A DNA stretch of 47,140 nucleotides from a virus. The position numbers were made by a program, and so were the translations under genes. How positions within the stretch are numbered: position 1 is the first letter of the stretch; the number at the start of each line of letters is the position of its first letter. Shown one piece after another: positions 1-47,140 of this stretch. The stretch covers positions 1 to 47,140 of the IMG/VR virus record IMGVR_UViG_3300047475_000020; one strand, written 5' to 3'. The notes beneath the pieces are model-generated. The model was not told the origin of the DNA and ran no database searches. It saw only the letters and a program-made list of their open reading frames with translations.

Positions 1-84
1 TGCAGTTCCGTTTGTTCCAGTAATAAGAACAAGAACTACTGTTTCAAAATCTGTATCTTTTAGATTTCTTACTGTAAAAGCCAT
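1..84 (-). CDS. Unidentified protein, N-terminal fragment cut by window edge
   Basis: The reading frame opens with ATG at 82-84 and is still open at base 1, giving 28 residues that start MAFTVRNLKDTDF. An AGGAAAG ribosome binding site lies just upstream, inside the end of the preceding 82-aa gene, and the stop-to-start gap is one base, so the start is convincing. In T4-like phages the stretch after gene 20 holds prohead core proteins, the protease gp21, scaffold gp22 and capsid gp23. This N-terminus does not look like gp21 to me. Too little is visible to assign a function. Confidence 0.7.
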   Translation of the reverse strand, partial: MAFTVRNLKDTDFETVVLVLITGTNGTA

Positions 85-85
85 A

Positions 86-334
86 TTACTTTCCTATTGT
101 TAACATTTCTCTTTCAAAATAACTCATTAATTCTTTGTTAGTTACTTTGTGTTTCTTAGAAACTAAATTAATATTGTTCTCAAAACTATTTATAAAATCT
201 GAAGAGTTAGAATCCATTTTATTGAATATTTCATCAACTGCCTTCTTCATTTTAGGAGTCAGTTTTCTGTATTCCTTACTTCTTTTATGTTCGTCTTTTT
301 CTACTATTTTAGAATAAAAGCTATCAAACTTCAT
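86..334 (-). CDS. Small hypothetical protein downstream of portal gene (82 aa)
   Basis: An 82-residue charged, lysine- and glutamate-rich protein predicted to be mostly helical, starting MKFDSFYSKIVEKDEH. It overlaps the end of the preceding small gene by 11 nt and is followed one base later by the next start codon, so it is part of the translationally coupled gp20 cluster. In T4 this position is taken by the prohead core proteins gp67 and gp68. That positional analogy is the only clue, because I see no diagnostic motif. An exact TATAAATA late-promoter-like string lies inside it at 187-194. Confidence 0.75.
   Translation of the reverse strand: MKFDSFYSKIVEKDEHKRSKEYRKLTPKMKKAVDEIFNKMDSNSSDFINSFENNINLVSKKHKVTNKELMSYFEREMLTIGK
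187..194 (-). promoter_or_regulatory. Possible T4-type late promoter box inside a gene
   Basis: The minus strand reads TATAAATA exactly. It lies within the 82-aa gene and about 100 nt upstream of the next start codon at 84. T4 late promoters are often placed inside the preceding gene, but in AT-rich coding DNA (here Phe-Ile-Asn-Ser) this string can also occur by chance. Confidence 0.3.
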
Positions 335-509
335 CTTCCCCTACCTCTGGTATGTGTGATGTTACCATATCTTTTGAAATAGTTTGTCTTTCTTTTTCTA
401 AAGTTTCTCCAACCTTATCAGACATAATATTTTTGAAATCAGATTCTGATTCTAAATTATTTCCGTTAACTATATTATCAACCATTGATTTTATTTTTTC
501 CTGGCTCAT
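324..509 (-). CDS. Small acidic-tailed protein after portal, gp67-like by position (61 aa)
   Basis: I place the start at ATG 507-509 (MSQEKIKSMVDN), because an AAGGAG ribosome binding site lies 7 nt upstream. Two in-frame upstream ATGs would start too close to or before that site. The gene overlaps the 3' end of the portal gene by 32 nt and overlaps the next gene by 11 nt. The 61-residue product is helical and charged and ends in an acidic tail (EVGEDEV). T4 encodes the small acidic prohead core protein gp67 directly after gp20, so a head-core or scaffold role is plausible. Sequence similarity is too weak to assert it. Confidence 0.65.
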   Translation of the reverse strand: MSQEKIKSMVDNIVNGNNLESESDFKNIMSDKVGETLEKERQTISKDMVTSHIPEVGEDEV

Positions 510-1998
510 TACCATCTCCTTTTTGTTCAAAGTTGTTATCGCCATTTTCTTCGTTATCGTCACCCTCACCCTCTATTTGTTTTTGCATTTCACCTATTTC
601 GTCATCTGTTAAGTGTAATACATTCTTTTTTACCCACTCTTTAGAGAAGTATGTACCAACATAGTTTTCTACTTGTGATAACATTTCTAATCTTTCTTTG
701 AGTAATTCTGCATTTTTTAATTCAGTAAAGTTATTATCTTGTAAGAAATCAAACTGTATATGTTCTGACATCTGTTTCCATTCCTCTTCTGCAATAACAC
801 CAGTAAGAATTAATTGTGTTCTAAGTAAATCATTAAAGATTACAGAGAATTTCTTTCTTAACTTACCTACAAATTTAGTAAATTTTAATTCGTCTCTTGT
901 AATCTCAGTTGACCTACCTAACGAAAAGTTTTGTTCTGCTTCTAATCTTGAGATAGGAACATTTAATGAACGATATAACTTTCTTTGAAAGTATGTAATA
1001 TCATCTATCTCACCAAGATTTGCACCACCAGGCAGTGTAGTAATCTCTGTACCTCTACCACCTTCTCTTCTTGGCAACCAAAAATCTTCTAACATAGACA
1101 TATGATTTCTATCGTCACGAATTTCACCAGTAGATGCATCATATACTAGTTTGTTGCGATAACGATTCATAACATCTTTTAGATATTGTTCTGCTTTTAT
1201 TTTAGGTAAATTACCTACATCAATATAAAATATTCTTCTTTCTGGAGCTCTTGATATTCTATAAATTACCACAGAGTCCTCAATCATTCTTAATTGATTT
1301 ACTGGTTTGATTGCTTTATTAAGATACGATAATACAGTACCTTTATGCATATCAATAAGTCCAGATGGACAATATGCGATTGAATCATATGTTAATTTAA
1401 CACCAGTAGAAGTATTATTTACTTGATGTCCTTGTTGATTATAAATGTAAAACTCTTTAAACTTTTTTACAACATCAACTTGACCTTTTTTACTAGTCTC
1501 TACTTCTCTAACTTTTTTAATTTTTCTAGGGTCAATGTAACGAAGTTGTTGAACACCCTTTCTGGGATTTTTTGCATCAATAACTTTGTGATAGAATAAT
1601 CTTCCATCAACATACCATCTTCTAAAAATATCGTGTGCTTTATTATTAAAATCTAATAATTGTAGAACTTTTTCAAATTCTTCTTTAATTCTTTTTTTAA
1701 TTGAAGTAGAAACTTGTAAATTATCTAATGCGATAGATACACACATATCTCTTTCATCAGATGCGATTGCCTCACTTACGATATCTTCTATTGCACTATC
1801 ACACTCTGGTTGTATTGCAATATCTCTATATCTTCGGATTAAATCATCTTCTGTGCGTGAACGACCATCTGTATCTAGGATTGTGGAATAGAAACCACCA
1901 CCAGATATATCGTATGTACCATCATCAGTAGCTGGAGGCGTTACTGCCCCCAACTCCTTTTCTTTTCTTTTTATTTCAAAACCAAAAAACTCAGCCAT
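478..1998 (-). CDS. 20: Portal vertex protein gp20
   Basis: A 506-residue protein, close to the 524 residues of T4 gp20. It forms the dodecameric portal ring at one capsid vertex, through which DNA is packaged and to which the neck attaches. The N-terminal part carries the typical gp20 block RRYRDIAIQPECDSAIEDIV (about residues 54-73). This is followed by the conserved YRISRAPERRIFYIDVGNLP stretch (about 246-265) and the WLPRREGGRGTEI segment (about 308-320), which are well conserved among marine g20 sequences. The C-terminus is acidic and low-complexity (Glu/Gly/Asn). The gene follows gp19 as in T4, with a CATAAATA box upstream at 2024-2031. Confidence 0.97.
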   Translation of the reverse strand: MAEFFGFEIKRKEKELGAVTPPATDDGTYDISGGGFYSTILDTDGRSRTEDDLIRRYRDIAIQPECDSAIEDIVSEAIASDERDMCVSIALDNLQVSTSIKKRIKEEFEKVLQLLDFNNKAHDIFRRWYVDGRLFYHKVIDAKNPRKGVQQLRYIDPRKIKKVREVETSKKGQVDVVKKFKEFYIYNQQGHQVNNTSTGVKLTYDSIAYCPSGLIDMHKGTVLSYLNKAIKPVNQLRMIEDSVVIYRISRAPERRIFYIDVGNLPKIKAEQYLKDVMNRYRNKLVYDASTGEIRDDRNHMSMLEDFWLPRREGGRGTEITTLPGGANLGEIDDITYFQRKLYRSLNVPISRLEAEQNFSLGRSTEITRDELKFTKFVGKLRKKFSVIFNDLLRTQLILTGVIAEEEWKQMSEHIQFDFLQDNNFTELKNAELLKERLEMLSQVENYVGTYFSKEWVKKNVLHLTDDEIGEMQKQIEGEGDDNEENGDNNFEQKGDGNEPGKNKING

Positions 1999-2023
1999 TA
2001 TCTACAACTCCTTTATATTATTA

Positions 2024-2031
2024 TATTTATG
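2024..2031 (-). promoter_or_regulatory. Late-promoter-like box upstream of portal gene
   Basis: The minus strand reads CATAAATA, one base away from the T4 late consensus TATAAATA. It sits in the 35-nt gap between gp19 and gp20, 26 nt upstream of the gp20 start. Position and match fit a late promoter, though the first base is off consensus. Confidence 0.45.
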
Positions 2032-2033
2032 AG

Positions 2034-2567
2034 TTATAAATTAATGCCCGTGACTCTGAATGTGTCATATCTCCAAATGATATCAAATTGTTCAATAGCA
2101 TCATTAGTATCATATGCAAGTTCTATTGCACCTAATGATTGAGGAAAACAACCCTCAAGTACATATTGATGAAGAATTGTATCATCTCTATCTAATTGTT
2201 GAACAATCATATCTACTCTGTAATCAGCTGGGTTGGTTGCACCAGTATTATTAACTAAGTCATTAATACCGTTCATCCATCTTTCAACTTCTCTACGAAC
2301 TCCAAAATCTGTATCGTTAAATACAGAAGTAGTCCAAGTTTCAAATGTTCTTTCACCAGCAACATAAAGAGTTCTACCTCTGAATGGAATTGCAATTTCA
2401 GCAAGTGTTTGACCAGGCAAAGATGCTGACCTACACAGAAATGCAAACTGTTCAGTATTGATAGCTGCAGTTACTTGTCCGACTGGGGGAGGTAATATTA
2501 CCCTAAACTGATTGGCACGAGCACCACCACCAGCAAGTCTTGATTTAAAGTCATTAATATTTGCCAT
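2034..2567 (-). CDS. 19: Tail tube protein gp19
   Basis: A 177-residue protein, slightly longer than the 163 residues of T4 gp19. It stacks as hexameric rings to form the inner tail tube through which DNA is ejected. The N-terminus (NDFKSRLAGGGARANQFRV), the SASLPGQTLAEIAIPFRGR block (about residues 48-66) and the ERTFETWTTSVFND stretch (about 73-86) are family hallmarks, as is a C-terminal FDIIWRYDTF segment. The start follows the gp18 stop after 4 nt, with an AGGAGGG ribosome binding site lying in the end of gp18. The two major tail proteins are therefore translationally linked. Confidence 0.97.
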   Translation of the reverse strand: MANINDFKSRLAGGGARANQFRVILPPPVGQVTAAINTEQFAFLCRSASLPGQTLAEIAIPFRGRTLYVAGERTFETWTTSVFNDTDFGVRREVERWMNGINDLVNNTGATNPADYRVDMIVQQLDRDDTILHQYVLEGCFPQSLGAIELAYDTNDAIEQFDIIWRYDTFRVTGINL

Positions 2568-2571
2568 CTAA

Positions 2572-4584
2572 TTACCCTCCTATCTCTGTAAACGCAACAC
2601 CAGTTCTTACAGCGACAAAGTTAAGAGTGATAAAGTTGATAGACCTTGTTGGCTTGACAAAAATGTCAGCAATAAATTCGTTTCTATCAATTACTTCACC
2701 AGTGTTATTAGATTCGTCTGAAACTACTTTAAAGTCAGTAATACCTCTTCGTCCTTGAATTTCTCTCAAGAAAGGTTCTACTAAGTTTTTAAACTGAGCT
2801 CTTGTGAATTCATCATTGAACTCAAATAGTTGGAACTTAGCTGCAGTAGCGATTGCTTTTTCAAGAATAATGAATAGTCTTCTAACATTAATTCTATCAA
2901 ACGCACTTGGTTTTGCAAGAGCAGTCTTATCACCAAATAACACAGTACCTTGGCCAGGAAATGAGTTAACTGGATTAATTCTTGCTTTATATAATGTATC
3001 TCTTTGGTCTTTATTAGGTTCGTATGCAAGTTTAACTGCACCTCTAATTTGACCTCTAGTAAAACCAGCAGGTGAGAAAAACGCATCTGCAACAGATTCA
3101 GTATATGCAGTTACACCAGCGATATCACCATTTAATGGTACATAACGATATACATCGTTAAATCTATCATATTGGTATTTGTATCCACTATCAAAAACTG
3201 CAAATGATGTACTTGGAAGTAAATCAAAAAAGTTCTTGACATTTGTAGTTTGTGTATTAGAATCGGCAGCACCTACAACATCAGCTCTTTCTGGAGAAAT
3301 AAAGACTAATGCATCTTTTCTTTTCTCAACAATAGTGATTAAGTTTGTTGCAAGAGTTGAACTTGCTTTTGCAGCCATAATTAGATTTACATCAACTGCT
3401 TCACCGTCATCAAATCTTCCGTATGCAGTAAGTTGTTCACCATCTGTAACAGCATAATCGTCTGTTCCATTTGCAAGTGTAGACCTATCTACATTTTCTA
3501 CACCAGTTGTAAATTTATTAAAAGCACTTGAACCTTGTACTGATAAATCAGATGAAAGAGGTTGACCCCAGTCACCAGATGCATCAATAGCTGCAGTTGG
3601 GTGGTCTCCCCAATAAACAAATTTAGAATCCCTATAAACTACATCTGGATAATAATTTGAATTACCTTGAGGTGTAGTTGCTTCTGGGTGTTTTGATACA
3701 AAAGCAAATGTTTCTAGTATAGAGTTTAATCTCTCACCAGCAACATCGTTATCAAAACCAGTTTGTCTTCCAGATGAATCATATACAACTATGTGTATTT
3801 CATCATCAAGAACACCTCTTGCAGTTGCAAATTCAGATGTGCCTGGAGCAGTATCAAATAAATCTGCAAATCTCCAGTATCTTTTTATATAAGAATCGTC
3901 TGCTAAATCTGCAATTAATCCACTTGCAGCAGGGTCATCTAACTGTCTGATTGTAATTGTTTCACCAGATGTATCTACTGCTGTAATTTCGTATTTTTGT
4001 GCTTCGTGTCCTACAGCGAAAACTGTACCACCAGCGTTTGAATAAAATTCTATAACTTCACCTACTGCAAAATCAGTAGCATCAATAGCATCCATTGTAA
4101 TTGTTGTATCACCAGCACTTGCACTGGCATCATTAGTTTGTTTGTTTGACATTTCTGAAAAATTGTTTTTATCACAAATGTCTATTTTAATTCCGTTTGC
4201 GTGAATACCAGCCGTTCTTGCTGACCAAGTACCGTGAGTACCTTGTCCGTCTGCGAAAGCCTCTTGATAATGCAAAGTGTTTCTGATTAAAATACCAGAA
4301 CCACCAGAAGATGCATTTTTCAATGTACTTTCAGTTCTTACAACTCTTAGTGAATTTGAATACTGTAAAAAGTTTGCAGCTGTGAAAAAATACTCAAAAT
4401 TGTTTGCATTTGGTTTACCAAATACTTCAACGAGTTGTTTTTCTGAACTGATACTTGTTATTTCACTTACTGGCCCTTTTTCAAAGGGGCCACAAACAGC
4501 ACCAATAGTTGTAGAAACAGCAGGAACGATATTCGTTAGGTCAACTTCTTTGACTTCTACGCCTGGAGAAACTTGAAATCCCAT
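2572..4584 (-). CDS. 18: Tail sheath protein gp18
   Basis: A 670-residue protein matching T4 gp18 (659 aa). It polymerises around the tail tube and contracts on adsorption to drive the tube into the cell. The N-terminus (GFQVSPGVEVKEVDLT, then a GPFEKGP motif near residue 33) and the C-terminal domain are typical sheath sequences. C-terminal landmarks are the GQIRGAVKLAYEPN region and the final segments INVRRLFIILEKAI, FVKPTRSINFITLNF and VAFTEIGG. The middle, about residues 100-420, is the variable outer-domain region and contains Ser/Thr/Asp-rich loops. An exact late promoter box lies 43 nt upstream. Confidence 0.97.
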   Translation of the reverse strand: MGFQVSPGVEVKEVDLTNIVPAVSTTIGAVCGPFEKGPVSEITSISSEKQLVEVFGKPNANNFEYFFTAANFLQYSNSLRVVRTESTLKNASSGGSGILIRNTLHYQEAFADGQGTHGTWSARTAGIHANGIKIDICDKNNFSEMSNKQTNDASASAGDTTITMDAIDATDFAVGEVIEFYSNAGGTVFAVGHEAQKYEITAVDTSGETITIRQLDDPAASGLIADLADDSYIKRYWRFADLFDTAPGTSEFATARGVLDDEIHIVVYDSSGRQTGFDNDVAGERLNSILETFAFVSKHPEATTPQGNSNYYPDVVYRDSKFVYWGDHPTAAIDASGDWGQPLSSDLSVQGSSAFNKFTTGVENVDRSTLANGTDDYAVTDGEQLTAYGRFDDGEAVDVNLIMAAKASSTLATNLITIVEKRKDALVFISPERADVVGAADSNTQTTNVKNFFDLLPSTSFAVFDSGYKYQYDRFNDVYRYVPLNGDIAGVTAYTESVADAFFSPAGFTRGQIRGAVKLAYEPNKDQRDTLYKARINPVNSFPGQGTVLFGDKTALAKPSAFDRINVRRLFIILEKAIATAAKFQLFEFNDEFTRAQFKNLVEPFLREIQGRRGITDFKVVSDESNNTGEVIDRNEFIADIFVKPTRSINFITLNFVAVRTGVAFTEIGG

Positions 4585-4626
4585 ATTTCTACTCCTTATA
4601 TTAGTTTAGTTAATCTACTACAACTA

Positions 4627-4634
4627 TATTTATA
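4627..4634 (-). promoter_or_regulatory. T4-type late promoter upstream of gp18
   Basis: The minus strand reads TATAAATA, a perfect match to the T4 gp55-dependent late promoter box, placed 43 nt upstream of the gp18 start in the intergenic region. Transcription would be expected to begin about 6 nt downstream. An AAGGAG-type ribosome binding site then precedes gp18, so the major tail genes 18, 19 and 20 would form a strong late unit. Confidence 0.75.
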
Positions 4635-4683
4635 AAAAATCGTTTTTTGTATGTTTGTTTTTATACCAAGTCTAAATATAAAT

Positions 4684-5010
4684 ATGAGTGAACATTATCA
4701 AAAATACCGTAATACCATACGAAAAGTTGCACGAAGACATCGTAGATTAAAAGATAAGTGGATTAATGAACAATTAAGAGATAAGTCTTGTAAATATTGT
4801 GGTGAGTCTGAAATAGTGGTATTAAAATTTTATCCAGATGATAGAAAGATTCGTGCAGATTCTAAAAAGAAAAGTTTAAAAAAAGATACTAGAAAATTGT
4901 TATTAGAACATATAGACAACAATGTAATAGTTTGTCATAATTGTTTTTTAAAAAAAGATAATGATTTAATTGATGAAGATGCATTTACCAATTTGTATCA
5001 TACTTCCTAA
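4684..5010 (+). CDS. Degenerate HNH-like zinc protein, the only plus-strand gene
   Basis: The only convincing plus-strand gene. I start it at MSEHYQKYRN (108 aa); an in-frame ATG at 4651 would add 11 residues, and neither start has a clear ribosome binding site. After a very basic N-terminus (RKVARRHRRLKDKW) come two CxxC knuckles, C36/C39 and C84/C87. Spacing and context (KYCGESEIVVLKFYPDD ... VIVCHNC) resemble the HNH nuclease class that reads LEFHHRD...CxNCH. Here the two catalytic histidines are replaced by Tyr50-Pro51 and the C-terminal His by Phe, so nuclease activity looks lost. The gene diverges from gp18, and its 3' end overlaps the 3' end of gp17 by 26 nt. It could be a decayed homing endonuclease or a domesticated DNA-binding protein. 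Confidence 0.75.
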   Translation: MSEHYQKYRNTIRKVARRHRRLKDKWINEQLRDKSCKYCGESEIVVLKFYPDDRKIRADSKKKSLKKDTRKLLLEHIDNNVIVCHNCFLKKDNDLIDEDAFTNLYHTS

Positions 5011-6625
5011 CAACTGGAGTCCATCTTTCACCATATTCATCTATTTGTGGTATAGGGTCATCAATACCATTATCTAAGAATCCAAATGGTGCAAGGTCTT
5101 GTTCTAACTGATTTTGACTTTCTGCAAACAATTTAGCTCTAACATCACTATCAGTAAGTTCTTTAAAATAAGTTTGACCAGATAACCACGCAAATAATAC
5201 ACAACACATCATTAAATCATCGTGGTGTCCTTCTTCTGCCTGATATGACTGTCCGTGAAGAACAAATGAAGACATCTCTGCAACTATATCATAATCTTCT
5301 AATATAATCTTATTAGACTCTACCATTGTTTTTAGATTAGAACAACCAATTTTTTTGACTGCCTTAGTTGTTCTCACACCAAGTTGTGATTTACCACCAC
5401 TAAAACCACCGCCAACTATCTGACCAGCACGACCTCTCATACTTGCCATTATAAGATTATCATACTCTAAGTCAAATTGTAAAGAATTTGCAACTTGGTC
5501 ACCAATGTCATTTACTTCTATTAATACAAATGCTTGATTGTATGCAAGTGCAACATCTTTGATAATGTTTGGAAATAACATAGGCTTTATTTCATTATTT
5601 TTATATTTACCTACTAATCTATATGGTAATTGAGATACATCCATAACAGTAAACGCAGATGCATCTCCTTGAATACCCCTAGCTACATCTGCAACAATAA
5701 CATATGTGTGTCCTTTTTTAGGTTTTTCATATACATCAAGACCAGCATTAGATGTTAAAGGCGTTCTTAAAGGAATATTTTTTATTATAGATGCATTTAT
5801 TAATGTATTTGTAGAACCTAAAAACTCACACTCAAATTCTTTTTGAAATTGTGATTCACTTGTATTTGCAATCGTTTCTTTCTTCCACTTTTCATCTCTG
5901 CCTGGAACTTCAGACCAATGAACTTCTATGGGTACATAAGTATTCTTTTTTGTTTCTGCATCTGTCCATAATTTATAATACATATTCATACCGTTTGGTG
6001 TTGATACAATAATAACTTTTGTAGATTGACCAGATGAAATAGTAGGATAAACTGAACTAAAAAACTCTTCTGCAATATTTGTAGGTACAAACGCAAACTC
6101 ATCTAAAAATATCATATTGTATGAACCACCACGAACTGCACTTGATGATGTTGAGGCTGCAACTATGCGTGAACCATTCTCTAATTCTAAACTACCTTTG
6201 TTCCACGATAGTATTCCTTGTTGCAACCATTTAGGTAAATGTTCATATGCAAGTTGTAATCTGGATAAAATATCTCTTGCAGTTGCAGCTTTGTTTGCAA
6301 GTATTGCCACATTCATATTTTGATTGAACAAAACATAATGTAATATATACGAAACCATTGTGGTTGTTTTACCAGATTGTCTGGGTAGTTTACAGATTGT
6401 AAAACGATTGTTGTGAAATGTACCAACCATTTCTTTTTGAAAAGGATACATATCAAATGGTATCAGACCTTTGTCTAATGATACAATTTTAATATATGTT
6501 TCTATAAAATACTGTGGGTCGTTCATACATTTTTGAAACTCAAGAATATTTTCTTTTGTAAACTCTTGACTTACAAATGCTTTTTTTAAATTAGGATTTC
6601 CTAGATATTGATTTTCTATGCCCAT
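4985..6625 (-). CDS. 17: Large terminase subunit gp17 (packaging ATPase and nuclease)
   Basis: A 546-residue DNA packaging motor that docks on the portal, pumps DNA into the prohead by ATP hydrolysis and cuts the concatemer. The N-terminal ATPase shows Walker A PRQSGKTT (residues 81-88), Walker B MIFLDEF with Asp175/Glu176 (171-177) and the coupling motif STPNG (208-212). The C-terminal RNase H-fold nuclease shows acidic residues in VADVARG (D313), LIEVNDIGD (E370) and HHDDL (D469/D470). The start codon lies inside the last codons of the upstream adhesin gene (10-nt overlap), and the 3' end overlaps the plus-strand HNH-like gene. In T4, gene 17 follows gene 16 directly; here about 4.4 kb of adhesin genes separate them. 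Confidence 0.98.
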   Translation of the reverse strand: MGIENQYLGNPNLKKAFVSQEFTKENILEFQKCMNDPQYFIETYIKIVSLDKGLIPFDMYPFQKEMVGTFHNNRFTICKLPRQSGKTTTMVSYILHYVLFNQNMNVAILANKAATARDILSRLQLAYEHLPKWLQQGILSWNKGSLELENGSRIVAASTSSSAVRGGSYNMIFLDEFAFVPTNIAEEFFSSVYPTISSGQSTKVIIVSTPNGMNMYYKLWTDAETKKNTYVPIEVHWSEVPGRDEKWKKETIANTSESQFQKEFECEFLGSTNTLINASIIKNIPLRTPLTSNAGLDVYEKPKKGHTYVIVADVARGIQGDASAFTVMDVSQLPYRLVGKYKNNEIKPMLFPNIIKDVALAYNQAFVLIEVNDIGDQVANSLQFDLEYDNLIMASMRGRAGQIVGGGFSGGKSQLGVRTTKAVKKIGCSNLKTMVESNKIILEDYDIVAEMSSFVLHGQSYQAEEGHHDDLMMCCVLFAWLSGQTYFKELTDSDVRAKLFAESQNQLEQDLAPFGFLDNGIDDPIPQIDEYGERWTPVVRKYDTNW

Positions 6626-6939
6626 TGAAGTGAAACACCGTGAATAGTATTAATGTGAGATAACCCAGCACCAACTATTTTCCAACGAACTTGAACTTGA
6701 GGACTTGCAGTTCCAGTCAAAGGTGTACTACCAGTGAATATTTTTGCACCAGATGAACCAGTCACATATCCATTATCAGTCAAAGTTATCGCATTAAAAG
6801 TTGTATTATCTCTAGTTGCAGATGCACTTAATTCTGAATTTAATGTACTATTAATTTCTGCAAAAACAACTATTCTTGCTTTAGTCGGAGTAGAACTTGC
6901 AGTAAATGTATCAGATATTAAGGTTGTTGATGTATCTGA
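6616..6939 (-). repeat. Adhesin C-terminal module, copy A
   Basis: This encodes the about 107-residue conserved C-terminal shell, beginning SDTSTTLISDTFTASSTP and ending HGVSLQWA. Diverged copies occur at 8406-8720, 9116-9430, 17078-17392 and 18851-19174. All five share LISDTFTA or LVSDTFTA, SATRDN or SVTRDN, the GSSG turn, SPQVQ or QPQVQ plus RWKIVG, and a terminal LQW. The DNA is also visibly similar; for example, every copy contains gcagtaaatgtatc. Confidence 0.85.
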
Positions 6940-8415
6940 TATACTACCTTGTATTTCTTTAACAATAACAACACCAGGGCCACCATCTCCACCATGAGCA
7001 CCACCAGCAGGAGTGGAAGGATTAATATTTCTTGCACCAGCTCCTCCACCACCACTATTTACAGCACCAGGCAAGCCAGGAAACCAATTTGGTTGTACTA
7101 TTGGGGTTTGGTATGTATCTCCACCACCGAAAGGTACTGAAGTACCTTCTGGAAATTCGCCTACACCAGCACCAGCACCACCACCAGCATAACCTACTGA
7201 TGTAGTACCATCTGCAATATTATAAAGTAAACCATTACCACCTTCTCCACCGATAGTCCCTTCTCCATCTCCACCAACACTACCAGCGCCACCACCACCA
7301 GCAGTTGCTTGTTCACTTCCAGCATCTGGTTGATTTATACCACCATCATTTCCAAAACTTCCAGGCGAGTTAACTGGTAAAATTGATGGAGTCAATGGAA
7401 TTGGATGATTTTCATCTTGTTTACCTTCTCCACCAGGCCCCATATATGGCCCAGGCCCACCACCACCTCCGCCACCACTTCCACCTTCGTGATAAGTTTC
7501 ACCAGATACACCACCCATATATGGATGCGAACCAGAAGTTAGATAACCACCACCAGCACCTCCACCTTCACCTATAAGAGGCCCAAAAGATGAATCTGTA
7601 CCAGTTTGGCCAGGTGAATAATATGTATGTGCCATTGGGTATGAATATTGTGGGTGTTCATACCCACCAAATTCACCAGTTCCTACACGACCATCTGGTC
7701 TTGCAGTTGGTGTATAAGGTGTTGAATCAGACGATGGAGGATTATACGCAGCACCTTCTCCACCAGCACCAACCACTACTGCAACTGAACCACCAGGCGT
7801 TACTGGATAATTTGGATAGTAGATTAAACCACCAGCACCAGCACCACCACCTTTAACAGCATTATAACCACCAGAGCCTCCACCTCCACCACCACCAACA
7901 ACTAAAACATTAACACTCGTAACTCCAGACTCAACAGTATATGTGTGAGGGCCATTTGCTGTAAATGAAAATATATTTTGAGTTGGTGGAGTCTCGCTAC
8001 TGAAACCAGTACCACCAGAGTAAAAATCTGAAGAACTATCATATGTCACATTAGAATTTTCTGCTGTGTCTATTCCACTCTCATCATTAAACTCATCTAC
8101 TACACCATCTTTTAAATTAAATATTGTGAGTCCTTCTGCGACTGCCATCTTAAACCCTAATAAACCAATATTAAAAGTATTTGTATCTGTTTGTGCTACA
8201 TTTGCAACTTGAAATCCACCAGCACCATTTAATAAATCTGACGAACTGCCAGGCAAACTTAATTTTGAAAATGCAATACTTGCTTGTGGTGATACATCTG
8301 CATTGATAATGGTATTGTCTAATATCTCATCTGCACCAATACTACCATCTGCAATTTTATTACTATCTAATGCACTATCACCAATAAGATTTTTATTTAC
8401 TTTTGTTATTCCCAT
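6616..8415 (-). CDS. Glycine-rich adhesin paralogue A (599 aa)
   Basis: A three-part putative tail fibre tip or receptor-binding protein. Residues 1-132 form the shared N-terminal module, with NFG-type repeats and the core FNIGLLGFKMAVAEGLTIFN followed by a VDEF...DTAEN acidic stretch. Residues about 165-490 are an extreme Gly-rich region that starts at VNVLVVGGGGGGG and has runs of glycine, Pro-Tyr loops and GTDSSFG-type turns. Residues about 493-599 are the shared C-terminal module, from TTLISDTFTASSTP to the final LQWA. Gly-rich cores of this type resemble polyglycine-II adhesins such as gp38 of T-even phages; this is an analogy, not homology I can prove. It overlaps the upstream paralogue B and the downstream gp17 by 10 nt each. 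Confidence 0.85.
   Translation of the reverse strand: MGITKVNKNLIGDSALDSNKIADGSIGADEILDNTIINADVSPQASIAFSKLSLPGSSSDLLNGAGGFQVANVAQTDTNTFNIGLLGFKMAVAEGLTIFNLKDGVVDEFNDESGIDTAENSNVTYDSSSDFYSGGTGFSSETPPTQNIFSFTANGPHTYTVESGVTSVNVLVVGGGGGGGSGGYNAVKGGGAGAGGLIYYPNYPVTPGGSVAVVVGAGGEGAAYNPPSSDSTPYTPTARPDGRVGTGEFGGYEHPQYSYPMAHTYYSPGQTGTDSSFGPLIGEGGGAGGGYLTSGSHPYMGGVSGETYHEGGSGGGGGGGPGPYMGPGGEGKQDENHPIPLTPSILPVNSPGSFGNDGGINQPDAGSEQATAGGGGAGSVGGDGEGTIGGEGGNGLLYNIADGTTSVGYAGGGAGAGVGEFPEGTSVPFGGGDTYQTPIVQPNWFPGLPGAVNSGGGGAGARNINPSTPAGGAHGGDGGPGVVIVKEIQGSISDTSTTLISDTFTASSTPTKARIVVFAEINSTLNSELSASATRDNTTFNAITLTDNGYVTGSSGAKIFTGSTPLTGTASPQVQVRWKIVGAGLSHINTIHGVSLQWA
8020..8415 (-). repeat. Adhesin N-terminal module, copy A
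   Basis: This encodes the conserved about 100-133-residue N-terminal shell that ends near the acidic DTAEN and DFY motifs. Diverged copies occur at about 8730-9125, 10616-11014, 18533-18847 and 20246-20539. The common core is LGFK.AV..GLT.FNL.DG.VDEF. It probably attaches the adhesin to a common fibre or baseplate partner, since it is the part kept constant while the centre varies. Confidence 0.8.
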
Positions 8416-9125
8416 TGTAAAGACACTCCGTGTATTTTATTTGTACCAGTCAAAGAAGAACCTACTATTTTCCAACGAACTTGAACTTGAGGACTTGAAG
8501 AACCAGTTAAAGATGTGCTACCAGAAAATATTTTGATACCACTTGAACCAGCTTGATAACCTTCATCAGTTAATGTTATGTTATTAAATGTTGAGTTGTC
8601 TCTAGTAGCACTTATTGTAAAGTCTGAAGTTCCATCTGGTAATTCTGCGAATAAAACTATTCTTGCTGTACTTGGTGTTGTATTTGCAGTAAATGTATCT
8701 GATATTAATGTCATAGAAGTTGTTGAATTACTAAATGTATCTGCACTTGCATCATATGTTGCATTTGAACTTTCAGCAGTATCTACACCAGTGTTATCGT
8801 GAAATTCGTCTACTACACCATCTACTAAATTAAATATTGTGAGTCCATCATTAACTGCCATCTTGAAACCTAACACACCAACATTAAATGCATTTTCATC
8901 AATACCAGCTGTATCAATAGCACCAAATGAACCATCACCACGAACAAATTGTGATGGTGGGCCAGGTAGTGCTAACTTAGTTGCTGAAATATTTGCACTA
9001 GGAGAGATGTTTTCGTTTTTTACTTCTGCACCTATCTTAGAGCTATCAACTGAACCAGTATTTATTTCACCACTTCCAATAGCGTCATTACTTAAATTTT
9101 GATTCTCTAACTTTGTTATGCCCAT
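8406..9125 (-). CDS. Core-less adhesin paralogue B (239 aa)
   Basis: This paralogue contains only the two conserved shells. Residues 1-132 match the N-terminal module (core FNVGVLGFKMAVNDGLTIFN) and residues 136-239 match the C-terminal module (TSMTLISDTFTANTTP to the final LQWE). The 300-400-residue Gly-rich centre found in the other four copies is absent, with just a few residues (FSNST) at the junction. The frame is intact and both ends are coupled to neighbours by 10-nt overlaps, so this looks like a functional minimal form rather than a pseudogene. It may be a structural adaptor or an acceptor for core exchange by recombination. Confidence 0.85.
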   Translation of the reverse strand: MGITKLENQNLSNDAIGSGEINTGSVDSSKIGAEVKNENISPSANISATKLALPGPPSQFVRGDGSFGAIDTAGIDENAFNVGVLGFKMAVNDGLTIFNLVDGVVDEFHDNTGVDTAESSNATYDASADTFSNSTTSMTLISDTFTANTTPSTARIVLFAELPDGTSDFTISATRDNSTFNNITLTDEGYQAGSSGIKIFSGSTSLTGSSSPQVQVRWKIVGSSLTGTNKIHGVSLQWE

Positions 9126-11014
9126 TGTAGTGCAACTCCGTGAATTTTATTTGTACCAGTAAGTGATGACCCAACAACTTTCCACCTCATCTGAACTTGT
9201 GGACTAGCACTTCCAGTTAAAGGTGTACTACCAGTATATATTTTAATACCACTTGAACCACTTACATACCCAGTATCAGTTAATGATACTGAATTGTATG
9301 TTGTATTATCTCTTGTTACTGATATTGCAACATCAGTATTTAAATCATCTGCTATTTCTGCAAACAACACAACTCTTGAAGTAGATGGTGTCGCACTCGC
9401 AGTAAATGTATCTGATACTAAAGTCATACTTGTTGCACTTGAACCAGCATCAAAAACTAAAAGAATACCACCATCACCACCAGCATTTGTTCTACCACTA
9501 GTTGACCCTTCACCTCTAGCTCCATCAGCAAAAAGTGCTTGTCTTGGTGAAGGCAATCCAGTATAATATGGTGCTTCGTCAAATACACTTAATGGAGTAG
9601 GATTTGATGCACTACCAACTGCTGCTTCATATTCTAAAGATGGAGTTGCAACATATGTAGGATTAGAGTATCCAGCACCTCCACCAGCACCACCAGTATA
9701 ACCGCCTGGGTCAGATGTACCACCACCTCCGTGATATCCAGAACCACCACCACCATAGTGATAAGGTGGATAACCCATACCACCACCTTGAAAATGTATT
9801 GCATCTGGGTGTGGAGACTCTTGTGTCCACTCTGCTGGCCCAAATCCAGAACCCTCACCAAAAGGATATGCCCCTAAATGTCCGTTTGCTTCTTGGTCTG
9901 CACCCCCACCAGATGCATTACTACCACCAGAACTAGCAGTAGGTACACTAAACCCACCAGAACCATTAGTTCCAGCAGTAAATCCACCACCACCACCTTG
10001 TGCTGCTGGAGCACCGTTTGAATTTTCACCAGCACCACCAGAACCTACAATTAAAACTGCTTCACTAGCATTAGTTGGAGAAACTGTATCTGAAAAACCT
10101 GGCCCTTCAAATGGATAATTATTAGGTGTGCCTGGTGTATGATAATTTCCAGTTTCATTATATGTACCACCCTCTATGATTGTGACTTCACTATCAAATA
10201 TACCAGTAAAACCACCACTTCCACCAGTAGAACCATAAGCACCACCACCATAACCACCAGTAGCACCTATATCTGAACTTGGATATTGGGGGGTACTGTA
10301 TTGTGGGCCAGCTCCTCCTTCACCTACAACATAATCCCAAGTAGCACCAGCGATTGATGGACTTGCTATTGTACCTTGTACACTACCACCAGAACCTCCA
10401 GAACCAGCGGCATTGTTTCCAGCACCAGCACCAACCATAGTTGCTTCTATTGAAGTTGTTAATGTGGGAAATGTTATACTACCTTGAGTTCCAAATGCAC
10501 CGAATGTAGCTTCTTGAGAAGTGTATGTAATTAATGGTGCGTGTTCTGGGTTTTCAAATGTAACTGCATCTACACCAAGATGCATTGCAACACCAGGCGT
10601 TGGTGATAAATTTTGATAAAAATCTGATGCTGATTCGTAAGATGCGTTTGAGTTTTCGCCAGTATCAATACCACCTTCACTATTAAATTCGTCTACGATA
10701 CCATCAACAAGATTAAAAATAGTGAGTCCTTCATTGACTGCGAGTTTAAAACCTAACACACCAACATTAAATGCATTAGTACCTACTGCACTTAAATCAA
10801 CAGTACCAAAACTTCCATCACCTTTTAAAAAATCTGATGAACTTCCAGGCAAACTAAATTTATTTAATGCGATTGCAGCTGATGGAGAAATATCACTATT
10901 GGTGATTGTTGCATTTGATATATCAGCAGTTGAAATTGAATTAGGTTGAATCTGTCCAGAACTAACTTTACCAGATTCTTCAATCATATTGCTGTTTACT
11001 TTAGTATCAGACAT
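9116..11014 (-). CDS. Glycine-rich adhesin paralogue C (632 aa)
   Basis: The largest of the five shell-and-core paralogues. Residues 1-133 form the N-terminal module (AFNVGVLGFKLAVNEGLTIF). Residues about 185-520 form a Gly-rich core whose entry sequence (SIEATMVGAGAGNNAAGSGG) differs clearly from the VLVVGGGG entry of copies A and D. The core is rich in Gly, Ser, Pro and Tyr with a FxGGGMGYPPYHYGGGG-like stretch. Residues 529-632 are the C-terminal module. It starts 5 nt after the stop of gp16, and its last 10 nt overlap the start of paralogue B. A receptor-binding role is inferred from architecture. Confidence 0.85.
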   Translation of the reverse strand: MSDTKVNSNMIEESGKVSSGQIQPNSISTADISNATITNSDISPSAAIALNKFSLPGSSSDFLKGDGSFGTVDLSAVGTNAFNVGVLGFKLAVNEGLTIFNLVDGIVDEFNSEGGIDTGENSNASYESASDFYQNLSPTPGVAMHLGVDAVTFENPEHAPLITYTSQEATFGAFGTQGSITFPTLTTSIEATMVGAGAGNNAAGSGGSGGSVQGTIASPSIAGATWDYVVGEGGAGPQYSTPQYPSSDIGATGGYGGGAYGSTGGSGGFTGIFDSEVTIIEGGTYNETGNYHTPGTPNNYPFEGPGFSDTVSPTNASEAVLIVGSGGAGENSNGAPAAQGGGGGFTAGTNGSGGFSVPTASSGGSNASGGGADQEANGHLGAYPFGEGSGFGPAEWTQESPHPDAIHFQGGGMGYPPYHYGGGGSGYHGGGGTSDPGGYTGGAGGGAGYSNPTYVATPSLEYEAAVGSASNPTPLSVFDEAPYYTGLPSPRQALFADGARGEGSTSGRTNAGGDGGILLVFDAGSSATSMTLVSDTFTASATPSTSRVVLFAEIADDLNTDVAISVTRDNTTYNSVSLTDTGYVSGSSGIKIYTGSTPLTGSASPQVQMRWKVVGSSLTGTNKIHGVALQWA

Positions 11015-11019
11015 TTTAC

Positions 11020-11409
11020 CTACTTGTTATTTTTTAACATTTTTTGTAGTTCTGTTGTAGAACCAACAAACAATGCATTAGTTACATTCTTCGGCCCTTT
11101 GTCTGGTAATTCTTTCAACTTTTGCATCTTCAAATGTAAATCACCAAGTTTCTCTGTGACCTCTGCAACATTTTTTATGAGTTGTCCAGCAACTTCATAT
11201 GTTCTTGGATGTTCACTTTCTCTTGCAAGGTCTAATATACCCTCTATTGCATCTTGTCCTTTTTCAACTAATGAATAAAAATTTTGTCTTTGATATTCAA
11301 AATCATTACCTTCATTATTTGTTTTGACAACAGTTTTTGGTTTATCTTCAACCTTCATAATTTGTTCACCTATCAATGTTTCATCTAGAATATTATTTAC
11401 TTTTGACAT
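11020..11409 (-). CDS. 16: Small terminase subunit gp16
   Basis: A 129-residue helical protein. The central part contains an ESEHPRTYEVAGQLIKNVAE helix (about residues 65-84), and the C-terminal VTNALFVGSTTELQKML (about 108-124) aligns with the T4 gp16 motif NATVFMGSPTELMDEI. The small terminase recognises viral DNA and stimulates gp17 ATPase and cleavage activity. It is shorter than the 164-aa T4 protein. Its start shares one nucleotide with the stop of the upstream fibre gene. Unusually, three adhesin genes lie between it and gp17. Confidence 0.9.
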   Translation of the reverse strand: MSKVNNILDETLIGEQIMKVEDKPKTVVKTNNEGNDFEYQRQNFYSLVEKGQDAIEGILDLARESEHPRTYEVAGQLIKNVAEVTEKLGDLHLKMQKLKELPDKGPKNVTNALFVGSTTELQKMLKNNK

Positions 11410-12272
11410 TATTCATTTACACCATAAACAATAAATTTTCCCTCATCTATTGTACCACTTGCTGGATAAAACCTTATCCAATTCATTGCAGATGCTAATG
11501 AACTTGTAAAGTAATTTATAATACCATAATGATTATTATTGTTATTATAATGAATCCAATTAACTATATATTTTTTGTAATCATTAGTATCTGACCTACC
11601 AAAATTCACACAATCAATCTCAAAATAATTTCCTATATTTGCTTTAAAATTCCAACCAGCAAATTCATAATAGTTTGTATCAGTAGCAGCACCCAGAGAG
11701 TGAGATGCAGAACCTAACTGTGAATAGTGAGAACCATAAGAACTAGTAAATGATACAGTTGAACCATTATCTGGTGAATCAGACATTCTTAAATCAACTG
11801 TGCCTGAAAGTGTAAGATTATGAACTACGATTTTAAATCTAGTATAACCAGTCATTACTGTATTATTAAATATTACTTCAGAAACACTGCCTGTAACATC
11901 TGTTTCTGCAATTTTAACATTAGTACCAGCAGAACCAAATTCAAATGCACTACCAGCATCATTAACTTTAAGAGCTTGTCCACTTGAACCCAATGTGTTT
12001 ATGTTAAATAAGTTTACTTTATCAATAAAAGTTTCGTCAAAAAGTATTCTATCATCTGCATTTGTACTAGAACCATCTGTACCATTTAATGATAAAAAGT
12101 CGCCCTTGTTTGCACCAGCGCCATCTGTTCCATCTAATATAATTGAATCGTTTTGCAGACCTAATCGTGTATCTGCATCTATTTTTGTTTTTGATATACT
12201 AGAGTTTGCAATATCAACAGCCTGTATTGATGCATCTGCAATAGCTCTACTTGGTAATGTTCTTATTGCCAC
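11409..12272 (-). CDS. Putative tail fibre protein with GTG start (287 aa)
   Basis: The start codon is GTG, with an AGGAG ribosome binding site 6 nt upstream; no better ATG is available. The N-terminus (SRAIADASIQAVDIANSSIS) is the ladder-like repeat common in phage fibres. Residues about 43-85 carry two GTD loops (ILDGTDGAGANKGD and LNGTDGSSTNADDR), followed by FDETF and an LFNINTLGSSGQALKVNDAG segment. That block recurs almost unchanged in the fibre gene at 31746-32681, and both proteins end in a LRFYP or IRFYP...G.....YG motif. It lies between gp15 and gp16, where T4 has no fibre gene. Receptor or fibre function is inferred. Confidence 0.8.
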   Translation of the reverse strand: MAIRTLPSRAIADASIQAVDIANSSISKTKIDADTRLGLQNDSIILDGTDGAGANKGDFLSLNGTDGSSTNADDRILFDETFIDKVNLFNINTLGSSGQALKVNDAGSAFEFGSAGTNVKIAETDVTGSVSEVIFNNTVMTGYTRFKIVVHNLTLSGTVDLRMSDSPDNGSTVSFTSSYGSHYSQLGSASHSLGAATDTNYYEFAGWNFKANIGNYFEIDCVNFGRSDTNDYKKYIVNWIHYNNNNNHYGIINYFTSSLASAMNWIRFYPASGTIDEGKFIVYGVNE

Positions 12273-12288
12273 TTTATTCTCCTACTCT

Positions 12289-12296
12289 TATTTATT
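12289..12296 (-). promoter_or_regulatory. Late-promoter-like box upstream of the GTG-start fibre gene
   Basis: The minus strand reads AATAAATA, one base off TATAAATA. It spans the gp15 stop and the 19-nt gap before the fibre gene, 17 nt upstream of the GTG start. Spacing fits, but the string is simple and AT-rich. Confidence 0.35.
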
Positions 12297-13092
12297 CATC
12301 ACTACCAGTTTTTGGATTAAACTCTTTTGCATCTTGGAAGAAAGATGTTGTTTCGTTGAATCCAAAGTTATCATCAAAATCAGCAGATACTGGTTCTGGT
12401 GTGACACTATATCTTTGTTCTCTCTTAGGTGATTTGTCTGGTAAATCTGTAAACTGGTCAACTTGAACTGATTTGATAACAGACTGTGAAGTAACAGGCC
12501 CATACAAATAAAATTTTGCAGTAAAAGATAATGTATAAATGATTGCTCGTCTTGTTGTAAAATCACCCTCGTAATTATCTTCGTAATCTATACCAGTCAA
12601 TACAATAGGCACATCTCTTTTTTGTTTCATATCTAAATTATCATTGACTGTGATTGTATATTCTGGTTGAAAAAAAGGTAATATCTGTTCTATAATTTGT
12701 AGTGCATCATCACCACTTTTTGCCATAACAAATAATTGTAAATCAACATTATAAGGTACAGGCATATATTGTGTTTCTAATTTAGAAGAACCTTTTGCAC
12801 TTGTTTTTCTAATCTTTGTAACACGATTTAATTTTCTAGTTGTATCGTAAGAAAGTGTTTGTATCTCAAATGCAATTCTAGGTAAAGTAATCGCAGTTGT
12901 TTTACTAATACTTGCATCTTCTCTAATTCTTGTAAGGAACTTTTGTTTAGGCCCATATGCTAATGGAACTTTCATAGATTGTGTAATATTACCAGAACTA
13001 TTCTTTCTGATAATTTGAATATTATTAAAAATAGTACCAAATGATACTATGATTTTTCTAATCGTTTCGTGATAAAATTGTTGTCCTAACAT
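12292..13092 (-). CDS. 15: Tail sheath terminator / tail completion protein gp15
   Basis: A 266-residue protein close to T4 gp15 (272 aa). It caps the tail sheath and tube and joins the finished tail to the neck. Matches to T4 gp15 include the N-terminal FYHETIRK...FGTIFNNIQI region, the EQILPFFQPEYTITVND block (about residues 141-157; T4 has EQILPYFQPHF) and RDVPIVLTGIDYEDNYEGDF followed by TRRAIIYTLSF. The start codon shares one nucleotide with the gp14 stop. The gene order 13-14-15 is the same as in T4. Confidence 0.95.
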   Translation of the reverse strand: MLGQQFYHETIRKIIVSFGTIFNNIQIIRKNSSGNITQSMKVPLAYGPKQKFLTRIREDASISKTTAITLPRIAFEIQTLSYDTTRKLNRVTKIRKTSAKGSSKLETQYMPVPYNVDLQLFVMAKSGDDALQIIEQILPFFQPEYTITVNDNLDMKQKRDVPIVLTGIDYEDNYEGDFTTRRAIIYTLSFTAKFYLYGPVTSQSVIKSVQVDQFTDLPDKSPKREQRYSVTPEPVSADFDDNFGFNETTSFFQDAKEFNPKTGSDE

Positions 13093-14261
13093 TATGTTTC
13101 CTTCCCAGCGTCACCAAATGGATTTGATTCACTAAAGTCTAATATTGTATTATCTAAGTTTTCAAAATCTTCAATCTGAGATTTTTCATCAATAGTATCT
13201 ACATTATATTCTTCATTAATTAGATAATGATTTTCTTCTTTCATTTCAGTTATTGTTGCAGTAAACCCATTGTTTCTACCAGTAATAACTTCATCTTTTG
13301 CAAATGTTCCAGTTATATATTCAAAGTGTAATGTGTTACTATTTATTAACTTAATATAAGCCTGTCCACCGTTTGCACCAGTGATAACTTCGTCTAATTC
13401 AAACGCACCAGTTTCATCTTTAACTGTAATGTAATAAGTATCAGCAGTTTCAAGTAGTATAGAACTCGCACCAAACTGTGTTTCAGAAATTAAATTATCA
13501 CCAGCATCAGAATCACTACCATCTGTTCTATCTAATAATAATAAATCATTATCTTCTAATGAAATTTCTTCTGTGTATGTTCCAGTTTGTTCTAATGTGA
13601 ATTGATATGAAAGTGCATCTAAACTACTATCAGTTTCTATTTGGTCAATCGCACTTACACCAGTATCAAGACCCTCACTACCATATTCAAATAATCTACA
13701 TTTTAATTTATAGACTGGATTGTTATCTAATTGAAAGAAAGGTTCATCGTGGTCAACAAAACTGATTTCAAACATTTTATTAATAATAGGATGAAAAACT
13801 AAATCACCCTCTAAAGGTCTATCTGCATCAGTAGATTCATCTTCATTTACAAGATATGCACTTTCACTTGTGGTTGTTTCATCTTCTAATAATACTGCAC
13901 CAAAAGTTTCAGTAGTACCAGACTCTAAAACAACTTGTTTTGTTATGTCTTGAAATCTTTCTTTACTTACGACAAAAGTAACTTCATCTTTGATATCTAA
14001 ACCAAACTTTGATACTAATTCTTTCTCACCCTCAAGACCACCCTCTGCATTTTCTACATACATTTCTATAAGTTGTGATTCAGAAAAAGTTGAAGATGTA
14101 TCTTCACCAAATAAAGTATCTTCATTTACAAATGTTCTATTTACATAATAGACATCGTGTCCGTGAATCTGGATAGCTTCTTTGATTAGATTTTTATATA
14201 AGTTTCTCTCGGCAGATATAGAAGTTTTATTACTGTCGTGAAAAAATTTGTTGACTGCCAT
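13092..14261 (-). CDS. 14: Neck protein gp14 with inserted repeat loops (389 aa)
   Basis: The N-terminal about 110 residues match T4 gp14, including EAIQIHGHDVYYVNRTFV, DTLFGEDTSSTF and KFGLDIKDEVTF. gp14 joins gp13 in the neck that seals the filled head and receives the tail. At 389 residues it is far longer than T4 gp14 (256). The extra sequence after about residue 210 is acidic and includes a GTD-type loop (LLDRTDGSDSDAGDNLI) and a pair of GExIxG-type hairpins (FELDEVITGANGGQ and FAKDEVITGRNNGF). These same modules occur in other structural proteins of this window. It lies 3 nt after the gp13 stop. Confidence 0.9.
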   Translation of the reverse strand: MAVNKFFHDSNKTSISAERNLYKNLIKEAIQIHGHDVYYVNRTFVNEDTLFGEDTSSTFSESQLIEMYVENAEGGLEGEKELVSKFGLDIKDEVTFVVSKERFQDITKQVVLESGTTETFGAVLLEDETTTSESAYLVNEDESTDADRPLEGDLVFHPIINKMFEISFVDHDEPFFQLDNNPVYKLKCRLFEYGSEGLDTGVSAIDQIETDSSLDALSYQFTLEQTGTYTEEISLEDNDLLLLDRTDGSDSDAGDNLISETQFGASSILLETADTYYITVKDETGAFELDEVITGANGGQAYIKLINSNTLHFEYITGTFAKDEVITGRNNGFTATITEMKEENHYLINEEYNVDTIDEKSQIEDFENLDNTILDFSESNPFGDAGKET

Positions 14262-14264
14262 AAC

Positions 14265-15083
14265 TTATCCTACCATATAATTTATTGGTAACTCAAATCC
14301 TAGTTTCATTTCTTCTTCTAACTTAGTGATTTCATCTAACGCTTGTTGATAGATTGCTTCACCGTTCATAGTAACTCCACCTAACATTTGAACACCATTA
14401 AATTTTGATAGGTTAGAACCCCATTGTTTTTTAATTAATGCAGTTGCATATCTTTTTAAATACATATCATCAAATACATCTGTGTATACTGCTGGGTCTA
14501 ATTTTCTATAACATTCAATTAAAAGAAAATCACCGTTATTGAAATCTTTTTCCATATCTGCGTGAATGTATAATCTGTTTTGATGTTCTTTAAAATCTAT
14601 TGGATATTCACCAGTAAGAATGTGGTCTAGAAAATCTAGATGCCTCATTGTCATTTCATAGTGAATTATTGAAGTTGAACTGAAATCATATAAATCATTT
14701 AGTCTTAATTGATAACGAACATCAAATAAATTTTGAGTTAATTTATCTGTTACTGGGTATACTTTTACAACTGATAATACACTATCTGGAATAGGTAAAT
14801 AATTTTCTTGTTGTAAGAAGTCTGCTGTAATTGAACTATCAACCTTATCAGTTGCTGTAACTGCACTTTCATTACTTCTCATTCTTGTAATTTCAGTGGT
14901 TGTCAGTTGATGTTTTAAATATACTCTTTCAATACCATCATAGTGGTATTTTGAAAAATATTGTAAAGCTTCATCTACTCTATCATCTAATTGGTCATCA
15001 GATATATTGATATCAATGACACCTTTACCTAATGCTCTTAAACAATATTCTTTAAATGTTGACTTTGAAGTAGGTACTGCCAT
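14265..15083 (-). CDS. 13: Neck protein gp13
   Basis: A 272-residue protein (T4 gp13 has 309). It starts the neck cluster and connects the portal to gp14 and the tail. The N-terminal half shows INISDDQLDDRVDEALQYFS and YHYDGIERVYL, matching the T4 pattern of VELTPDQIYDCIQRAL and YHFDGL. The C-terminus shows YLKRYATALIKKQWG and MLGGVTMNGEAIYQQA, equivalent to the T4 LPGGVTIDGQRLIEEA. The gene is preceded by a perfect late promoter box and an AAGGA ribosome binding site, so it probably heads the neck and packaging transcript. Confidence 0.95.
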   Translation of the reverse strand: MAVPTSKSTFKEYCLRALGKGVIDINISDDQLDDRVDEALQYFSKYHYDGIERVYLKHQLTTTEITRMRSNESAVTATDKVDSSITADFLQQENYLPIPDSVLSVVKVYPVTDKLTQNLFDVRYQLRLNDLYDFSSTSIIHYEMTMRHLDFLDHILTGEYPIDFKEHQNRLYIHADMEKDFNNGDFLLIECYRKLDPAVYTDVFDDMYLKRYATALIKKQWGSNLSKFNGVQMLGGVTMNGEAIYQQALDEITKLEEEMKLGFELPINYMVG

Positions 15084-15102
15084 AACTAATCCTTTTTATA
15101 AC

Positions 15103-15110
15103 TATTTATA
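15103..15110 (-). promoter_or_regulatory. T4-type late promoter upstream of gp13
   Basis: The minus strand reads TATAAATA exactly, 20 nt upstream of the gp13 start, in the 38-nt gap after the 2OG oxygenase gene. The expected start of transcription leaves a leader of about 14 nt that still includes the AAGGA ribosome binding site. Confidence 0.7.
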
Positions 15111-15121
15111 ATAAAAAGAGA

Positions 15122-15868
15122 TTATGTTCGTTTTTCAGCACCCTTCATAGTAAGAAAACCTTTCGCATCGTGTCCTTCTCTTTCGTCTTTAAATTTAAGA
15201 CCTTTTTTTATGTGAAAAGATAAATTACCAGAAACACTTACTCTTAGACCTTTTTTACCTTTTAGTTCTGATAAATTAGGTTCTACTTCGTGTACTGCCC
15301 AAGATGGAAACATAATTAATCTGCCTGGAACTGGAGCCCAATATACTTCATTAAGTGTTTCTCTTTTTCTTAGTTTTTTTGGATTGTAAGGTAATTGAAC
15401 TGCGATTGCTTGTGCTCTAGGGTCAGAAAACCATATTTGTCCACACTTTTCTGGAGATTGTAAATAGTAAACAAAACTAAAATGTGAGCCTGGGTGAGTA
15501 TGATTACGATTATGAGCACCAAACTGAGAAACATTTGCCCACATATTATCAATGACTGGTTCTGTGTCTGGATTTAAATCCATTATTTCTTGTATTCTCA
15601 AACCTATTTTAAGTGCTTCTTTTCCTAAATCTTCATATTCCTCTCGCATATGCATATCTACTGCACTATGCCAACCTCTTGAGTTAGAACGAACAATACC
15701 CCTATTGTCGTCATCTCTCCATTTAAAAATATGTTTTAACCATTTTTTATTTCTTTCTTCATAATTTAAAATATCTTTAAAATGAAATAGTGTAGGAAAC
15801 CATATCTCAGATGTTATCTTTCCCCTATTATTTAATGGTACTTCTTGTGCGAGTTTATTAAATGTCAT
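15122..15868 (-). CDS. 2OG-Fe(II) oxygenase family protein (248 aa)
   Basis: I start it at MTFNKLAQEV, where ATGA overlaps the stop of the upstream gene by 4 nt; an in-frame ATG 24 nt further upstream is possible. The protein shows the pattern of putative 2-oxoglutarate/Fe(II) oxygenases common in marine phages. This comprises NRNHTHPGSHFSFVYYL with H123 and H125 (candidate first metal ligands), FSDPRA, and PGRLIMFPSWAVHEVEP with the distal ligand H193, followed by an RVSVSGNL segment whose Arg209 would bind 2-oxoglutarate. Members of this group hydroxylate unknown substrates. It forms a tandem pair with the next upstream gene, inside the late structural operon and just before gp13. Confidence 0.85.
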   Translation of the reverse strand: MTFNKLAQEVPLNNRGKITSEIWFPTLFHFKDILNYEERNKKWLKHIFKWRDDDNRGIVRSNSRGWHSAVDMHMREEYEDLGKEALKIGLRIQEIMDLNPDTEPVIDNMWANVSQFGAHNRNHTHPGSHFSFVYYLQSPEKCGQIWFSDPRAQAIAVQLPYNPKKLRKRETLNEVYWAPVPGRLIMFPSWAVHEVEPNLSELKGKKGLRVSVSGNLSFHIKKGLKFKDEREGHDAKGFLTMKGAEKRT

Positions 15869-16524
15869 ACATAACTTGGGCCGTGTAACCAACCCTCAAT
15901 ACAATTTCTTACACCCTTTGTAACTTTAGTAACACGCCAAGGAACAAAAGATGGGAATATAATTATTTGACCTTTTTGTCTAAATAATTTATTATCCGTA
16001 GTCATATTCATTAATTCAATATGTCCACCATCATAATCTTTGGTGTCAGATAATTGAATAATAAAAGTTAATTTTCTAAATGGTGCATTGTTTCCAATGT
16101 CTAAATGATAATTATAGAAGTTTTTGTTCTTATAACAAACTATTTGTGGATTGTCTGCTTGATAAAAACCAGCAAGTTGCATTTTAAAATTTTTATCATT
16201 AGCTTGTTGTGCAAGTTCTAACACTTTAGTATAGGGCCAACCTTTATCGTTCATAGGTAAAGATTGTTGTGTTGCTTTTCTCACACCTTTTAATGAACTA
16301 TCAACCCATAATTCTTTAACTGTTTCTTTTACTATTGCATCACATTCTTTTTCTGCAAAAAACTGTGATGTTAATATAGAAACTATATTTTTATTACCTA
16401 CCAGTTTGACAATATTTTTATCATCTGGTTCAACAATATTTTTTTCTTGGGGTTCTTCTTTTTTTTCTTCCTCTTTTTTAGGAAGTTCCAGAGTATCAAT
16501 CTCTGAGTCTGTAAATGTATTCAT
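15865..16524 (-). CDS. Prolyl-4-hydroxylase-like 2OG oxygenase, distal His replaced (219 aa)
   Basis: After a charged, low-complexity N-terminus (about residues 1-45, Lys/Glu-rich) comes a P4Hc/PKHD-type fold. It shows YHLDIG with the HxD iron motif (H140, D142), then LTFIIQLSDTKDYDGGHIEL and the FPSFVPWRVTKVTKGVRNC segment ending in GWLHGP. In active relatives the segment usually reads FPS..(x)HRVTPVT.G.R, so the distal iron-binding His is Trp196 here; the codon is a clear TGG. The 2OG-binding Arg206 is kept. The enzyme may be inactive, use another ligand, or act as a partner of the neighbouring oxygenase, to which it is coupled by a 4-nt ATGA overlap. Confidence 0.85.
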   Translation of the reverse strand: MNTFTDSEIDTLELPKKEEEKKEEPQEKNIVEPDDKNIVKLVGNKNIVSILTSQFFAEKECDAIVKETVKELWVDSSLKGVRKATQQSLPMNDKGWPYTKVLELAQQANDKNFKMQLAGFYQADNPQIVCYKNKNFYNYHLDIGNNAPFRKLTFIIQLSDTKDYDGGHIELMNMTTDNKLFRQKGQIIIFPSFVPWRVTKVTKGVRNCIEGWLHGPSYV

Positions 16525-16551
16525 AATTTTTCACCTTTTAATAATTATACA

Positions 16552-17064
16552 CTATTTTTTTTCAATGTCAATAGGGTTTTTAATTTGGTCAACATCTGCA
16601 CTAGTTGGTTTTATTAACCATTGTTTTGTTCTGTGTTTTTGTCCATTAAAAACTTTTCCCTCTTTTGCATTTTCTAACCATTTATGTAATCGTGTAGATT
16701 TTACTGGTTTATATTCTTCTACCCAACCACCATCTAATTTTCTAGATAGTCTACCACCAGTTTTAGGTTTAGGCATTTTATTCCAGTGAAAATGTTGTTT
16801 ATTAGTATTATTACTCATATAATAATTTTTTTTATGATATGTTCCTTCTTTGATTGCAATCCAAGTTTTAATTTGTTCTTTTTGTCTTTCTTTTTTACGA
16901 ATCATTCGTTCCCAACGAAACAATCTTTGTGTTTCATCTTCTACTGTATAGAAACGACCTTGTTCATCAACCATTGTACCATTATATCTTTTATCGTGAT
17001 AACTTATGATTGGAGGAAATTCTTCTTTTGATGGGGTTTTGTATTTCTGTTTAAATATCTTCAT
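16552..17064 (-). CDS. Basic protein of unknown function (170 aa)
   Basis: Not recognised. The product is strongly basic and aromatic. It begins MKIFKQKYKTPSKEEFPP, with a helical, charged middle (RWERMIRKKERQKEQIKTWI, about residues 50-69) and a C-terminal part with KMPKPKTGGRLSRKLDGGW and KHRTKQWLIKPTSAD. No zinc motif, signal peptide or membrane segment is visible. The charge suggests nucleic acid binding or a stabilising role in the virion. It sits between glycine-rich adhesin D and the two oxygenases, separated by short gaps (13 and 27 nt), and is probably co-transcribed with them. Confidence 0.75.
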   Translation of the reverse strand: MKIFKQKYKTPSKEEFPPIISYHDKRYNGTMVDEQGRFYTVEDETQRLFRWERMIRKKERQKEQIKTWIAIKEGTYHKKNYYMSNNTNKQHFHWNKMPKPKTGGRLSRKLDGGWVEEYKPVKSTRLHKWLENAKEGKVFNGQKHRTKQWLIKPTSADVDQIKNPIDIEKK

Positions 17065-17077
17065 AATAATATATATT

Positions 17078-17392
17078 CTATGCCCACTGGAGGGCTACAC
17101 CGTGAATTTTATTTGTATTAACTTGGTTACTTCCAACAATTTTCCATCTAAGTTGTACTTGAGGACTTGCAGTACCAGTTAAAGGTGTACTACCAGTAAA
17201 TATTTTTATACCAGAACTTCCTGCTTGAAACCCTTCGTCTGTTAGTGTGACTGCATTAAATGTTGTATTATCTCTTGTTACTGATGCGTTGATATCGGTA
17301 TTTAAATCATCTCCTATTTCTGCAAACAATACAAGTCTTGCTTTACTTGGTGTTGAACTTGCAGTAAATGTATCAGATATTAAAGTCATACT
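17078..17392 (-). repeat. Adhesin C-terminal module, copy D
   Basis: This is one of the five diverged copies of the conserved C-terminal shell, running from MTLISDTFTASSTPSKAR to HGVALQWA. It lies in the second adhesin cluster, about 10 kb from copies A, B and C, so the family spans two separate loci. Confidence 0.8.
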
Positions 17393-18847
17393 AGAGTTAG
17401 CAATATCACCTTTACTTTCTGCAACAACAATAATACCAGAACCAGCAATACCACTTACACCAGTGCTTGCCGGAGCAGGGCCTTCCATATGACCACCACC
17501 AGAACCACCACCAGTATTTACAACTGCATCAGTTCCAAAGAAACCCTCTGTGCCTGTAACGAAAGGACTATATGGACTTGATGTTGGAGCCCAAGGTGCA
17601 GATGCTTGATTAGTTGTTACTTGTCCTACTCCACCACCATAAGGAACACTTTCACTAGGAGGTGCAGTATCAGCACCACCTCCACCACCGCCGCCAGCAT
17701 AACCTACTGGTGTTGAACCATCTGCAATATTATAATTTAAACCTATACCACCAGAACCACCTCTTTGTCCTTGAGGTGATGTTACATCTCCACCTTCTGC
17801 TCCTGCTCCTCCACCGCCACCAGAGTTTGCAAGTTGACTCTGTGGGCCAGTATGAAAACCTAATCCACCAGCATTTCCAAAAGAACCTCGTGCATTTATT
17901 GGTGTGCCTGGTAAAGGGTCGTTTGACAAGCCAGGAACTGGATGATTTGTTGTTTGAGTTGATGCGTGTTCAGCAGCTGGAACTACTGGGGCATTATTTA
18001 TAGAACCAGTTCCACCAGCACTACCACCTTGTATTTGTGTGTGTTCTAAACTTCCAACATAACCTTCGTGATAATATCCACCACCAGCACCACCACCCTC
18101 AGCAGTTAGAACTAACGCTGGAGCTGAACCAAAAACTGAATCTGTACCTTTTTCGCCTGGCGAATAAAGTTGTTGAACGGGAGTCTCTGGCATTGGGTCG
18201 TAAGCCCAAGTAAATCTTTGTGGTTGAAATGGTTCATAACCAGATGATGCAACTCCAAGAGGGCCACCTCCTCCAGCACTTCTACCACCAGCACCTACTG
18301 ATACTGGAATACTTGTTCCACCAGTTACTGGATAATCTTCATAAAATATTAAACCACCAGCACCTCCACCACCACCAGCAGTATTATTATATCCACCAGC
18401 ACCACCAGAACCACCTCCTCCAATAACTAAAATATCAACTGCTGATGTTGTAGGTTCTACTGAGTAAGTTCCAGAACCAGTATCAGTAATAGATGTTCTT
18501 TGTATTGATGGAGAGGGTAAAGGTTGATTTGGATTTGTATTTGCATAAAAATCTGAAGAAGAATTATATACTGCGTTTGAATTTTCTGAAGTATCTATAC
18601 CACCTTCACTATTAAACTCATCAACAATACCATCTACTAAATTAAATATTGTCAAACCTTCATTGACTGCGTGTTTAAATCCTAATACACCAATATTGAA
18701 AGGTGTATTTGTGTCTGCTAAATCGGTATCAATTTCAGTTTTTGTAGATGTGATACTTGCACTAGGTGATATGTCTGCATCAGTGATAGTTCCATCTGTG
18801 ATGTCAGTTGATTTTATCTGAGTTAAACCAGTTAAGGGATTTGGCAT
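17078..18847 (-). CDS. Glycine-rich adhesin paralogue D (589 aa)
   Basis: Shell-and-core architecture as in the 6.6-11 kb copies. Residues 1-105 form the N-terminal module (FNIGVLGFKHAVNEGLTIFN). Residues about 135-480 form the Gly-rich core entered by SAVDILVIGGGGSGGAGGYN, with a GTDSVFGSAPALVL turn, NYNIADGSTPVGYAGGGGGG and a SGIIVV exit. Residues about 486-589 are the C-terminal module ending LQWA. The core is closest in plan to copy A (shared NAV or NTA...GGAGGLI, GSFGN.GG and YNIADG.T..GYAGGG elements), which suggests duplication or exchange between the two adhesin clusters. It follows paralogue E after 3 nt. Confidence 0.85.
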   Translation of the reverse strand: MPNPLTGLTQIKSTDITDGTITDADISPSASITSTKTEIDTDLADTNTPFNIGVLGFKHAVNEGLTIFNLVDGIVDEFNSEGGIDTSENSNAVYNSSSDFYANTNPNQPLPSPSIQRTSITDTGSGTYSVEPTTSAVDILVIGGGGSGGAGGYNNTAGGGGGAGGLIFYEDYPVTGGTSIPVSVGAGGRSAGGGGPLGVASSGYEPFQPQRFTWAYDPMPETPVQQLYSPGEKGTDSVFGSAPALVLTAEGGGAGGGYYHEGYVGSLEHTQIQGGSAGGTGSINNAPVVPAAEHASTQTTNHPVPGLSNDPLPGTPINARGSFGNAGGLGFHTGPQSQLANSGGGGGAGAEGGDVTSPQGQRGGSGGIGLNYNIADGSTPVGYAGGGGGGGADTAPPSESVPYGGGVGQVTTNQASAPWAPTSSPYSPFVTGTEGFFGTDAVVNTGGGSGGGHMEGPAPASTGVSGIAGSGIIVVAESKGDIANSSMTLISDTFTASSTPSKARLVLFAEIGDDLNTDINASVTRDNTTFNAVTLTDEGFQAGSSGIKIFTGSTPLTGTASPQVQLRWKIVGSNQVNTNKIHGVALQWA

Positions 18848-18850
18848 AAT

Positions 18851-20539
18851 TTATTTCCACTGCAACGCAACACCGTGTATTTTATTTTCAGCAGTTTGAT
18901 TACTTCCAACAATTTTCCAACGGACTTGTACTTGAGGTTGGCCAGGTGCAGCTCCAGTTAATGTAGTAGAACCAGAATATACTTTTGTACCACTACTACC
19001 ACTTACATAACCAGTATCTGTTAATGTGATTGCATCGTAGTTAGTGTTATCTCTGGTTGCAGAAACTGACACATCTGTATTTAAATCATCACTTATTTCT
19101 GCAAATAAAACTATTCTTGCTTTAGTTGGTGTTGAGTTTGCAGTAAATGTATCTGATACTAATGTGCTACTTGTGGATGTAGTTAATGCTTCCATTTCCA
19201 ATACGACTATTTGTCCACTACCACCATCACCGCCTGGAATATTATAATAAGAGGGGCCTGAGCCACCTGGCCCACCACCGTGTGAACCACCTCCACTACC
19301 AGTGTTTACAACACCAGCATATCCAGTATCAGCTGCTAAAGTATGTGTGCTCTGTGGATTGTGGTTTCCATCACCACCACCACCTTCACCACCTTCTGTT
19401 TCACCGCCTGGAGCATATCTACCACCAGAACCACCGCCACCAACTTTACCATCTGAATGACCATAACCAGCAGGAAACCAATTTAATTGTGGATTAGGAG
19501 GCCCTACTGCAATACCATCACCACCAGCACCAGCGTTTGCACCACTAGCAGCATTACCTTGTTCACCAGCACCACCGCCTCCTCCACCAGCATAACCTGG
19601 CCCAGAAGCATAACAGATACCACCGTCAAATCCTTGTTGTGTTAAATCTCCAGCAGGATGTCTATTTTCTCCAGTTTCACCTTCACCTACTGTACCTTCT
19701 TCGTAACCACCACCTCCACCAGAACCACCAGGCAATCCGTCTGTTACTTCTTGGCCAGGAAAATCTTGGTCAGACCCAGATTCGTTAATAGTATATGCAT
19801 GGCCACCAGAACCACCACCCTCTGCCGTAATTGTTGGGCCAAAAGTTGAATCATCGCCTGGTCGTGAGTTTCTTCCTGCTGGATTATCTGGGGTTGCTAT
19901 TGAAAGGGGAAAGATAGTTGGAGCATCGCCAGGAAAATATGGTTGTATTGCTGTTGGATAAGATGGGTGCCAAGGATGAAATCTACCTTCACCACCAGCA
20001 CCAACATTTACTGCAACACTAGCACCACCAGTTACTGGAACATCAGCATCTAAAACAACACCACCAGCACCGCCGCCGGCACCTCCACCAACACCCATTC
20101 CACCGCCACCACCAGCGCCACCACCACCGATTGCAAAAACTTTAACGACAGTTGTAGTTGGTTCATTTGAAAATGTACCAGGCCCAGTTGATGTTAATCT
20201 TGTTAGAGTTGCTTGAGGTGTAGGAATAGGAGTAGGGCCGTCTAAATTTGAATAAAAATCGGAACTAGCATCATATTTTGAAGTTGCATTTTCTGATGTG
20301 TCTATACCACTTTCATTGTTGAATTCATCAACAATACCATCAATTAAATTGAAAACAGTAAGTCCTTCACTTACTGCCATCTTAAAACCTAAGACACCAA
20401 TATTAAATGCGTTTGTACTAATTTGAGCTGCATCTAATCCAGCAACTTTAGATTCTGCAATACCAGCAGTTGGACTAATGTCTGCATTTTTTACTTCAGC
20501 GTCTTTTATGTTTGATGATTTGATAGTTGTTAATGGCAT
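18851..20539 (-). CDS. Glycine-rich adhesin paralogue E (562 aa)
   Basis: This is the fifth shell-and-core copy. Residues 1-98 are the N-terminal module (AFNIGVLGFKMAVSEGLTVF). The Gly-rich core, about residues 125-450, opens with TTVVKVFAIGGGGAGGGGGM and contains GPTITAEGGGSGGHA, long Gly runs and a SGQIVVLEM exit. The C-terminal module, about residues 456-562, ends LQWK and has a small insertion (GAAPGQPQVQ) relative to other copies. The core content differs from copy D next to it, while the shells stay alike. The start follows the fibre gene at 20542-21342 after 2 nt. A receptor-binding function is inferred. Confidence 0.85.
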   Translation of the reverse strand: MPLTTIKSSNIKDAEVKNADISPTAGIAESKVAGLDAAQISTNAFNIGVLGFKMAVSEGLTVFNLIDGIVDEFNNESGIDTSENATSKYDASSDFYSNLDGPTPIPTPQATLTRLTSTGPGTFSNEPTTTVVKVFAIGGGGAGGGGGMGVGGGAGGGAGGVVLDADVPVTGGASVAVNVGAGGEGRFHPWHPSYPTAIQPYFPGDAPTIFPLSIATPDNPAGRNSRPGDDSTFGPTITAEGGGSGGHAYTINESGSDQDFPGQEVTDGLPGGSGGGGGYEEGTVGEGETGENRHPAGDLTQQGFDGGICYASGPGYAGGGGGGAGEQGNAASGANAGAGGDGIAVGPPNPQLNWFPAGYGHSDGKVGGGGSGGRYAPGGETEGGEGGGGDGNHNPQSTHTLAADTGYAGVVNTGSGGGSHGGGPGGSGPSYYNIPGGDGGSGQIVVLEMEALTTSTSSTLVSDTFTANSTPTKARIVLFAEISDDLNTDVSVSATRDNTNYDAITLTDTGYVSGSSGTKVYSGSTTLTGAAPGQPQVQVRWKIVGSNQTAENKIHGVALQWK

Positions 20540-20541
20540 AT

Positions 20542-21342
20542 TTATCTCTGGTATCTTGCAACTACAACATCACCGTCAGATAATGCAGATGCAAATGTTA
20601 CGGTTGTACCACTTACAGAATAAGCAGATGTTGGAATTTGACAAACTCCATTGATAAAAATAAATACATCATTCACTAAAACTTCGTGTGATAATGTCAT
20701 AGTGGTTGTTGAACTGCCACTTACAGTAAGTGTGTCTAAATTAAAACCAGTTCCTCTTCTTACTGATGTTTTAATTCCTAAATCTCTAACTTCTATTTCA
20801 GCAGATGCAGCTGGGGCAGATGTAAATGTAACAGTTGCACCAGAAGTAGAATAGTTTGTTGATGGTTTTTGAACAATACCATCAATCGTTACTAATAACG
20901 CACTTGCAGCTGAAATTGTTGATGATGTGACAAATGCAGTTGTTGAATTATCACCAGTAAATGTATCTAGTGTAAATGTTTTTAAAGTATCGTCTAAAAG
21001 AGATGCAGTAATAGAACCAGCTGCAATTGCAGTTTTTTCTGTACCAGGCCCTAAACCTTTATGAATGATATAAACTTCATCACTTCCAGCTAATGCTTCA
21101 GAAAATTCTAAAATCTTTGGAACACCGTTTGCATCATCTTTGATAAAATATGCAACATCTGGTTCTTGTCTAATATTATTTACAAACACTTCTACATTTG
21201 ATGCATTTAAGCCAGGAATCTCTCTTGAAAGAACAAGTGAATTTGCAATACTATTATTTGTACCAGTATCAGAACCTACAAAGTCTTCTTTTGCAAATGT
21301 GTTTGCTGGAATATTTAAAAATGAACTACCTATATATGCCAT
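20542..21342 (-). CDS. Putative tail fibre with triple beta repeats (266 aa)
   Basis: The protein contains three related stretches of about 70 residues. Each has the plan ...FTGD.STT.F..(S)....S.LVT.DGI.Q.P...Y..SG.TVTF.SAP....EI.VR. The best-preserved lie at about residues 115-185 and 195-266. The first, about 20-90, is more diverged (VFVNNIRQEPDVAYFI). This repeat is frequent in marine phage fibres. The gene at 32897-33694 encodes a near twin (265 aa, same MAYIG start, same repeat plan), so the two fibre islands hold paralogous copies. It is likely a structural spacer of a tail or side fibre. Confidence 0.8.
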   Translation of the reverse strand: MAYIGSSFLNIPANTFAKEDFVGSDTGTNNSIANSLVLSREIPGLNASNVEVFVNNIRQEPDVAYFIKDDANGVPKILEFSEALAGSDEVYIIHKGLGPGTEKTAIAAGSITASLLDDTLKTFTLDTFTGDNSTTAFVTSSTISAASALLVTIDGIVQKPSTNYSTSGATVTFTSAPAASAEIEVRDLGIKTSVRRGTGFNLDTLTVSGSSTTTMTLSHEVLVNDVFIFINGVCQIPTSAYSVSGTTVTFASALSDGDVVVARYQR

Positions 21343-21354
21343 TTACAAACTCCA

Positions 21355-21951
21355 TTAAGTTACATCTTCAAGAATTGATGCAACAACATCTAATGTAGCT
21401 GCACTTCCATATACTAATACTTTATCGTCACTATTTAAAACAACCTTTTGTCCAGACACAATTTTAAGAGTTGATTGTGGTGGAATAGGTGCATCTTTTA
21501 CAATATGAAATGCTTTGTAGATTACTATCGTACCAGCTGCAGTTCCATTTGATGCACTTGAATTTTGTGCGTATGTAAATGTAGTTGCACCAGTTCTTGT
21601 AATCTTGTAAATTCCATTAACATAGTTTGTTGTAGAACCAGTTACATTAACATACATACCAGTTTGTAATCCGTGTGCAGTACCACAAGTTACTGTTGCA
21701 ACATCACTTAATGATACCACACTTGAAATTGTACCTAGTGTTGCACTAGTGTCTTGAAGATATGCAGTTGCTGTTATTGCAGTATTACCAGTATTGGCTG
21801 CATCTAATTCAATAAGAATTGAATTTACTCCAGAACCATTGTTTGCAGTATAAACTGTTTGTGGGCCTGTTAAAGAATCGGTTGCAGTTGACTGATAATA
21901 TTCTCCAGCAGAACTTACACTTACGAATGAATTTTTAAAATTATTTGCCAT
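21355..21951 (-). CDS. Conserved virion structural protein (198 aa)
   Basis: The N-terminus MANNFKNSFVSV and the C-terminal IPPQSTLKIVSGQKVVLNSD plus LDVVASILEDVT match a small structural protein type that recurs in marine T4-like and T7-like phages. A central insertion, about residues 85-130 (VTCGTAHGLQTGMYVNVTGS ... TFTYAQ), has the look of an Ig-like or carbohydrate-binding-type beta module often found in phage fibres. Exact role unknown; it lies in the fibre island downstream of the DUF4815 giant gene. Confidence 0.75.
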   Translation of the reverse strand: MANNFKNSFVSVSSAGEYYQSTATDSLTGPQTVYTANNGSGVNSILIELDAANTGNTAITATAYLQDTSATLGTISSVVSLSDVATVTCGTAHGLQTGMYVNVTGSTTNYVNGIYKITRTGATTFTYAQNSSASNGTAAGTIVIYKAFHIVKDAPIPPQSTLKIVSGQKVVLNSDDKVLVYGSAATLDVVASILEDVT

Positions 21952-21966
21952 TTGTGTTTCTCTCTT

Positions 21967-21974
21967 TATTTATC
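21967..21974 (-). promoter_or_regulatory. Late-promoter-like box upstream of the 198-aa gene
   Basis: The minus strand reads GATAAATA, which differs from the T4 late box at the first base. It lies 16 nt upstream of the start codon and overlaps the end of the preceding gene. Possible weak late promoter. Confidence 0.3.
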
Positions 21975-22311
21975 CAAGTGCAACTGCGACTGCAATCGCA
22001 AACCCTTGTGTTGTTGCAGCTGTTGATTGTGAAGTCCCATCAGCAAATGTTAATGCACCAGAACTTAATGTTACACCAGCAAAAGTGCTACTACCAGAAA
22101 ATGTATTATTACCACTAAAAGAAATATTTGCAGTTGCATCAAAGGCAACAGCATTTAGTGCTACTATCGCTTCTACTACATCTGTTGAAGATGCAATAGT
22201 ACCAGTTGCAGCTAGTAAGTTTGCGATATCACCAACATCACTCGCAGTTGAGTTAAATGTCGTTCTAAAAGTTTCAAACGAATTTGATGCTAATACGCTT
22301 CTATCTGCCAT
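21970..22311 (-). CDS. Short fibre-like protein (113 aa)
   Basis: A 113-residue Ala/Ser/Thr-rich protein. The N-terminus (SNSFETFRTTFNSTASDVGD) resembles the N-terminal attachment segment of short marine-phage fibres. The second half (FSGNNTFSGSSTFAGVTLSS, then LTFADGTSQSTAA) is a beta-repeat typical of fibre shafts. The C-terminus is hydrophobic (FAIAVAVALG). Its start overlaps the preceding coiled-coil gene by 11 nt. Probably a small fibre or fibre accessory. Confidence 0.7.
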   Translation of the reverse strand: MADRSVLASNSFETFRTTFNSTASDVGDIANLLAATGTIASSTDVVEAIVALNAVAFDATANISFSGNNTFSGSSTFAGVTLSSGALTFADGTSQSTAATTQGFAIAVAVALG

Positions 22312-22543
22312 TGCTCTTCTCTAACATTTGTTTCATCATACTTTTCATTTCGTGCATTTCTGACTTAATAGTATTTATCTCACGAACTGCGTTTCTTAAT
22401 TCATCTCTTTGTCTTTGTGCTTCCATTCTTCTTTTTCTAATTTTATTAAATGCACTTTCATCTGTATTTAATATTGCACCAGAGTAAGTATCTCTTACTA
22501 AATGGTCTTTATCCTTTACTTTTAATTCTGATATTTCTGACAT
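22301..22543 (-). CDS. Small coiled-coil protein (80 aa)
   Basis: Residues 1-30 contain the phrase KVKDKDHLVRDTYSGAILNT, which is shared by small hypothetical proteins of T4-like marine phages. Residues about 33-78 form a highly charged helix with heptad-like Met, Leu and Ile spacing (INTIKSEMHEMKSMMKQML), consistent with a coiled coil. It follows the 2441-aa gene after 3 nt and overlaps the next gene by 11 nt. Function unknown; perhaps an assembly or attachment factor for the neighbouring tail proteins. Confidence 0.75.
   Translation of the reverse strand: MSEISELKVKDKDHLVRDTYSGAILNTDESAFNKIRKRRMEAQRQRDELRNAVREINTIKSEMHEMKSMMKQMLEKSNGR
22372..22379 (-). promoter_or_regulatory. Weak late-promoter-like box inside the coiled-coil gene
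   Basis: The minus strand reads GATAAATA, about 60 nt upstream of the 113-aa fibre gene start. It is off consensus at one base and inside coding sequence, so it is only a candidate. Confidence 0.2.
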
Positions 22544-22546
22544 ATT

Positions 22547-25500
22547 CTATCCAGTTGCAACAACCCTTAATCTTTTTATAATTGGTGGATTAGTTGAATC
22601 TGTTCCTCTCATTCTTATTTTGATTTGGAACGCATTAAAGTCTGCAAGGTCTTTCGCAGAATATTCGTGTTCTATAAAGTCATCTCTTGTAGTAGATGAG
22701 TTAGTAGTAATATCTGGTTGTCCATTTGTATTAAAGAAAGTATAACCAACATCATTAAAGTCTGATGAATCATCAGTTCTTAATGTTTTAAACATTACAT
22801 CAATAGTTGATGTTGCTGGTCTGACTGCATCAAATTTTACATTAATCTGATTGGCTGCACTCTTCATTTGAACTTGTCGTGTTAGATATATTGCTTCTAA
22901 ACTATCACCCTCTGGTTCAGTTGCTGGAACATATAATGTAGTTGGATAAACATCTGATGAACTTTGAACATTGTTAAGTCTATGAGTTATAGTTGCAATA
23001 GATGCTCTATCTAAATCAATAACTGGTGTTAAGTTATCAAACTCTGAAGACATAGTTAAAGTTAAGAAGAATGATTTAGATGAATTCAATTCGTTTGTTT
23101 CATTAATTGTTGATGTAATCATTCTTGGTACATCAAAATAATAGTTTCTACCTAATACTATTGGTCTAGATGCACTAGTAGATTGTAAATTAAATGATGT
23201 TTGTGTACCGTCAACAGATGTTGCAGTTGTTGTTCTAATGTTTGCAGTAATTTTTGTATTTGGATATTCAACATTACTTACAAGTGGTTTCATAACATCC
23301 ATCATTGCATTTTCAGTTACAACAGTTGTTGAATCACCAAATTTAATACCAGAGGTTGCATTTGAAGCTGTTGTTGCAGTTGCAGTCTGGGTTGCAAGTG
23401 TATTTGCAGTTGTAATTGTATACGAATCAATTCCTACATTTCCGACTGATGTATGAGTTCTATTAATTTGGTCTAATGGTATTCCATCTACTTCATATAA
23501 TTCTATACCAGCACCAGAACTATGTGCAATCGCACCAGTAGGTCTTGTTATACTGGTTACAGAAGAACCAGAAATAGTACCACTAAAGATTTCATCTTCT
23601 CTAATATCACCAGTAGTTGAATCTCTTGGAACTGTAATTTTTAATCTTACTGAACCACTGCCTGGGAAACCAGTATTACTAGTTAATGTTAGTGAAGTAT
23701 CAGAGGCACCAAAAGCACCGTTAAGAGTAGTTGAAACTCCAGACGATACACCACTAATTGCAACATTATTTGTTGTTGCATACATATGGTGGTTTCTATG
23801 TGTAACTTTTACTACACCAGAACTTGCAAGTGATTCTAATGAATTTTGTTTTAATGTTCTAGTTTCTACTGAATCATTTGTTAATACTAGATTTGATGTT
23901 TTACTTGTATCAAATTTTGCACGATAAAGTGAGAACTTAATATCTTCATCTTGATATGCGTTCCAAGTTCTATTGTTTTGAGATTTAAATAACACACCAA
24001 GATATGGTTGGTCATTAACAATCGTTCCAGTATCAATATCTGCATCACCTAATTTAGAAATCCAAAGTTTATAATCTCTTGAATCTGTTTTCACAACCAA
24101 TGCATATTCACTATGGTCTGCAACATAAATTGGTGATTCAAATTCAAATGTTGTAGCAGTAGTTGCGTTATCTGATAATAATATTTCAGAAGACTCTAGT
24201 GTTTTAGATGCAAGTGGTAATAATTTCTCAGTTGGATAACCATCTCTCATCTCTCTGATTTGAACAGTTACTGGAACTCTTTCATCTTTTTCTTGGAAAT
24301 ATAAATCTACTTTTGTAATAAACTCACCACCAACACTATCAACAATAAATGATTGTGCAAGCGGATCCCAAGGCTGTATTAAAGTTCTACCTCTATGTTG
24401 GAAACTTCTTGATTCAAAAACTTCCTCTTGGAATAATTGTCCGTTTCTTGTTCTTGTAACAGTTTCTTCAATAGTGTTTAAGAAACCTCTTGCAGTATAG
24501 ATACCCTCTGCATATGTTTCTACACCTTCTAAATTGACATCATCTGCTTCATTAATTCTAGAAGATGTTAATCTGAATTGTCTTTCACCAGTTTTAAATG
24601 CTGGGTTGCCTGGAGCGTTAGGGTCTGGAATACTAAAGACACCACTTATTGAACCAGTAGGGCCTGTTATGAAATTATTACCATCTTCACCTGGCGGTAA
24701 TAGTTTTTGTACAGTTCCACTTTCTGGAGTCTGTGTTCTTGTTCCAGTAAATAAATTATATGTAATCTGAAGAACAGAATCTCTAGGAGTGCCTGGAGTT
24801 TCTGCACCAACTGGTGGTACTATTCCGTCAATAGTTGCACTTGGATTTGTTAAATTCTGGAATTGTACAACAGAACAGAATTGTGTTAAATCAATATTAG
24901 TTGTTGCATCTGCATTGAAAAATTCTACACCATATAATCTATGTCCAGCACAAGTATGAATAGGGTCTTCTGCTCTTTCAATCTGAATTCTCCAAAACTT
25001 TTCACCTTGAATGTTAGGGCCAACTACACCCTCAGCTGCAGTTGTAAAGTCATAAGTATAAAATGCATTACTATTTCTTGAGATGTTTATTGTTGTATGT
25101 AATGAGAACTGTCCTACTGTATTAAATCCATATTCAGAATCAGAACTCATAATTTTTGCAACATAATCGTGTGCAGTATCGTTATTATCGTAACCAAATC
25201 TAATTTTACCTATGGCAGTCCAGTTTGGAGTTTCTGGTAAAGTGATTGTTGTTAATGTTCCACCAGGCTTACCACCATCTGGAACACAGAAATCACCAAT
25301 ATATTGTCTATCAAAGAAAGGATAAACTCTTGTTTTAGGTTTCATTTTAGATGCTCTAAATGTAACATTTCTAGAACGAATAAATGGAACTACATCTTGT
25401 CTAATTAATTCATTACCGATAGGTTTATGGTCATTAACTTCAGTTACAAAAGTTCTTGTACCATTTCTAACTTGGTCTGTTAAAACTAATTCCCAAAGAC

Positions 25501-28500
25501 CACCTCGTCCCCAACCATTACTAGTTTGTCCGATAACACCAGATGAAATAGTTTCCCAAGCATTCCATATAGTACCTAATGCATCTTCACCACCAGCGGC
25601 TTGTAATATCTGGTCAAAGTTACCCTCTAAGTTAATTACAATTTGTGGAAGTTTATTTACTTCAAACCATTCATCACCAGATGGGTCTAATTCTAATACA
25701 CCAACCCAAGCAAAGAAGTATGCAGCTTGAGCACTTTCTACTCTAGTTGCAAACTTATTTCCAACAGTTTCAACAGAAGTAAATGGTAGCATACATTGGT
25801 CACCAATTTTAGAATAACCATCATTTGCTCTTGCAGTAGAATCTTCGTTTTGTTCTATAAGTGCAACATTCTTCATAGAGTATTTTGGTCTTAGTGTTCT
25901 GTTTTCATAATCTATTGCACAACTATAATCTTGGTGAGATACATCACCAGTTTTATGTCCAGTAAAATTATCAACAACAAAACCAGATTTAAATCTATCA
26001 AATCCGTTTGCATCTAATACTTGGAAGTTTTCTGTTTCTGCTTCTAATAAGTTAAGAGTTGTATAATCTTCTAGTCGTTCTATTCTATTTTCTAAACGAC
26101 CAATATCTCTCATTGTAAATCTGTTATTTTTTTGTATTCTTAAAAATATATCTTGTTCTGGTTCTTTGACATAAGGTTGCATTAATACATCAACTATTTT
26201 CATAGCTTCATTTTCAGATAATGGTTTAGGTGGTTCTGTTATTTCTGTTTCAACATCTAAACCTTCTTTAACTACAAACTGTTTATCTTTAGTTAAGAAA
26301 ACACTATCTGTTCTACCTACATAAAAATCTAAATCATATTGAAAGTTAGAATTGTCTTGTGGAATATTTGAAACTATTGAACCAGCTGCAGAGAAGTTTC
26401 TTTGTGCAAAGTTAAATGTATAATCATTTACTCTTTCAGTAGATAAACTTTGTGATGATGTTGTTACAGTAGATATTGTATCATCATTTGCAACAGTAGG
26501 TCTAAAATCTATTGAGTCGTGTAATAAGAATCTACCTCTAGGTTGTCTTTGTTCTGTGTCTACTCTTGTTGCAAGGTATGTAGGAATTTCTTTATAATCT
26601 ATGTTTGAATATGAATCTACATTGAAGAAATCACCAGTACCGTGAGTAAAGTGGTCGCATACAATTAATAATTTACCAATAGGAACATCAACATTTGTTT
26701 TTCTGATTATTCTAGAAATATCATAATATGAATCTCTCATACCATCATCTAATACATAATTACTAGTTACTACTGTATCACCAGCAGTAACAACAGTAGT
26801 TGTACCAGTTGCACCACTTGTTAAACCAGTAAATGTTTCACCGTCTGAAAAGTTTTTATTAGATAATAAAACATAAAAGAAAGTAGTTGGGCCTGTGTTA
26901 ATAAGAGAACCTATTGCACCACTAGTTGTACCTTTTATTCTTTCACCTTTAGTAAATGTTCCACTTGAAACTGTTCCAGTAAATTGTGGAACTAATGGGT
27001 CGGTAGATGCGTTTGCAGATTCGTATATTGCTCTTATTTTATATACATCAGTTCTACCTAAAGAAATCTCTTTGTGATGTGCAGATGTACCATATTGTAC
27101 ACCACCACCTACACCATTGTTATCTACAATAACTAAATGAGCAGGATTGTTTGTTTTGTTTTTTTGTTGTGCAGTAGTTTTTGAAATTGTTGCAGTCACT
27201 TTAACTACACAATCTGAAGATGTTCCGAAAACAGTTGTATCAGTAATTGTTGCAGTTTTAGAATCACCAGCCAATACAGCAGAAGTCATATCATCAATAT
27301 CAATAATATCTCCATCATTACACCCACCAGAACCATCATCTAAAATAGTAATTGCATAATTTGTATTAGATAGTGCATTAAATGTTTCGTTAGTTCCAGC
27401 AGTTATTACTATCTGTCCAGATGCATTTGATGTAACAATAAATTGTTTCTTAAATGTATAAGAAGTTTGTGATACACCATTGTTGTCCGTAGTCAACATT
27501 GTTTTTGCATATTTCTTAACTGTTTTTCTTAAAAGAATATTTTTGTTTACATCATTAATTTTTGTTCTTGTTCTAATTGCACCAACACTTGTTACATTAC
27601 TAGAGATTAAAACTATATCTGAATTACCAGTACCAGCAGTATCTGGAGTTGTAATACCAGAGTTTACTGGATATGTAGCTGTATTATTTGATGCATATGT
27701 AATAGTTGCTTTACCATTATATCCGTTAATTGCGTGGTCTTTAAATACAACAGTTCTACTTCCAGAACCACTTAATACTGAACCAGTAGTTGCAGTGAAC
27801 GCTCCAGTTGCAGTAAATGTTGCAGTACCACTAGAACGAGTAGTATTAGATGTGTTTACAACTGCACCACCTTGAATACAGAAATAAGTTGCAGAAGTAT
27901 TATTTGTTACACTTTCAATAACAATTTTTTCTGTTGCACTAGCAGCACCAGTTGGAACTTCTAAAACATCACCAGCTTTTAATTCAGTATTAAATAAAGT
28001 GTTTTGTCCAACTAAAGTATTTGTGTTTCTTGTAAGTGATACTGTACCAGTAAGACTGAATCTACTTTGCATAGTACAATCAGCACTAAAGTTTGCTTGA
28101 TTTGAATCATCATCATTCATAAAGACTTGTCTTACTTGACTAATGTCAAATGACTCTATTGCACTAATTGTTAAATCTGTTGTTGTACCATTTTCGTGTA
28201 CTAATTCATCTGATTGAGTTGATGCACTTGATTTTACTTTTTCACCACTTGAGAATATACCATTTACATTTGTAAGATAAACTGCATCTGAACTAACAGA
28301 GTGAACAAATCCAGTTGCACCAGAATTTGCACCAGTTATTTTTGCCCCAGCAGCAAATTCAGATGAAGTTACTACTCCACTAAAATCAATCTCTGTAAAC
28401 ATTTTAATATCAAATAATCCAAGATTAAATGTTGAATCATTATCTGCACTATTTGATAAAAAGTCAGTTACTGTGGAATTATTTGCAGCTGTATCAAAAC

Positions 28501-29872
28501 TTCTTACTCTTGCAACACCAATTTTTCCACCGTCTTCTGTTAAAATACTATCTGTTTCTATTCCTCTTCCTGGCCCGCCAGTTGTTCCAGTTACTTTAGA
28601 TGCTGTAAAATTATCGTGAAGTGAAACTTCCATAAATGGTTCATCAATAGAACCAGGCGTTTCTGGAGATATGTCTGGAGAACCAAATGTATTTTCTACT
28701 ACGATTGTATTACCAACTTCAACTGGTGTGATTGCGTTATCAACATTATCAGTTGTTCTTGGTTTTCTAATATCTATAAATGTTGGGTGACTTTTTTCTA
28801 TTTCATAACCAGCAACATATGCCTTACCAGGCGTTAGATGTAAAGTAAGTAAATCTTCAGATGCTGTATTTCCACTATCAGTAGTAGCACCAGATTCAAA
28901 TATTCCATTATTAATACCATCAGCTAAAGTTTCTCTTGCATCTGGTTTAAAATCTCTAACAATATAGTGTCCAGATTCGTCATAAGTTCTTCTTGCAAGT
29001 GTTTCACCTAATACTGCATATTCAGTATTTCTTGATGCAGATAAAACATTACCAAGATTTACTCTCATTATTTCTACAAAATTTGTATCATTAGTATCTG
29101 TTAAAGATAATTTAGAAAGTGTTAATGAGATTTTTAATCTATGAGCACCAGCTGCGTTTTCGTTTGATGTACCAGTTGCATTATCATATAATGTACTATC
29201 TTCTTCTGGAGTTACTAAATCTTCTGTAACTGTAAAACCTATTCTATATGATGGTGTGTTTCCATACTTATCTAAAACTAATGTTTGTTCTGTAACATTT
29301 ACAAAAATACCTCTAACAAAATATGTTCCAGCCGCAACTGTTACTGCTGAACCTATTGCAGTTGCATCTGTTGATTGACAAGTTAATGATTCTTGTCCAG
29401 CAATAAATGAACCGACTGCACCGTTAGCTGTTAAGTTTTCACCATTAGAAAATACAAAAGTTTCACCAGTTAAATCTGGATTTAAATATTTTACAAATAA
29501 AGTGATTGGGTCATCACCACTTGCAGCTGCAGTTCCTACAACTTTTGCAGATACTCCAGATGTTGCACCAGTAATAACTTTATCTACATAAGATGAAATA
29601 TTAGATGTAATGTCTGTGGTATTAAATGTTCCTTGAACTTTAACAGCATAATACTGTTTGTCCATTCCAACTTCACCACCAGATATAATTGCACCTTCTT
29701 TAAAGATGTTTCTACCCATTTCTTCAACTTGATTTTGAAGTATAGATTGTTGTGTGGTTAGTTCTCTAGCCTGTACTGCAAAGCCAGGTCTATATAATAC
29801 TTTATGAAAATTTTTACTTGTATCAAAATCATCATAATATGGTGATACATTTAGATTTGTTTTTTGTGCCAT
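22547..29872 (-). CDS. Giant DUF4815-type tail/baseplate structural protein (2441 aa)
   Basis: At 2441 residues this is by far the largest protein in the window. The N-terminus (NVSPYYDDFDTSKNFHKVLY, RPGFAVQARELTTQQSILQN, then IFKEGAIISGG) is the signature of the DUF4815 family of phage virion proteins. The first half contains GExIxG..SGA hairpin modules (near AKITGANSGATGFV, ERIKGTTSGAIGSL and ETFTGLTSGATGTT) between beta-rich segments. The region at about residues 1100-1450 is the more globular conserved part (YKEIPTYLATR, PRGRFLLHDSIDFRPT, coiled NRFTMRDIGRLENRIERL). Placed after gp8, where T4 has gp9-gp10-gp11, it probably takes over outer baseplate and fibre-attachment roles. That assignment is from position only. 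Confidence 0.85.
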   Translation of the reverse strand: MAQKTNLNVSPYYDDFDTSKNFHKVLYRPGFAVQARELTTQQSILQNQVEEMGRNIFKEGAIISGGEVGMDKQYYAVKVQGTFNTTDITSNISSYVDKVITGATSGVSAKVVGTAAASGDDPITLFVKYLNPDLTGETFVFSNGENLTANGAVGSFIAGQESLTCQSTDATAIGSAVTVAAGTYFVRGIFVNVTEQTLVLDKYGNTPSYRIGFTVTEDLVTPEEDSTLYDNATGTSNENAAGAHRLKISLTLSKLSLTDTNDTNFVEIMRVNLGNVLSASRNTEYAVLGETLARRTYDESGHYIVRDFKPDARETLADGINNGIFESGATTDSGNTASEDLLTLHLTPGKAYVAGYEIEKSHPTFIDIRKPRTTDNVDNAITPVEVGNTIVVENTFGSPDISPETPGSIDEPFMEVSLHDNFTASKVTGTTGGPGRGIETDSILTEDGGKIGVARVRSFDTAANNSTVTDFLSNSADNDSTFNLGLFDIKMFTEIDFSGVVTSSEFAAGAKITGANSGATGFVHSVSSDAVYLTNVNGIFSSGEKVKSSASTQSDELVHENGTTTDLTISAIESFDISQVRQVFMNDDDSNQANFSADCTMQSRFSLTGTVSLTRNTNTLVGQNTLFNTELKAGDVLEVPTGAASATEKIVIESVTNNTSATYFCIQGGAVVNTSNTTRSSGTATFTATGAFTATTGSVLSGSGSRTVVFKDHAINGYNGKATITYASNNTATYPVNSGITTPDTAGTGNSDIVLISSNVTSVGAIRTRTKINDVNKNILLRKTVKKYAKTMLTTDNNGVSQTSYTFKKQFIVTSNASGQIVITAGTNETFNALSNTNYAITILDDGSGGCNDGDIIDIDDMTSAVLAGDSKTATITDTTVFGTSSDCVVKVTATISKTTAQQKNKTNNPAHLVIVDNNGVGGGVQYGTSAHHKEISLGRTDVYKIRAIYESANASTDPLVPQFTGTVSSGTFTKGERIKGTTSGAIGSLINTGPTTFFYVLLSNKNFSDGETFTGLTSGATGTTTVVTAGDTVVTSNYVLDDGMRDSYYDISRIIRKTNVDVPIGKLLIVCDHFTHGTGDFFNVDSYSNIDYKEIPTYLATRVDTEQRQPRGRFLLHDSIDFRPTVANDDTISTVTTSSQSLSTERVNDYTFNFAQRNFSAAGSIVSNIPQDNSNFQYDLDFYVGRTDSVFLTKDKQFVVKEGLDVETEITEPPKPLSENEAMKIVDVLMQPYVKEPEQDIFLRIQKNNRFTMRDIGRLENRIERLEDYTTLNLLEAETENFQVLDANGFDRFKSGFVVDNFTGHKTGDVSHQDYSCAIDYENRTLRPKYSMKNVALIEQNEDSTARANDGYSKIGDQCMLPFTSVETVGNKFATRVESAQAAYFFAWVGVLELDPSGDEWFEVNKLPQIVINLEGNFDQILQAAGGEDALGTIWNAWETISSGVIGQTSNGWGRGGLWELVLTDQVRNGTRTFVTEVNDHKPIGNELIRQDVVPFIRSRNVTFRASKMKPKTRVYPFFDRQYIGDFCVPDGGKPGGTLTTITLPETPNWTAIGKIRFGYDNNDTAHDYVAKIMSSDSEYGFNTVGQFSLHTTINISRNSNAFYTYDFTTAAEGVVGPNIQGEKFWRIQIERAEDPIHTCAGHRLYGVEFFNADATTNIDLTQFCSVVQFQNLTNPSATIDGIVPPVGAETPGTPRDSVLQITYNLFTGTRTQTPESGTVQKLLPPGEDGNNFITGPTGSISGVFSIPDPNAPGNPAFKTGERQFRLTSSRINEADDVNLEGVETYAEGIYTARGFLNTIEETVTRTRNGQLFQEEVFESRSFQHRGRTLIQPWDPLAQSFIVDSVGGEFITKVDLYFQEKDERVPVTVQIREMRDGYPTEKLLPLASKTLESSEILLSDNATTATTFEFESPIYVADHSEYALVVKTDSRDYKLWISKLGDADIDTGTIVNDQPYLGVLFKSQNNRTWNAYQDEDIKFSLYRAKFDTSKTSNLVLTNDSVETRTLKQNSLESLASSGVVKVTHRNHHMYATTNNVAISGVSSGVSTTLNGAFGASDTSLTLTSNTGFPGSGSVRLKITVPRDSTTGDIREDEIFSGTISGSSVTSITRPTGAIAHSSGAGIELYEVDGIPLDQINRTHTSVGNVGIDSYTITTANTLATQTATATTASNATSGIKFGDSTTVVTENAMMDVMKPLVSNVEYPNTKITANIRTTTATSVDGTQTSFNLQSTSASRPIVLGRNYYFDVPRMITSTINETNELNSSKSFFLTLTMSSEFDNLTPVIDLDRASIATITHRLNNVQSSSDVYPTTLYVPATEPEGDSLEAIYLTRQVQMKSAANQINVKFDAVRPATSTIDVMFKTLRTDDSSDFNDVGYTFFNTNGQPDITTNSSTTRDDFIEHEYSAKDLADFNAFQIKIRMRGTDSTNPPIIKRLRVVATG

Positions 29873-29874
29873 TC

Positions 29875-31392
29875 TTAAAACTCAACTATGATTTTAACAT
29901 CCTCTGTTTGGTCAGATGCTCGTGAAATAGGTCTTCTGTTTTCTATATAAATTATGTCCCCACTATCTGGGTGCATTTCTGGATTTGCATATCCACTTGA
30001 AAATGCGATACTATCAACAGTTTCAGAACCAGTTGATGATGGAGTGCCAGATGCACTAGAGTCTGCACCAGATACTGCATTTGCACCAGAAAATAAAACT
30101 GTGTTACTTGCAGTATTAACACCATAATTTGTAAATCTTTCTTGTTGATAATATAAAATCTTATTTGTTGCATCCCATTCAACGACTCTACCGATTGCAC
30201 CAGTAGTTGCTTGAGTTATTTTTTCATCTGCATCAAAATCTCCACTTGGTGAAGGAATATAAATTGCATATGTTTGTCTGGCAGTAGATGCTGTAAATAA
30301 TGACGAACTGTTAAATTGAGTAGGATTTTTCATAATACCTACTTGTCTAAAGTCGTTTGCAACAGTAATATCATTACCTTCTTCTTGTTCAAACTTTGTA
30401 TTTAAAATTATATAGTGTCCACCTAATTCTTCAACTGCATCGTGTCCGTGACCAACTTGAGGTGATATAATTGGAGTTATAGTTCCAGCACTAGCTGAAT
30501 TCCAAGTTGATAAAGTACCTCCACTTATTAAAGATGTTGCACCAGCATTTGTATAAACATTAGTTCCTGCCAAATCTACTGTTGCAAAAGTATAATTTGC
30601 ACCACTAGCTTGTACTGATGATACACCAGTTTCACCAAATCTTGTTATTACATTTGAACTCACAACAACCTTTAAGATTCCACCAGTTCCGTCTCCAGCA
30701 ACTTTAACATAATAAGTTCCATCTGGATATCCACTACCTTGACTTGTTACCAAGAAAGTATCAATAGGAGCACCATTAAAAGGTGCAGAGTCTGTACTTG
30801 TTGTTACTGCACCAGATGATACAGTTGAGTCTGTTGCGACTGCCATAAAGTCAGTTGTTAAAAATTTGTCTACTTGAGTGGTTGTCAATGTGTACATATA
30901 TTGTAAATAATAACCACCAACAAATTGTTTTACTGGGGAAGTAAAAGTAGGTTCTGTTGAAAGTGCGATTTTTACTCCAGAAGAATTTAAGTTATATAAA
31001 ACTTTGTAAACTCTGTAATCTGAAGTTATGAAAAAATATGTAGAATCAACAAGATTACTTGCACCAGTTTGATTTGAAGGATTAGCTGCACTAATGTTAT
31101 GTTCGTACATATCGTAAGTAGTACCAGATGTATATGTTCTTCTAGGAACACCTCTTGATACATCAGAAGATGCAATCGCATTTGCACCTAACATTGAGTC
31201 CCATCTATAATTCTCTGATGTAATATCGTCTACTGGACTTGGTGGAGAAGTATCACTTCCACCAGAAGTTCCACTAGTAAAAGGAGTTGATTTTCCTACA
31301 AACATATAATAGTTTTCGTTTGTTTCAGAAAATGATTCCTCAAACTGAGCAGCATTTGTTTGTCTAAATTTTTCTGTAATAATTGCAGCCAT
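29875..31392 (-). CDS. 8: Baseplate wedge protein gp8
   Basis: The C-terminus (GDIIYIENRRPISRASDQTE, then VKIIVEF) matches the T4 gp8 ending GEMIYMENRPPIIMAMDQTE. The N-terminal TEKFRQTNAAQF and the YYMFVGKSTPF phrase match the equivalent T4 region (ITSKFR..., FITFGRSEPW). FRQVGIMKNP corresponds to T4 FRQISIITNP. gp8 is a dimer in the outer baseplate wedge that contacts gp6, gp7 and gp10. At 505 residues it is much longer than T4 gp8 (334). The extra material includes a GExIxG-type hairpin (DADEKITQATTGAIGRVVEW) near the end. It starts after the first fibre island and ends 2 nt before the 2441-aa gene. Confidence 0.9.
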   Translation of the reverse strand: MAAIITEKFRQTNAAQFEESFSETNENYYMFVGKSTPFTSGTSGGSDTSPPSPVDDITSENYRWDSMLGANAIASSDVSRGVPRRTYTSGTTYDMYEHNISAANPSNQTGASNLVDSTYFFITSDYRVYKVLYNLNSSGVKIALSTEPTFTSPVKQFVGGYYLQYMYTLTTTQVDKFLTTDFMAVATDSTVSSGAVTTSTDSAPFNGAPIDTFLVTSQGSGYPDGTYYVKVAGDGTGGILKVVVSSNVITRFGETGVSSVQASGANYTFATVDLAGTNVYTNAGATSLISGGTLSTWNSASAGTITPIISPQVGHGHDAVEELGGHYIILNTKFEQEEGNDITVANDFRQVGIMKNPTQFNSSSLFTASTARQTYAIYIPSPSGDFDADEKITQATTGAIGRVVEWDATNKILYYQQERFTNYGVNTASNTVLFSGANAVSGADSSASGTPSSTGSETVDSIAFSSGYANPEMHPDSGDIIYIENRRPISRASDQTEDVKIIVEF

Positions 31393-31420
31393 TGTATTTC
31401 CTTCTACTATTTAGTCCATC

Positions 31421-31714
31421 TTATGACGGTTCTGTTGGCCAAGTGACTTTATTTACTTTGTCCTCAGTATCTAATCCATTTGTTAAATCTCTTAACTCTT
31501 GTCTATAAGTTTTCCAATCAGAACTCATTGTCACATCAGAGTTTGCTCTCCAATCTGATTCACTTAATTTATTATTTCTTTCATTTCTTAAACCAGCAAT
31601 CGCTCTATCGTAAGCACCTTTTGCCCACTCTACATCTCTTGCTTCAAGTTCTTTTATTTCTGAATCGGTCAAAGGTATTTTTTCACCATTAACCATTTTA
31701 TGTGTGTATGCCAT
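31421..31714 (-). CDS. Phage tail assembly chaperone-like protein 1 (97 aa)
   Basis: A small helical protein with the Phage_tail_APC-type pattern. RNERNNKLSESDWRANSDVT is followed by DWKTYRQELRDLT, as in proteins reading (RN..L..SDW......W..YR..LRD(I/L)). The C-terminus GLDTEDKVNKVTWPTEPS is nearly the same as that of the gene at 35127-35495. A good AGGAG site precedes the start. In phages such proteins are usually encoded beside tail fibre genes and are thought to help fibre assembly; that role is inferred here. Confidence 0.8.
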   Translation of the reverse strand: MAYTHKMVNGEKIPLTDSEIKELEARDVEWAKGAYDRAIAGLRNERNNKLSESDWRANSDVTMSSDWKTYRQELRDLTNGLDTEDKVNKVTWPTEPS

Positions 31715-31745
31715 TTTTATCTCCTATAATTATTGACATTAACCA

Positions 31746-32681
31746 TTAACTAATTCCATATAGTTTAATAAATCCATTAGCAAAGTTACCAGTGCTTGGA
31801 TAAAATCTTAAACCATCTTGTGCTTGTGCAGTCGTTGAACTTGCAGCTATCGTATTTGCTACTAAGTTTGTACTACCAGACCAAAGACTTTGTGACCCTA
31901 TAATAGTTGTATAATCATTTGCATCGTTAGGATTAACAATATAAAAATATCCATTTACTGGAGTGGTTGTAGCACTTTCTTGTGAAGACCAAGTTGCAGT
32001 ATTATTCATAAATCCTTGTGAATCATCTCCATAACTGCTTATACCACTTCCGTGAGCAGAAGCACCAGTTGAATGATATCCAGAACTTAGTATACTTGCA
32101 CCACTCATAAAATACACTCTTATAATCAAATCTGTACTTCTTTGTATATTATAAACACATTTATAAGAATCATATCCAGTCATTAATCCTTGAAACTGTA
32201 CATCAGAAGATGATGATAATGTTGTTTTATTTAACAATGTTAAACCACCAGCAGTACCAAATTCAAATGCATTTCCAGCTTCATTAACTTTAAGTGCATC
32301 TCCAGCAGAACCTAAAGTATTAATATTAAACAATCCTACTTTATCTACAAAAGTTTCGTCAAATAATATTCTGTGATTTGCATTTGTACTAGAAACATCT
32401 GTTCCATCTAAAACTAAAAAATCACCAGCATCAGCAGTACCATTAGTAGAATTTAAAATTATAGAGTCTGATGAAATATTATTTACTGCAGCTGATTGTA
32501 ACTCATCACGAGTGACTGCATTAGAAGAAATTTCTGTTGAACCAACTGCATCATTTGGAATTTTTGCAGAGGTAACATTATCGTTTAAAATCTTTGCAGT
32601 AGTGACAGCATCATCAGCAATTTGAGAAGTCCCAATCGTTCCAGATTGTATTGCACCTACTGGTATTTTACTTATTGGCAT
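31746..32681 (-). CDS. Putative tail fibre protein (311 aa)
   Basis: Residues 1-70 are a ladder of I..(D/N)AVT..(K/E)I-type repeats (SQIADDAVTTAKILNDNVTS) typical of trimeric phage fibre N-termini. Then come GTD-type loops (IILNSTNGTADAGDFLVLDG and TDVSSTNANHR) and the block FDETFVDKVGLFNINTLGSA followed by GDALKVNEAGNAFEFG, shared nearly word for word with 11409-12272. The C-terminal receptor-type domain ends LRFYPSTGNFANGFIKLYGI. Two fibre genes 20 kb apart thus share the N-terminal 2/3 plan but differ in the tip. The start is immediately next to the stop of the 55-aa gene. Confidence 0.8.
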   Translation of the reverse strand: MPISKIPVGAIQSGTIGTSQIADDAVTTAKILNDNVTSAKIPNDAVGSTEISSNAVTRDELQSAAVNNISSDSIILNSTNGTADAGDFLVLDGTDVSSTNANHRILFDETFVDKVGLFNINTLGSAGDALKVNEAGNAFEFGTAGGLTLLNKTTLSSSSDVQFQGLMTGYDSYKCVYNIQRSTDLIIRVYFMSGASILSSGYHSTGASAHGSGISSYGDDSQGFMNNTATWSSQESATTTPVNGYFYIVNPNDANDYTTIIGSQSLWSGSTNLVANTIAASSTTAQAQDGLRFYPSTGNFANGFIKLYGIS

Positions 32682-32849
32682 TTATGAAACCTTCTTTCCA
32701 AAGTAACCAGTTGTTTCATTAATTTTCCTAGTTTCACCTTCTTTGTTTGCATCAAAAGGTGTTTTTGGTAATTCTATATAAGTAGAACCATCTGGTCTTT
32801 TTAACTTTGCACCACCAGTTGGTGATTGTTTTGTGATTCTAGTTACCAT
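32682..32849 (-). CDS. Small unlisted protein (55 aa)
   Basis: This short gene fills what would otherwise be a 215-nt gap in the fibre island. It starts at ATG 32847-32849 with an AAGGAA ribosome binding site, runs 55 codons and stops directly before the next fibre gene. The product begins MVTRITKQSPTGGAKLKRPD and includes STYIELPKTPFDANKEGE and a TGYFGKKVS end; it is basic and Gly/Pro-containing. No family recognised. The compact fit between neighbours and the ribosome binding site support a real gene. Confidence 0.65.
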   Translation of the reverse strand: MVTRITKQSPTGGAKLKRPDGSTYIELPKTPFDANKEGETRKINETTGYFGKKVS

Positions 32850-32861
32850 TCTTATTCCTTT

Positions 32862-32869
32862 TATTTATT
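32862..32869 (-). promoter_or_regulatory. Late-promoter-like AATAAATA box in fibre island
   Basis: The 47-nt gap 32850-32896 has two AATAAATA strings on the minus strand, here and at 32885-32892, both upstream of the 55-aa gene. Each is one base off TATAAATA. The gap is very AT-rich, so chance is a fair alternative. Confidence 0.3.
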
Positions 32870-32896
32870 TATTATTTCTTAGGATATTTATTTTTC

Positions 32897-33694
32897 TTAT
32901 ACCACTAAATATCTAACACCAACTTGTACTGTATTGCCTGGTGCAGAAGAAAAAGTTAAGGTTGTACCAGACACACTATAATCAGTTGTTGGTTTTTTAA
33001 TAACTCCATTTTCTGTAACTATAATACTATTTACTGTATGTCCAGTAGTAATTGTAAATGCAGTTGTTGAACCATCACCAGTAAAATAAGATGATGTATA
33101 AGTGAAAGCTGCTTTTGCATTTGTTACTGCGTTGTCTTGAATTTTTGCAGTACCTACTGAATTATCATCTGGAGAACCTAAATTAACTTCGTTTGTTGTT
33201 GATAAATGAACTACCACTATGACAGCAGATGTTTCTGGTGCAGAAGTAAAAGTTATAGTTGTACCAGCGATTGAAAAGTTTGTTGTATATTTTTGAAACA
33301 CACCATTCACAAATGCAATTACAGTTGATGATGGGTTTTGAGGAACTCTTGATAAAGTAAATGCAGTTGTTCCACTTCCTCCAGTAAATGTATCTATTGT
33401 TGGAGTTGTATCTGTGGCTGCTCTTGCTTGAACTATTTGTTGTCTACCAAGATAAACTACAAAACATCTTACAGAGTTTGCTGGAGCAGAAGCAAAATTA
33501 ATTTTTTGTACACCACTAACCATTGCGATATCATATGCACTTCCAGGCTCTTGAATAACACCACCTAAAGAAACTATAATAGAAGTTGCAGAGGCAACAT
33601 TATGTGTCAAAGTAAATTGTGTAGTTGAACCATCACCAGTGAAGATGTCTTTTTCAAATGCACCAAATGTAGGTTCTTTTCCAATATATGCCAT
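32897..33694 (-). CDS. Putative tail fibre with triple beta repeats (265 aa)
   Basis: This is the twin of 20542-21342, with the same MAYIG start, the same length and the same three-repeat plan. Repeats occupy about residues 15-82 (FTGDGSTTQFTLTHNVASAT), 98-168 (DTFTGGSGTTAFTLSRVPQN) and 200-265 (YFTGDGSTTAFTITTGHTVN). Each ends in a (V/I)TFTSAP or LTFSSAP-like strand followed by V.V..L. Between repeats 2 and 3 lies a spacer (NSVGTAKIQDNAVTNAK) of the ladder type. It is likely a fibre spacer; the paralogous pair links the two fibre islands. Confidence 0.8.
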   Translation of the reverse strand: MAYIGKEPTFGAFEKDIFTGDGSTTQFTLTHNVASATSIIVSLGGVIQEPGSAYDIAMVSGVQKINFASAPANSVRCFVVYLGRQQIVQARAATDTTPTIDTFTGGSGTTAFTLSRVPQNPSSTVIAFVNGVFQKYTTNFSIAGTTITFTSAPETSAVIVVVHLSTTNEVNLGSPDDNSVGTAKIQDNAVTNAKAAFTYTSSYFTGDGSTTAFTITTGHTVNSIIVTENGVIKKPTTDYSVSGTTLTFSSAPGNTVQVGVRYLVV

Positions 33695-33697
33695 TTT

Positions 33698-33973
33698 TTA
33701 TCCTTTAGGGTGTTTATCTTTTATAGCTTTAATTTTTGTTTTCCAACCATCAATTCCATTATGATATAAATCATCTAGTTGGTCTTGAATTGATGGGTAT
33801 TCTTGTAATCTCTTTTCTGCATATGTTAACTCTCGTGGAGTTGGGTCAACAAATTTGCCATCACTTTGTTTTATTTGACCACATATTACAGAATCAGATA
33901 CTTCCACAAACCCAACTTCTTGATAAGGTTGTTTCTGTATAACAATATTATTTTCTATTTTTACCCAAGCCAT
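33698..33973 (-). CDS. Tail-fibre-associated small protein (91 aa)
   Basis: I start it at MAWVKIENNI, where TAATG overlaps the upstream stop by one base; an ATG 15 nt further upstream is in frame but lies inside the previous gene. The C-terminal part reads YPSIQDQLDDLYHNGIDGW, then KAIKDKHPK, a pattern common in small proteins beside phage fibre genes and in tail assembly chaperone-like domains. The N-terminal part (VEVSDSVICGQIKQSDGKFV) is beta-rich. It probably helps fibre folding or attachment. Confidence 0.75.
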   Translation of the reverse strand: MAWVKIENNIVIQKQPYQEVGFVEVSDSVICGQIKQSDGKFVDPTPRELTYAEKRLQEYPSIQDQLDDLYHNGIDGWKTKIKAIKDKHPKG

Positions 33974-34491
33974 TAGTCTATCTTCCATATTCTTACATTT
34001 GCATATACTTCTACATTTACGGTATCATTTACTGCAATACCAGCAGCAGTACCAGATTGAATGAAATGTCTTAATTGAAAAACCTTTTGAGCTGATATAG
34101 TAAATCTTCCACTTAACATACTTACACTCGTAGTATAATAACTAGCATGAGAGTTTGATGAAAGACCTACTAAAGTATAACTTGCATCTGTTTCATTATA
34201 CAAAGTTATTTTATTTCTTGCATTTACATAACCATTTGCCTCTGCTTGACAAAAATATGTTCCACTTGGTAAAGTTATTTTATGACTACTAAGAGATGCT
34301 CCTGCAATTTCATTCGTTTTTACTGTTGTTAATTCTCTTGTATTTTGTCCTGCAGAAAAAGTTTGTGCAGCAGTATTATTAGCTTTTTCATCTACTACAT
34401 GCAATAGAGCTGTTTGAAATGCATTTGCATTGAAACCGTTAACTGTAATTGCACCGTTTAAGTTTAAATTGTCTACTGTTAATGTTCCCAT
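33973..34491 (-). CDS. Putative short tail fibre (172 aa)
   Basis: The N-terminus MGTLTVDNLNLNGAITVNG relates to the MG(T/I)L.VD(N/S).. starts of the two upstream genes at 34491 and 35500. The C-terminal 100 residues (ITLPSGTYFCQAEANGYVNA, YTTSVSMLSGRFTISAQKVF, QLRHFIQSGTAAG) resemble a compact C1q/TNF-like or bacteriophage tip jelly-roll, but I judge this only by strand pattern. It overlaps its neighbours by one nucleotide at both ends, consistent with co-translation. Confidence 0.75.
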   Translation of the reverse strand: MGTLTVDNLNLNGAITVNGFNANAFQTALLHVVDEKANNTAAQTFSAGQNTRELTTVKTNEIAGASLSSHKITLPSGTYFCQAEANGYVNARNKITLYNETDASYTLVGLSSNSHASYYTTSVSMLSGRFTISAQKVFQLRHFIQSGTAAGIAVNDTVNVEVYANVRIWKID

Positions 34492-35117
34492 TATTTGGTT
34501 ACTCCGTATATTGCAAAGTCGTTCATAATTATATTACCACTTCCAAAATAAAGATGAATACCAGTTATCGCAGTTGCTCTACCTCCGAGATCTTGACCTC
34601 CATTAAAAGTACCACCTTGACTACTTGCACCATCAACAATTGTATAATCACCTTTAACTATTGTCGGTCTAGAGGTGCTATTTACTTGTGATAAAGTACA
34701 AAAAAGATTTAAACCTTCACCAGTTGCGTTACCAGCAGTTTGATAAACCATTCTAATATGGTCAGCTGCATCGTGGTCGTAAGAATGTGTTGAACTTGAA
34801 TGAACTTCTGTTTCATAAAAATAATCACTACCAGTATGAACAGAATCACTATGTAAAAATCTCATTCTTAATGTTTGTGCATCAGTAACTGGTGTGGCAT
34901 CTATAAACATTAAATAATTGTCATAAGTAGAATTTATGTATGTACTGTTTATTTCAAATGAAGCGGCAGAAGTTGCACTACCTTGAAATAATTTAATCAT
35001 ACCCACACCAGCACTTCTTAACGACTCTTGAGAAAGTAAAGTTGTTGATGCAGCCCCATCTGTGATAAGTGCAGTACCATCTCTTTTTTGTATACTATCT
35101 ACTTTTAAAATACCCAT
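34491..35117 (-). CDS. Putative short tail fibre (208 aa)
   Basis: It shares the N-terminal anchor MGILKVDSIQKRDGTALITD with the gene at 35500-36036 (MGTLKVDNLQKEDGTAILTD). The C-terminal domain is different (FEINSTYINSTYDNYLMFID, TLRMRFLHSDS, ending NIIMNDFAIYGV). It is typical of marine phage fibre tips, where the strand pattern F...TYDNY.......T......LR.RF recurs. The constant anchor with variable tip suggests these short fibres plug into the same site and bind different receptors. One-nucleotide overlap with the next gene. Confidence 0.78.
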   Translation of the reverse strand: MGILKVDSIQKRDGTALITDGAASTTLLSQESLRSAGVGMIKLFQGSATSAASFEINSTYINSTYDNYLMFIDATPVTDAQTLRMRFLHSDSVHTGSDYFYETEVHSSSTHSYDHDAADHIRMVYQTAGNATGEGLNLFCTLSQVNSTSRPTIVKGDYTIVDGASSQGGTFNGGQDLGGRATAITGIHLYFGSGNIIMNDFAIYGVTK

Positions 35118-35126
35118 TTATTATCC

Positions 35127-35495
35127 TTAGCTTGGTTCTGTTGGCCAAGTAACTTTTTTTACTTTGTCAACAGTATCTAATCCTTTTGTTAAATCTCTCA
35201 GTTCTTCTCTATACACTTGCCATTTACCTTTAGTTGTACTATCCATTCTAGAGTCACTTATGTCTGGCATTTGTGTCCAATCACTTTCTCTTAAAAGTCT
35301 ATTTCTTATTGGTCTTATTTCATCTAATGCTTCACGAAGTTCACCCTCATCTTTTTTTGCTAATAATTCTGATTCTGTTGGTTTCGTTGTTGATTCGTCT
35401 AACCAAGTTAAATTTTTATAATCAGTTTGGTCATTACCCACTAATTCCCATAAACAACCAGGCCAATAGTATTCTAATAATTTTGCTATATTCAT
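35127..35495 (-). CDS. Phage tail assembly chaperone-like protein 2 (122 aa)
   Basis: It carries the same C-terminal half as 31421-31714. IRPIRNRLLRESDWTQMPDI is followed by WQVYREELRDLTKGLDTVDK and VTWPTEPS, a Phage_tail_APC-like pattern. The N-terminal 45 residues (IAKLLEYYWPGCLWELVGND) are different and contain aromatic residues. It lies between two short fibre genes of the MG.LKVD type. It probably assists assembly or attachment of one of these fibres. The duplicated C-terminus is clear at DNA level too, for example ggttctgttggccaagt in both. Confidence 0.8.
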   Translation of the reverse strand: MNIAKLLEYYWPGCLWELVGNDQTDYKNLTWLDESTTKPTESELLAKKDEGELREALDEIRPIRNRLLRESDWTQMPDISDSRMDSTTKGKWQVYREELRDLTKGLDTVDKVKKVTWPTEPS

Positions 35496-35499
35496 ATTA

Positions 35500-36036
35500 C
35501 TAACCTTTTATCTCTTGAAGAGTTACACAATTTAAAGCCATTGTTCCATTATATTTTTCTGAACTTCTTCTTTGTACATAAATTGCTGAAGACCCTGCCA
35601 TACAACCAGCTCTAATTGAATATGTTACTGCTGAGGTTGAACTAGGTGAATCTAAAACATTAATATTACATTGGTTAGGCTGACCACCACCCATAGCATT
35701 AGTTTGGTGAACTGTTAATATACAAGTACTTCCTCTAAAAACAGTGATACCCCAACCATTTGCGGCTGAACTTGAACCTTCAATAGAACCAGTTATTAAA
35801 ATTTTACTTGAAGTAGAACTCGGTGTTATTGCTTGTGAGTAAATTTCTGTTCCTTCTGAAACTGTGGGAGTTGTATCATCATCTGGTATTGCAGAAGTAA
35901 AAGTTGCTTTTGCAACTGCAACTGTTATTTGTTGTAGAACTATTCCTGCTCCACTAACACTTGAACTAAAAACACCATCAGTAAGAATAGCAGTTCCGTC
36001 TTCTTTTTGTAAATTATCTACTTTTAATGTACCCAT
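35500..36036 (-). CDS. Putative short tail fibre (178 aa)
   Basis: N-terminal anchor MGTLKVDNLQKEDGTAILTD as in 34491-35117. The C-terminal part (LQQITVAVAKATFTSAIPDD, then SKILITGSIEGSSSAANGWG and TVFRGSTCILTV) follows the plan of small phage fibre tips that read (S)SSKI.I.......... The end is TMALNCVTLQEIKG. It contains five cysteines, which is notable in this fibre set. It precedes the tail chaperone-like gene 2 by 4 nt. Confidence 0.75.
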   Translation of the reverse strand: MGTLKVDNLQKEDGTAILTDGVFSSSVSGAGIVLQQITVAVAKATFTSAIPDDDTTPTVSEGTEIYSQAITPSSTSSKILITGSIEGSSSAANGWGITVFRGSTCILTVHQTNAMGGGQPNQCNINVLDSPSSTSAVTYSIRAGCMAGSSAIYVQRRSSEKYNGTMALNCVTLQEIKG

Positions 36037-36045
36037 AAAATCTAC

Positions 36046-36432
36046 CTAAAGTATAACAACATCTCCCTCTATTGTCAATGTATTACCAGAAGTAACCGTG
36101 ATAGGCCCTACTGCCACTGCATTGACTCCTTGAGGAATTGTAAGTGTTTCATTTAAAAATTTAGTGTTTGCTCTAAACTGTGCTGATTGTCCGAAAGATT
36201 GGGGAATGGCATTTGCATCTAGGACATCATTATATTGAACTTTATCACCAGCGTTAGCACTAGCACCATCTGTACCGTCAAGGATTAAATTATCACCAGC
36301 ATTAGAACCTCCACCATCTGTTCCGTTAAGAATAATATTAACAGATGCACCAAGACTAACTGATGCATTAATCTTAGCAGTTGTGATGGCACCGTCTGCG
36401 ATACCATCAGTTGGAAGTTGAAAGACAGCCAT
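36046..36432 (-). CDS. Short fibre/structural protein with GTD loops (128 aa)
   Basis: After a ladder-like start (FQLPTDGIADGAITTAKINA), residues about 33-68 hold two consecutive GTD loops (IILNGTDGGGSNAGDNLILD and GTDGASANAGDKVQY). A beta-rich end (FLNETLTIPQGVNAVAVGPI, then TLTIEGDVVIL) follows. The loops are the cleanest examples of the dispersed GTD...AGD module in this window. The protein may be a small fibre or a connector. It lies in the fibre island, 8 nt after the upstream gene. Confidence 0.75.
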   Translation of the reverse strand: MAVFQLPTDGIADGAITTAKINASVSLGASVNIILNGTDGGGSNAGDNLILDGTDGASANAGDKVQYNDVLDANAIPQSFGQSAQFRANTKFLNETLTIPQGVNAVAVGPITVTSGNTLTIEGDVVIL

Positions 36433-36440
36433 AATTTATC

Positions 36441-37352
36441 CTATGATATGGTTGCACCGTTACTAGAAACTACATTCCAGTTTGCACCATTGTAAACTAA
36501 AACAACACTTTCACCGATTGCATTAAATACAATACTTGTAGAAACATTGGTAGAGTTTAAGTTACCATTTGATTGTGTCATTGTTGCATTGTTACCAGCA
36601 ACAGTCATAATGATTATTTTTCTTTGACCAACAAAACGACCAGTTGCAAGAGTAAGTCCAGCAGTACCACTAGCTGTGTTTAGAAGTGATACTTCAGTAT
36701 CTTTATCTAGTGCGTTAGAACCACCAGCACCAGTAATGGTTTCAGTTGATGAACCTTGAAGTGTTGATGTTTTGTTTGGTAGTGTGACTGTGACATTACC
36801 AGAATATACAGCGTGAGCTGGAGATTCTATTGCAACATAGTGTGCATTTGAACTCTCACAATATAATCTTACTTGTGATTTTGCACCACTATTTTTTACA
36901 TCAATAATACCAGTTGTGAAAATGATATCATCATCACCATTTATTTTAAAGTGAATAGTATCATCTGTGTCAGCAGTGATAGATGTATCAGCGTCTGCAT
37001 CTAAAACTAATTCTTTACCATTAAGGTCAAGTTTAGTTGCAGTCATCTGAAATATATCAGCACCACCTATTTTAAAATCTATTGTATCGTCTGAATCAGC
37101 AGTTATTGAAGTATCTGCATCAACATCTAAAATAAGTTCAGAACCATTAAGGTCTAAACTTGTAGCGATTACTGGGGCTGTTAATGTAACTACGGTTGCA
37201 GTTGCACTCATCCCAGAAGTTAAAGCAGAACCAGTACCTAATAATGTGTACAGTTCTACAAAGTTATCGTTTGCCTTGTCACCTCCAGCTCTGAGGGTAT
37301 CGCCTGTCCCATCATTTGCTGAACTTCCAAGTCCGATAGATTGATATGCCAT
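36441..37352 (-). CDS. Putative tail fibre with 42-residue tandem repeat (303 aa)
   Basis: The N-terminus (GLGSSANDGTGDTLRAGGDK, ANDNFVELY) is the attachment motif seen in many T4-like marine fibre or neck proteins. Residues about 66-149 hold a tandem repeat of 42 residues, LDLNGSELILDVDADTSITA and LDLNGKELVLDADADTSITA, each followed by D(S/T)DDTI.FKI.G.D. The C-terminal part contains VTLPNKTSTLQGSS and ends in a beta-rich NWNVVSSNG segment. It is the first gene of the fibre island, downstream of a perfect late promoter box. Confidence 0.8.
   Translation of the reverse strand: MAYQSIGLGSSANDGTGDTLRAGGDKANDNFVELYTLLGTGSALTSGMSATATVVTLTAPVIATSLDLNGSELILDVDADTSITADSDDTIDFKIGGADIFQMTATKLDLNGKELVLDADADTSITADTDDTIHFKINGDDDIIFTTGIIDVKNSGAKSQVRLYCESSNAHYVAIESPAHAVYSGNVTVTLPNKTSTLQGSSTETITGAGGSNALDKDTEVSLLNTASGTAGLTLATGRFVGQRKIIIMTVAGNNATMTQSNGNLNSTNVSTSIVFNAIGESVVLVYNGANWNVVSSNGATIS
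36906..37157 (-). repeat. Tandem repeat of two 126-nt units in a fibre gene
   Basis: Two in-frame units encode the 42-residue repeat with consensus LDLNG.EL.LD.DADTSITAD.DDTI.FKI. The acidic DADT..TAD.DDT stretch may bind divalent cations. Confidence 0.75.
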
Positions 37353-37377
37353 TCCTATATCTCCTATTATCTACTTT

Positions 37378-37385
37378 TATTTATA
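37378..37385 (-). promoter_or_regulatory. T4-type late promoter upstream of the fibre island
   Basis: The minus strand reads TATAAATA exactly, within the 37-nt gap after the 1179-aa gene and 26 nt upstream of the 303-aa fibre start. It would give the fibre island its own late transcript. Confidence 0.7.
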
Positions 37386-37389
37386 ATGA

Positions 37390-40300
37390 TTAAGTTGCAG
37401 TATTATCAAAAGTTAATCCCATATCTGATAAAGTTGCATCAAATCTAAATGCACTTGCATCAAATGTAGTTGTTATGTTTGCAGTTTGTGAAACACTAAA
37501 GTCTGCATCAAATCTTGCATAATCACCACCTAGTGTATCATCAAATTTGTATAGTGTTTGTGAGAAGTCTAGTGGATTAGTTAATCCAGCAAAACCTACA
37601 TCAAACTTGACACTATTTGAGTCAAATGTTTTATGTGTCTCAGAGAAATCTAAGAACTCTTGACCCAATGTGTCTATTGTCTTACCACCAGCATTGTCTT
37701 CATCAAATGTTTGTCTAATATCATCAAATGTTCTAAAGTCCATATCAAATGTTTGGAACATACCAGTTTTAGTAATTCTTAATTCACCTCTTGGTGGTAC
37801 ATTGATTCTTGTAGTAAATGCAGATGGTGCTATAAAGTTTCTACTTTCATCAAAGAACCTTGTTGTAGAATCAAAGTTCTCTTCATCAGTATCACTAAAT
37901 CCACCAGTAACAGATACTTCATTTATTTTAACATCTTTAAATTGGTCAATAGTAAAATAAGTATCAACATTTTCATCATCACCTAAAAATCCCTCTTGCA
38001 TAAATCCATATTTCGCAAGGTTAACTAAAAAAGGTGCAAATGATGATGATGTTGCACCACCCATAGTTACTGAAACAGAACTTGATAATGTAAGTTCTCT
38101 TTTACTAGATGGTAATACTGTTCCACCACCACTTGTATTTTCTTGATAACCAATAGCTGGAGTTGTATTTAAAGTTGTACCATCAGTTGCTGTACCTAAC
38201 CTACGACCAAATACAGTTGTAAATAGAGTTGTAAGTGTAGATGCAAGTTCTGGAGTGAATGTTTCAGTATCACCTACAAATCCAGAAATCTCAGAACCAG
38301 TAGGTATTTTAAGTTGTGCATTGACTAATGATGCAATAGTAACTTGTCCGAATACTGCAAACCCAGCAGGGTGTGTCGCAGTTCTAATACTATCACGCCA
38401 CTCATTAATTGATTCACCTATTTTCACAACATAAGAAAAATCTTGATAGTAATATGAATCTTGGATTCTCATAGTATCTTCAGATACAAATCCTTTTGAA
38501 CCTATGAAGTTACCAGTTGTTCTACCAGTTGCACCAGTAGTTAAATCACCATCAGCTGTTAAACATTGTACAACTATTCCACTTGCAGTACCAGTTGTAA
38601 TTAAATCACCCTCTTCTGGTGTATGTGTTGAATTTATTTTAATGGTTTGTTTTGCACTATCAAAGGAAACAATAGTTCCTTCTGATGATGTTAAACCTTC
38701 TGTTGCAACAAATGTTCCAACAATGTCTTTTACTAATACAGTTTTATTAAATCTTACAGAATCTCTTACTGTATCTTCATTTAAGATTGCATCACCTTCA
38801 CCCTCATTTTCTAATAATATTTTTTGGCCAGATATTGCTTCACCAGTAACAGTTGCATCTTCTAATATGTGATAAACAGAATCGTTCTTATACCCAGAAC
38901 CGAAGTTTCTAATACCTACTTCTGTAACACCACCAACTCCAGTATTAGATTTTGCAAGAAGTTTTGCACCAGTACCACCAGATACAGTTATAGATGGTAA
39001 TTTAGTATAACCATTACCTTCATTTGTAATTCTTATTCTTCTTATCTCACCTTGTTCTTGTGACGGTAATGTTGCAGTTTCTAATTGTGTAAACTGTTCA
39101 TTTTCAAATAGTAATACATCATCACTATCTGATAATTCCATAGTGATTCTAGAAGCACCATCATTCTCTTGAACTATATTATCATTTTCGTTAGCACTAT
39201 TTGTATCAGTACCATCAAGAACTATGTGGTCAACAGTTGCATCTTGTTCTAATATCAAGAACTCTGGTTCAGATTCTTCTCTTAGTAATCTAAAGTTTCC
39301 TAATTCGTCTTCTAATATAAAATCGTTATTGTTATCTACTGGTAGTGATTGTCTAAATCTTTCAGATGAATTTGTTTCTTCACCGACTAACACACCAGTT
39401 TGTATTGCACTCGTAACAACAGAATCCTCTGTAAGTATTTTTGAATTTGCATCTGACCCAGTTGCATCTGTTCCATCAAAAATTATATTAGTGACACCAT
39501 CAGAATCATTTTCTATTTGAATATAATTTGTAATGAAGTTGTCTGGGTCAACTGGTGTTTCAATAATTATATTATCACCAGCATCTGCGTGGGGGGTTGC
39601 AGTTCTATTTAAAACTATATTTACATTTTCAAAGGTTGCATCTTCTTGTTCTATATCACCGACATCATCAACAATAATACTTTCTCTTTCATCAGTAATA
39701 ATGTTATCACCAGATGTTGCGTTTTCTAATTGTATTGAACCACCTACAATATCAACATTTGCTTCTACACCAGTACCATCTGTATCACTATTATCAAATT
39801 GAAGTTGAGCTCCATTTGTATAACCAGTACCAGTATCATCAATTATTATTTCATCTATCTTACCTTTTGATACATCTGCAACAACCATTTCTGCAAAACC
39901 ATCACCACCTATTACAGTTACTGGGTCATTGATTTCATAATACTGTCCACTTCTAGTAATATCAACACCAGAAACAATTTCTTGTATGACTGCAAAAATA
40001 TCAAAATCATTATTAGGGTCTGTTCCAAAAACAGTTTCACCAATTTGAAATGTTCCAGTAATAGAGTTATCTGCAATTCTTAATTGTGCAAACGCATTAC
40101 CACCCTCTGTAAATTTAGTGACTGTCGTGATTCTTGCTGTTGCACCAGATGTTCTACCAGTTATTATTTTATTAGAAAGACTACCAAAGTCTGATGTGCC
40201 TGTTTCAATAACTTTCATAACAATTTCTGAGTCCCAGAAACCGTCAGAAACTCTTAACATATTATCTCTTGGAAATACTATTTCAGCTTCTTCATCAAAT

Positions 40301-40929
40301 AATAATCTAAAGAAATATTTGTGGCCATCAATAGTACCTTTAGAAGTATATAAATCTTTTATTGTTTTTATTAATTGTCTTTTTGATACACCACTTGCAA
40401 GTGTTTCACTAATACCTTCTAAAAATGAATCTCTAAATTGAGTTAAGAAATCATATATGGTATTATCAACATCTGCATAATCTAAAAGTTGTTGAATGTT
40501 TTGTATTGGATTACCACGAAACTGTGTAATTGTAGCTCGTGCATTAGAAGTTAAACCTTGAATCTCTTCATTGGTTTCAAATTTATTTTGTGAAGTAATA
40601 TATAATACTTGATTGTCATCAAAGTCATCAATTAAAACTGTCGCAGTTGCATTAGATGTTAAACCTTTAACTGTTTCACCAACTGTAAACTTTGCAACAG
40701 AATCTTCTAATACAACATTCTCATCACCTTTCTCATTTAAAATATAATTATTAGATGTTGTTTCTTGTAATACATAATTTACTTCACCAGATATTGTAAG
40801 TTGTCCACACTCAAGATATCTATAATAATCTTTTAAAAATTTTACAAATTTAGGGTGGTCAGATTTTAAGAACTCTGGAACGAATTCTTGCAATAAAGGT
40901 GAGATTTTTTTATCAAATGTAGAAGACAT
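37390..40929 (-). CDS. gp7-like baseplate wedge structural protein (1179 aa)
   Basis: A large protein between gp6 and gp8, the place of T4 gp7 (1032 aa), so I call it gp7-like by position and size, not by clear sequence match. The N-terminal 60 residues include LLQEFVPEFLKSDHPKFVKF and KDYYRYLE. This opening recurs in large tail proteins of marine phages. The interior has GExIxG..S.A hairpins (AKFTVGETVKGLTSNATATV), several GTD-type acidic loops (IIFDGTDATGSDANSKI, HIVLDGTDTNSANENDNI) and beta-helical GG.. stretches. The last about 120 residues repeat short (T/R/K)FD units. Its start shares one nucleotide with the gp6 stop. Confidence 0.75.
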   Translation of the reverse strand: MSSTFDKKISPLLQEFVPEFLKSDHPKFVKFLKDYYRYLECGQLTISGEVNYVLQETTSNNYILNEKGDENVVLEDSVAKFTVGETVKGLTSNATATVLIDDFDDNQVLYITSQNKFETNEEIQGLTSNARATITQFRGNPIQNIQQLLDYADVDNTIYDFLTQFRDSFLEGISETLASGVSKRQLIKTIKDLYTSKGTIDGHKYFFRLLFDEEAEIVFPRDNMLRVSDGFWDSEIVMKVIETGTSDFGSLSNKIITGRTSGATARITTVTKFTEGGNAFAQLRIADNSITGTFQIGETVFGTDPNNDFDIFAVIQEIVSGVDITRSGQYYEINDPVTVIGGDGFAEMVVADVSKGKIDEIIIDDTGTGYTNGAQLQFDNSDTDGTGVEANVDIVGGSIQLENATSGDNIITDERESIIVDDVGDIEQEDATFENVNIVLNRTATPHADAGDNIIIETPVDPDNFITNYIQIENDSDGVTNIIFDGTDATGSDANSKILTEDSVVTSAIQTGVLVGEETNSSERFRQSLPVDNNNDFILEDELGNFRLLREESEPEFLILEQDATVDHIVLDGTDTNSANENDNIVQENDGASRITMELSDSDDVLLFENEQFTQLETATLPSQEQGEIRRIRITNEGNGYTKLPSITVSGGTGAKLLAKSNTGVGGVTEVGIRNFGSGYKNDSVYHILEDATVTGEAISGQKILLENEGEGDAILNEDTVRDSVRFNKTVLVKDIVGTFVATEGLTSSEGTIVSFDSAKQTIKINSTHTPEEGDLITTGTASGIVVQCLTADGDLTTGATGRTTGNFIGSKGFVSEDTMRIQDSYYYQDFSYVVKIGESINEWRDSIRTATHPAGFAVFGQVTIASLVNAQLKIPTGSEISGFVGDTETFTPELASTLTTLFTTVFGRRLGTATDGTTLNTTPAIGYQENTSGGGTVLPSSKRELTLSSSVSVTMGGATSSSFAPFLVNLAKYGFMQEGFLGDDENVDTYFTIDQFKDVKINEVSVTGGFSDTDEENFDSTTRFFDESRNFIAPSAFTTRINVPPRGELRITKTGMFQTFDMDFRTFDDIRQTFDEDNAGGKTIDTLGQEFLDFSETHKTFDSNSVKFDVGFAGLTNPLDFSQTLYKFDDTLGGDYARFDADFSVSQTANITTTFDASAFRFDATLSDMGLTFDNTAT

Positions 40930-42827
40930 TAGTAACCACTTGAGGAACTACTTCCAGTAGTAATATAAGATGTTGATGTATCAGCAGTTGTTACAGCAGC
41001 CGATGTTGTTGCAACAGATGAACCAGAACTTGAGGTTGCAGTGTCTACCTTTCCATTAACAGTTGAATTAGGTAAATCTATTTCTAATATATTATTTCTC
41101 AAAGGTATTATATCTGGAGATGATGGAACTGCAACTATTCTAATTTGTGTAGATGTTGCACCATCAACATTAGATATACTTGTTATTTTTGCACTAGGTA
41201 TAGATACTTTACCAGCAATATAATCAACAGTACCAAAATTTGCATCTACAATAGTCTTCGTTGTACCAACAAAATAATAAGTTCTTAATGTACCATCTGT
41301 GTCATCAATGAAAAGTTCGTTATCATTACCACTTACTTTAAATCCAGTTGATGATACAACAGCTTCGTGACCACTATGAGGATTATATATTGAATTACCA
41401 AAGTTTACTGTATATGATGAATTGGTGTTAAGAGTTGGTGTGATTTTTTTAGACATTTGAATAGTAGTTACATTTGAAGTTATTGCACTATCAGTATCAT
41501 CTATTTGTCCAATCAAATCTGAAAATCTAAATTGTGAATTAAATTGTTCTAAAGTATTTGCACTATAAGTTGTAAGTGTTGTTACAATTAATGCATTTAA
41601 ATCATTAACTGTTTTTGTAGTAATTGTAGAATTATACTTATAATTCGTAGTCAATCTAATCTGAATAGTTTCTGGGTCAACTATTTCTGTTCTAATAGAT
41701 GCAACATTATATGGTTTTAAAGAATTTTGTATTGTAGACTTTTGAGAATTAGTTAATGTGTTTCCATCATTTGTTTTAATAGAGATATAAACTATTCCAT
41801 ATTTTGGTGGGTCATTATCTTCACCACCCCAAACTGAAACAGCTGCAGTATCTGGAAATACTTGTCTTACAAATACTTTGTAATCATTTACTGTGACTGC
41901 TCTATTTTGTGCAGAGTAATCTAAAGGTGCATTAAATTTAATACTATCAATAGTTTCTCTTGTTGCACCACCAGTGGCTGCAGATGTTGTCGTAACAGTA
42001 TATGCAGTAGAACCAGAAATTTGTGAAGAACCAGTAAGACTGCCTGCACCATTAGCTAAAGTTTCGTTAGTAACAATATATTCTAAAACAACTATATTAC
42101 CATCAGTTAATTTTTTACCTATTACACCATCACCAAATAATATTTCGTGTTGTCCATCTTCAACCTCTTGTATAAAAAATACATTAGATGTAGATGTTGC
42201 TTGAACTATGTCAGCAGATTCTGTATATGTTTGAGTAGTTGAATCGGTTGAAGAGTTTTGTACAGTAACTTTAAGAGTTGACATATCTGCTTTTGTATCT
42301 GCAATTATAAATCTTTGGTCAATGTTATCTGCATCAACAGTATATCTTGTTGTGATTAATGTTCCCTCAAATACTTCTAATCCTTCAAATCTTAATACAT
42401 TATTTTCTCTTGATTTAGTAACTGCTTCATTTGTAATAAAAAAATAAGGAACATTATCAATAGATGATTGAAAAGAAAAACCTTTTGGTATTGTTGCAGT
42501 TGTTATGCCAGTAATTGCACTAACCTCTACATTAACTATTGCTTTAGGTGCTCGTGAACTTCTTACTTTATAACCTAATAGTTTTGCGTGTGATACGACT
42601 GAAGAACGAAGTTGTGCAGTATCAAGAAACATCTCATTACCCATAAGGTTTGCGTTCATAGCTTGATAGTGCGTGTTGTATGCAAGAACATCTAATAAGA
42701 CATTCATACCAGAACCTTCAAAGTCGTAGTCTGTAAATTCTGTTTGATTTTTTAGGAATGTTTTTAAATTACTTTTGATACCATCAAAATCTAATTCTGT
42801 AATTCTTAATCTTTCTTTATTTGCCAT
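40929..42827 (-). CDS. 6: Baseplate wedge protein gp6
   Basis: A 632-residue protein (T4 gp6 has 660) of the baseplate J family. It forms the continuous dodecameric ring that holds the wedges together and triggers sheath contraction. Diagnostic features are the N-terminal DGIKSNLKTFLKNQTEFTDY, EGSGMNVLLDVLAYNTHYQA and GNEMFLDTAQLRSSVVSHAK segments, then the central LPNAPLDYSAQNRAV-like stretch (KFNAPLDYSAQNRAVTVNDY) and FPDTAAVSVWGGEDNDPPKY. The last about 35 residues are a Ser/Thr-rich tail. It is coupled to gp25 by a one-nucleotide overlap. Confidence 0.96.
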   Translation of the reverse strand: MANKERLRITELDFDGIKSNLKTFLKNQTEFTDYDFEGSGMNVLLDVLAYNTHYQAMNANLMGNEMFLDTAQLRSSVVSHAKLLGYKVRSSRAPKAIVNVEVSAITGITTATIPKGFSFQSSIDNVPYFFITNEAVTKSRENNVLRFEGLEVFEGTLITTRYTVDADNIDQRFIIADTKADMSTLKVTVQNSSTDSTTQTYTESADIVQATSTSNVFFIQEVEDGQHEILFGDGVIGKKLTDGNIVVLEYIVTNETLANGAGSLTGSSQISGSTAYTVTTTSAATGGATRETIDSIKFNAPLDYSAQNRAVTVNDYKVFVRQVFPDTAAVSVWGGEDNDPPKYGIVYISIKTNDGNTLTNSQKSTIQNSLKPYNVASIRTEIVDPETIQIRLTTNYKYNSTITTKTVNDLNALIVTTLTTYSANTLEQFNSQFRFSDLIGQIDDTDSAITSNVTTIQMSKKITPTLNTNSSYTVNFGNSIYNPHSGHEAVVSSTGFKVSGNDNELFIDDTDGTLRTYYFVGTTKTIVDANFGTVDYIAGKVSIPSAKITSISNVDGATSTQIRIVAVPSSPDIIPLRNNILEIDLPNSTVNGKVDTATSSSGSSVATTSAAVTTADTSTSYITTGSSSSSGY

Positions 42828-43267
42828 TATCTTATTCTCTCTAGTATAAACTCAAATGATATTAGTTCAGTTGTTGCATTAATAATAAAAAAGTCTAATC
42901 TAATATTATAAGCATTTCTGTCTATGTCTGGTGTGCAATCAACTCTATGTAATAAAATTCTTGGTTCGTGTGTTTCTAAAACATTAGTGATGTTGTGAGT
43001 TAATACTCCAGCAGTTAATGTGTTTAAAGGTTCAAATAAAGATTGTCTGATATTAGAACCTATCTCTGGGTGAAAAGGTTTTTCATAATGATTTAATGAT
43101 ATAAGATTTCTAACACTTCTTTTGATTGCCTCTACATCTGTAACTTTAGTAATATCTTTAGTAACTGGATTCTGATTAAAGTTTAAACTCAAATCCTTAA
43201 AGATACGGTTACTTCGTCTCTCGTTATTTATTTGTGCATCAAATAATAAATTTCCAGTTAATGACAT
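42827..43267 (-). CDS. 25: Baseplate wedge protein gp25
   Basis: A 146-residue member of the gp25/TssE family (T4 gp25 has 132). It links gp6 dimers in the wedge and contacts the first sheath ring, starting its polymerisation. The core shows IKRSVRNLISLNHYEKPFHP, GSNIRQSLFEPLN and the family EPR motif at residues 101-103 (ETHEPRILLHRVD). The C-terminal NIRLDFFIINATTELISFEF is the expected beta strand pair. It lies between the PAAR gene and gp6, and overlaps each by one nucleotide. Confidence 0.95.
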   Translation of the reverse strand: MSLTGNLLFDAQINNERRSNRIFKDLSLNFNQNPVTKDITKVTDVEAIKRSVRNLISLNHYEKPFHPEIGSNIRQSLFEPLNTLTAGVLTHNITNVLETHEPRILLHRVDCTPDIDRNAYNIRLDFFIINATTELISFEFILERIR

Positions 43268-43668
43268 TATGCGGCCGTCCCTTCAAATACTGCTTGAATT
43301 CTATCATCAATTATCTGTTGAGGGTCAACTTGACTTCCAGTTACTGCACCACCACCAGCACCAGCAAAAACAGTTTTATTATCAGATGCAAAAACTTGTG
43401 TGCAACCAGCTATACCATCACCTACTCTACCAGCACCTAAACCATTAACAAATACAGTGGTAGAACCTTTTGCAATCGGAGCTAAATGACCACAGCAACC
43501 CAATATACAAGGTAATAGATGTGGTGTATTTAAATGTCCTTGACAACTCCAAGGCAAACTTTCTGCAAAAACATTAGGTGAACCTTGCATACGGTGTGGT
43601 GTACTACAATGAACTAAATCTATGTCGCCGATTCTACAAGCTGTGCCTGGTGTGTAATTAAATGCCAT
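43267..43668 (-). CDS. PAAR-type spike tip protein
   Basis: A 133-residue protein with PAAR-family features. The first half is rich in metal ligands (C11, H20, C21, H25, C42, H45, H50, C54, C58, C59, H61). The pattern GSTTVFVNGLGAGRVGDGIA (about residues 68-87) is a typical PAAR core. PAAR proteins cap the central spike (as T4 gp5.4 does) with a metal-stabilised sharp point that pierces the outer membrane. The C-terminal tail (SQVDPQQIIDDRIQAVFEG) is probably for binding the spike. It lies downstream of the gp5-like hub and upstream of gp25. A perfect late promoter box precedes it. Confidence 0.88.
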   Translation of the reverse strand: MAFNYTPGTACRIGDIDLVHCSTPHRMQGSPNVFAESLPWSCQGHLNTPHLLPCILGCCGHLAPIAKGSTTVFVNGLGAGRVGDGIAGCTQVFASDNKTVFAGAGGGAVTGSQVDPQQIIDDRIQAVFEGTAA

Positions 43669-43684
43669 ATTCTTTTCCTATGAT

Positions 43685-43692
43685 TATTTATA
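43685..43692 (-). promoter_or_regulatory. T4-type late promoter upstream of PAAR gene
   Basis: The minus strand reads TATAAATA exactly in the 27-nt gap before the PAAR gene, 17 nt upstream of its start. An AGGAAAA ribosome binding site follows. It would drive PAAR, gp25, gp6 and the gp7-like gene. Confidence 0.7.
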
Positions 43693-43695
43693 CTA

Positions 43696-44592
43696 TTACT
43701 CTGTAATAACAAAGTTTTCATCCTCTAATAATATAAATGCTTCATCATTTATTCCATCTTCATCATCTTCTAATTGTATTCTATTTTGTGCATAATAACT
43801 ACTTACATATCTTCCTATAAATGATAAATCATTTATCACAGCGTGTGTTAATGTTGCAGAAAATGTTTTTATACTACTTCTTATTTTATGTGTTGTCGTG
43901 GTTGAAGTTATGGGGTCAGTTTCCGATATTTCTAGTTCTTCATAATACAATACTGTAACACTATATGTAAATCTGTATTGGTCAGTAAAATCTGGATTCA
44001 TACTATACAATGTATATTTTTTTCCTAAAGACTCATCATTATGATTTAAAGGCATCTTATCTATACCAGTAAAATCAAAACTCCCAGAAAATAAATCACT
44101 TTCTCCTTTAATAACAAACTGACCAATATCAGTAAACCTACGACTATAAAATCCAGATGTTGTTGCACTTCTAGTACCATTTGAAATTGAAATATCTGGT
44201 TCACTATCTGCAAGTGTATCTTCTAATAAAATTACATCTGTGTCTGCTCGTACCTCATCTTCATCACTAACTGGAGTTCCTTCTTCTAGTAATACATTTG
44301 CATCAACTATTGCAGCTTCTAATTGTAATTTATCTCCAGCATCTGCACCAGATAAATTAGTTCTATTAAAAACAATGTTATCATCATCTTCTGTAATAAT
44401 ATTATCTATTGAGTTAGTGGTTGCTGGTTCTAAATAAAAATTATGAAACTCTCTATCTAAAGATAAAGATGTAGAAACTATTACTTCGTTTGGGCCTGGA
44501 GTCGCAGTTACAGTTCTTGAAAATACTTGACTATGACCATTCTGTTGTCTAACTACACTTGCAAACCTTGATGAAGGTGATATTGTTACCAT
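43696..44592 (-). CDS. Unknown baseplate-region structural protein (298 aa)
   Basis: I start it at MVTISPSSRF, where TAATG overlaps the stop of the upstream 45-aa gene by one base; an upstream in-frame ATG lies inside that gene. Not recognised. The N-terminal half carries GTD-type acidic loops (DNIVFNRTNLSGADAGDKL and ADTDVILLEDTLAD). Mid-protein there is a beta-rich IGQFVIKGESDLFSGSFDFT segment and DQYRFTYSVTVLYYEELE. The C-terminal ends RIQLEDDEDGINDEAFILLE. Location between the gp5-like hub and PAAR implies a central baseplate or spike-associated role. T4 has gp53 near gp5, but I see no match to it. Confidence 0.75.
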   Translation of the reverse strand: MVTISPSSRFASVVRQQNGHSQVFSRTVTATPGPNEVIVSTSLSLDREFHNFYLEPATTNSIDNIITEDDDNIVFNRTNLSGADAGDKLQLEAAIVDANVLLEEGTPVSDEDEVRADTDVILLEDTLADSEPDISISNGTRSATTSGFYSRRFTDIGQFVIKGESDLFSGSFDFTGIDKMPLNHNDESLGKKYTLYSMNPDFTDQYRFTYSVTVLYYEELEISETDPITSTTTTHKIRSSIKTFSATLTHAVINDLSFIGRYVSSYYAQNRIQLEDDEDGINDEAFILLEDENFVITE

Positions 44593-44729
44593 TATCCTTG
44601 TCCACGATACTTCTTCCAACTACTTCTTTTATGTTTATTCATAGTAGAAGTTTTAATTTTACCCCTACCAATAGATGTTCTTTTAAAAGTAGGTTCGTAG
44701 ACTGACATTGTATTCATTTTTTTAGCCAT
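44592..44729 (-). CDS. Small basic protein (45 aa), unlisted
   Basis: A short gene between the hub and the 298-aa protein. It starts at ATG 44727-44729, has 45 codons and ends in TAA overlapping the next ATG (TAATG). The product MAKKMNTMSVYEPTFKRTSI continues into GRGKIKTSTMNKHKRSSWKK and is very basic (about one third Lys/Arg) with no acidic tail. An AGGAG site precedes it in the gp5 3' end. No family recognised. Perfect fit and coupling argue that it is real. Its charge suits binding to acidic neighbours or to nucleic acid. Confidence 0.7.
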   Translation of the reverse strand: MAKKMNTMSVYEPTFKRTSIGRGKIKTSTMNKHKRSSWKKYRGQG

Positions 44730-44738
44730 TTATTTCTC

Positions 44739-47140
44739 CTAGTTCAAGTCAATTCTTGGTGCAGTTACTTTATAGAAACCACCAGCAGTTGCAGTATATG
44801 CTCCACCAGCCATATCACCTATCTTTGCACCAGCTTTTCGTGATATATAACCACCTACTGAAGTTATTTGAGCACCACCAACAGTATCAGTTTGAGCACC
44901 ACCTATCGCATTACTTTCGGCTGCACCCACAACTTTACTTCTCATTGCAGCTATGTTTAATGTATCTGCACCCATAATCATTGTCATTCGTGAACCTTTG
45001 ATTACTTCAGTTTTACTTCCGTCTACTTGTATATTCCAGTTTCCTTTAATGTAGGTATTACAGTTTTGGTCAATCGTTAAATTACAAGCACCTTTAATGT
45101 TTACAAAATCATTACCAGCAACAACCTCATAATTATGTCCTACAACTCTTGTCATTTTTGTACCATCTGAATCTACCTCATAGAATGTTCCAGTCCTATG
45201 GAATTCCATAATTCTTTCTGCACCAGGCGTGTCATCATACTCTTTAATGTGTCCAGACTCTGTTTCCCTTGCGTGATTGTAAGGATACTCTGGGTCAACT
45301 CTCATCTTTTCATTTCTTGGTTGTCCAGTTTCAGTAGAGATACCACTCACTCTTGTACCAGTAAAATTAGTATCAGTTGTTCTTGGTTCACTCCAAGAAC
45401 CACCACTTGTGGTTGTAGGGCCTGTGGTTGTTCTTCTACCAGTTTGTGTTTCTATTGTAATTGCATTTGCAACTGGGTCTGGTTTGATTGATATGTCTAC
45501 ACCTAGTTTTTCTGCTGTTCTTAAAATTAATTCTTTTTCTTTACCTCTATTTTCTATTAATAAATTTTCAGACATTTGTCTTGCTTTTTGTTCTACAAAA
45601 GCATCTGTGACTGCATCATTTCTATTGACAAAATTACCATCAGCATCTTGTAAATATTTTACAGTATCCAACCAGTTTTCTGTTATTGACATACCACTAG
45701 AATTAAAATTACCACCCTTACTTGCATCAAAATCTGGAAGTAGATTTGCAAGTTCATCTGTCAAACTATTTAAATCACTATCGTTGGTACTATTATTAAC
45801 AAAGTTCCAACCAGATGCTGAGTTAAATACTTTACCTCCAGATTGCGTACTTCTAAATGTATCTACTATCGTGTCGTGGTATTGGGGATTCTCATCTCTT
45901 GTTGGAATTCTACCACCGTATTTTTGTAATTCTATTTTATAGTCTTCACCATATCTTTTTGCAAGGGCTGTTGATGCATCTACACCAAAATTAGTTATTG
46001 AATTTATTGCACCATCTGATGTTAGATTACCTTGTGAATCTACCGTGATACTATCATAAAGATACCTTGACATTCTTTCATCAACACTACCAACAGTTGA
46101 AAGTGGGTCAACTGCACTTAATAATTTTGCACCAGCAAGAATATAACCAGACCTTGTTGTTGGTGCAAGTAAACCAGTTTTGATAACATCTGAAAGTGTA
46201 TTTGTTACTTGTGGTAAACTTACTTTATAATCACCTATATCAATATGAGTGTCTGCATTAAAAGCATTAAATGTAGAAGTAATACCAGTTGTTAAACCTA
46301 ACAATGTATCACCATCTGCAAGTTGATAAGCTGCAGCTCCTACATCTACAATAGTTCCAAAATTGTCTGTTAGAAATCCACTTGTTTCTTCACTTATCAA
46401 ACCAGTCAAAGTGTCTGTAACTGGTTCTGCAACTGTATTAATAATCTCTGAACCAATCGGTGTTGATGCAAGTGCAGCTACTACACCACCAGGCGTCAAA
46501 TTACCAGATGAAAGTTTACCGACTGCTTGTGCAGTCACAGCAATCTTTGATGCAGAATCAATAGAACTAAATGTTCTTGGTACAATATTTGCAAAACCTT
46601 TAAAACTTAAATTTTCAAATGCAGCTCCTAGTTTATCAACTAAAGATGTAGAACCTTGTGCAACTCTTCCTATCGCACCAGCTTGTGCAAAATCTCCAAT
46701 ACCTTGTGCAAGATTTGAACTGGTCGCACCAAATATAGCGTGCATACCAGATGTTTGAGCCGCTTTTTGTGCATTACCCAATATTGTCCCACCACTATCT
46801 GATATGGGAATACCATCTGCAAGAATACTACTACCAGTTGCATCTGAGACATCAAAGTTAGATAAGAACCCACCACTCGTTGCATTTTGAAATGCACCAA
46901 CACCTAATCCAAGTGCAGTGCTACCTACACTAAATAATGTACCAGTAAGTCCTAATCCATTTGCAAGTGCAATAGGTACATCTTTTGTATATGCACCATC
47001 TCTAGTTTCTCTATTTCCGTGAATTAAACTAGGAACTGCAAGTCTGCTTACATCTGGTTCATTTAATCGTAATGGATAAGGCCCGAAGTCTGAAACATAT
47101 TCATTAGTTGGGTCATTGAAACCTTTTGATTTATCTCTGT
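44739..47140 (-). CDS. 5: gp5-like baseplate hub/spike protein, 5' end outside window
   Basis: The frame is open to the right edge, so the N-terminal OB-fold is not visible. About 800 residues are present. Near the edge, KGFNDPTNEYVSDFGPYPLR corresponds to the T4 gp5 phrase EGFSDPTGQYPRRL just after its OB domain. The next about 500 residues are Ala/Gly/Ser/Thr-rich (helical) and show no T4-lysozyme pattern, unlike T4 gp5. The C-terminal about 190 residues are the spike: YNHARETESGHIKEYDDTPG, then VVGHNYEVVAGNDFVNIKGA and repeats of the TYIKGNWNIQVDG and GGAQTDTVGGAQITSVGG type, matching the triple beta-helix needle. It is capped by the PAAR protein downstream. Confidence 0.85.
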   Translation of the reverse strand, partial: RDKSKGFNDPTNEYVSDFGPYPLRLNEPDVSRLAVPSLIHGNRETRDGAYTKDVPIALANGLGLTGTLFSVGSTALGLGVGAFQNATSGGFLSNFDVSDATGSSILADGIPISDSGGTILGNAQKAAQTSGMHAIFGATSSNLAQGIGDFAQAGAIGRVAQGSTSLVDKLGAAFENLSFKGFANIVPRTFSSIDSASKIAVTAQAVGKLSSGNLTPGGVVAALASTPIGSEIINTVAEPVTDTLTGLISEETSGFLTDNFGTIVDVGAAAYQLADGDTLLGLTTGITSTFNAFNADTHIDIGDYKVSLPQVTNTLSDVIKTGLLAPTTRSGYILAGAKLLSAVDPLSTVGSVDERMSRYLYDSITVDSQGNLTSDGAINSITNFGVDASTALAKRYGEDYKIELQKYGGRIPTRDENPQYHDTIVDTFRSTQSGGKVFNSASGWNFVNNSTNDSDLNSLTDELANLLPDFDASKGGNFNSSGMSITENWLDTVKYLQDADGNFVNRNDAVTDAFVEQKARQMSENLLIENRGKEKELILRTAEKLGVDISIKPDPVANAITIETQTGRRTTTGPTTTSGGSWSEPRTTDTNFTGTRVSGISTETGQPRNEKMRVDPEYPYNHARETESGHIKEYDDTPGAERIMEFHRTGTFYEVDSDGTKMTRVVGHNYEVVAGNDFVNIKGACNLTIDQNCNTYIKGNWNIQVDGSKTEVIKGSRMTMIMGADTLNIAAMRSKVVGAAESNAIGGAQTDTVGGAQITSVGGYISRKAGAKIGDMAGGAYTATAGGFYKVTAPRIDLN

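Follow-up and report, generated by a model that had tools for sequence, protein, structure and literature searches.

The window, the whole 47,140-nucleotide stretch of viral DNA analysed here (IMG/VR record IMGVR_UViG_3300047475_000020), encodes five paralogous adhesin-like proteins that share both ends. This locus raises the question of whether the centres of these proteins are exchanged as separate units between genes and between phages and, if so, what in the surrounding protein allows it and whether all copies reach the virion.

Conserved shells and all-or-none cores

A first-pass annotation had proposed five paralogues with common N- and C-terminal modules, and all five open reading frames, with their coordinates and motifs, were located. 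The terminal modules are here called shells and the segment between them the core; gp17, gp16 and a 170-aa ORF served as position markers for the gene slots.

4985..6625, minus strand: terminase large subunit (gp17), flanking copy 1; 75% identity to Methylophilales phage Melnitz
6616..8415, minus strand: adhesin copy 1, 599 aa, adjoining the terminase large subunit; N shell ~8008-8199, core ~6940-8007, C shell ~6619-6939
8406..9125, minus strand: adhesin copy 2, 239 aa; empty, N and C shells fused directly at ~8721-8726
9116..11014, minus strand: adhesin copy 3, 632 aa, adjoining the terminase small subunit; second core sequence class; N shell ~10601-10792, core ~9440-10600, C shell ~9119-9439
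11020..11409, minus strand: terminase small subunit (gp16), flanking copy 3
16552..17064, minus strand: 170-aa ORF, adjoining copy 4
17078..18847, minus strand: adhesin copy 4, 589 aa; N shell ~18530-18724, core ~17399-18529, C shell ~17081-17398
18851..20539, minus strand: adhesin copy 5, 562 aa; PHROG 2295, E 1.4e-29; N shell ~20237-20428, core ~19181-20236, C shell ~18854-19180

The adhesin genes sit amid neck and terminase genes (gp13-gp17), with no recognised long tail fibre gene adjacent. The 170-aa ORF, which also lies beside adhesin genes in many relatives, had no PHROG match (E 0.001) or Pfam match (E 0.01), and a 2441-aa protein (22547-29872) was not identifiable as VrlC. The T4-type late promoter word is TATAAATA; TATAAATA occurred 7 times, against 6.8 expected.

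Between window copies, identity was 56-78% for the N shell and 66-75% for the C shell, and shell DNA (~68-80% identical) was in direct orientation. Cores measured 356, 387, 377 and 352 aa in copies 1, 3, 4 and 5, which agrees with the four Gly-rich cores of 300-400 residues described earlier, and the fifth gene (copy 2) had none. The claim that cores differ between copies was refined: cores of copies 1, 4 and 5 were mutually related (alignment scores 380-616 vs shuffled means of 113-132, sd 20-23), whereas that of copy 3 scored only 2-3 sd above shuffled composition, and the window thus holds two core sequence classes. Gly_rich_2 (PF21722) matched copy 1 with 43.2 bits and copy 4 with 34.2 bits, above its curated whole-protein cut-off of 24.3 bits, which copies 3 and 5, without any Pfam match, did not reach. 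An NCBIfam search with the five adhesin proteins returned nothing. In a 40-protein set (A2), Pfam searches found Gly_rich_2 in 31 proteins (E up to 0.01) and ALK_LTK_GRD in four.

The same architecture was found in 80 sequences, comprising the window and 79 loci; the nearest relatives come from metagenomes, many of them as short IMG/VR contigs. These encode 186 shell-bearing ORFs, 136 with both shells; the remaining 50 all reach a contig end, and internal one-shell fragments were absent at thresholds of E 1e-3 and 40 aa. Core length among the 136 two-shell ORFs was all-or-none: zero in 15 genes and 268-432 aa in 121.

Cores relocate independently of their shells

Core swapping by recombination, as proposed in the first-pass annotation, was visible in related contigs: cores relocate between gene positions independently of shells. 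Co-divergence of shells and cores, which had been set beforehand as the result that would refute exchange, was not seen. Cores with 92-97% identity were found inside shells only 61-74% identical (L022/L030, L034/L076), and genes at one and the same position with shell identities of 90-95% had cores of 49-50%. At the DNA level, L022 (beside gp17) and L030 (another position) shared 85-98% across the core, against 52-82% on the N side and 58-82% in the C shell, whereas L022 and L025, at the same position, shared 84-97% on the N side and 44-70% in the core. The core of window copy 4 reappeared at 85% in a terminase-adjacent gene of L015.

These cases were not isolated. Clustering at 70% identity grouped the cores of 62 position-labelled genes into 19 clusters, and 8 of the 15 clusters with at least two members spanned several positions. 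In 81 same-position pairs, identity was 80% or higher in each of the two shells, and in 19 of them the cores fell below 60%. The opposite pattern, cores matching at 75% or better although neither shell reached 80%, occurred in 50 of the 5050 pairs that 101 cored genes can form. On trees of 53 genes, position changed 9 times for the N-terminal part, 16 times for the C shell and 23 times for the core, against shuffled means of 29.5-29.7 (sd 1.7-1.8). Cores therefore keep some tie to position, since 23 changes fall short of the ~29.6 expected and counts that low arose in only 3 of 1000 shuffles. Two-breakpoint fits were made for 26 pairs, of which 17 were weak or uninformative (gain <40 log units), including the near-identical pairs L016/L017, L051/L054 (two), L056/L057 and L077/L078 (two); the remaining nine were used.

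Cored and empty forms also alternate between phages with near-identical flanks. L095 and L083 shared 93-100% of their DNA across 1.4 kb upstream, followed by one gene that is cored in the former and empty in the latter, with shells mostly 69-88% identical. L082, which is also empty at that gene, matched L095 at 92-100% beyond it. The empty form of copy 2 recurred in L009-L014, another six contigs from the same population. This gene may have been imported from other empty alleles, whose junction residues its own resemble, but its C shell was nearest to C shells of cored genes.

A predicted split domain with exchangeable inserts

Structures were modelled for monomers of copies 1 and 3, and compared with an aligner that gives only end points. 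The copy 1 model had a mean pLDDT of 63.7 (54-83 in C shell blocks, 38-67 in the N shell). Its residues 143-490 aligned with the Pam3 fibre 7yfw (Z 15.6, 2.7 A, 200 residues, 26% identity) and the Bxb1 tail tip 9d93_Qb (Z 15.3, 3.6 A, 198 residues), so that the core, as modelled, resembles the TNF-like plus Gly-rich fold of the Pam3 and Bxb1 tips. An HF2 Gly-rich protein matched the same model with 29% identity and a TM-score of 0.68 by target length. Residues 102-599 aligned with phi812 baseplate chain 9eui_Q (Z 13.7, 2.8 A); because the 134 aligned residues exceed the 107-residue C shell, this alignment needs more than that shell. Such moderate evidence suggests that each shell probably forms one half of a single folded domain, a beta-sandwich, into which the core is inserted. 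The low-confidence model of copy 3 (mean pLDDT 46.8) weakly repeated the copy 1 pattern, with a match to a Pam3-type fibre tip (Z 10.5, 161 residues, 2.8 A), and solved matches of its core included ALK-type Gly-rich domains.

T-even gp38 Gly-rich adhesins reportedly set host range. The best matches listed shift the analogy drawn earlier from gp38 to Pam3 gp24, Bxb1 and, for copy 3, ALK-type domains; S16 gp38 did not appear among the matches listed from the structural comparison. Sequence searches with the bare socket found no credible known family (Pfam CBM_4_9 at E 0.034, below the cut-off; nothing credible in PDB), and phmmer found no PDB match for the copy 1 core.

The locus is likely to encode socket-and-plug adhesins of a T4-like marine myovirus, whose plugs would be swapped through homologous recombination within the shells. 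A slot-specific N-terminal anchor would run into a beta-sandwich socket that is divided in sequence into the two shells, and the plug, an entire TNF-like plus Gly-rich binding domain, would be placed in one socket loop. Such recombination would shift plugs from one gene position to another and among co-infecting phages, or may leave the socket empty with anchoring undisturbed. Plugs could be transferred without disturbing the anchor because their ends would meet at one loop and their flanks are conserved DNA. Homology predicts that plugs bind a host receptor and that a virion displays the copies jointly. Of the two roles suggested earlier, display or donor pool, display of all copies is somewhat favoured because none of the 186 shell ORFs is an internal one-shell fragment.

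If cores merely diverged faster under diversifying selection on a receptor-binding part, without exchange, the higher median dN/dS of the core (0.39, 33 pairs) than of the N side (0.28, 33 pairs) and C shell (0.17, 29 pairs; pairs not independent) would be expected, as would cores that track their shells, as they do in a number of same-position pairs. However, core dN/dS was 0.25-0.76 over the 33 pairs, and faster divergence cannot yield the near-identical cores found across positions in divergent shells (L022/L030, L034/L076), which makes this explanation highly improbable. Assembly chimeras, joined over repeated shells or cores, are a concern in a set with many short IMG/VR contigs, and the L024, L025 and L076 mosaics do hold long ~100% stretches where assemblers can switch. 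Yet the window arrangement recurred, in parts, at ~99.9% identity in ten further loci that fall under nine separate IMG dataset numbers; differences of 8-15% or more separate several of the exchanged cores (L022/L030, copy 4/L015), for which misassembly offers no explanation; L082 and L083 come from different datasets and are empty at the same gene; and cultured pelagiphage genomes have related shells with different inserts. Chimeras are thus a very unlikely source of the mosaics.

In pilin and invertible tail-fibre systems, a single copy is active while the rest serve as silent donors. Paralogues in tandem that share their ends and have similar shell DNA would suit such switched cassettes, but each of the five window copies is a complete reading frame, internal one-shell fragments are absent from the 186 shell ORFs at the thresholds given, and dN/dS is below 1 in every part. 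The shells are direct repeats, and inverted matches in 6000-21400 were imperfect (8 pairs, 20-31 nt, 71-85% complementary). Expression switching is accordingly given little credence. No reverse transcriptase, a sign of a diversity-generating retroelement, was found among the ORFs scanned, a subset within the window fragment. Instead of acting as primary receptor-binding proteins, the five products might decorate the head, neck or tail, in keeping with the place of their genes among gp13-gp17 and the lack of a recognised long tail fibre gene alongside. Against this, the core fold is predicted to be that of fibre tips, the equivalent two sites in Melnitz hold genes annotated F5/8 type C domain and tail fiber, and the available text of PMC7029224 puts a host recognition cluster of pelagimyophages in the interval from VrlC to neck gene gp14; a decorative role appears unlikely, though less so than the other alternatives. 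A decoration carrying binding plugs would still be compatible with the socket-and-plug anatomy.

Distant relatives and known systems

Direct searches of 50,697 phage records with copy 2, copy 5 and the copy 1 core found no relatives, a result in which low-complexity filtering may hide Gly-rich cores. The copy 1 C shell gave only six weak matches, all in Rhizobium phages; that of the distant relative L053 matched nine Rhizobium phages, four pelagiphage records and one uncultured phage. A scan of genome contigs added only two distant loci, and core and shell profiles matched none of the ORFs in the Melnitz stretch. As in the window, a related shell pair encloses an inserted domain in pelagiphages HTVC011P, HTVC028P, HTVC201P and HTVC121P and in the uncultured MedDCM-OCT-S35-C6. 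Their shells are distant from those of the window (C shell 30-35% to L053), each stretch fetched held one such protein vs five window copies, and the inserts are unrelated, including Laminin_G_3 as well as Gly-rich domains; that of HTVC028P is Gly-rich and that of HTVC121P Laminin-G, and searches gave no identification for two. The N shell profile matched HTVC011P (6e-7) and HTVC028P (1e-5). The group C shell profile missed the C ends of HTVC011P, HTVC028P and MedDCM, which were linked by a tblastn search with a single distant member (identity 33-35%, E 3e-7 to 1e-6). Inserts of HTVC011P and MedDCM had no PDB match by phmmer.

A wider reading, to which slightly less than even weight is given, is that the split beta-sandwich socket is a general plug-in platform common to marine myophages and pelagiphages and, in part, Rhizobium phages. 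It would accept intact domains of varied fold, whether Gly-rich TNF-like, Laminin-G or others, or stay empty; myophages would hold several sockets at two or three sites, recombination would reassort a shared plug pool and each virion would show a combination.

Among known systems, the cyanophage Pam3 tail fibre gp24 (7ypx, 7yfw), the top solved match, appears to have its TNF-like plus Gly-rich domain in common with the copy 1 core. According to the portion of PMC9608196 available, this domain has a conserved Gly stem and a variable tip and forms the distal end of a trimeric fibre, whereas in the window it is apparently inserted within another domain, in several paralogues. Gly-rich adhesins also set host range in Hafunavirus (PMC8651126). 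There, and in gp38, variation is described within hypervariable segments of one adhesin; in the window group, it is the complete Gly-rich domain that passes as a unit from one paralogous carrier to another. A further parallel is the evolved Dit of siphophages: as far as PMC7291167 is available, carbohydrate-binding modules are inserted in galectin-domain loops and are present or absent between phages. Dit is, however, a single hub protein, whereas the window carrier is multi-copy and fibre-like and its plugs change gene position; a PHROG scan of the five adhesins listed no family named Dit.

The hypervariable fibre region upstream of neck genes in PMC7029224 and the metaviromic islands with lectin-like genes in PMC3909814 are like the window. 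The available parts of both papers do not describe shared-shell paralogues, core exchange or the gp16-gp17 site; the main text of the former has no mention of glycine, duplication or paralog, and that of the latter none of glycine, recombination or paralog. The socket-and-plug reading would give such host-recognition islands of marine phages a concrete mechanism, in which the exchange unit is one inserted domain, the split carrier supplies the homology and carriers lacking an insert are tolerated. This reading also predicts the host-range-determining parts of unknown marine phage proteins and the places of exchange junctions, and it makes multi-adhesin display a testable question. Neither modular adhesins nor inserted binding modules are unprecedented; their multi-copy, cross-position and sometimes-empty form appears to be new.

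Gene setting of the adhesin genes

This IMG/VR virus record (47,140 bases) carries, on the minus strand, the virion genes of a T4-like myovirus. Its terminase shows 75% identity to that of Methylophilales phage Melnitz and 67% to that of Pelagibacter phage HTVC008M. Three adhesin copies (1-3) occupy the interval between the two terminase genes, and the remaining two (4 and 5) are located upstream of the neck genes.

Minus strand: portal, tail tube, tail sheath, terminase large (gp17) and small (gp16) subunits
Minus strand: tail sheath stabilizer, head closure, head-tail adaptor, baseplate wedge proteins
6616-8415, minus strand: adhesin copy 1
8406-9125, minus strand: adhesin copy 2
9116-11014, minus strand: adhesin copy 3
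17078-18847, minus strand: adhesin copy 4
18851-20539, minus strand: adhesin copy 5

As the first-pass annotation had proposed, these five ORFs have two terminal modules ("shells") in common, and in four of them the shells flank a Gly-rich core. These cores measure 352-387 residues; copy 2 has no core. Between the window copies, identity is 56-78% in the N shell (approximately 64 residues) and 66-75% in the C shell (approximately 107 residues). The cores of copies 1, 4, and 5 resemble one another more than composition would explain, whereas the copy 3 core barely exceeds that level.

At the same two sites, the Melnitz annotation lists one F5/8 type C domain gene and several tail fiber genes, while the terminase interval of HTVC008M holds an oxygenase and a halogenase. 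PMC7029224 describes, for pelagimyophages, a host recognition cluster in which fibres vary, located between VrlC and neck gene gp14. Two neighbouring 2OG-Fe(II) oxygenase genes (15122-16524) separate the adhesin block from the neck genes; four such genes are annotated ahead of the neck genes of HTVC008M. A 170-aa ORF (16552-17064) with no PHROG or Pfam match adjoins adhesin genes in many relatives. Elsewhere, a 178-aa protein (35500-36036) matches the Pgp3 C-terminal domain (PF05475, E 2.2e-6).

Exchange of cores among relatives

Relatives were collected by two rounds of IMG/VR shell searches, the second represented by the best 80 of 109; removal of duplicate contigs left 80 sequences, including the window. 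This set, with its best 80 of 109, contained 186 shell ORFs, at most six per contig: 136 had both shells, each of the other 50 touched a contig end, and no internal one-shell fragment was found. Core length among the 136 two-shell genes, a count that includes overlapping contigs of one population, was 268-432 residues in 121 and zero in 15. Seven of the empty genes represent a single gene, seen in the window and in six further contigs of its population; the related contigs L082 and L083 contribute two each, and L095, L072, L073, and L074 one each. Leaving aside the other loci of the window's population, 101 cored genes remained, and these formed 37 clusters at a 60% identity threshold and 44 at one of 70%.

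The suggestion that relatives might reveal core swaps was borne out, both by near-identical cores at different positions (gene slots marked by gp16, gp17, and neighbours) and by unlike cores in like shells. The core of L022, beside gp17, showed 92% protein identity to that of L030, with shells at 71 and 69%; for L034 and L076, the core reached 97% and the shells 61 and 74%. In L015, the gene next to the terminase holds a core 85% identical to that of window copy 4 (shells 75 and 78%). Conversely, at one position, the DNA profile of L022 against L025 ran at 84-97% through the N shell end and then at 44-70% in the core, and the second gene of L015 matched its same-position counterparts in L016-L020 at 90-95% in the shells and 49-50% in the cores. 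In 81 pairs at the same position, both shells reached 80% identity or more; of these pairs, which are not independent, 19 had cores below 60% and 62 had cores of at least 60%.

Trees of 53 genes at five positions required at least 9 position changes for the N-terminal part, 16 for the C shell, and 23 for the core, against 29.5-29.7 (sd 1.7-1.8) with shuffled position labels; for the core, 3 of 1000 shuffles gave a count no higher than 23. Thus, the N end tracks position and the core has only a weak tie to it, with the C shell in between. This intermediate behaviour is expected if right-hand crossovers often fall inside the C shell. A two-breakpoint fit was made for 26 pairs, of which nine, with a gain of at least 44 log units, were used, the other 17 being uninformative. 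In eight of the nine, the right break fell at most 13 residues from the C-shell start; the ninth had it 99 residues ahead of that start. Left breaks ranged from the N-shell start to 59 residues past the N-shell end.

Cored and empty alleles also occurred at one position. Over 1.4 kb ahead of the second gene after gp16, L095 and L083 were 93-100% identical; this gene is cored in L095 (590 aa) and empty in L083 (228 aa). L082, empty at the same gene, was 92-100% identical to L095 beyond it. Since the shells of the L095 and L083 genes mostly differ (69-88%), the allele was replaced by recombination rather than by clean deletion. The L017 counterpart of the window's empty copy is a 603-aa cored gene, with long flanking matches at 94-96% identity.

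A 180-base stretch (11925-12104, 32247-32426; 81% DNA identity) is common to two further fibre-like genes, at 11409-12272 and 31746-32681, and a gene resembling 31746-32681 occupies the gp15-gp16 slot in L033 and L047. Another module, besides the adhesin cores, thus seems to move between fibre genes. Five relatives (L031, L032, L034, L039, L045) carry extra shell-bearing adhesin genes at another genome site, adjoining genes like 31746-32681 and/or 32897-33694. A split of the terminase large subunit into two ORFs in L042 (5785 bases) may reflect a frameshift, insertion, or assembly error.

Predicted fold of shells and core

AlphaFold2 models were obtained for copy 1 (40 sequences; mean pLDDT 63.7, N-shell blocks 38-67, C-shell blocks 54-83) and copy 3 (13 sequences; mean pLDDT 46.8). 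Residues 143-490 of the copy 1 model matched Pam3 fibre 7yfw (Z 15.6, 200 residues, 2.7 A, 26% identity), Pam3 7ypx (Z 16.1, 230 residues, 5.3 A), and Bxb1 tail tip 9d93_Qb (Z 15.3, 198 residues, 3.6 A). The core fold is supported at sequence level by Pfam matches to Gly_rich_2 in 31 and ALK_LTK_GRD in 4 of the 40 alignment proteins. A different match, to phi812 baseplate chain 9eui_Q, spanned residues 102-599 with 134 residues aligned (Z 13.7, 2.8 A). Other such matches listed to rank 50, including the HFTV1 tail, Eph receptor domains, and carbohydrate-binding domains, started at residue 89-104, ended at 598-599, and aligned 124-142 residues. The C shell, with 107 residues, is too short to supply all of these, and the N shell is the simplest source of the rest. 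With matches listed by end points and the N shell poorly modelled, these data suggest that both shells would form one beta-sandwich "socket" into which the core is inserted as a "plug"; the existence of bare-shell genes fits a self-contained socket. Both matches were weaker for copy 3 (ALK Gly-rich domain Z 12.1, Pam3 Z 10.5; phi812 Z 9.4, 123 residues).

Function and relation to known adhesins

The five copies could be several expressed proteins or one active gene with silent donors. All five are open frames, and the inverted matches found in the region are solely imperfect (20-31 nt); the shells are direct repeats. Median dN/dS for close same-position pairs, which have genes in common, was 0.28 on the N side (33 pairs), 0.39 in the core (33), and 0.17 in the C shell (29), and no counted pair exceeded 0.76. 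Together with the lack of internal one-shell fragments among the 186 shell ORFs, these sequence features argue for several expressed proteins rather than a single active gene with silent donors. The window's plugs probably bind receptors.

Used as a tblastn query, the C shell of L053 matched 14 phage records. Nine were Rhizobium phages (E 6e-12 to 1e-10), and the others included HTVC011P, HTVC028P, HTVC201P, and uncultured phage MedDCM-OCT-S35-C6 (MedDCM), all four at 30-35% identity (E 3e-7 to 1e-4). The N-shell profile of the window's group detected HTVC011P and HTVC028P and not MedDCM; its C-shell profile detected none of these three. Among them, identity over the longer part was 62-71% in N parts, 79-85% in C parts, and 14-20% in inserts. 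HTVC028P carries an ALK_LTK_GRD domain as its insert (E 3.6e-15), whereas MedDCM (E 1.5e-8) and the more distant HTVC121P (E 7.7e-12; C shell 38.5% identical to HTVC011P) have Laminin_G_3 inserts; searches gave no identification for those of HTVC011P and HTVC201P. In Rhizobium phage RHph_Y52, the C shell lies downstream of a Laminin_G_3 domain and no N shell was detected. Related shells around differing inserts in pelagiphage records thus extend the pattern past metagenome assemblies, although the link of these phages to the window's group is distant.

The portion of the open-access literature covered yielded no carrier protein that exists in several copies, exchanges whole-domain inserts, and has empty members; as evidence of absence this is weak. 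Already known are modular adhesins, Gly-rich tips, variable host-recognition islands, and loop-inserted binding modules, the last from evolved Dits (PMC7291167).
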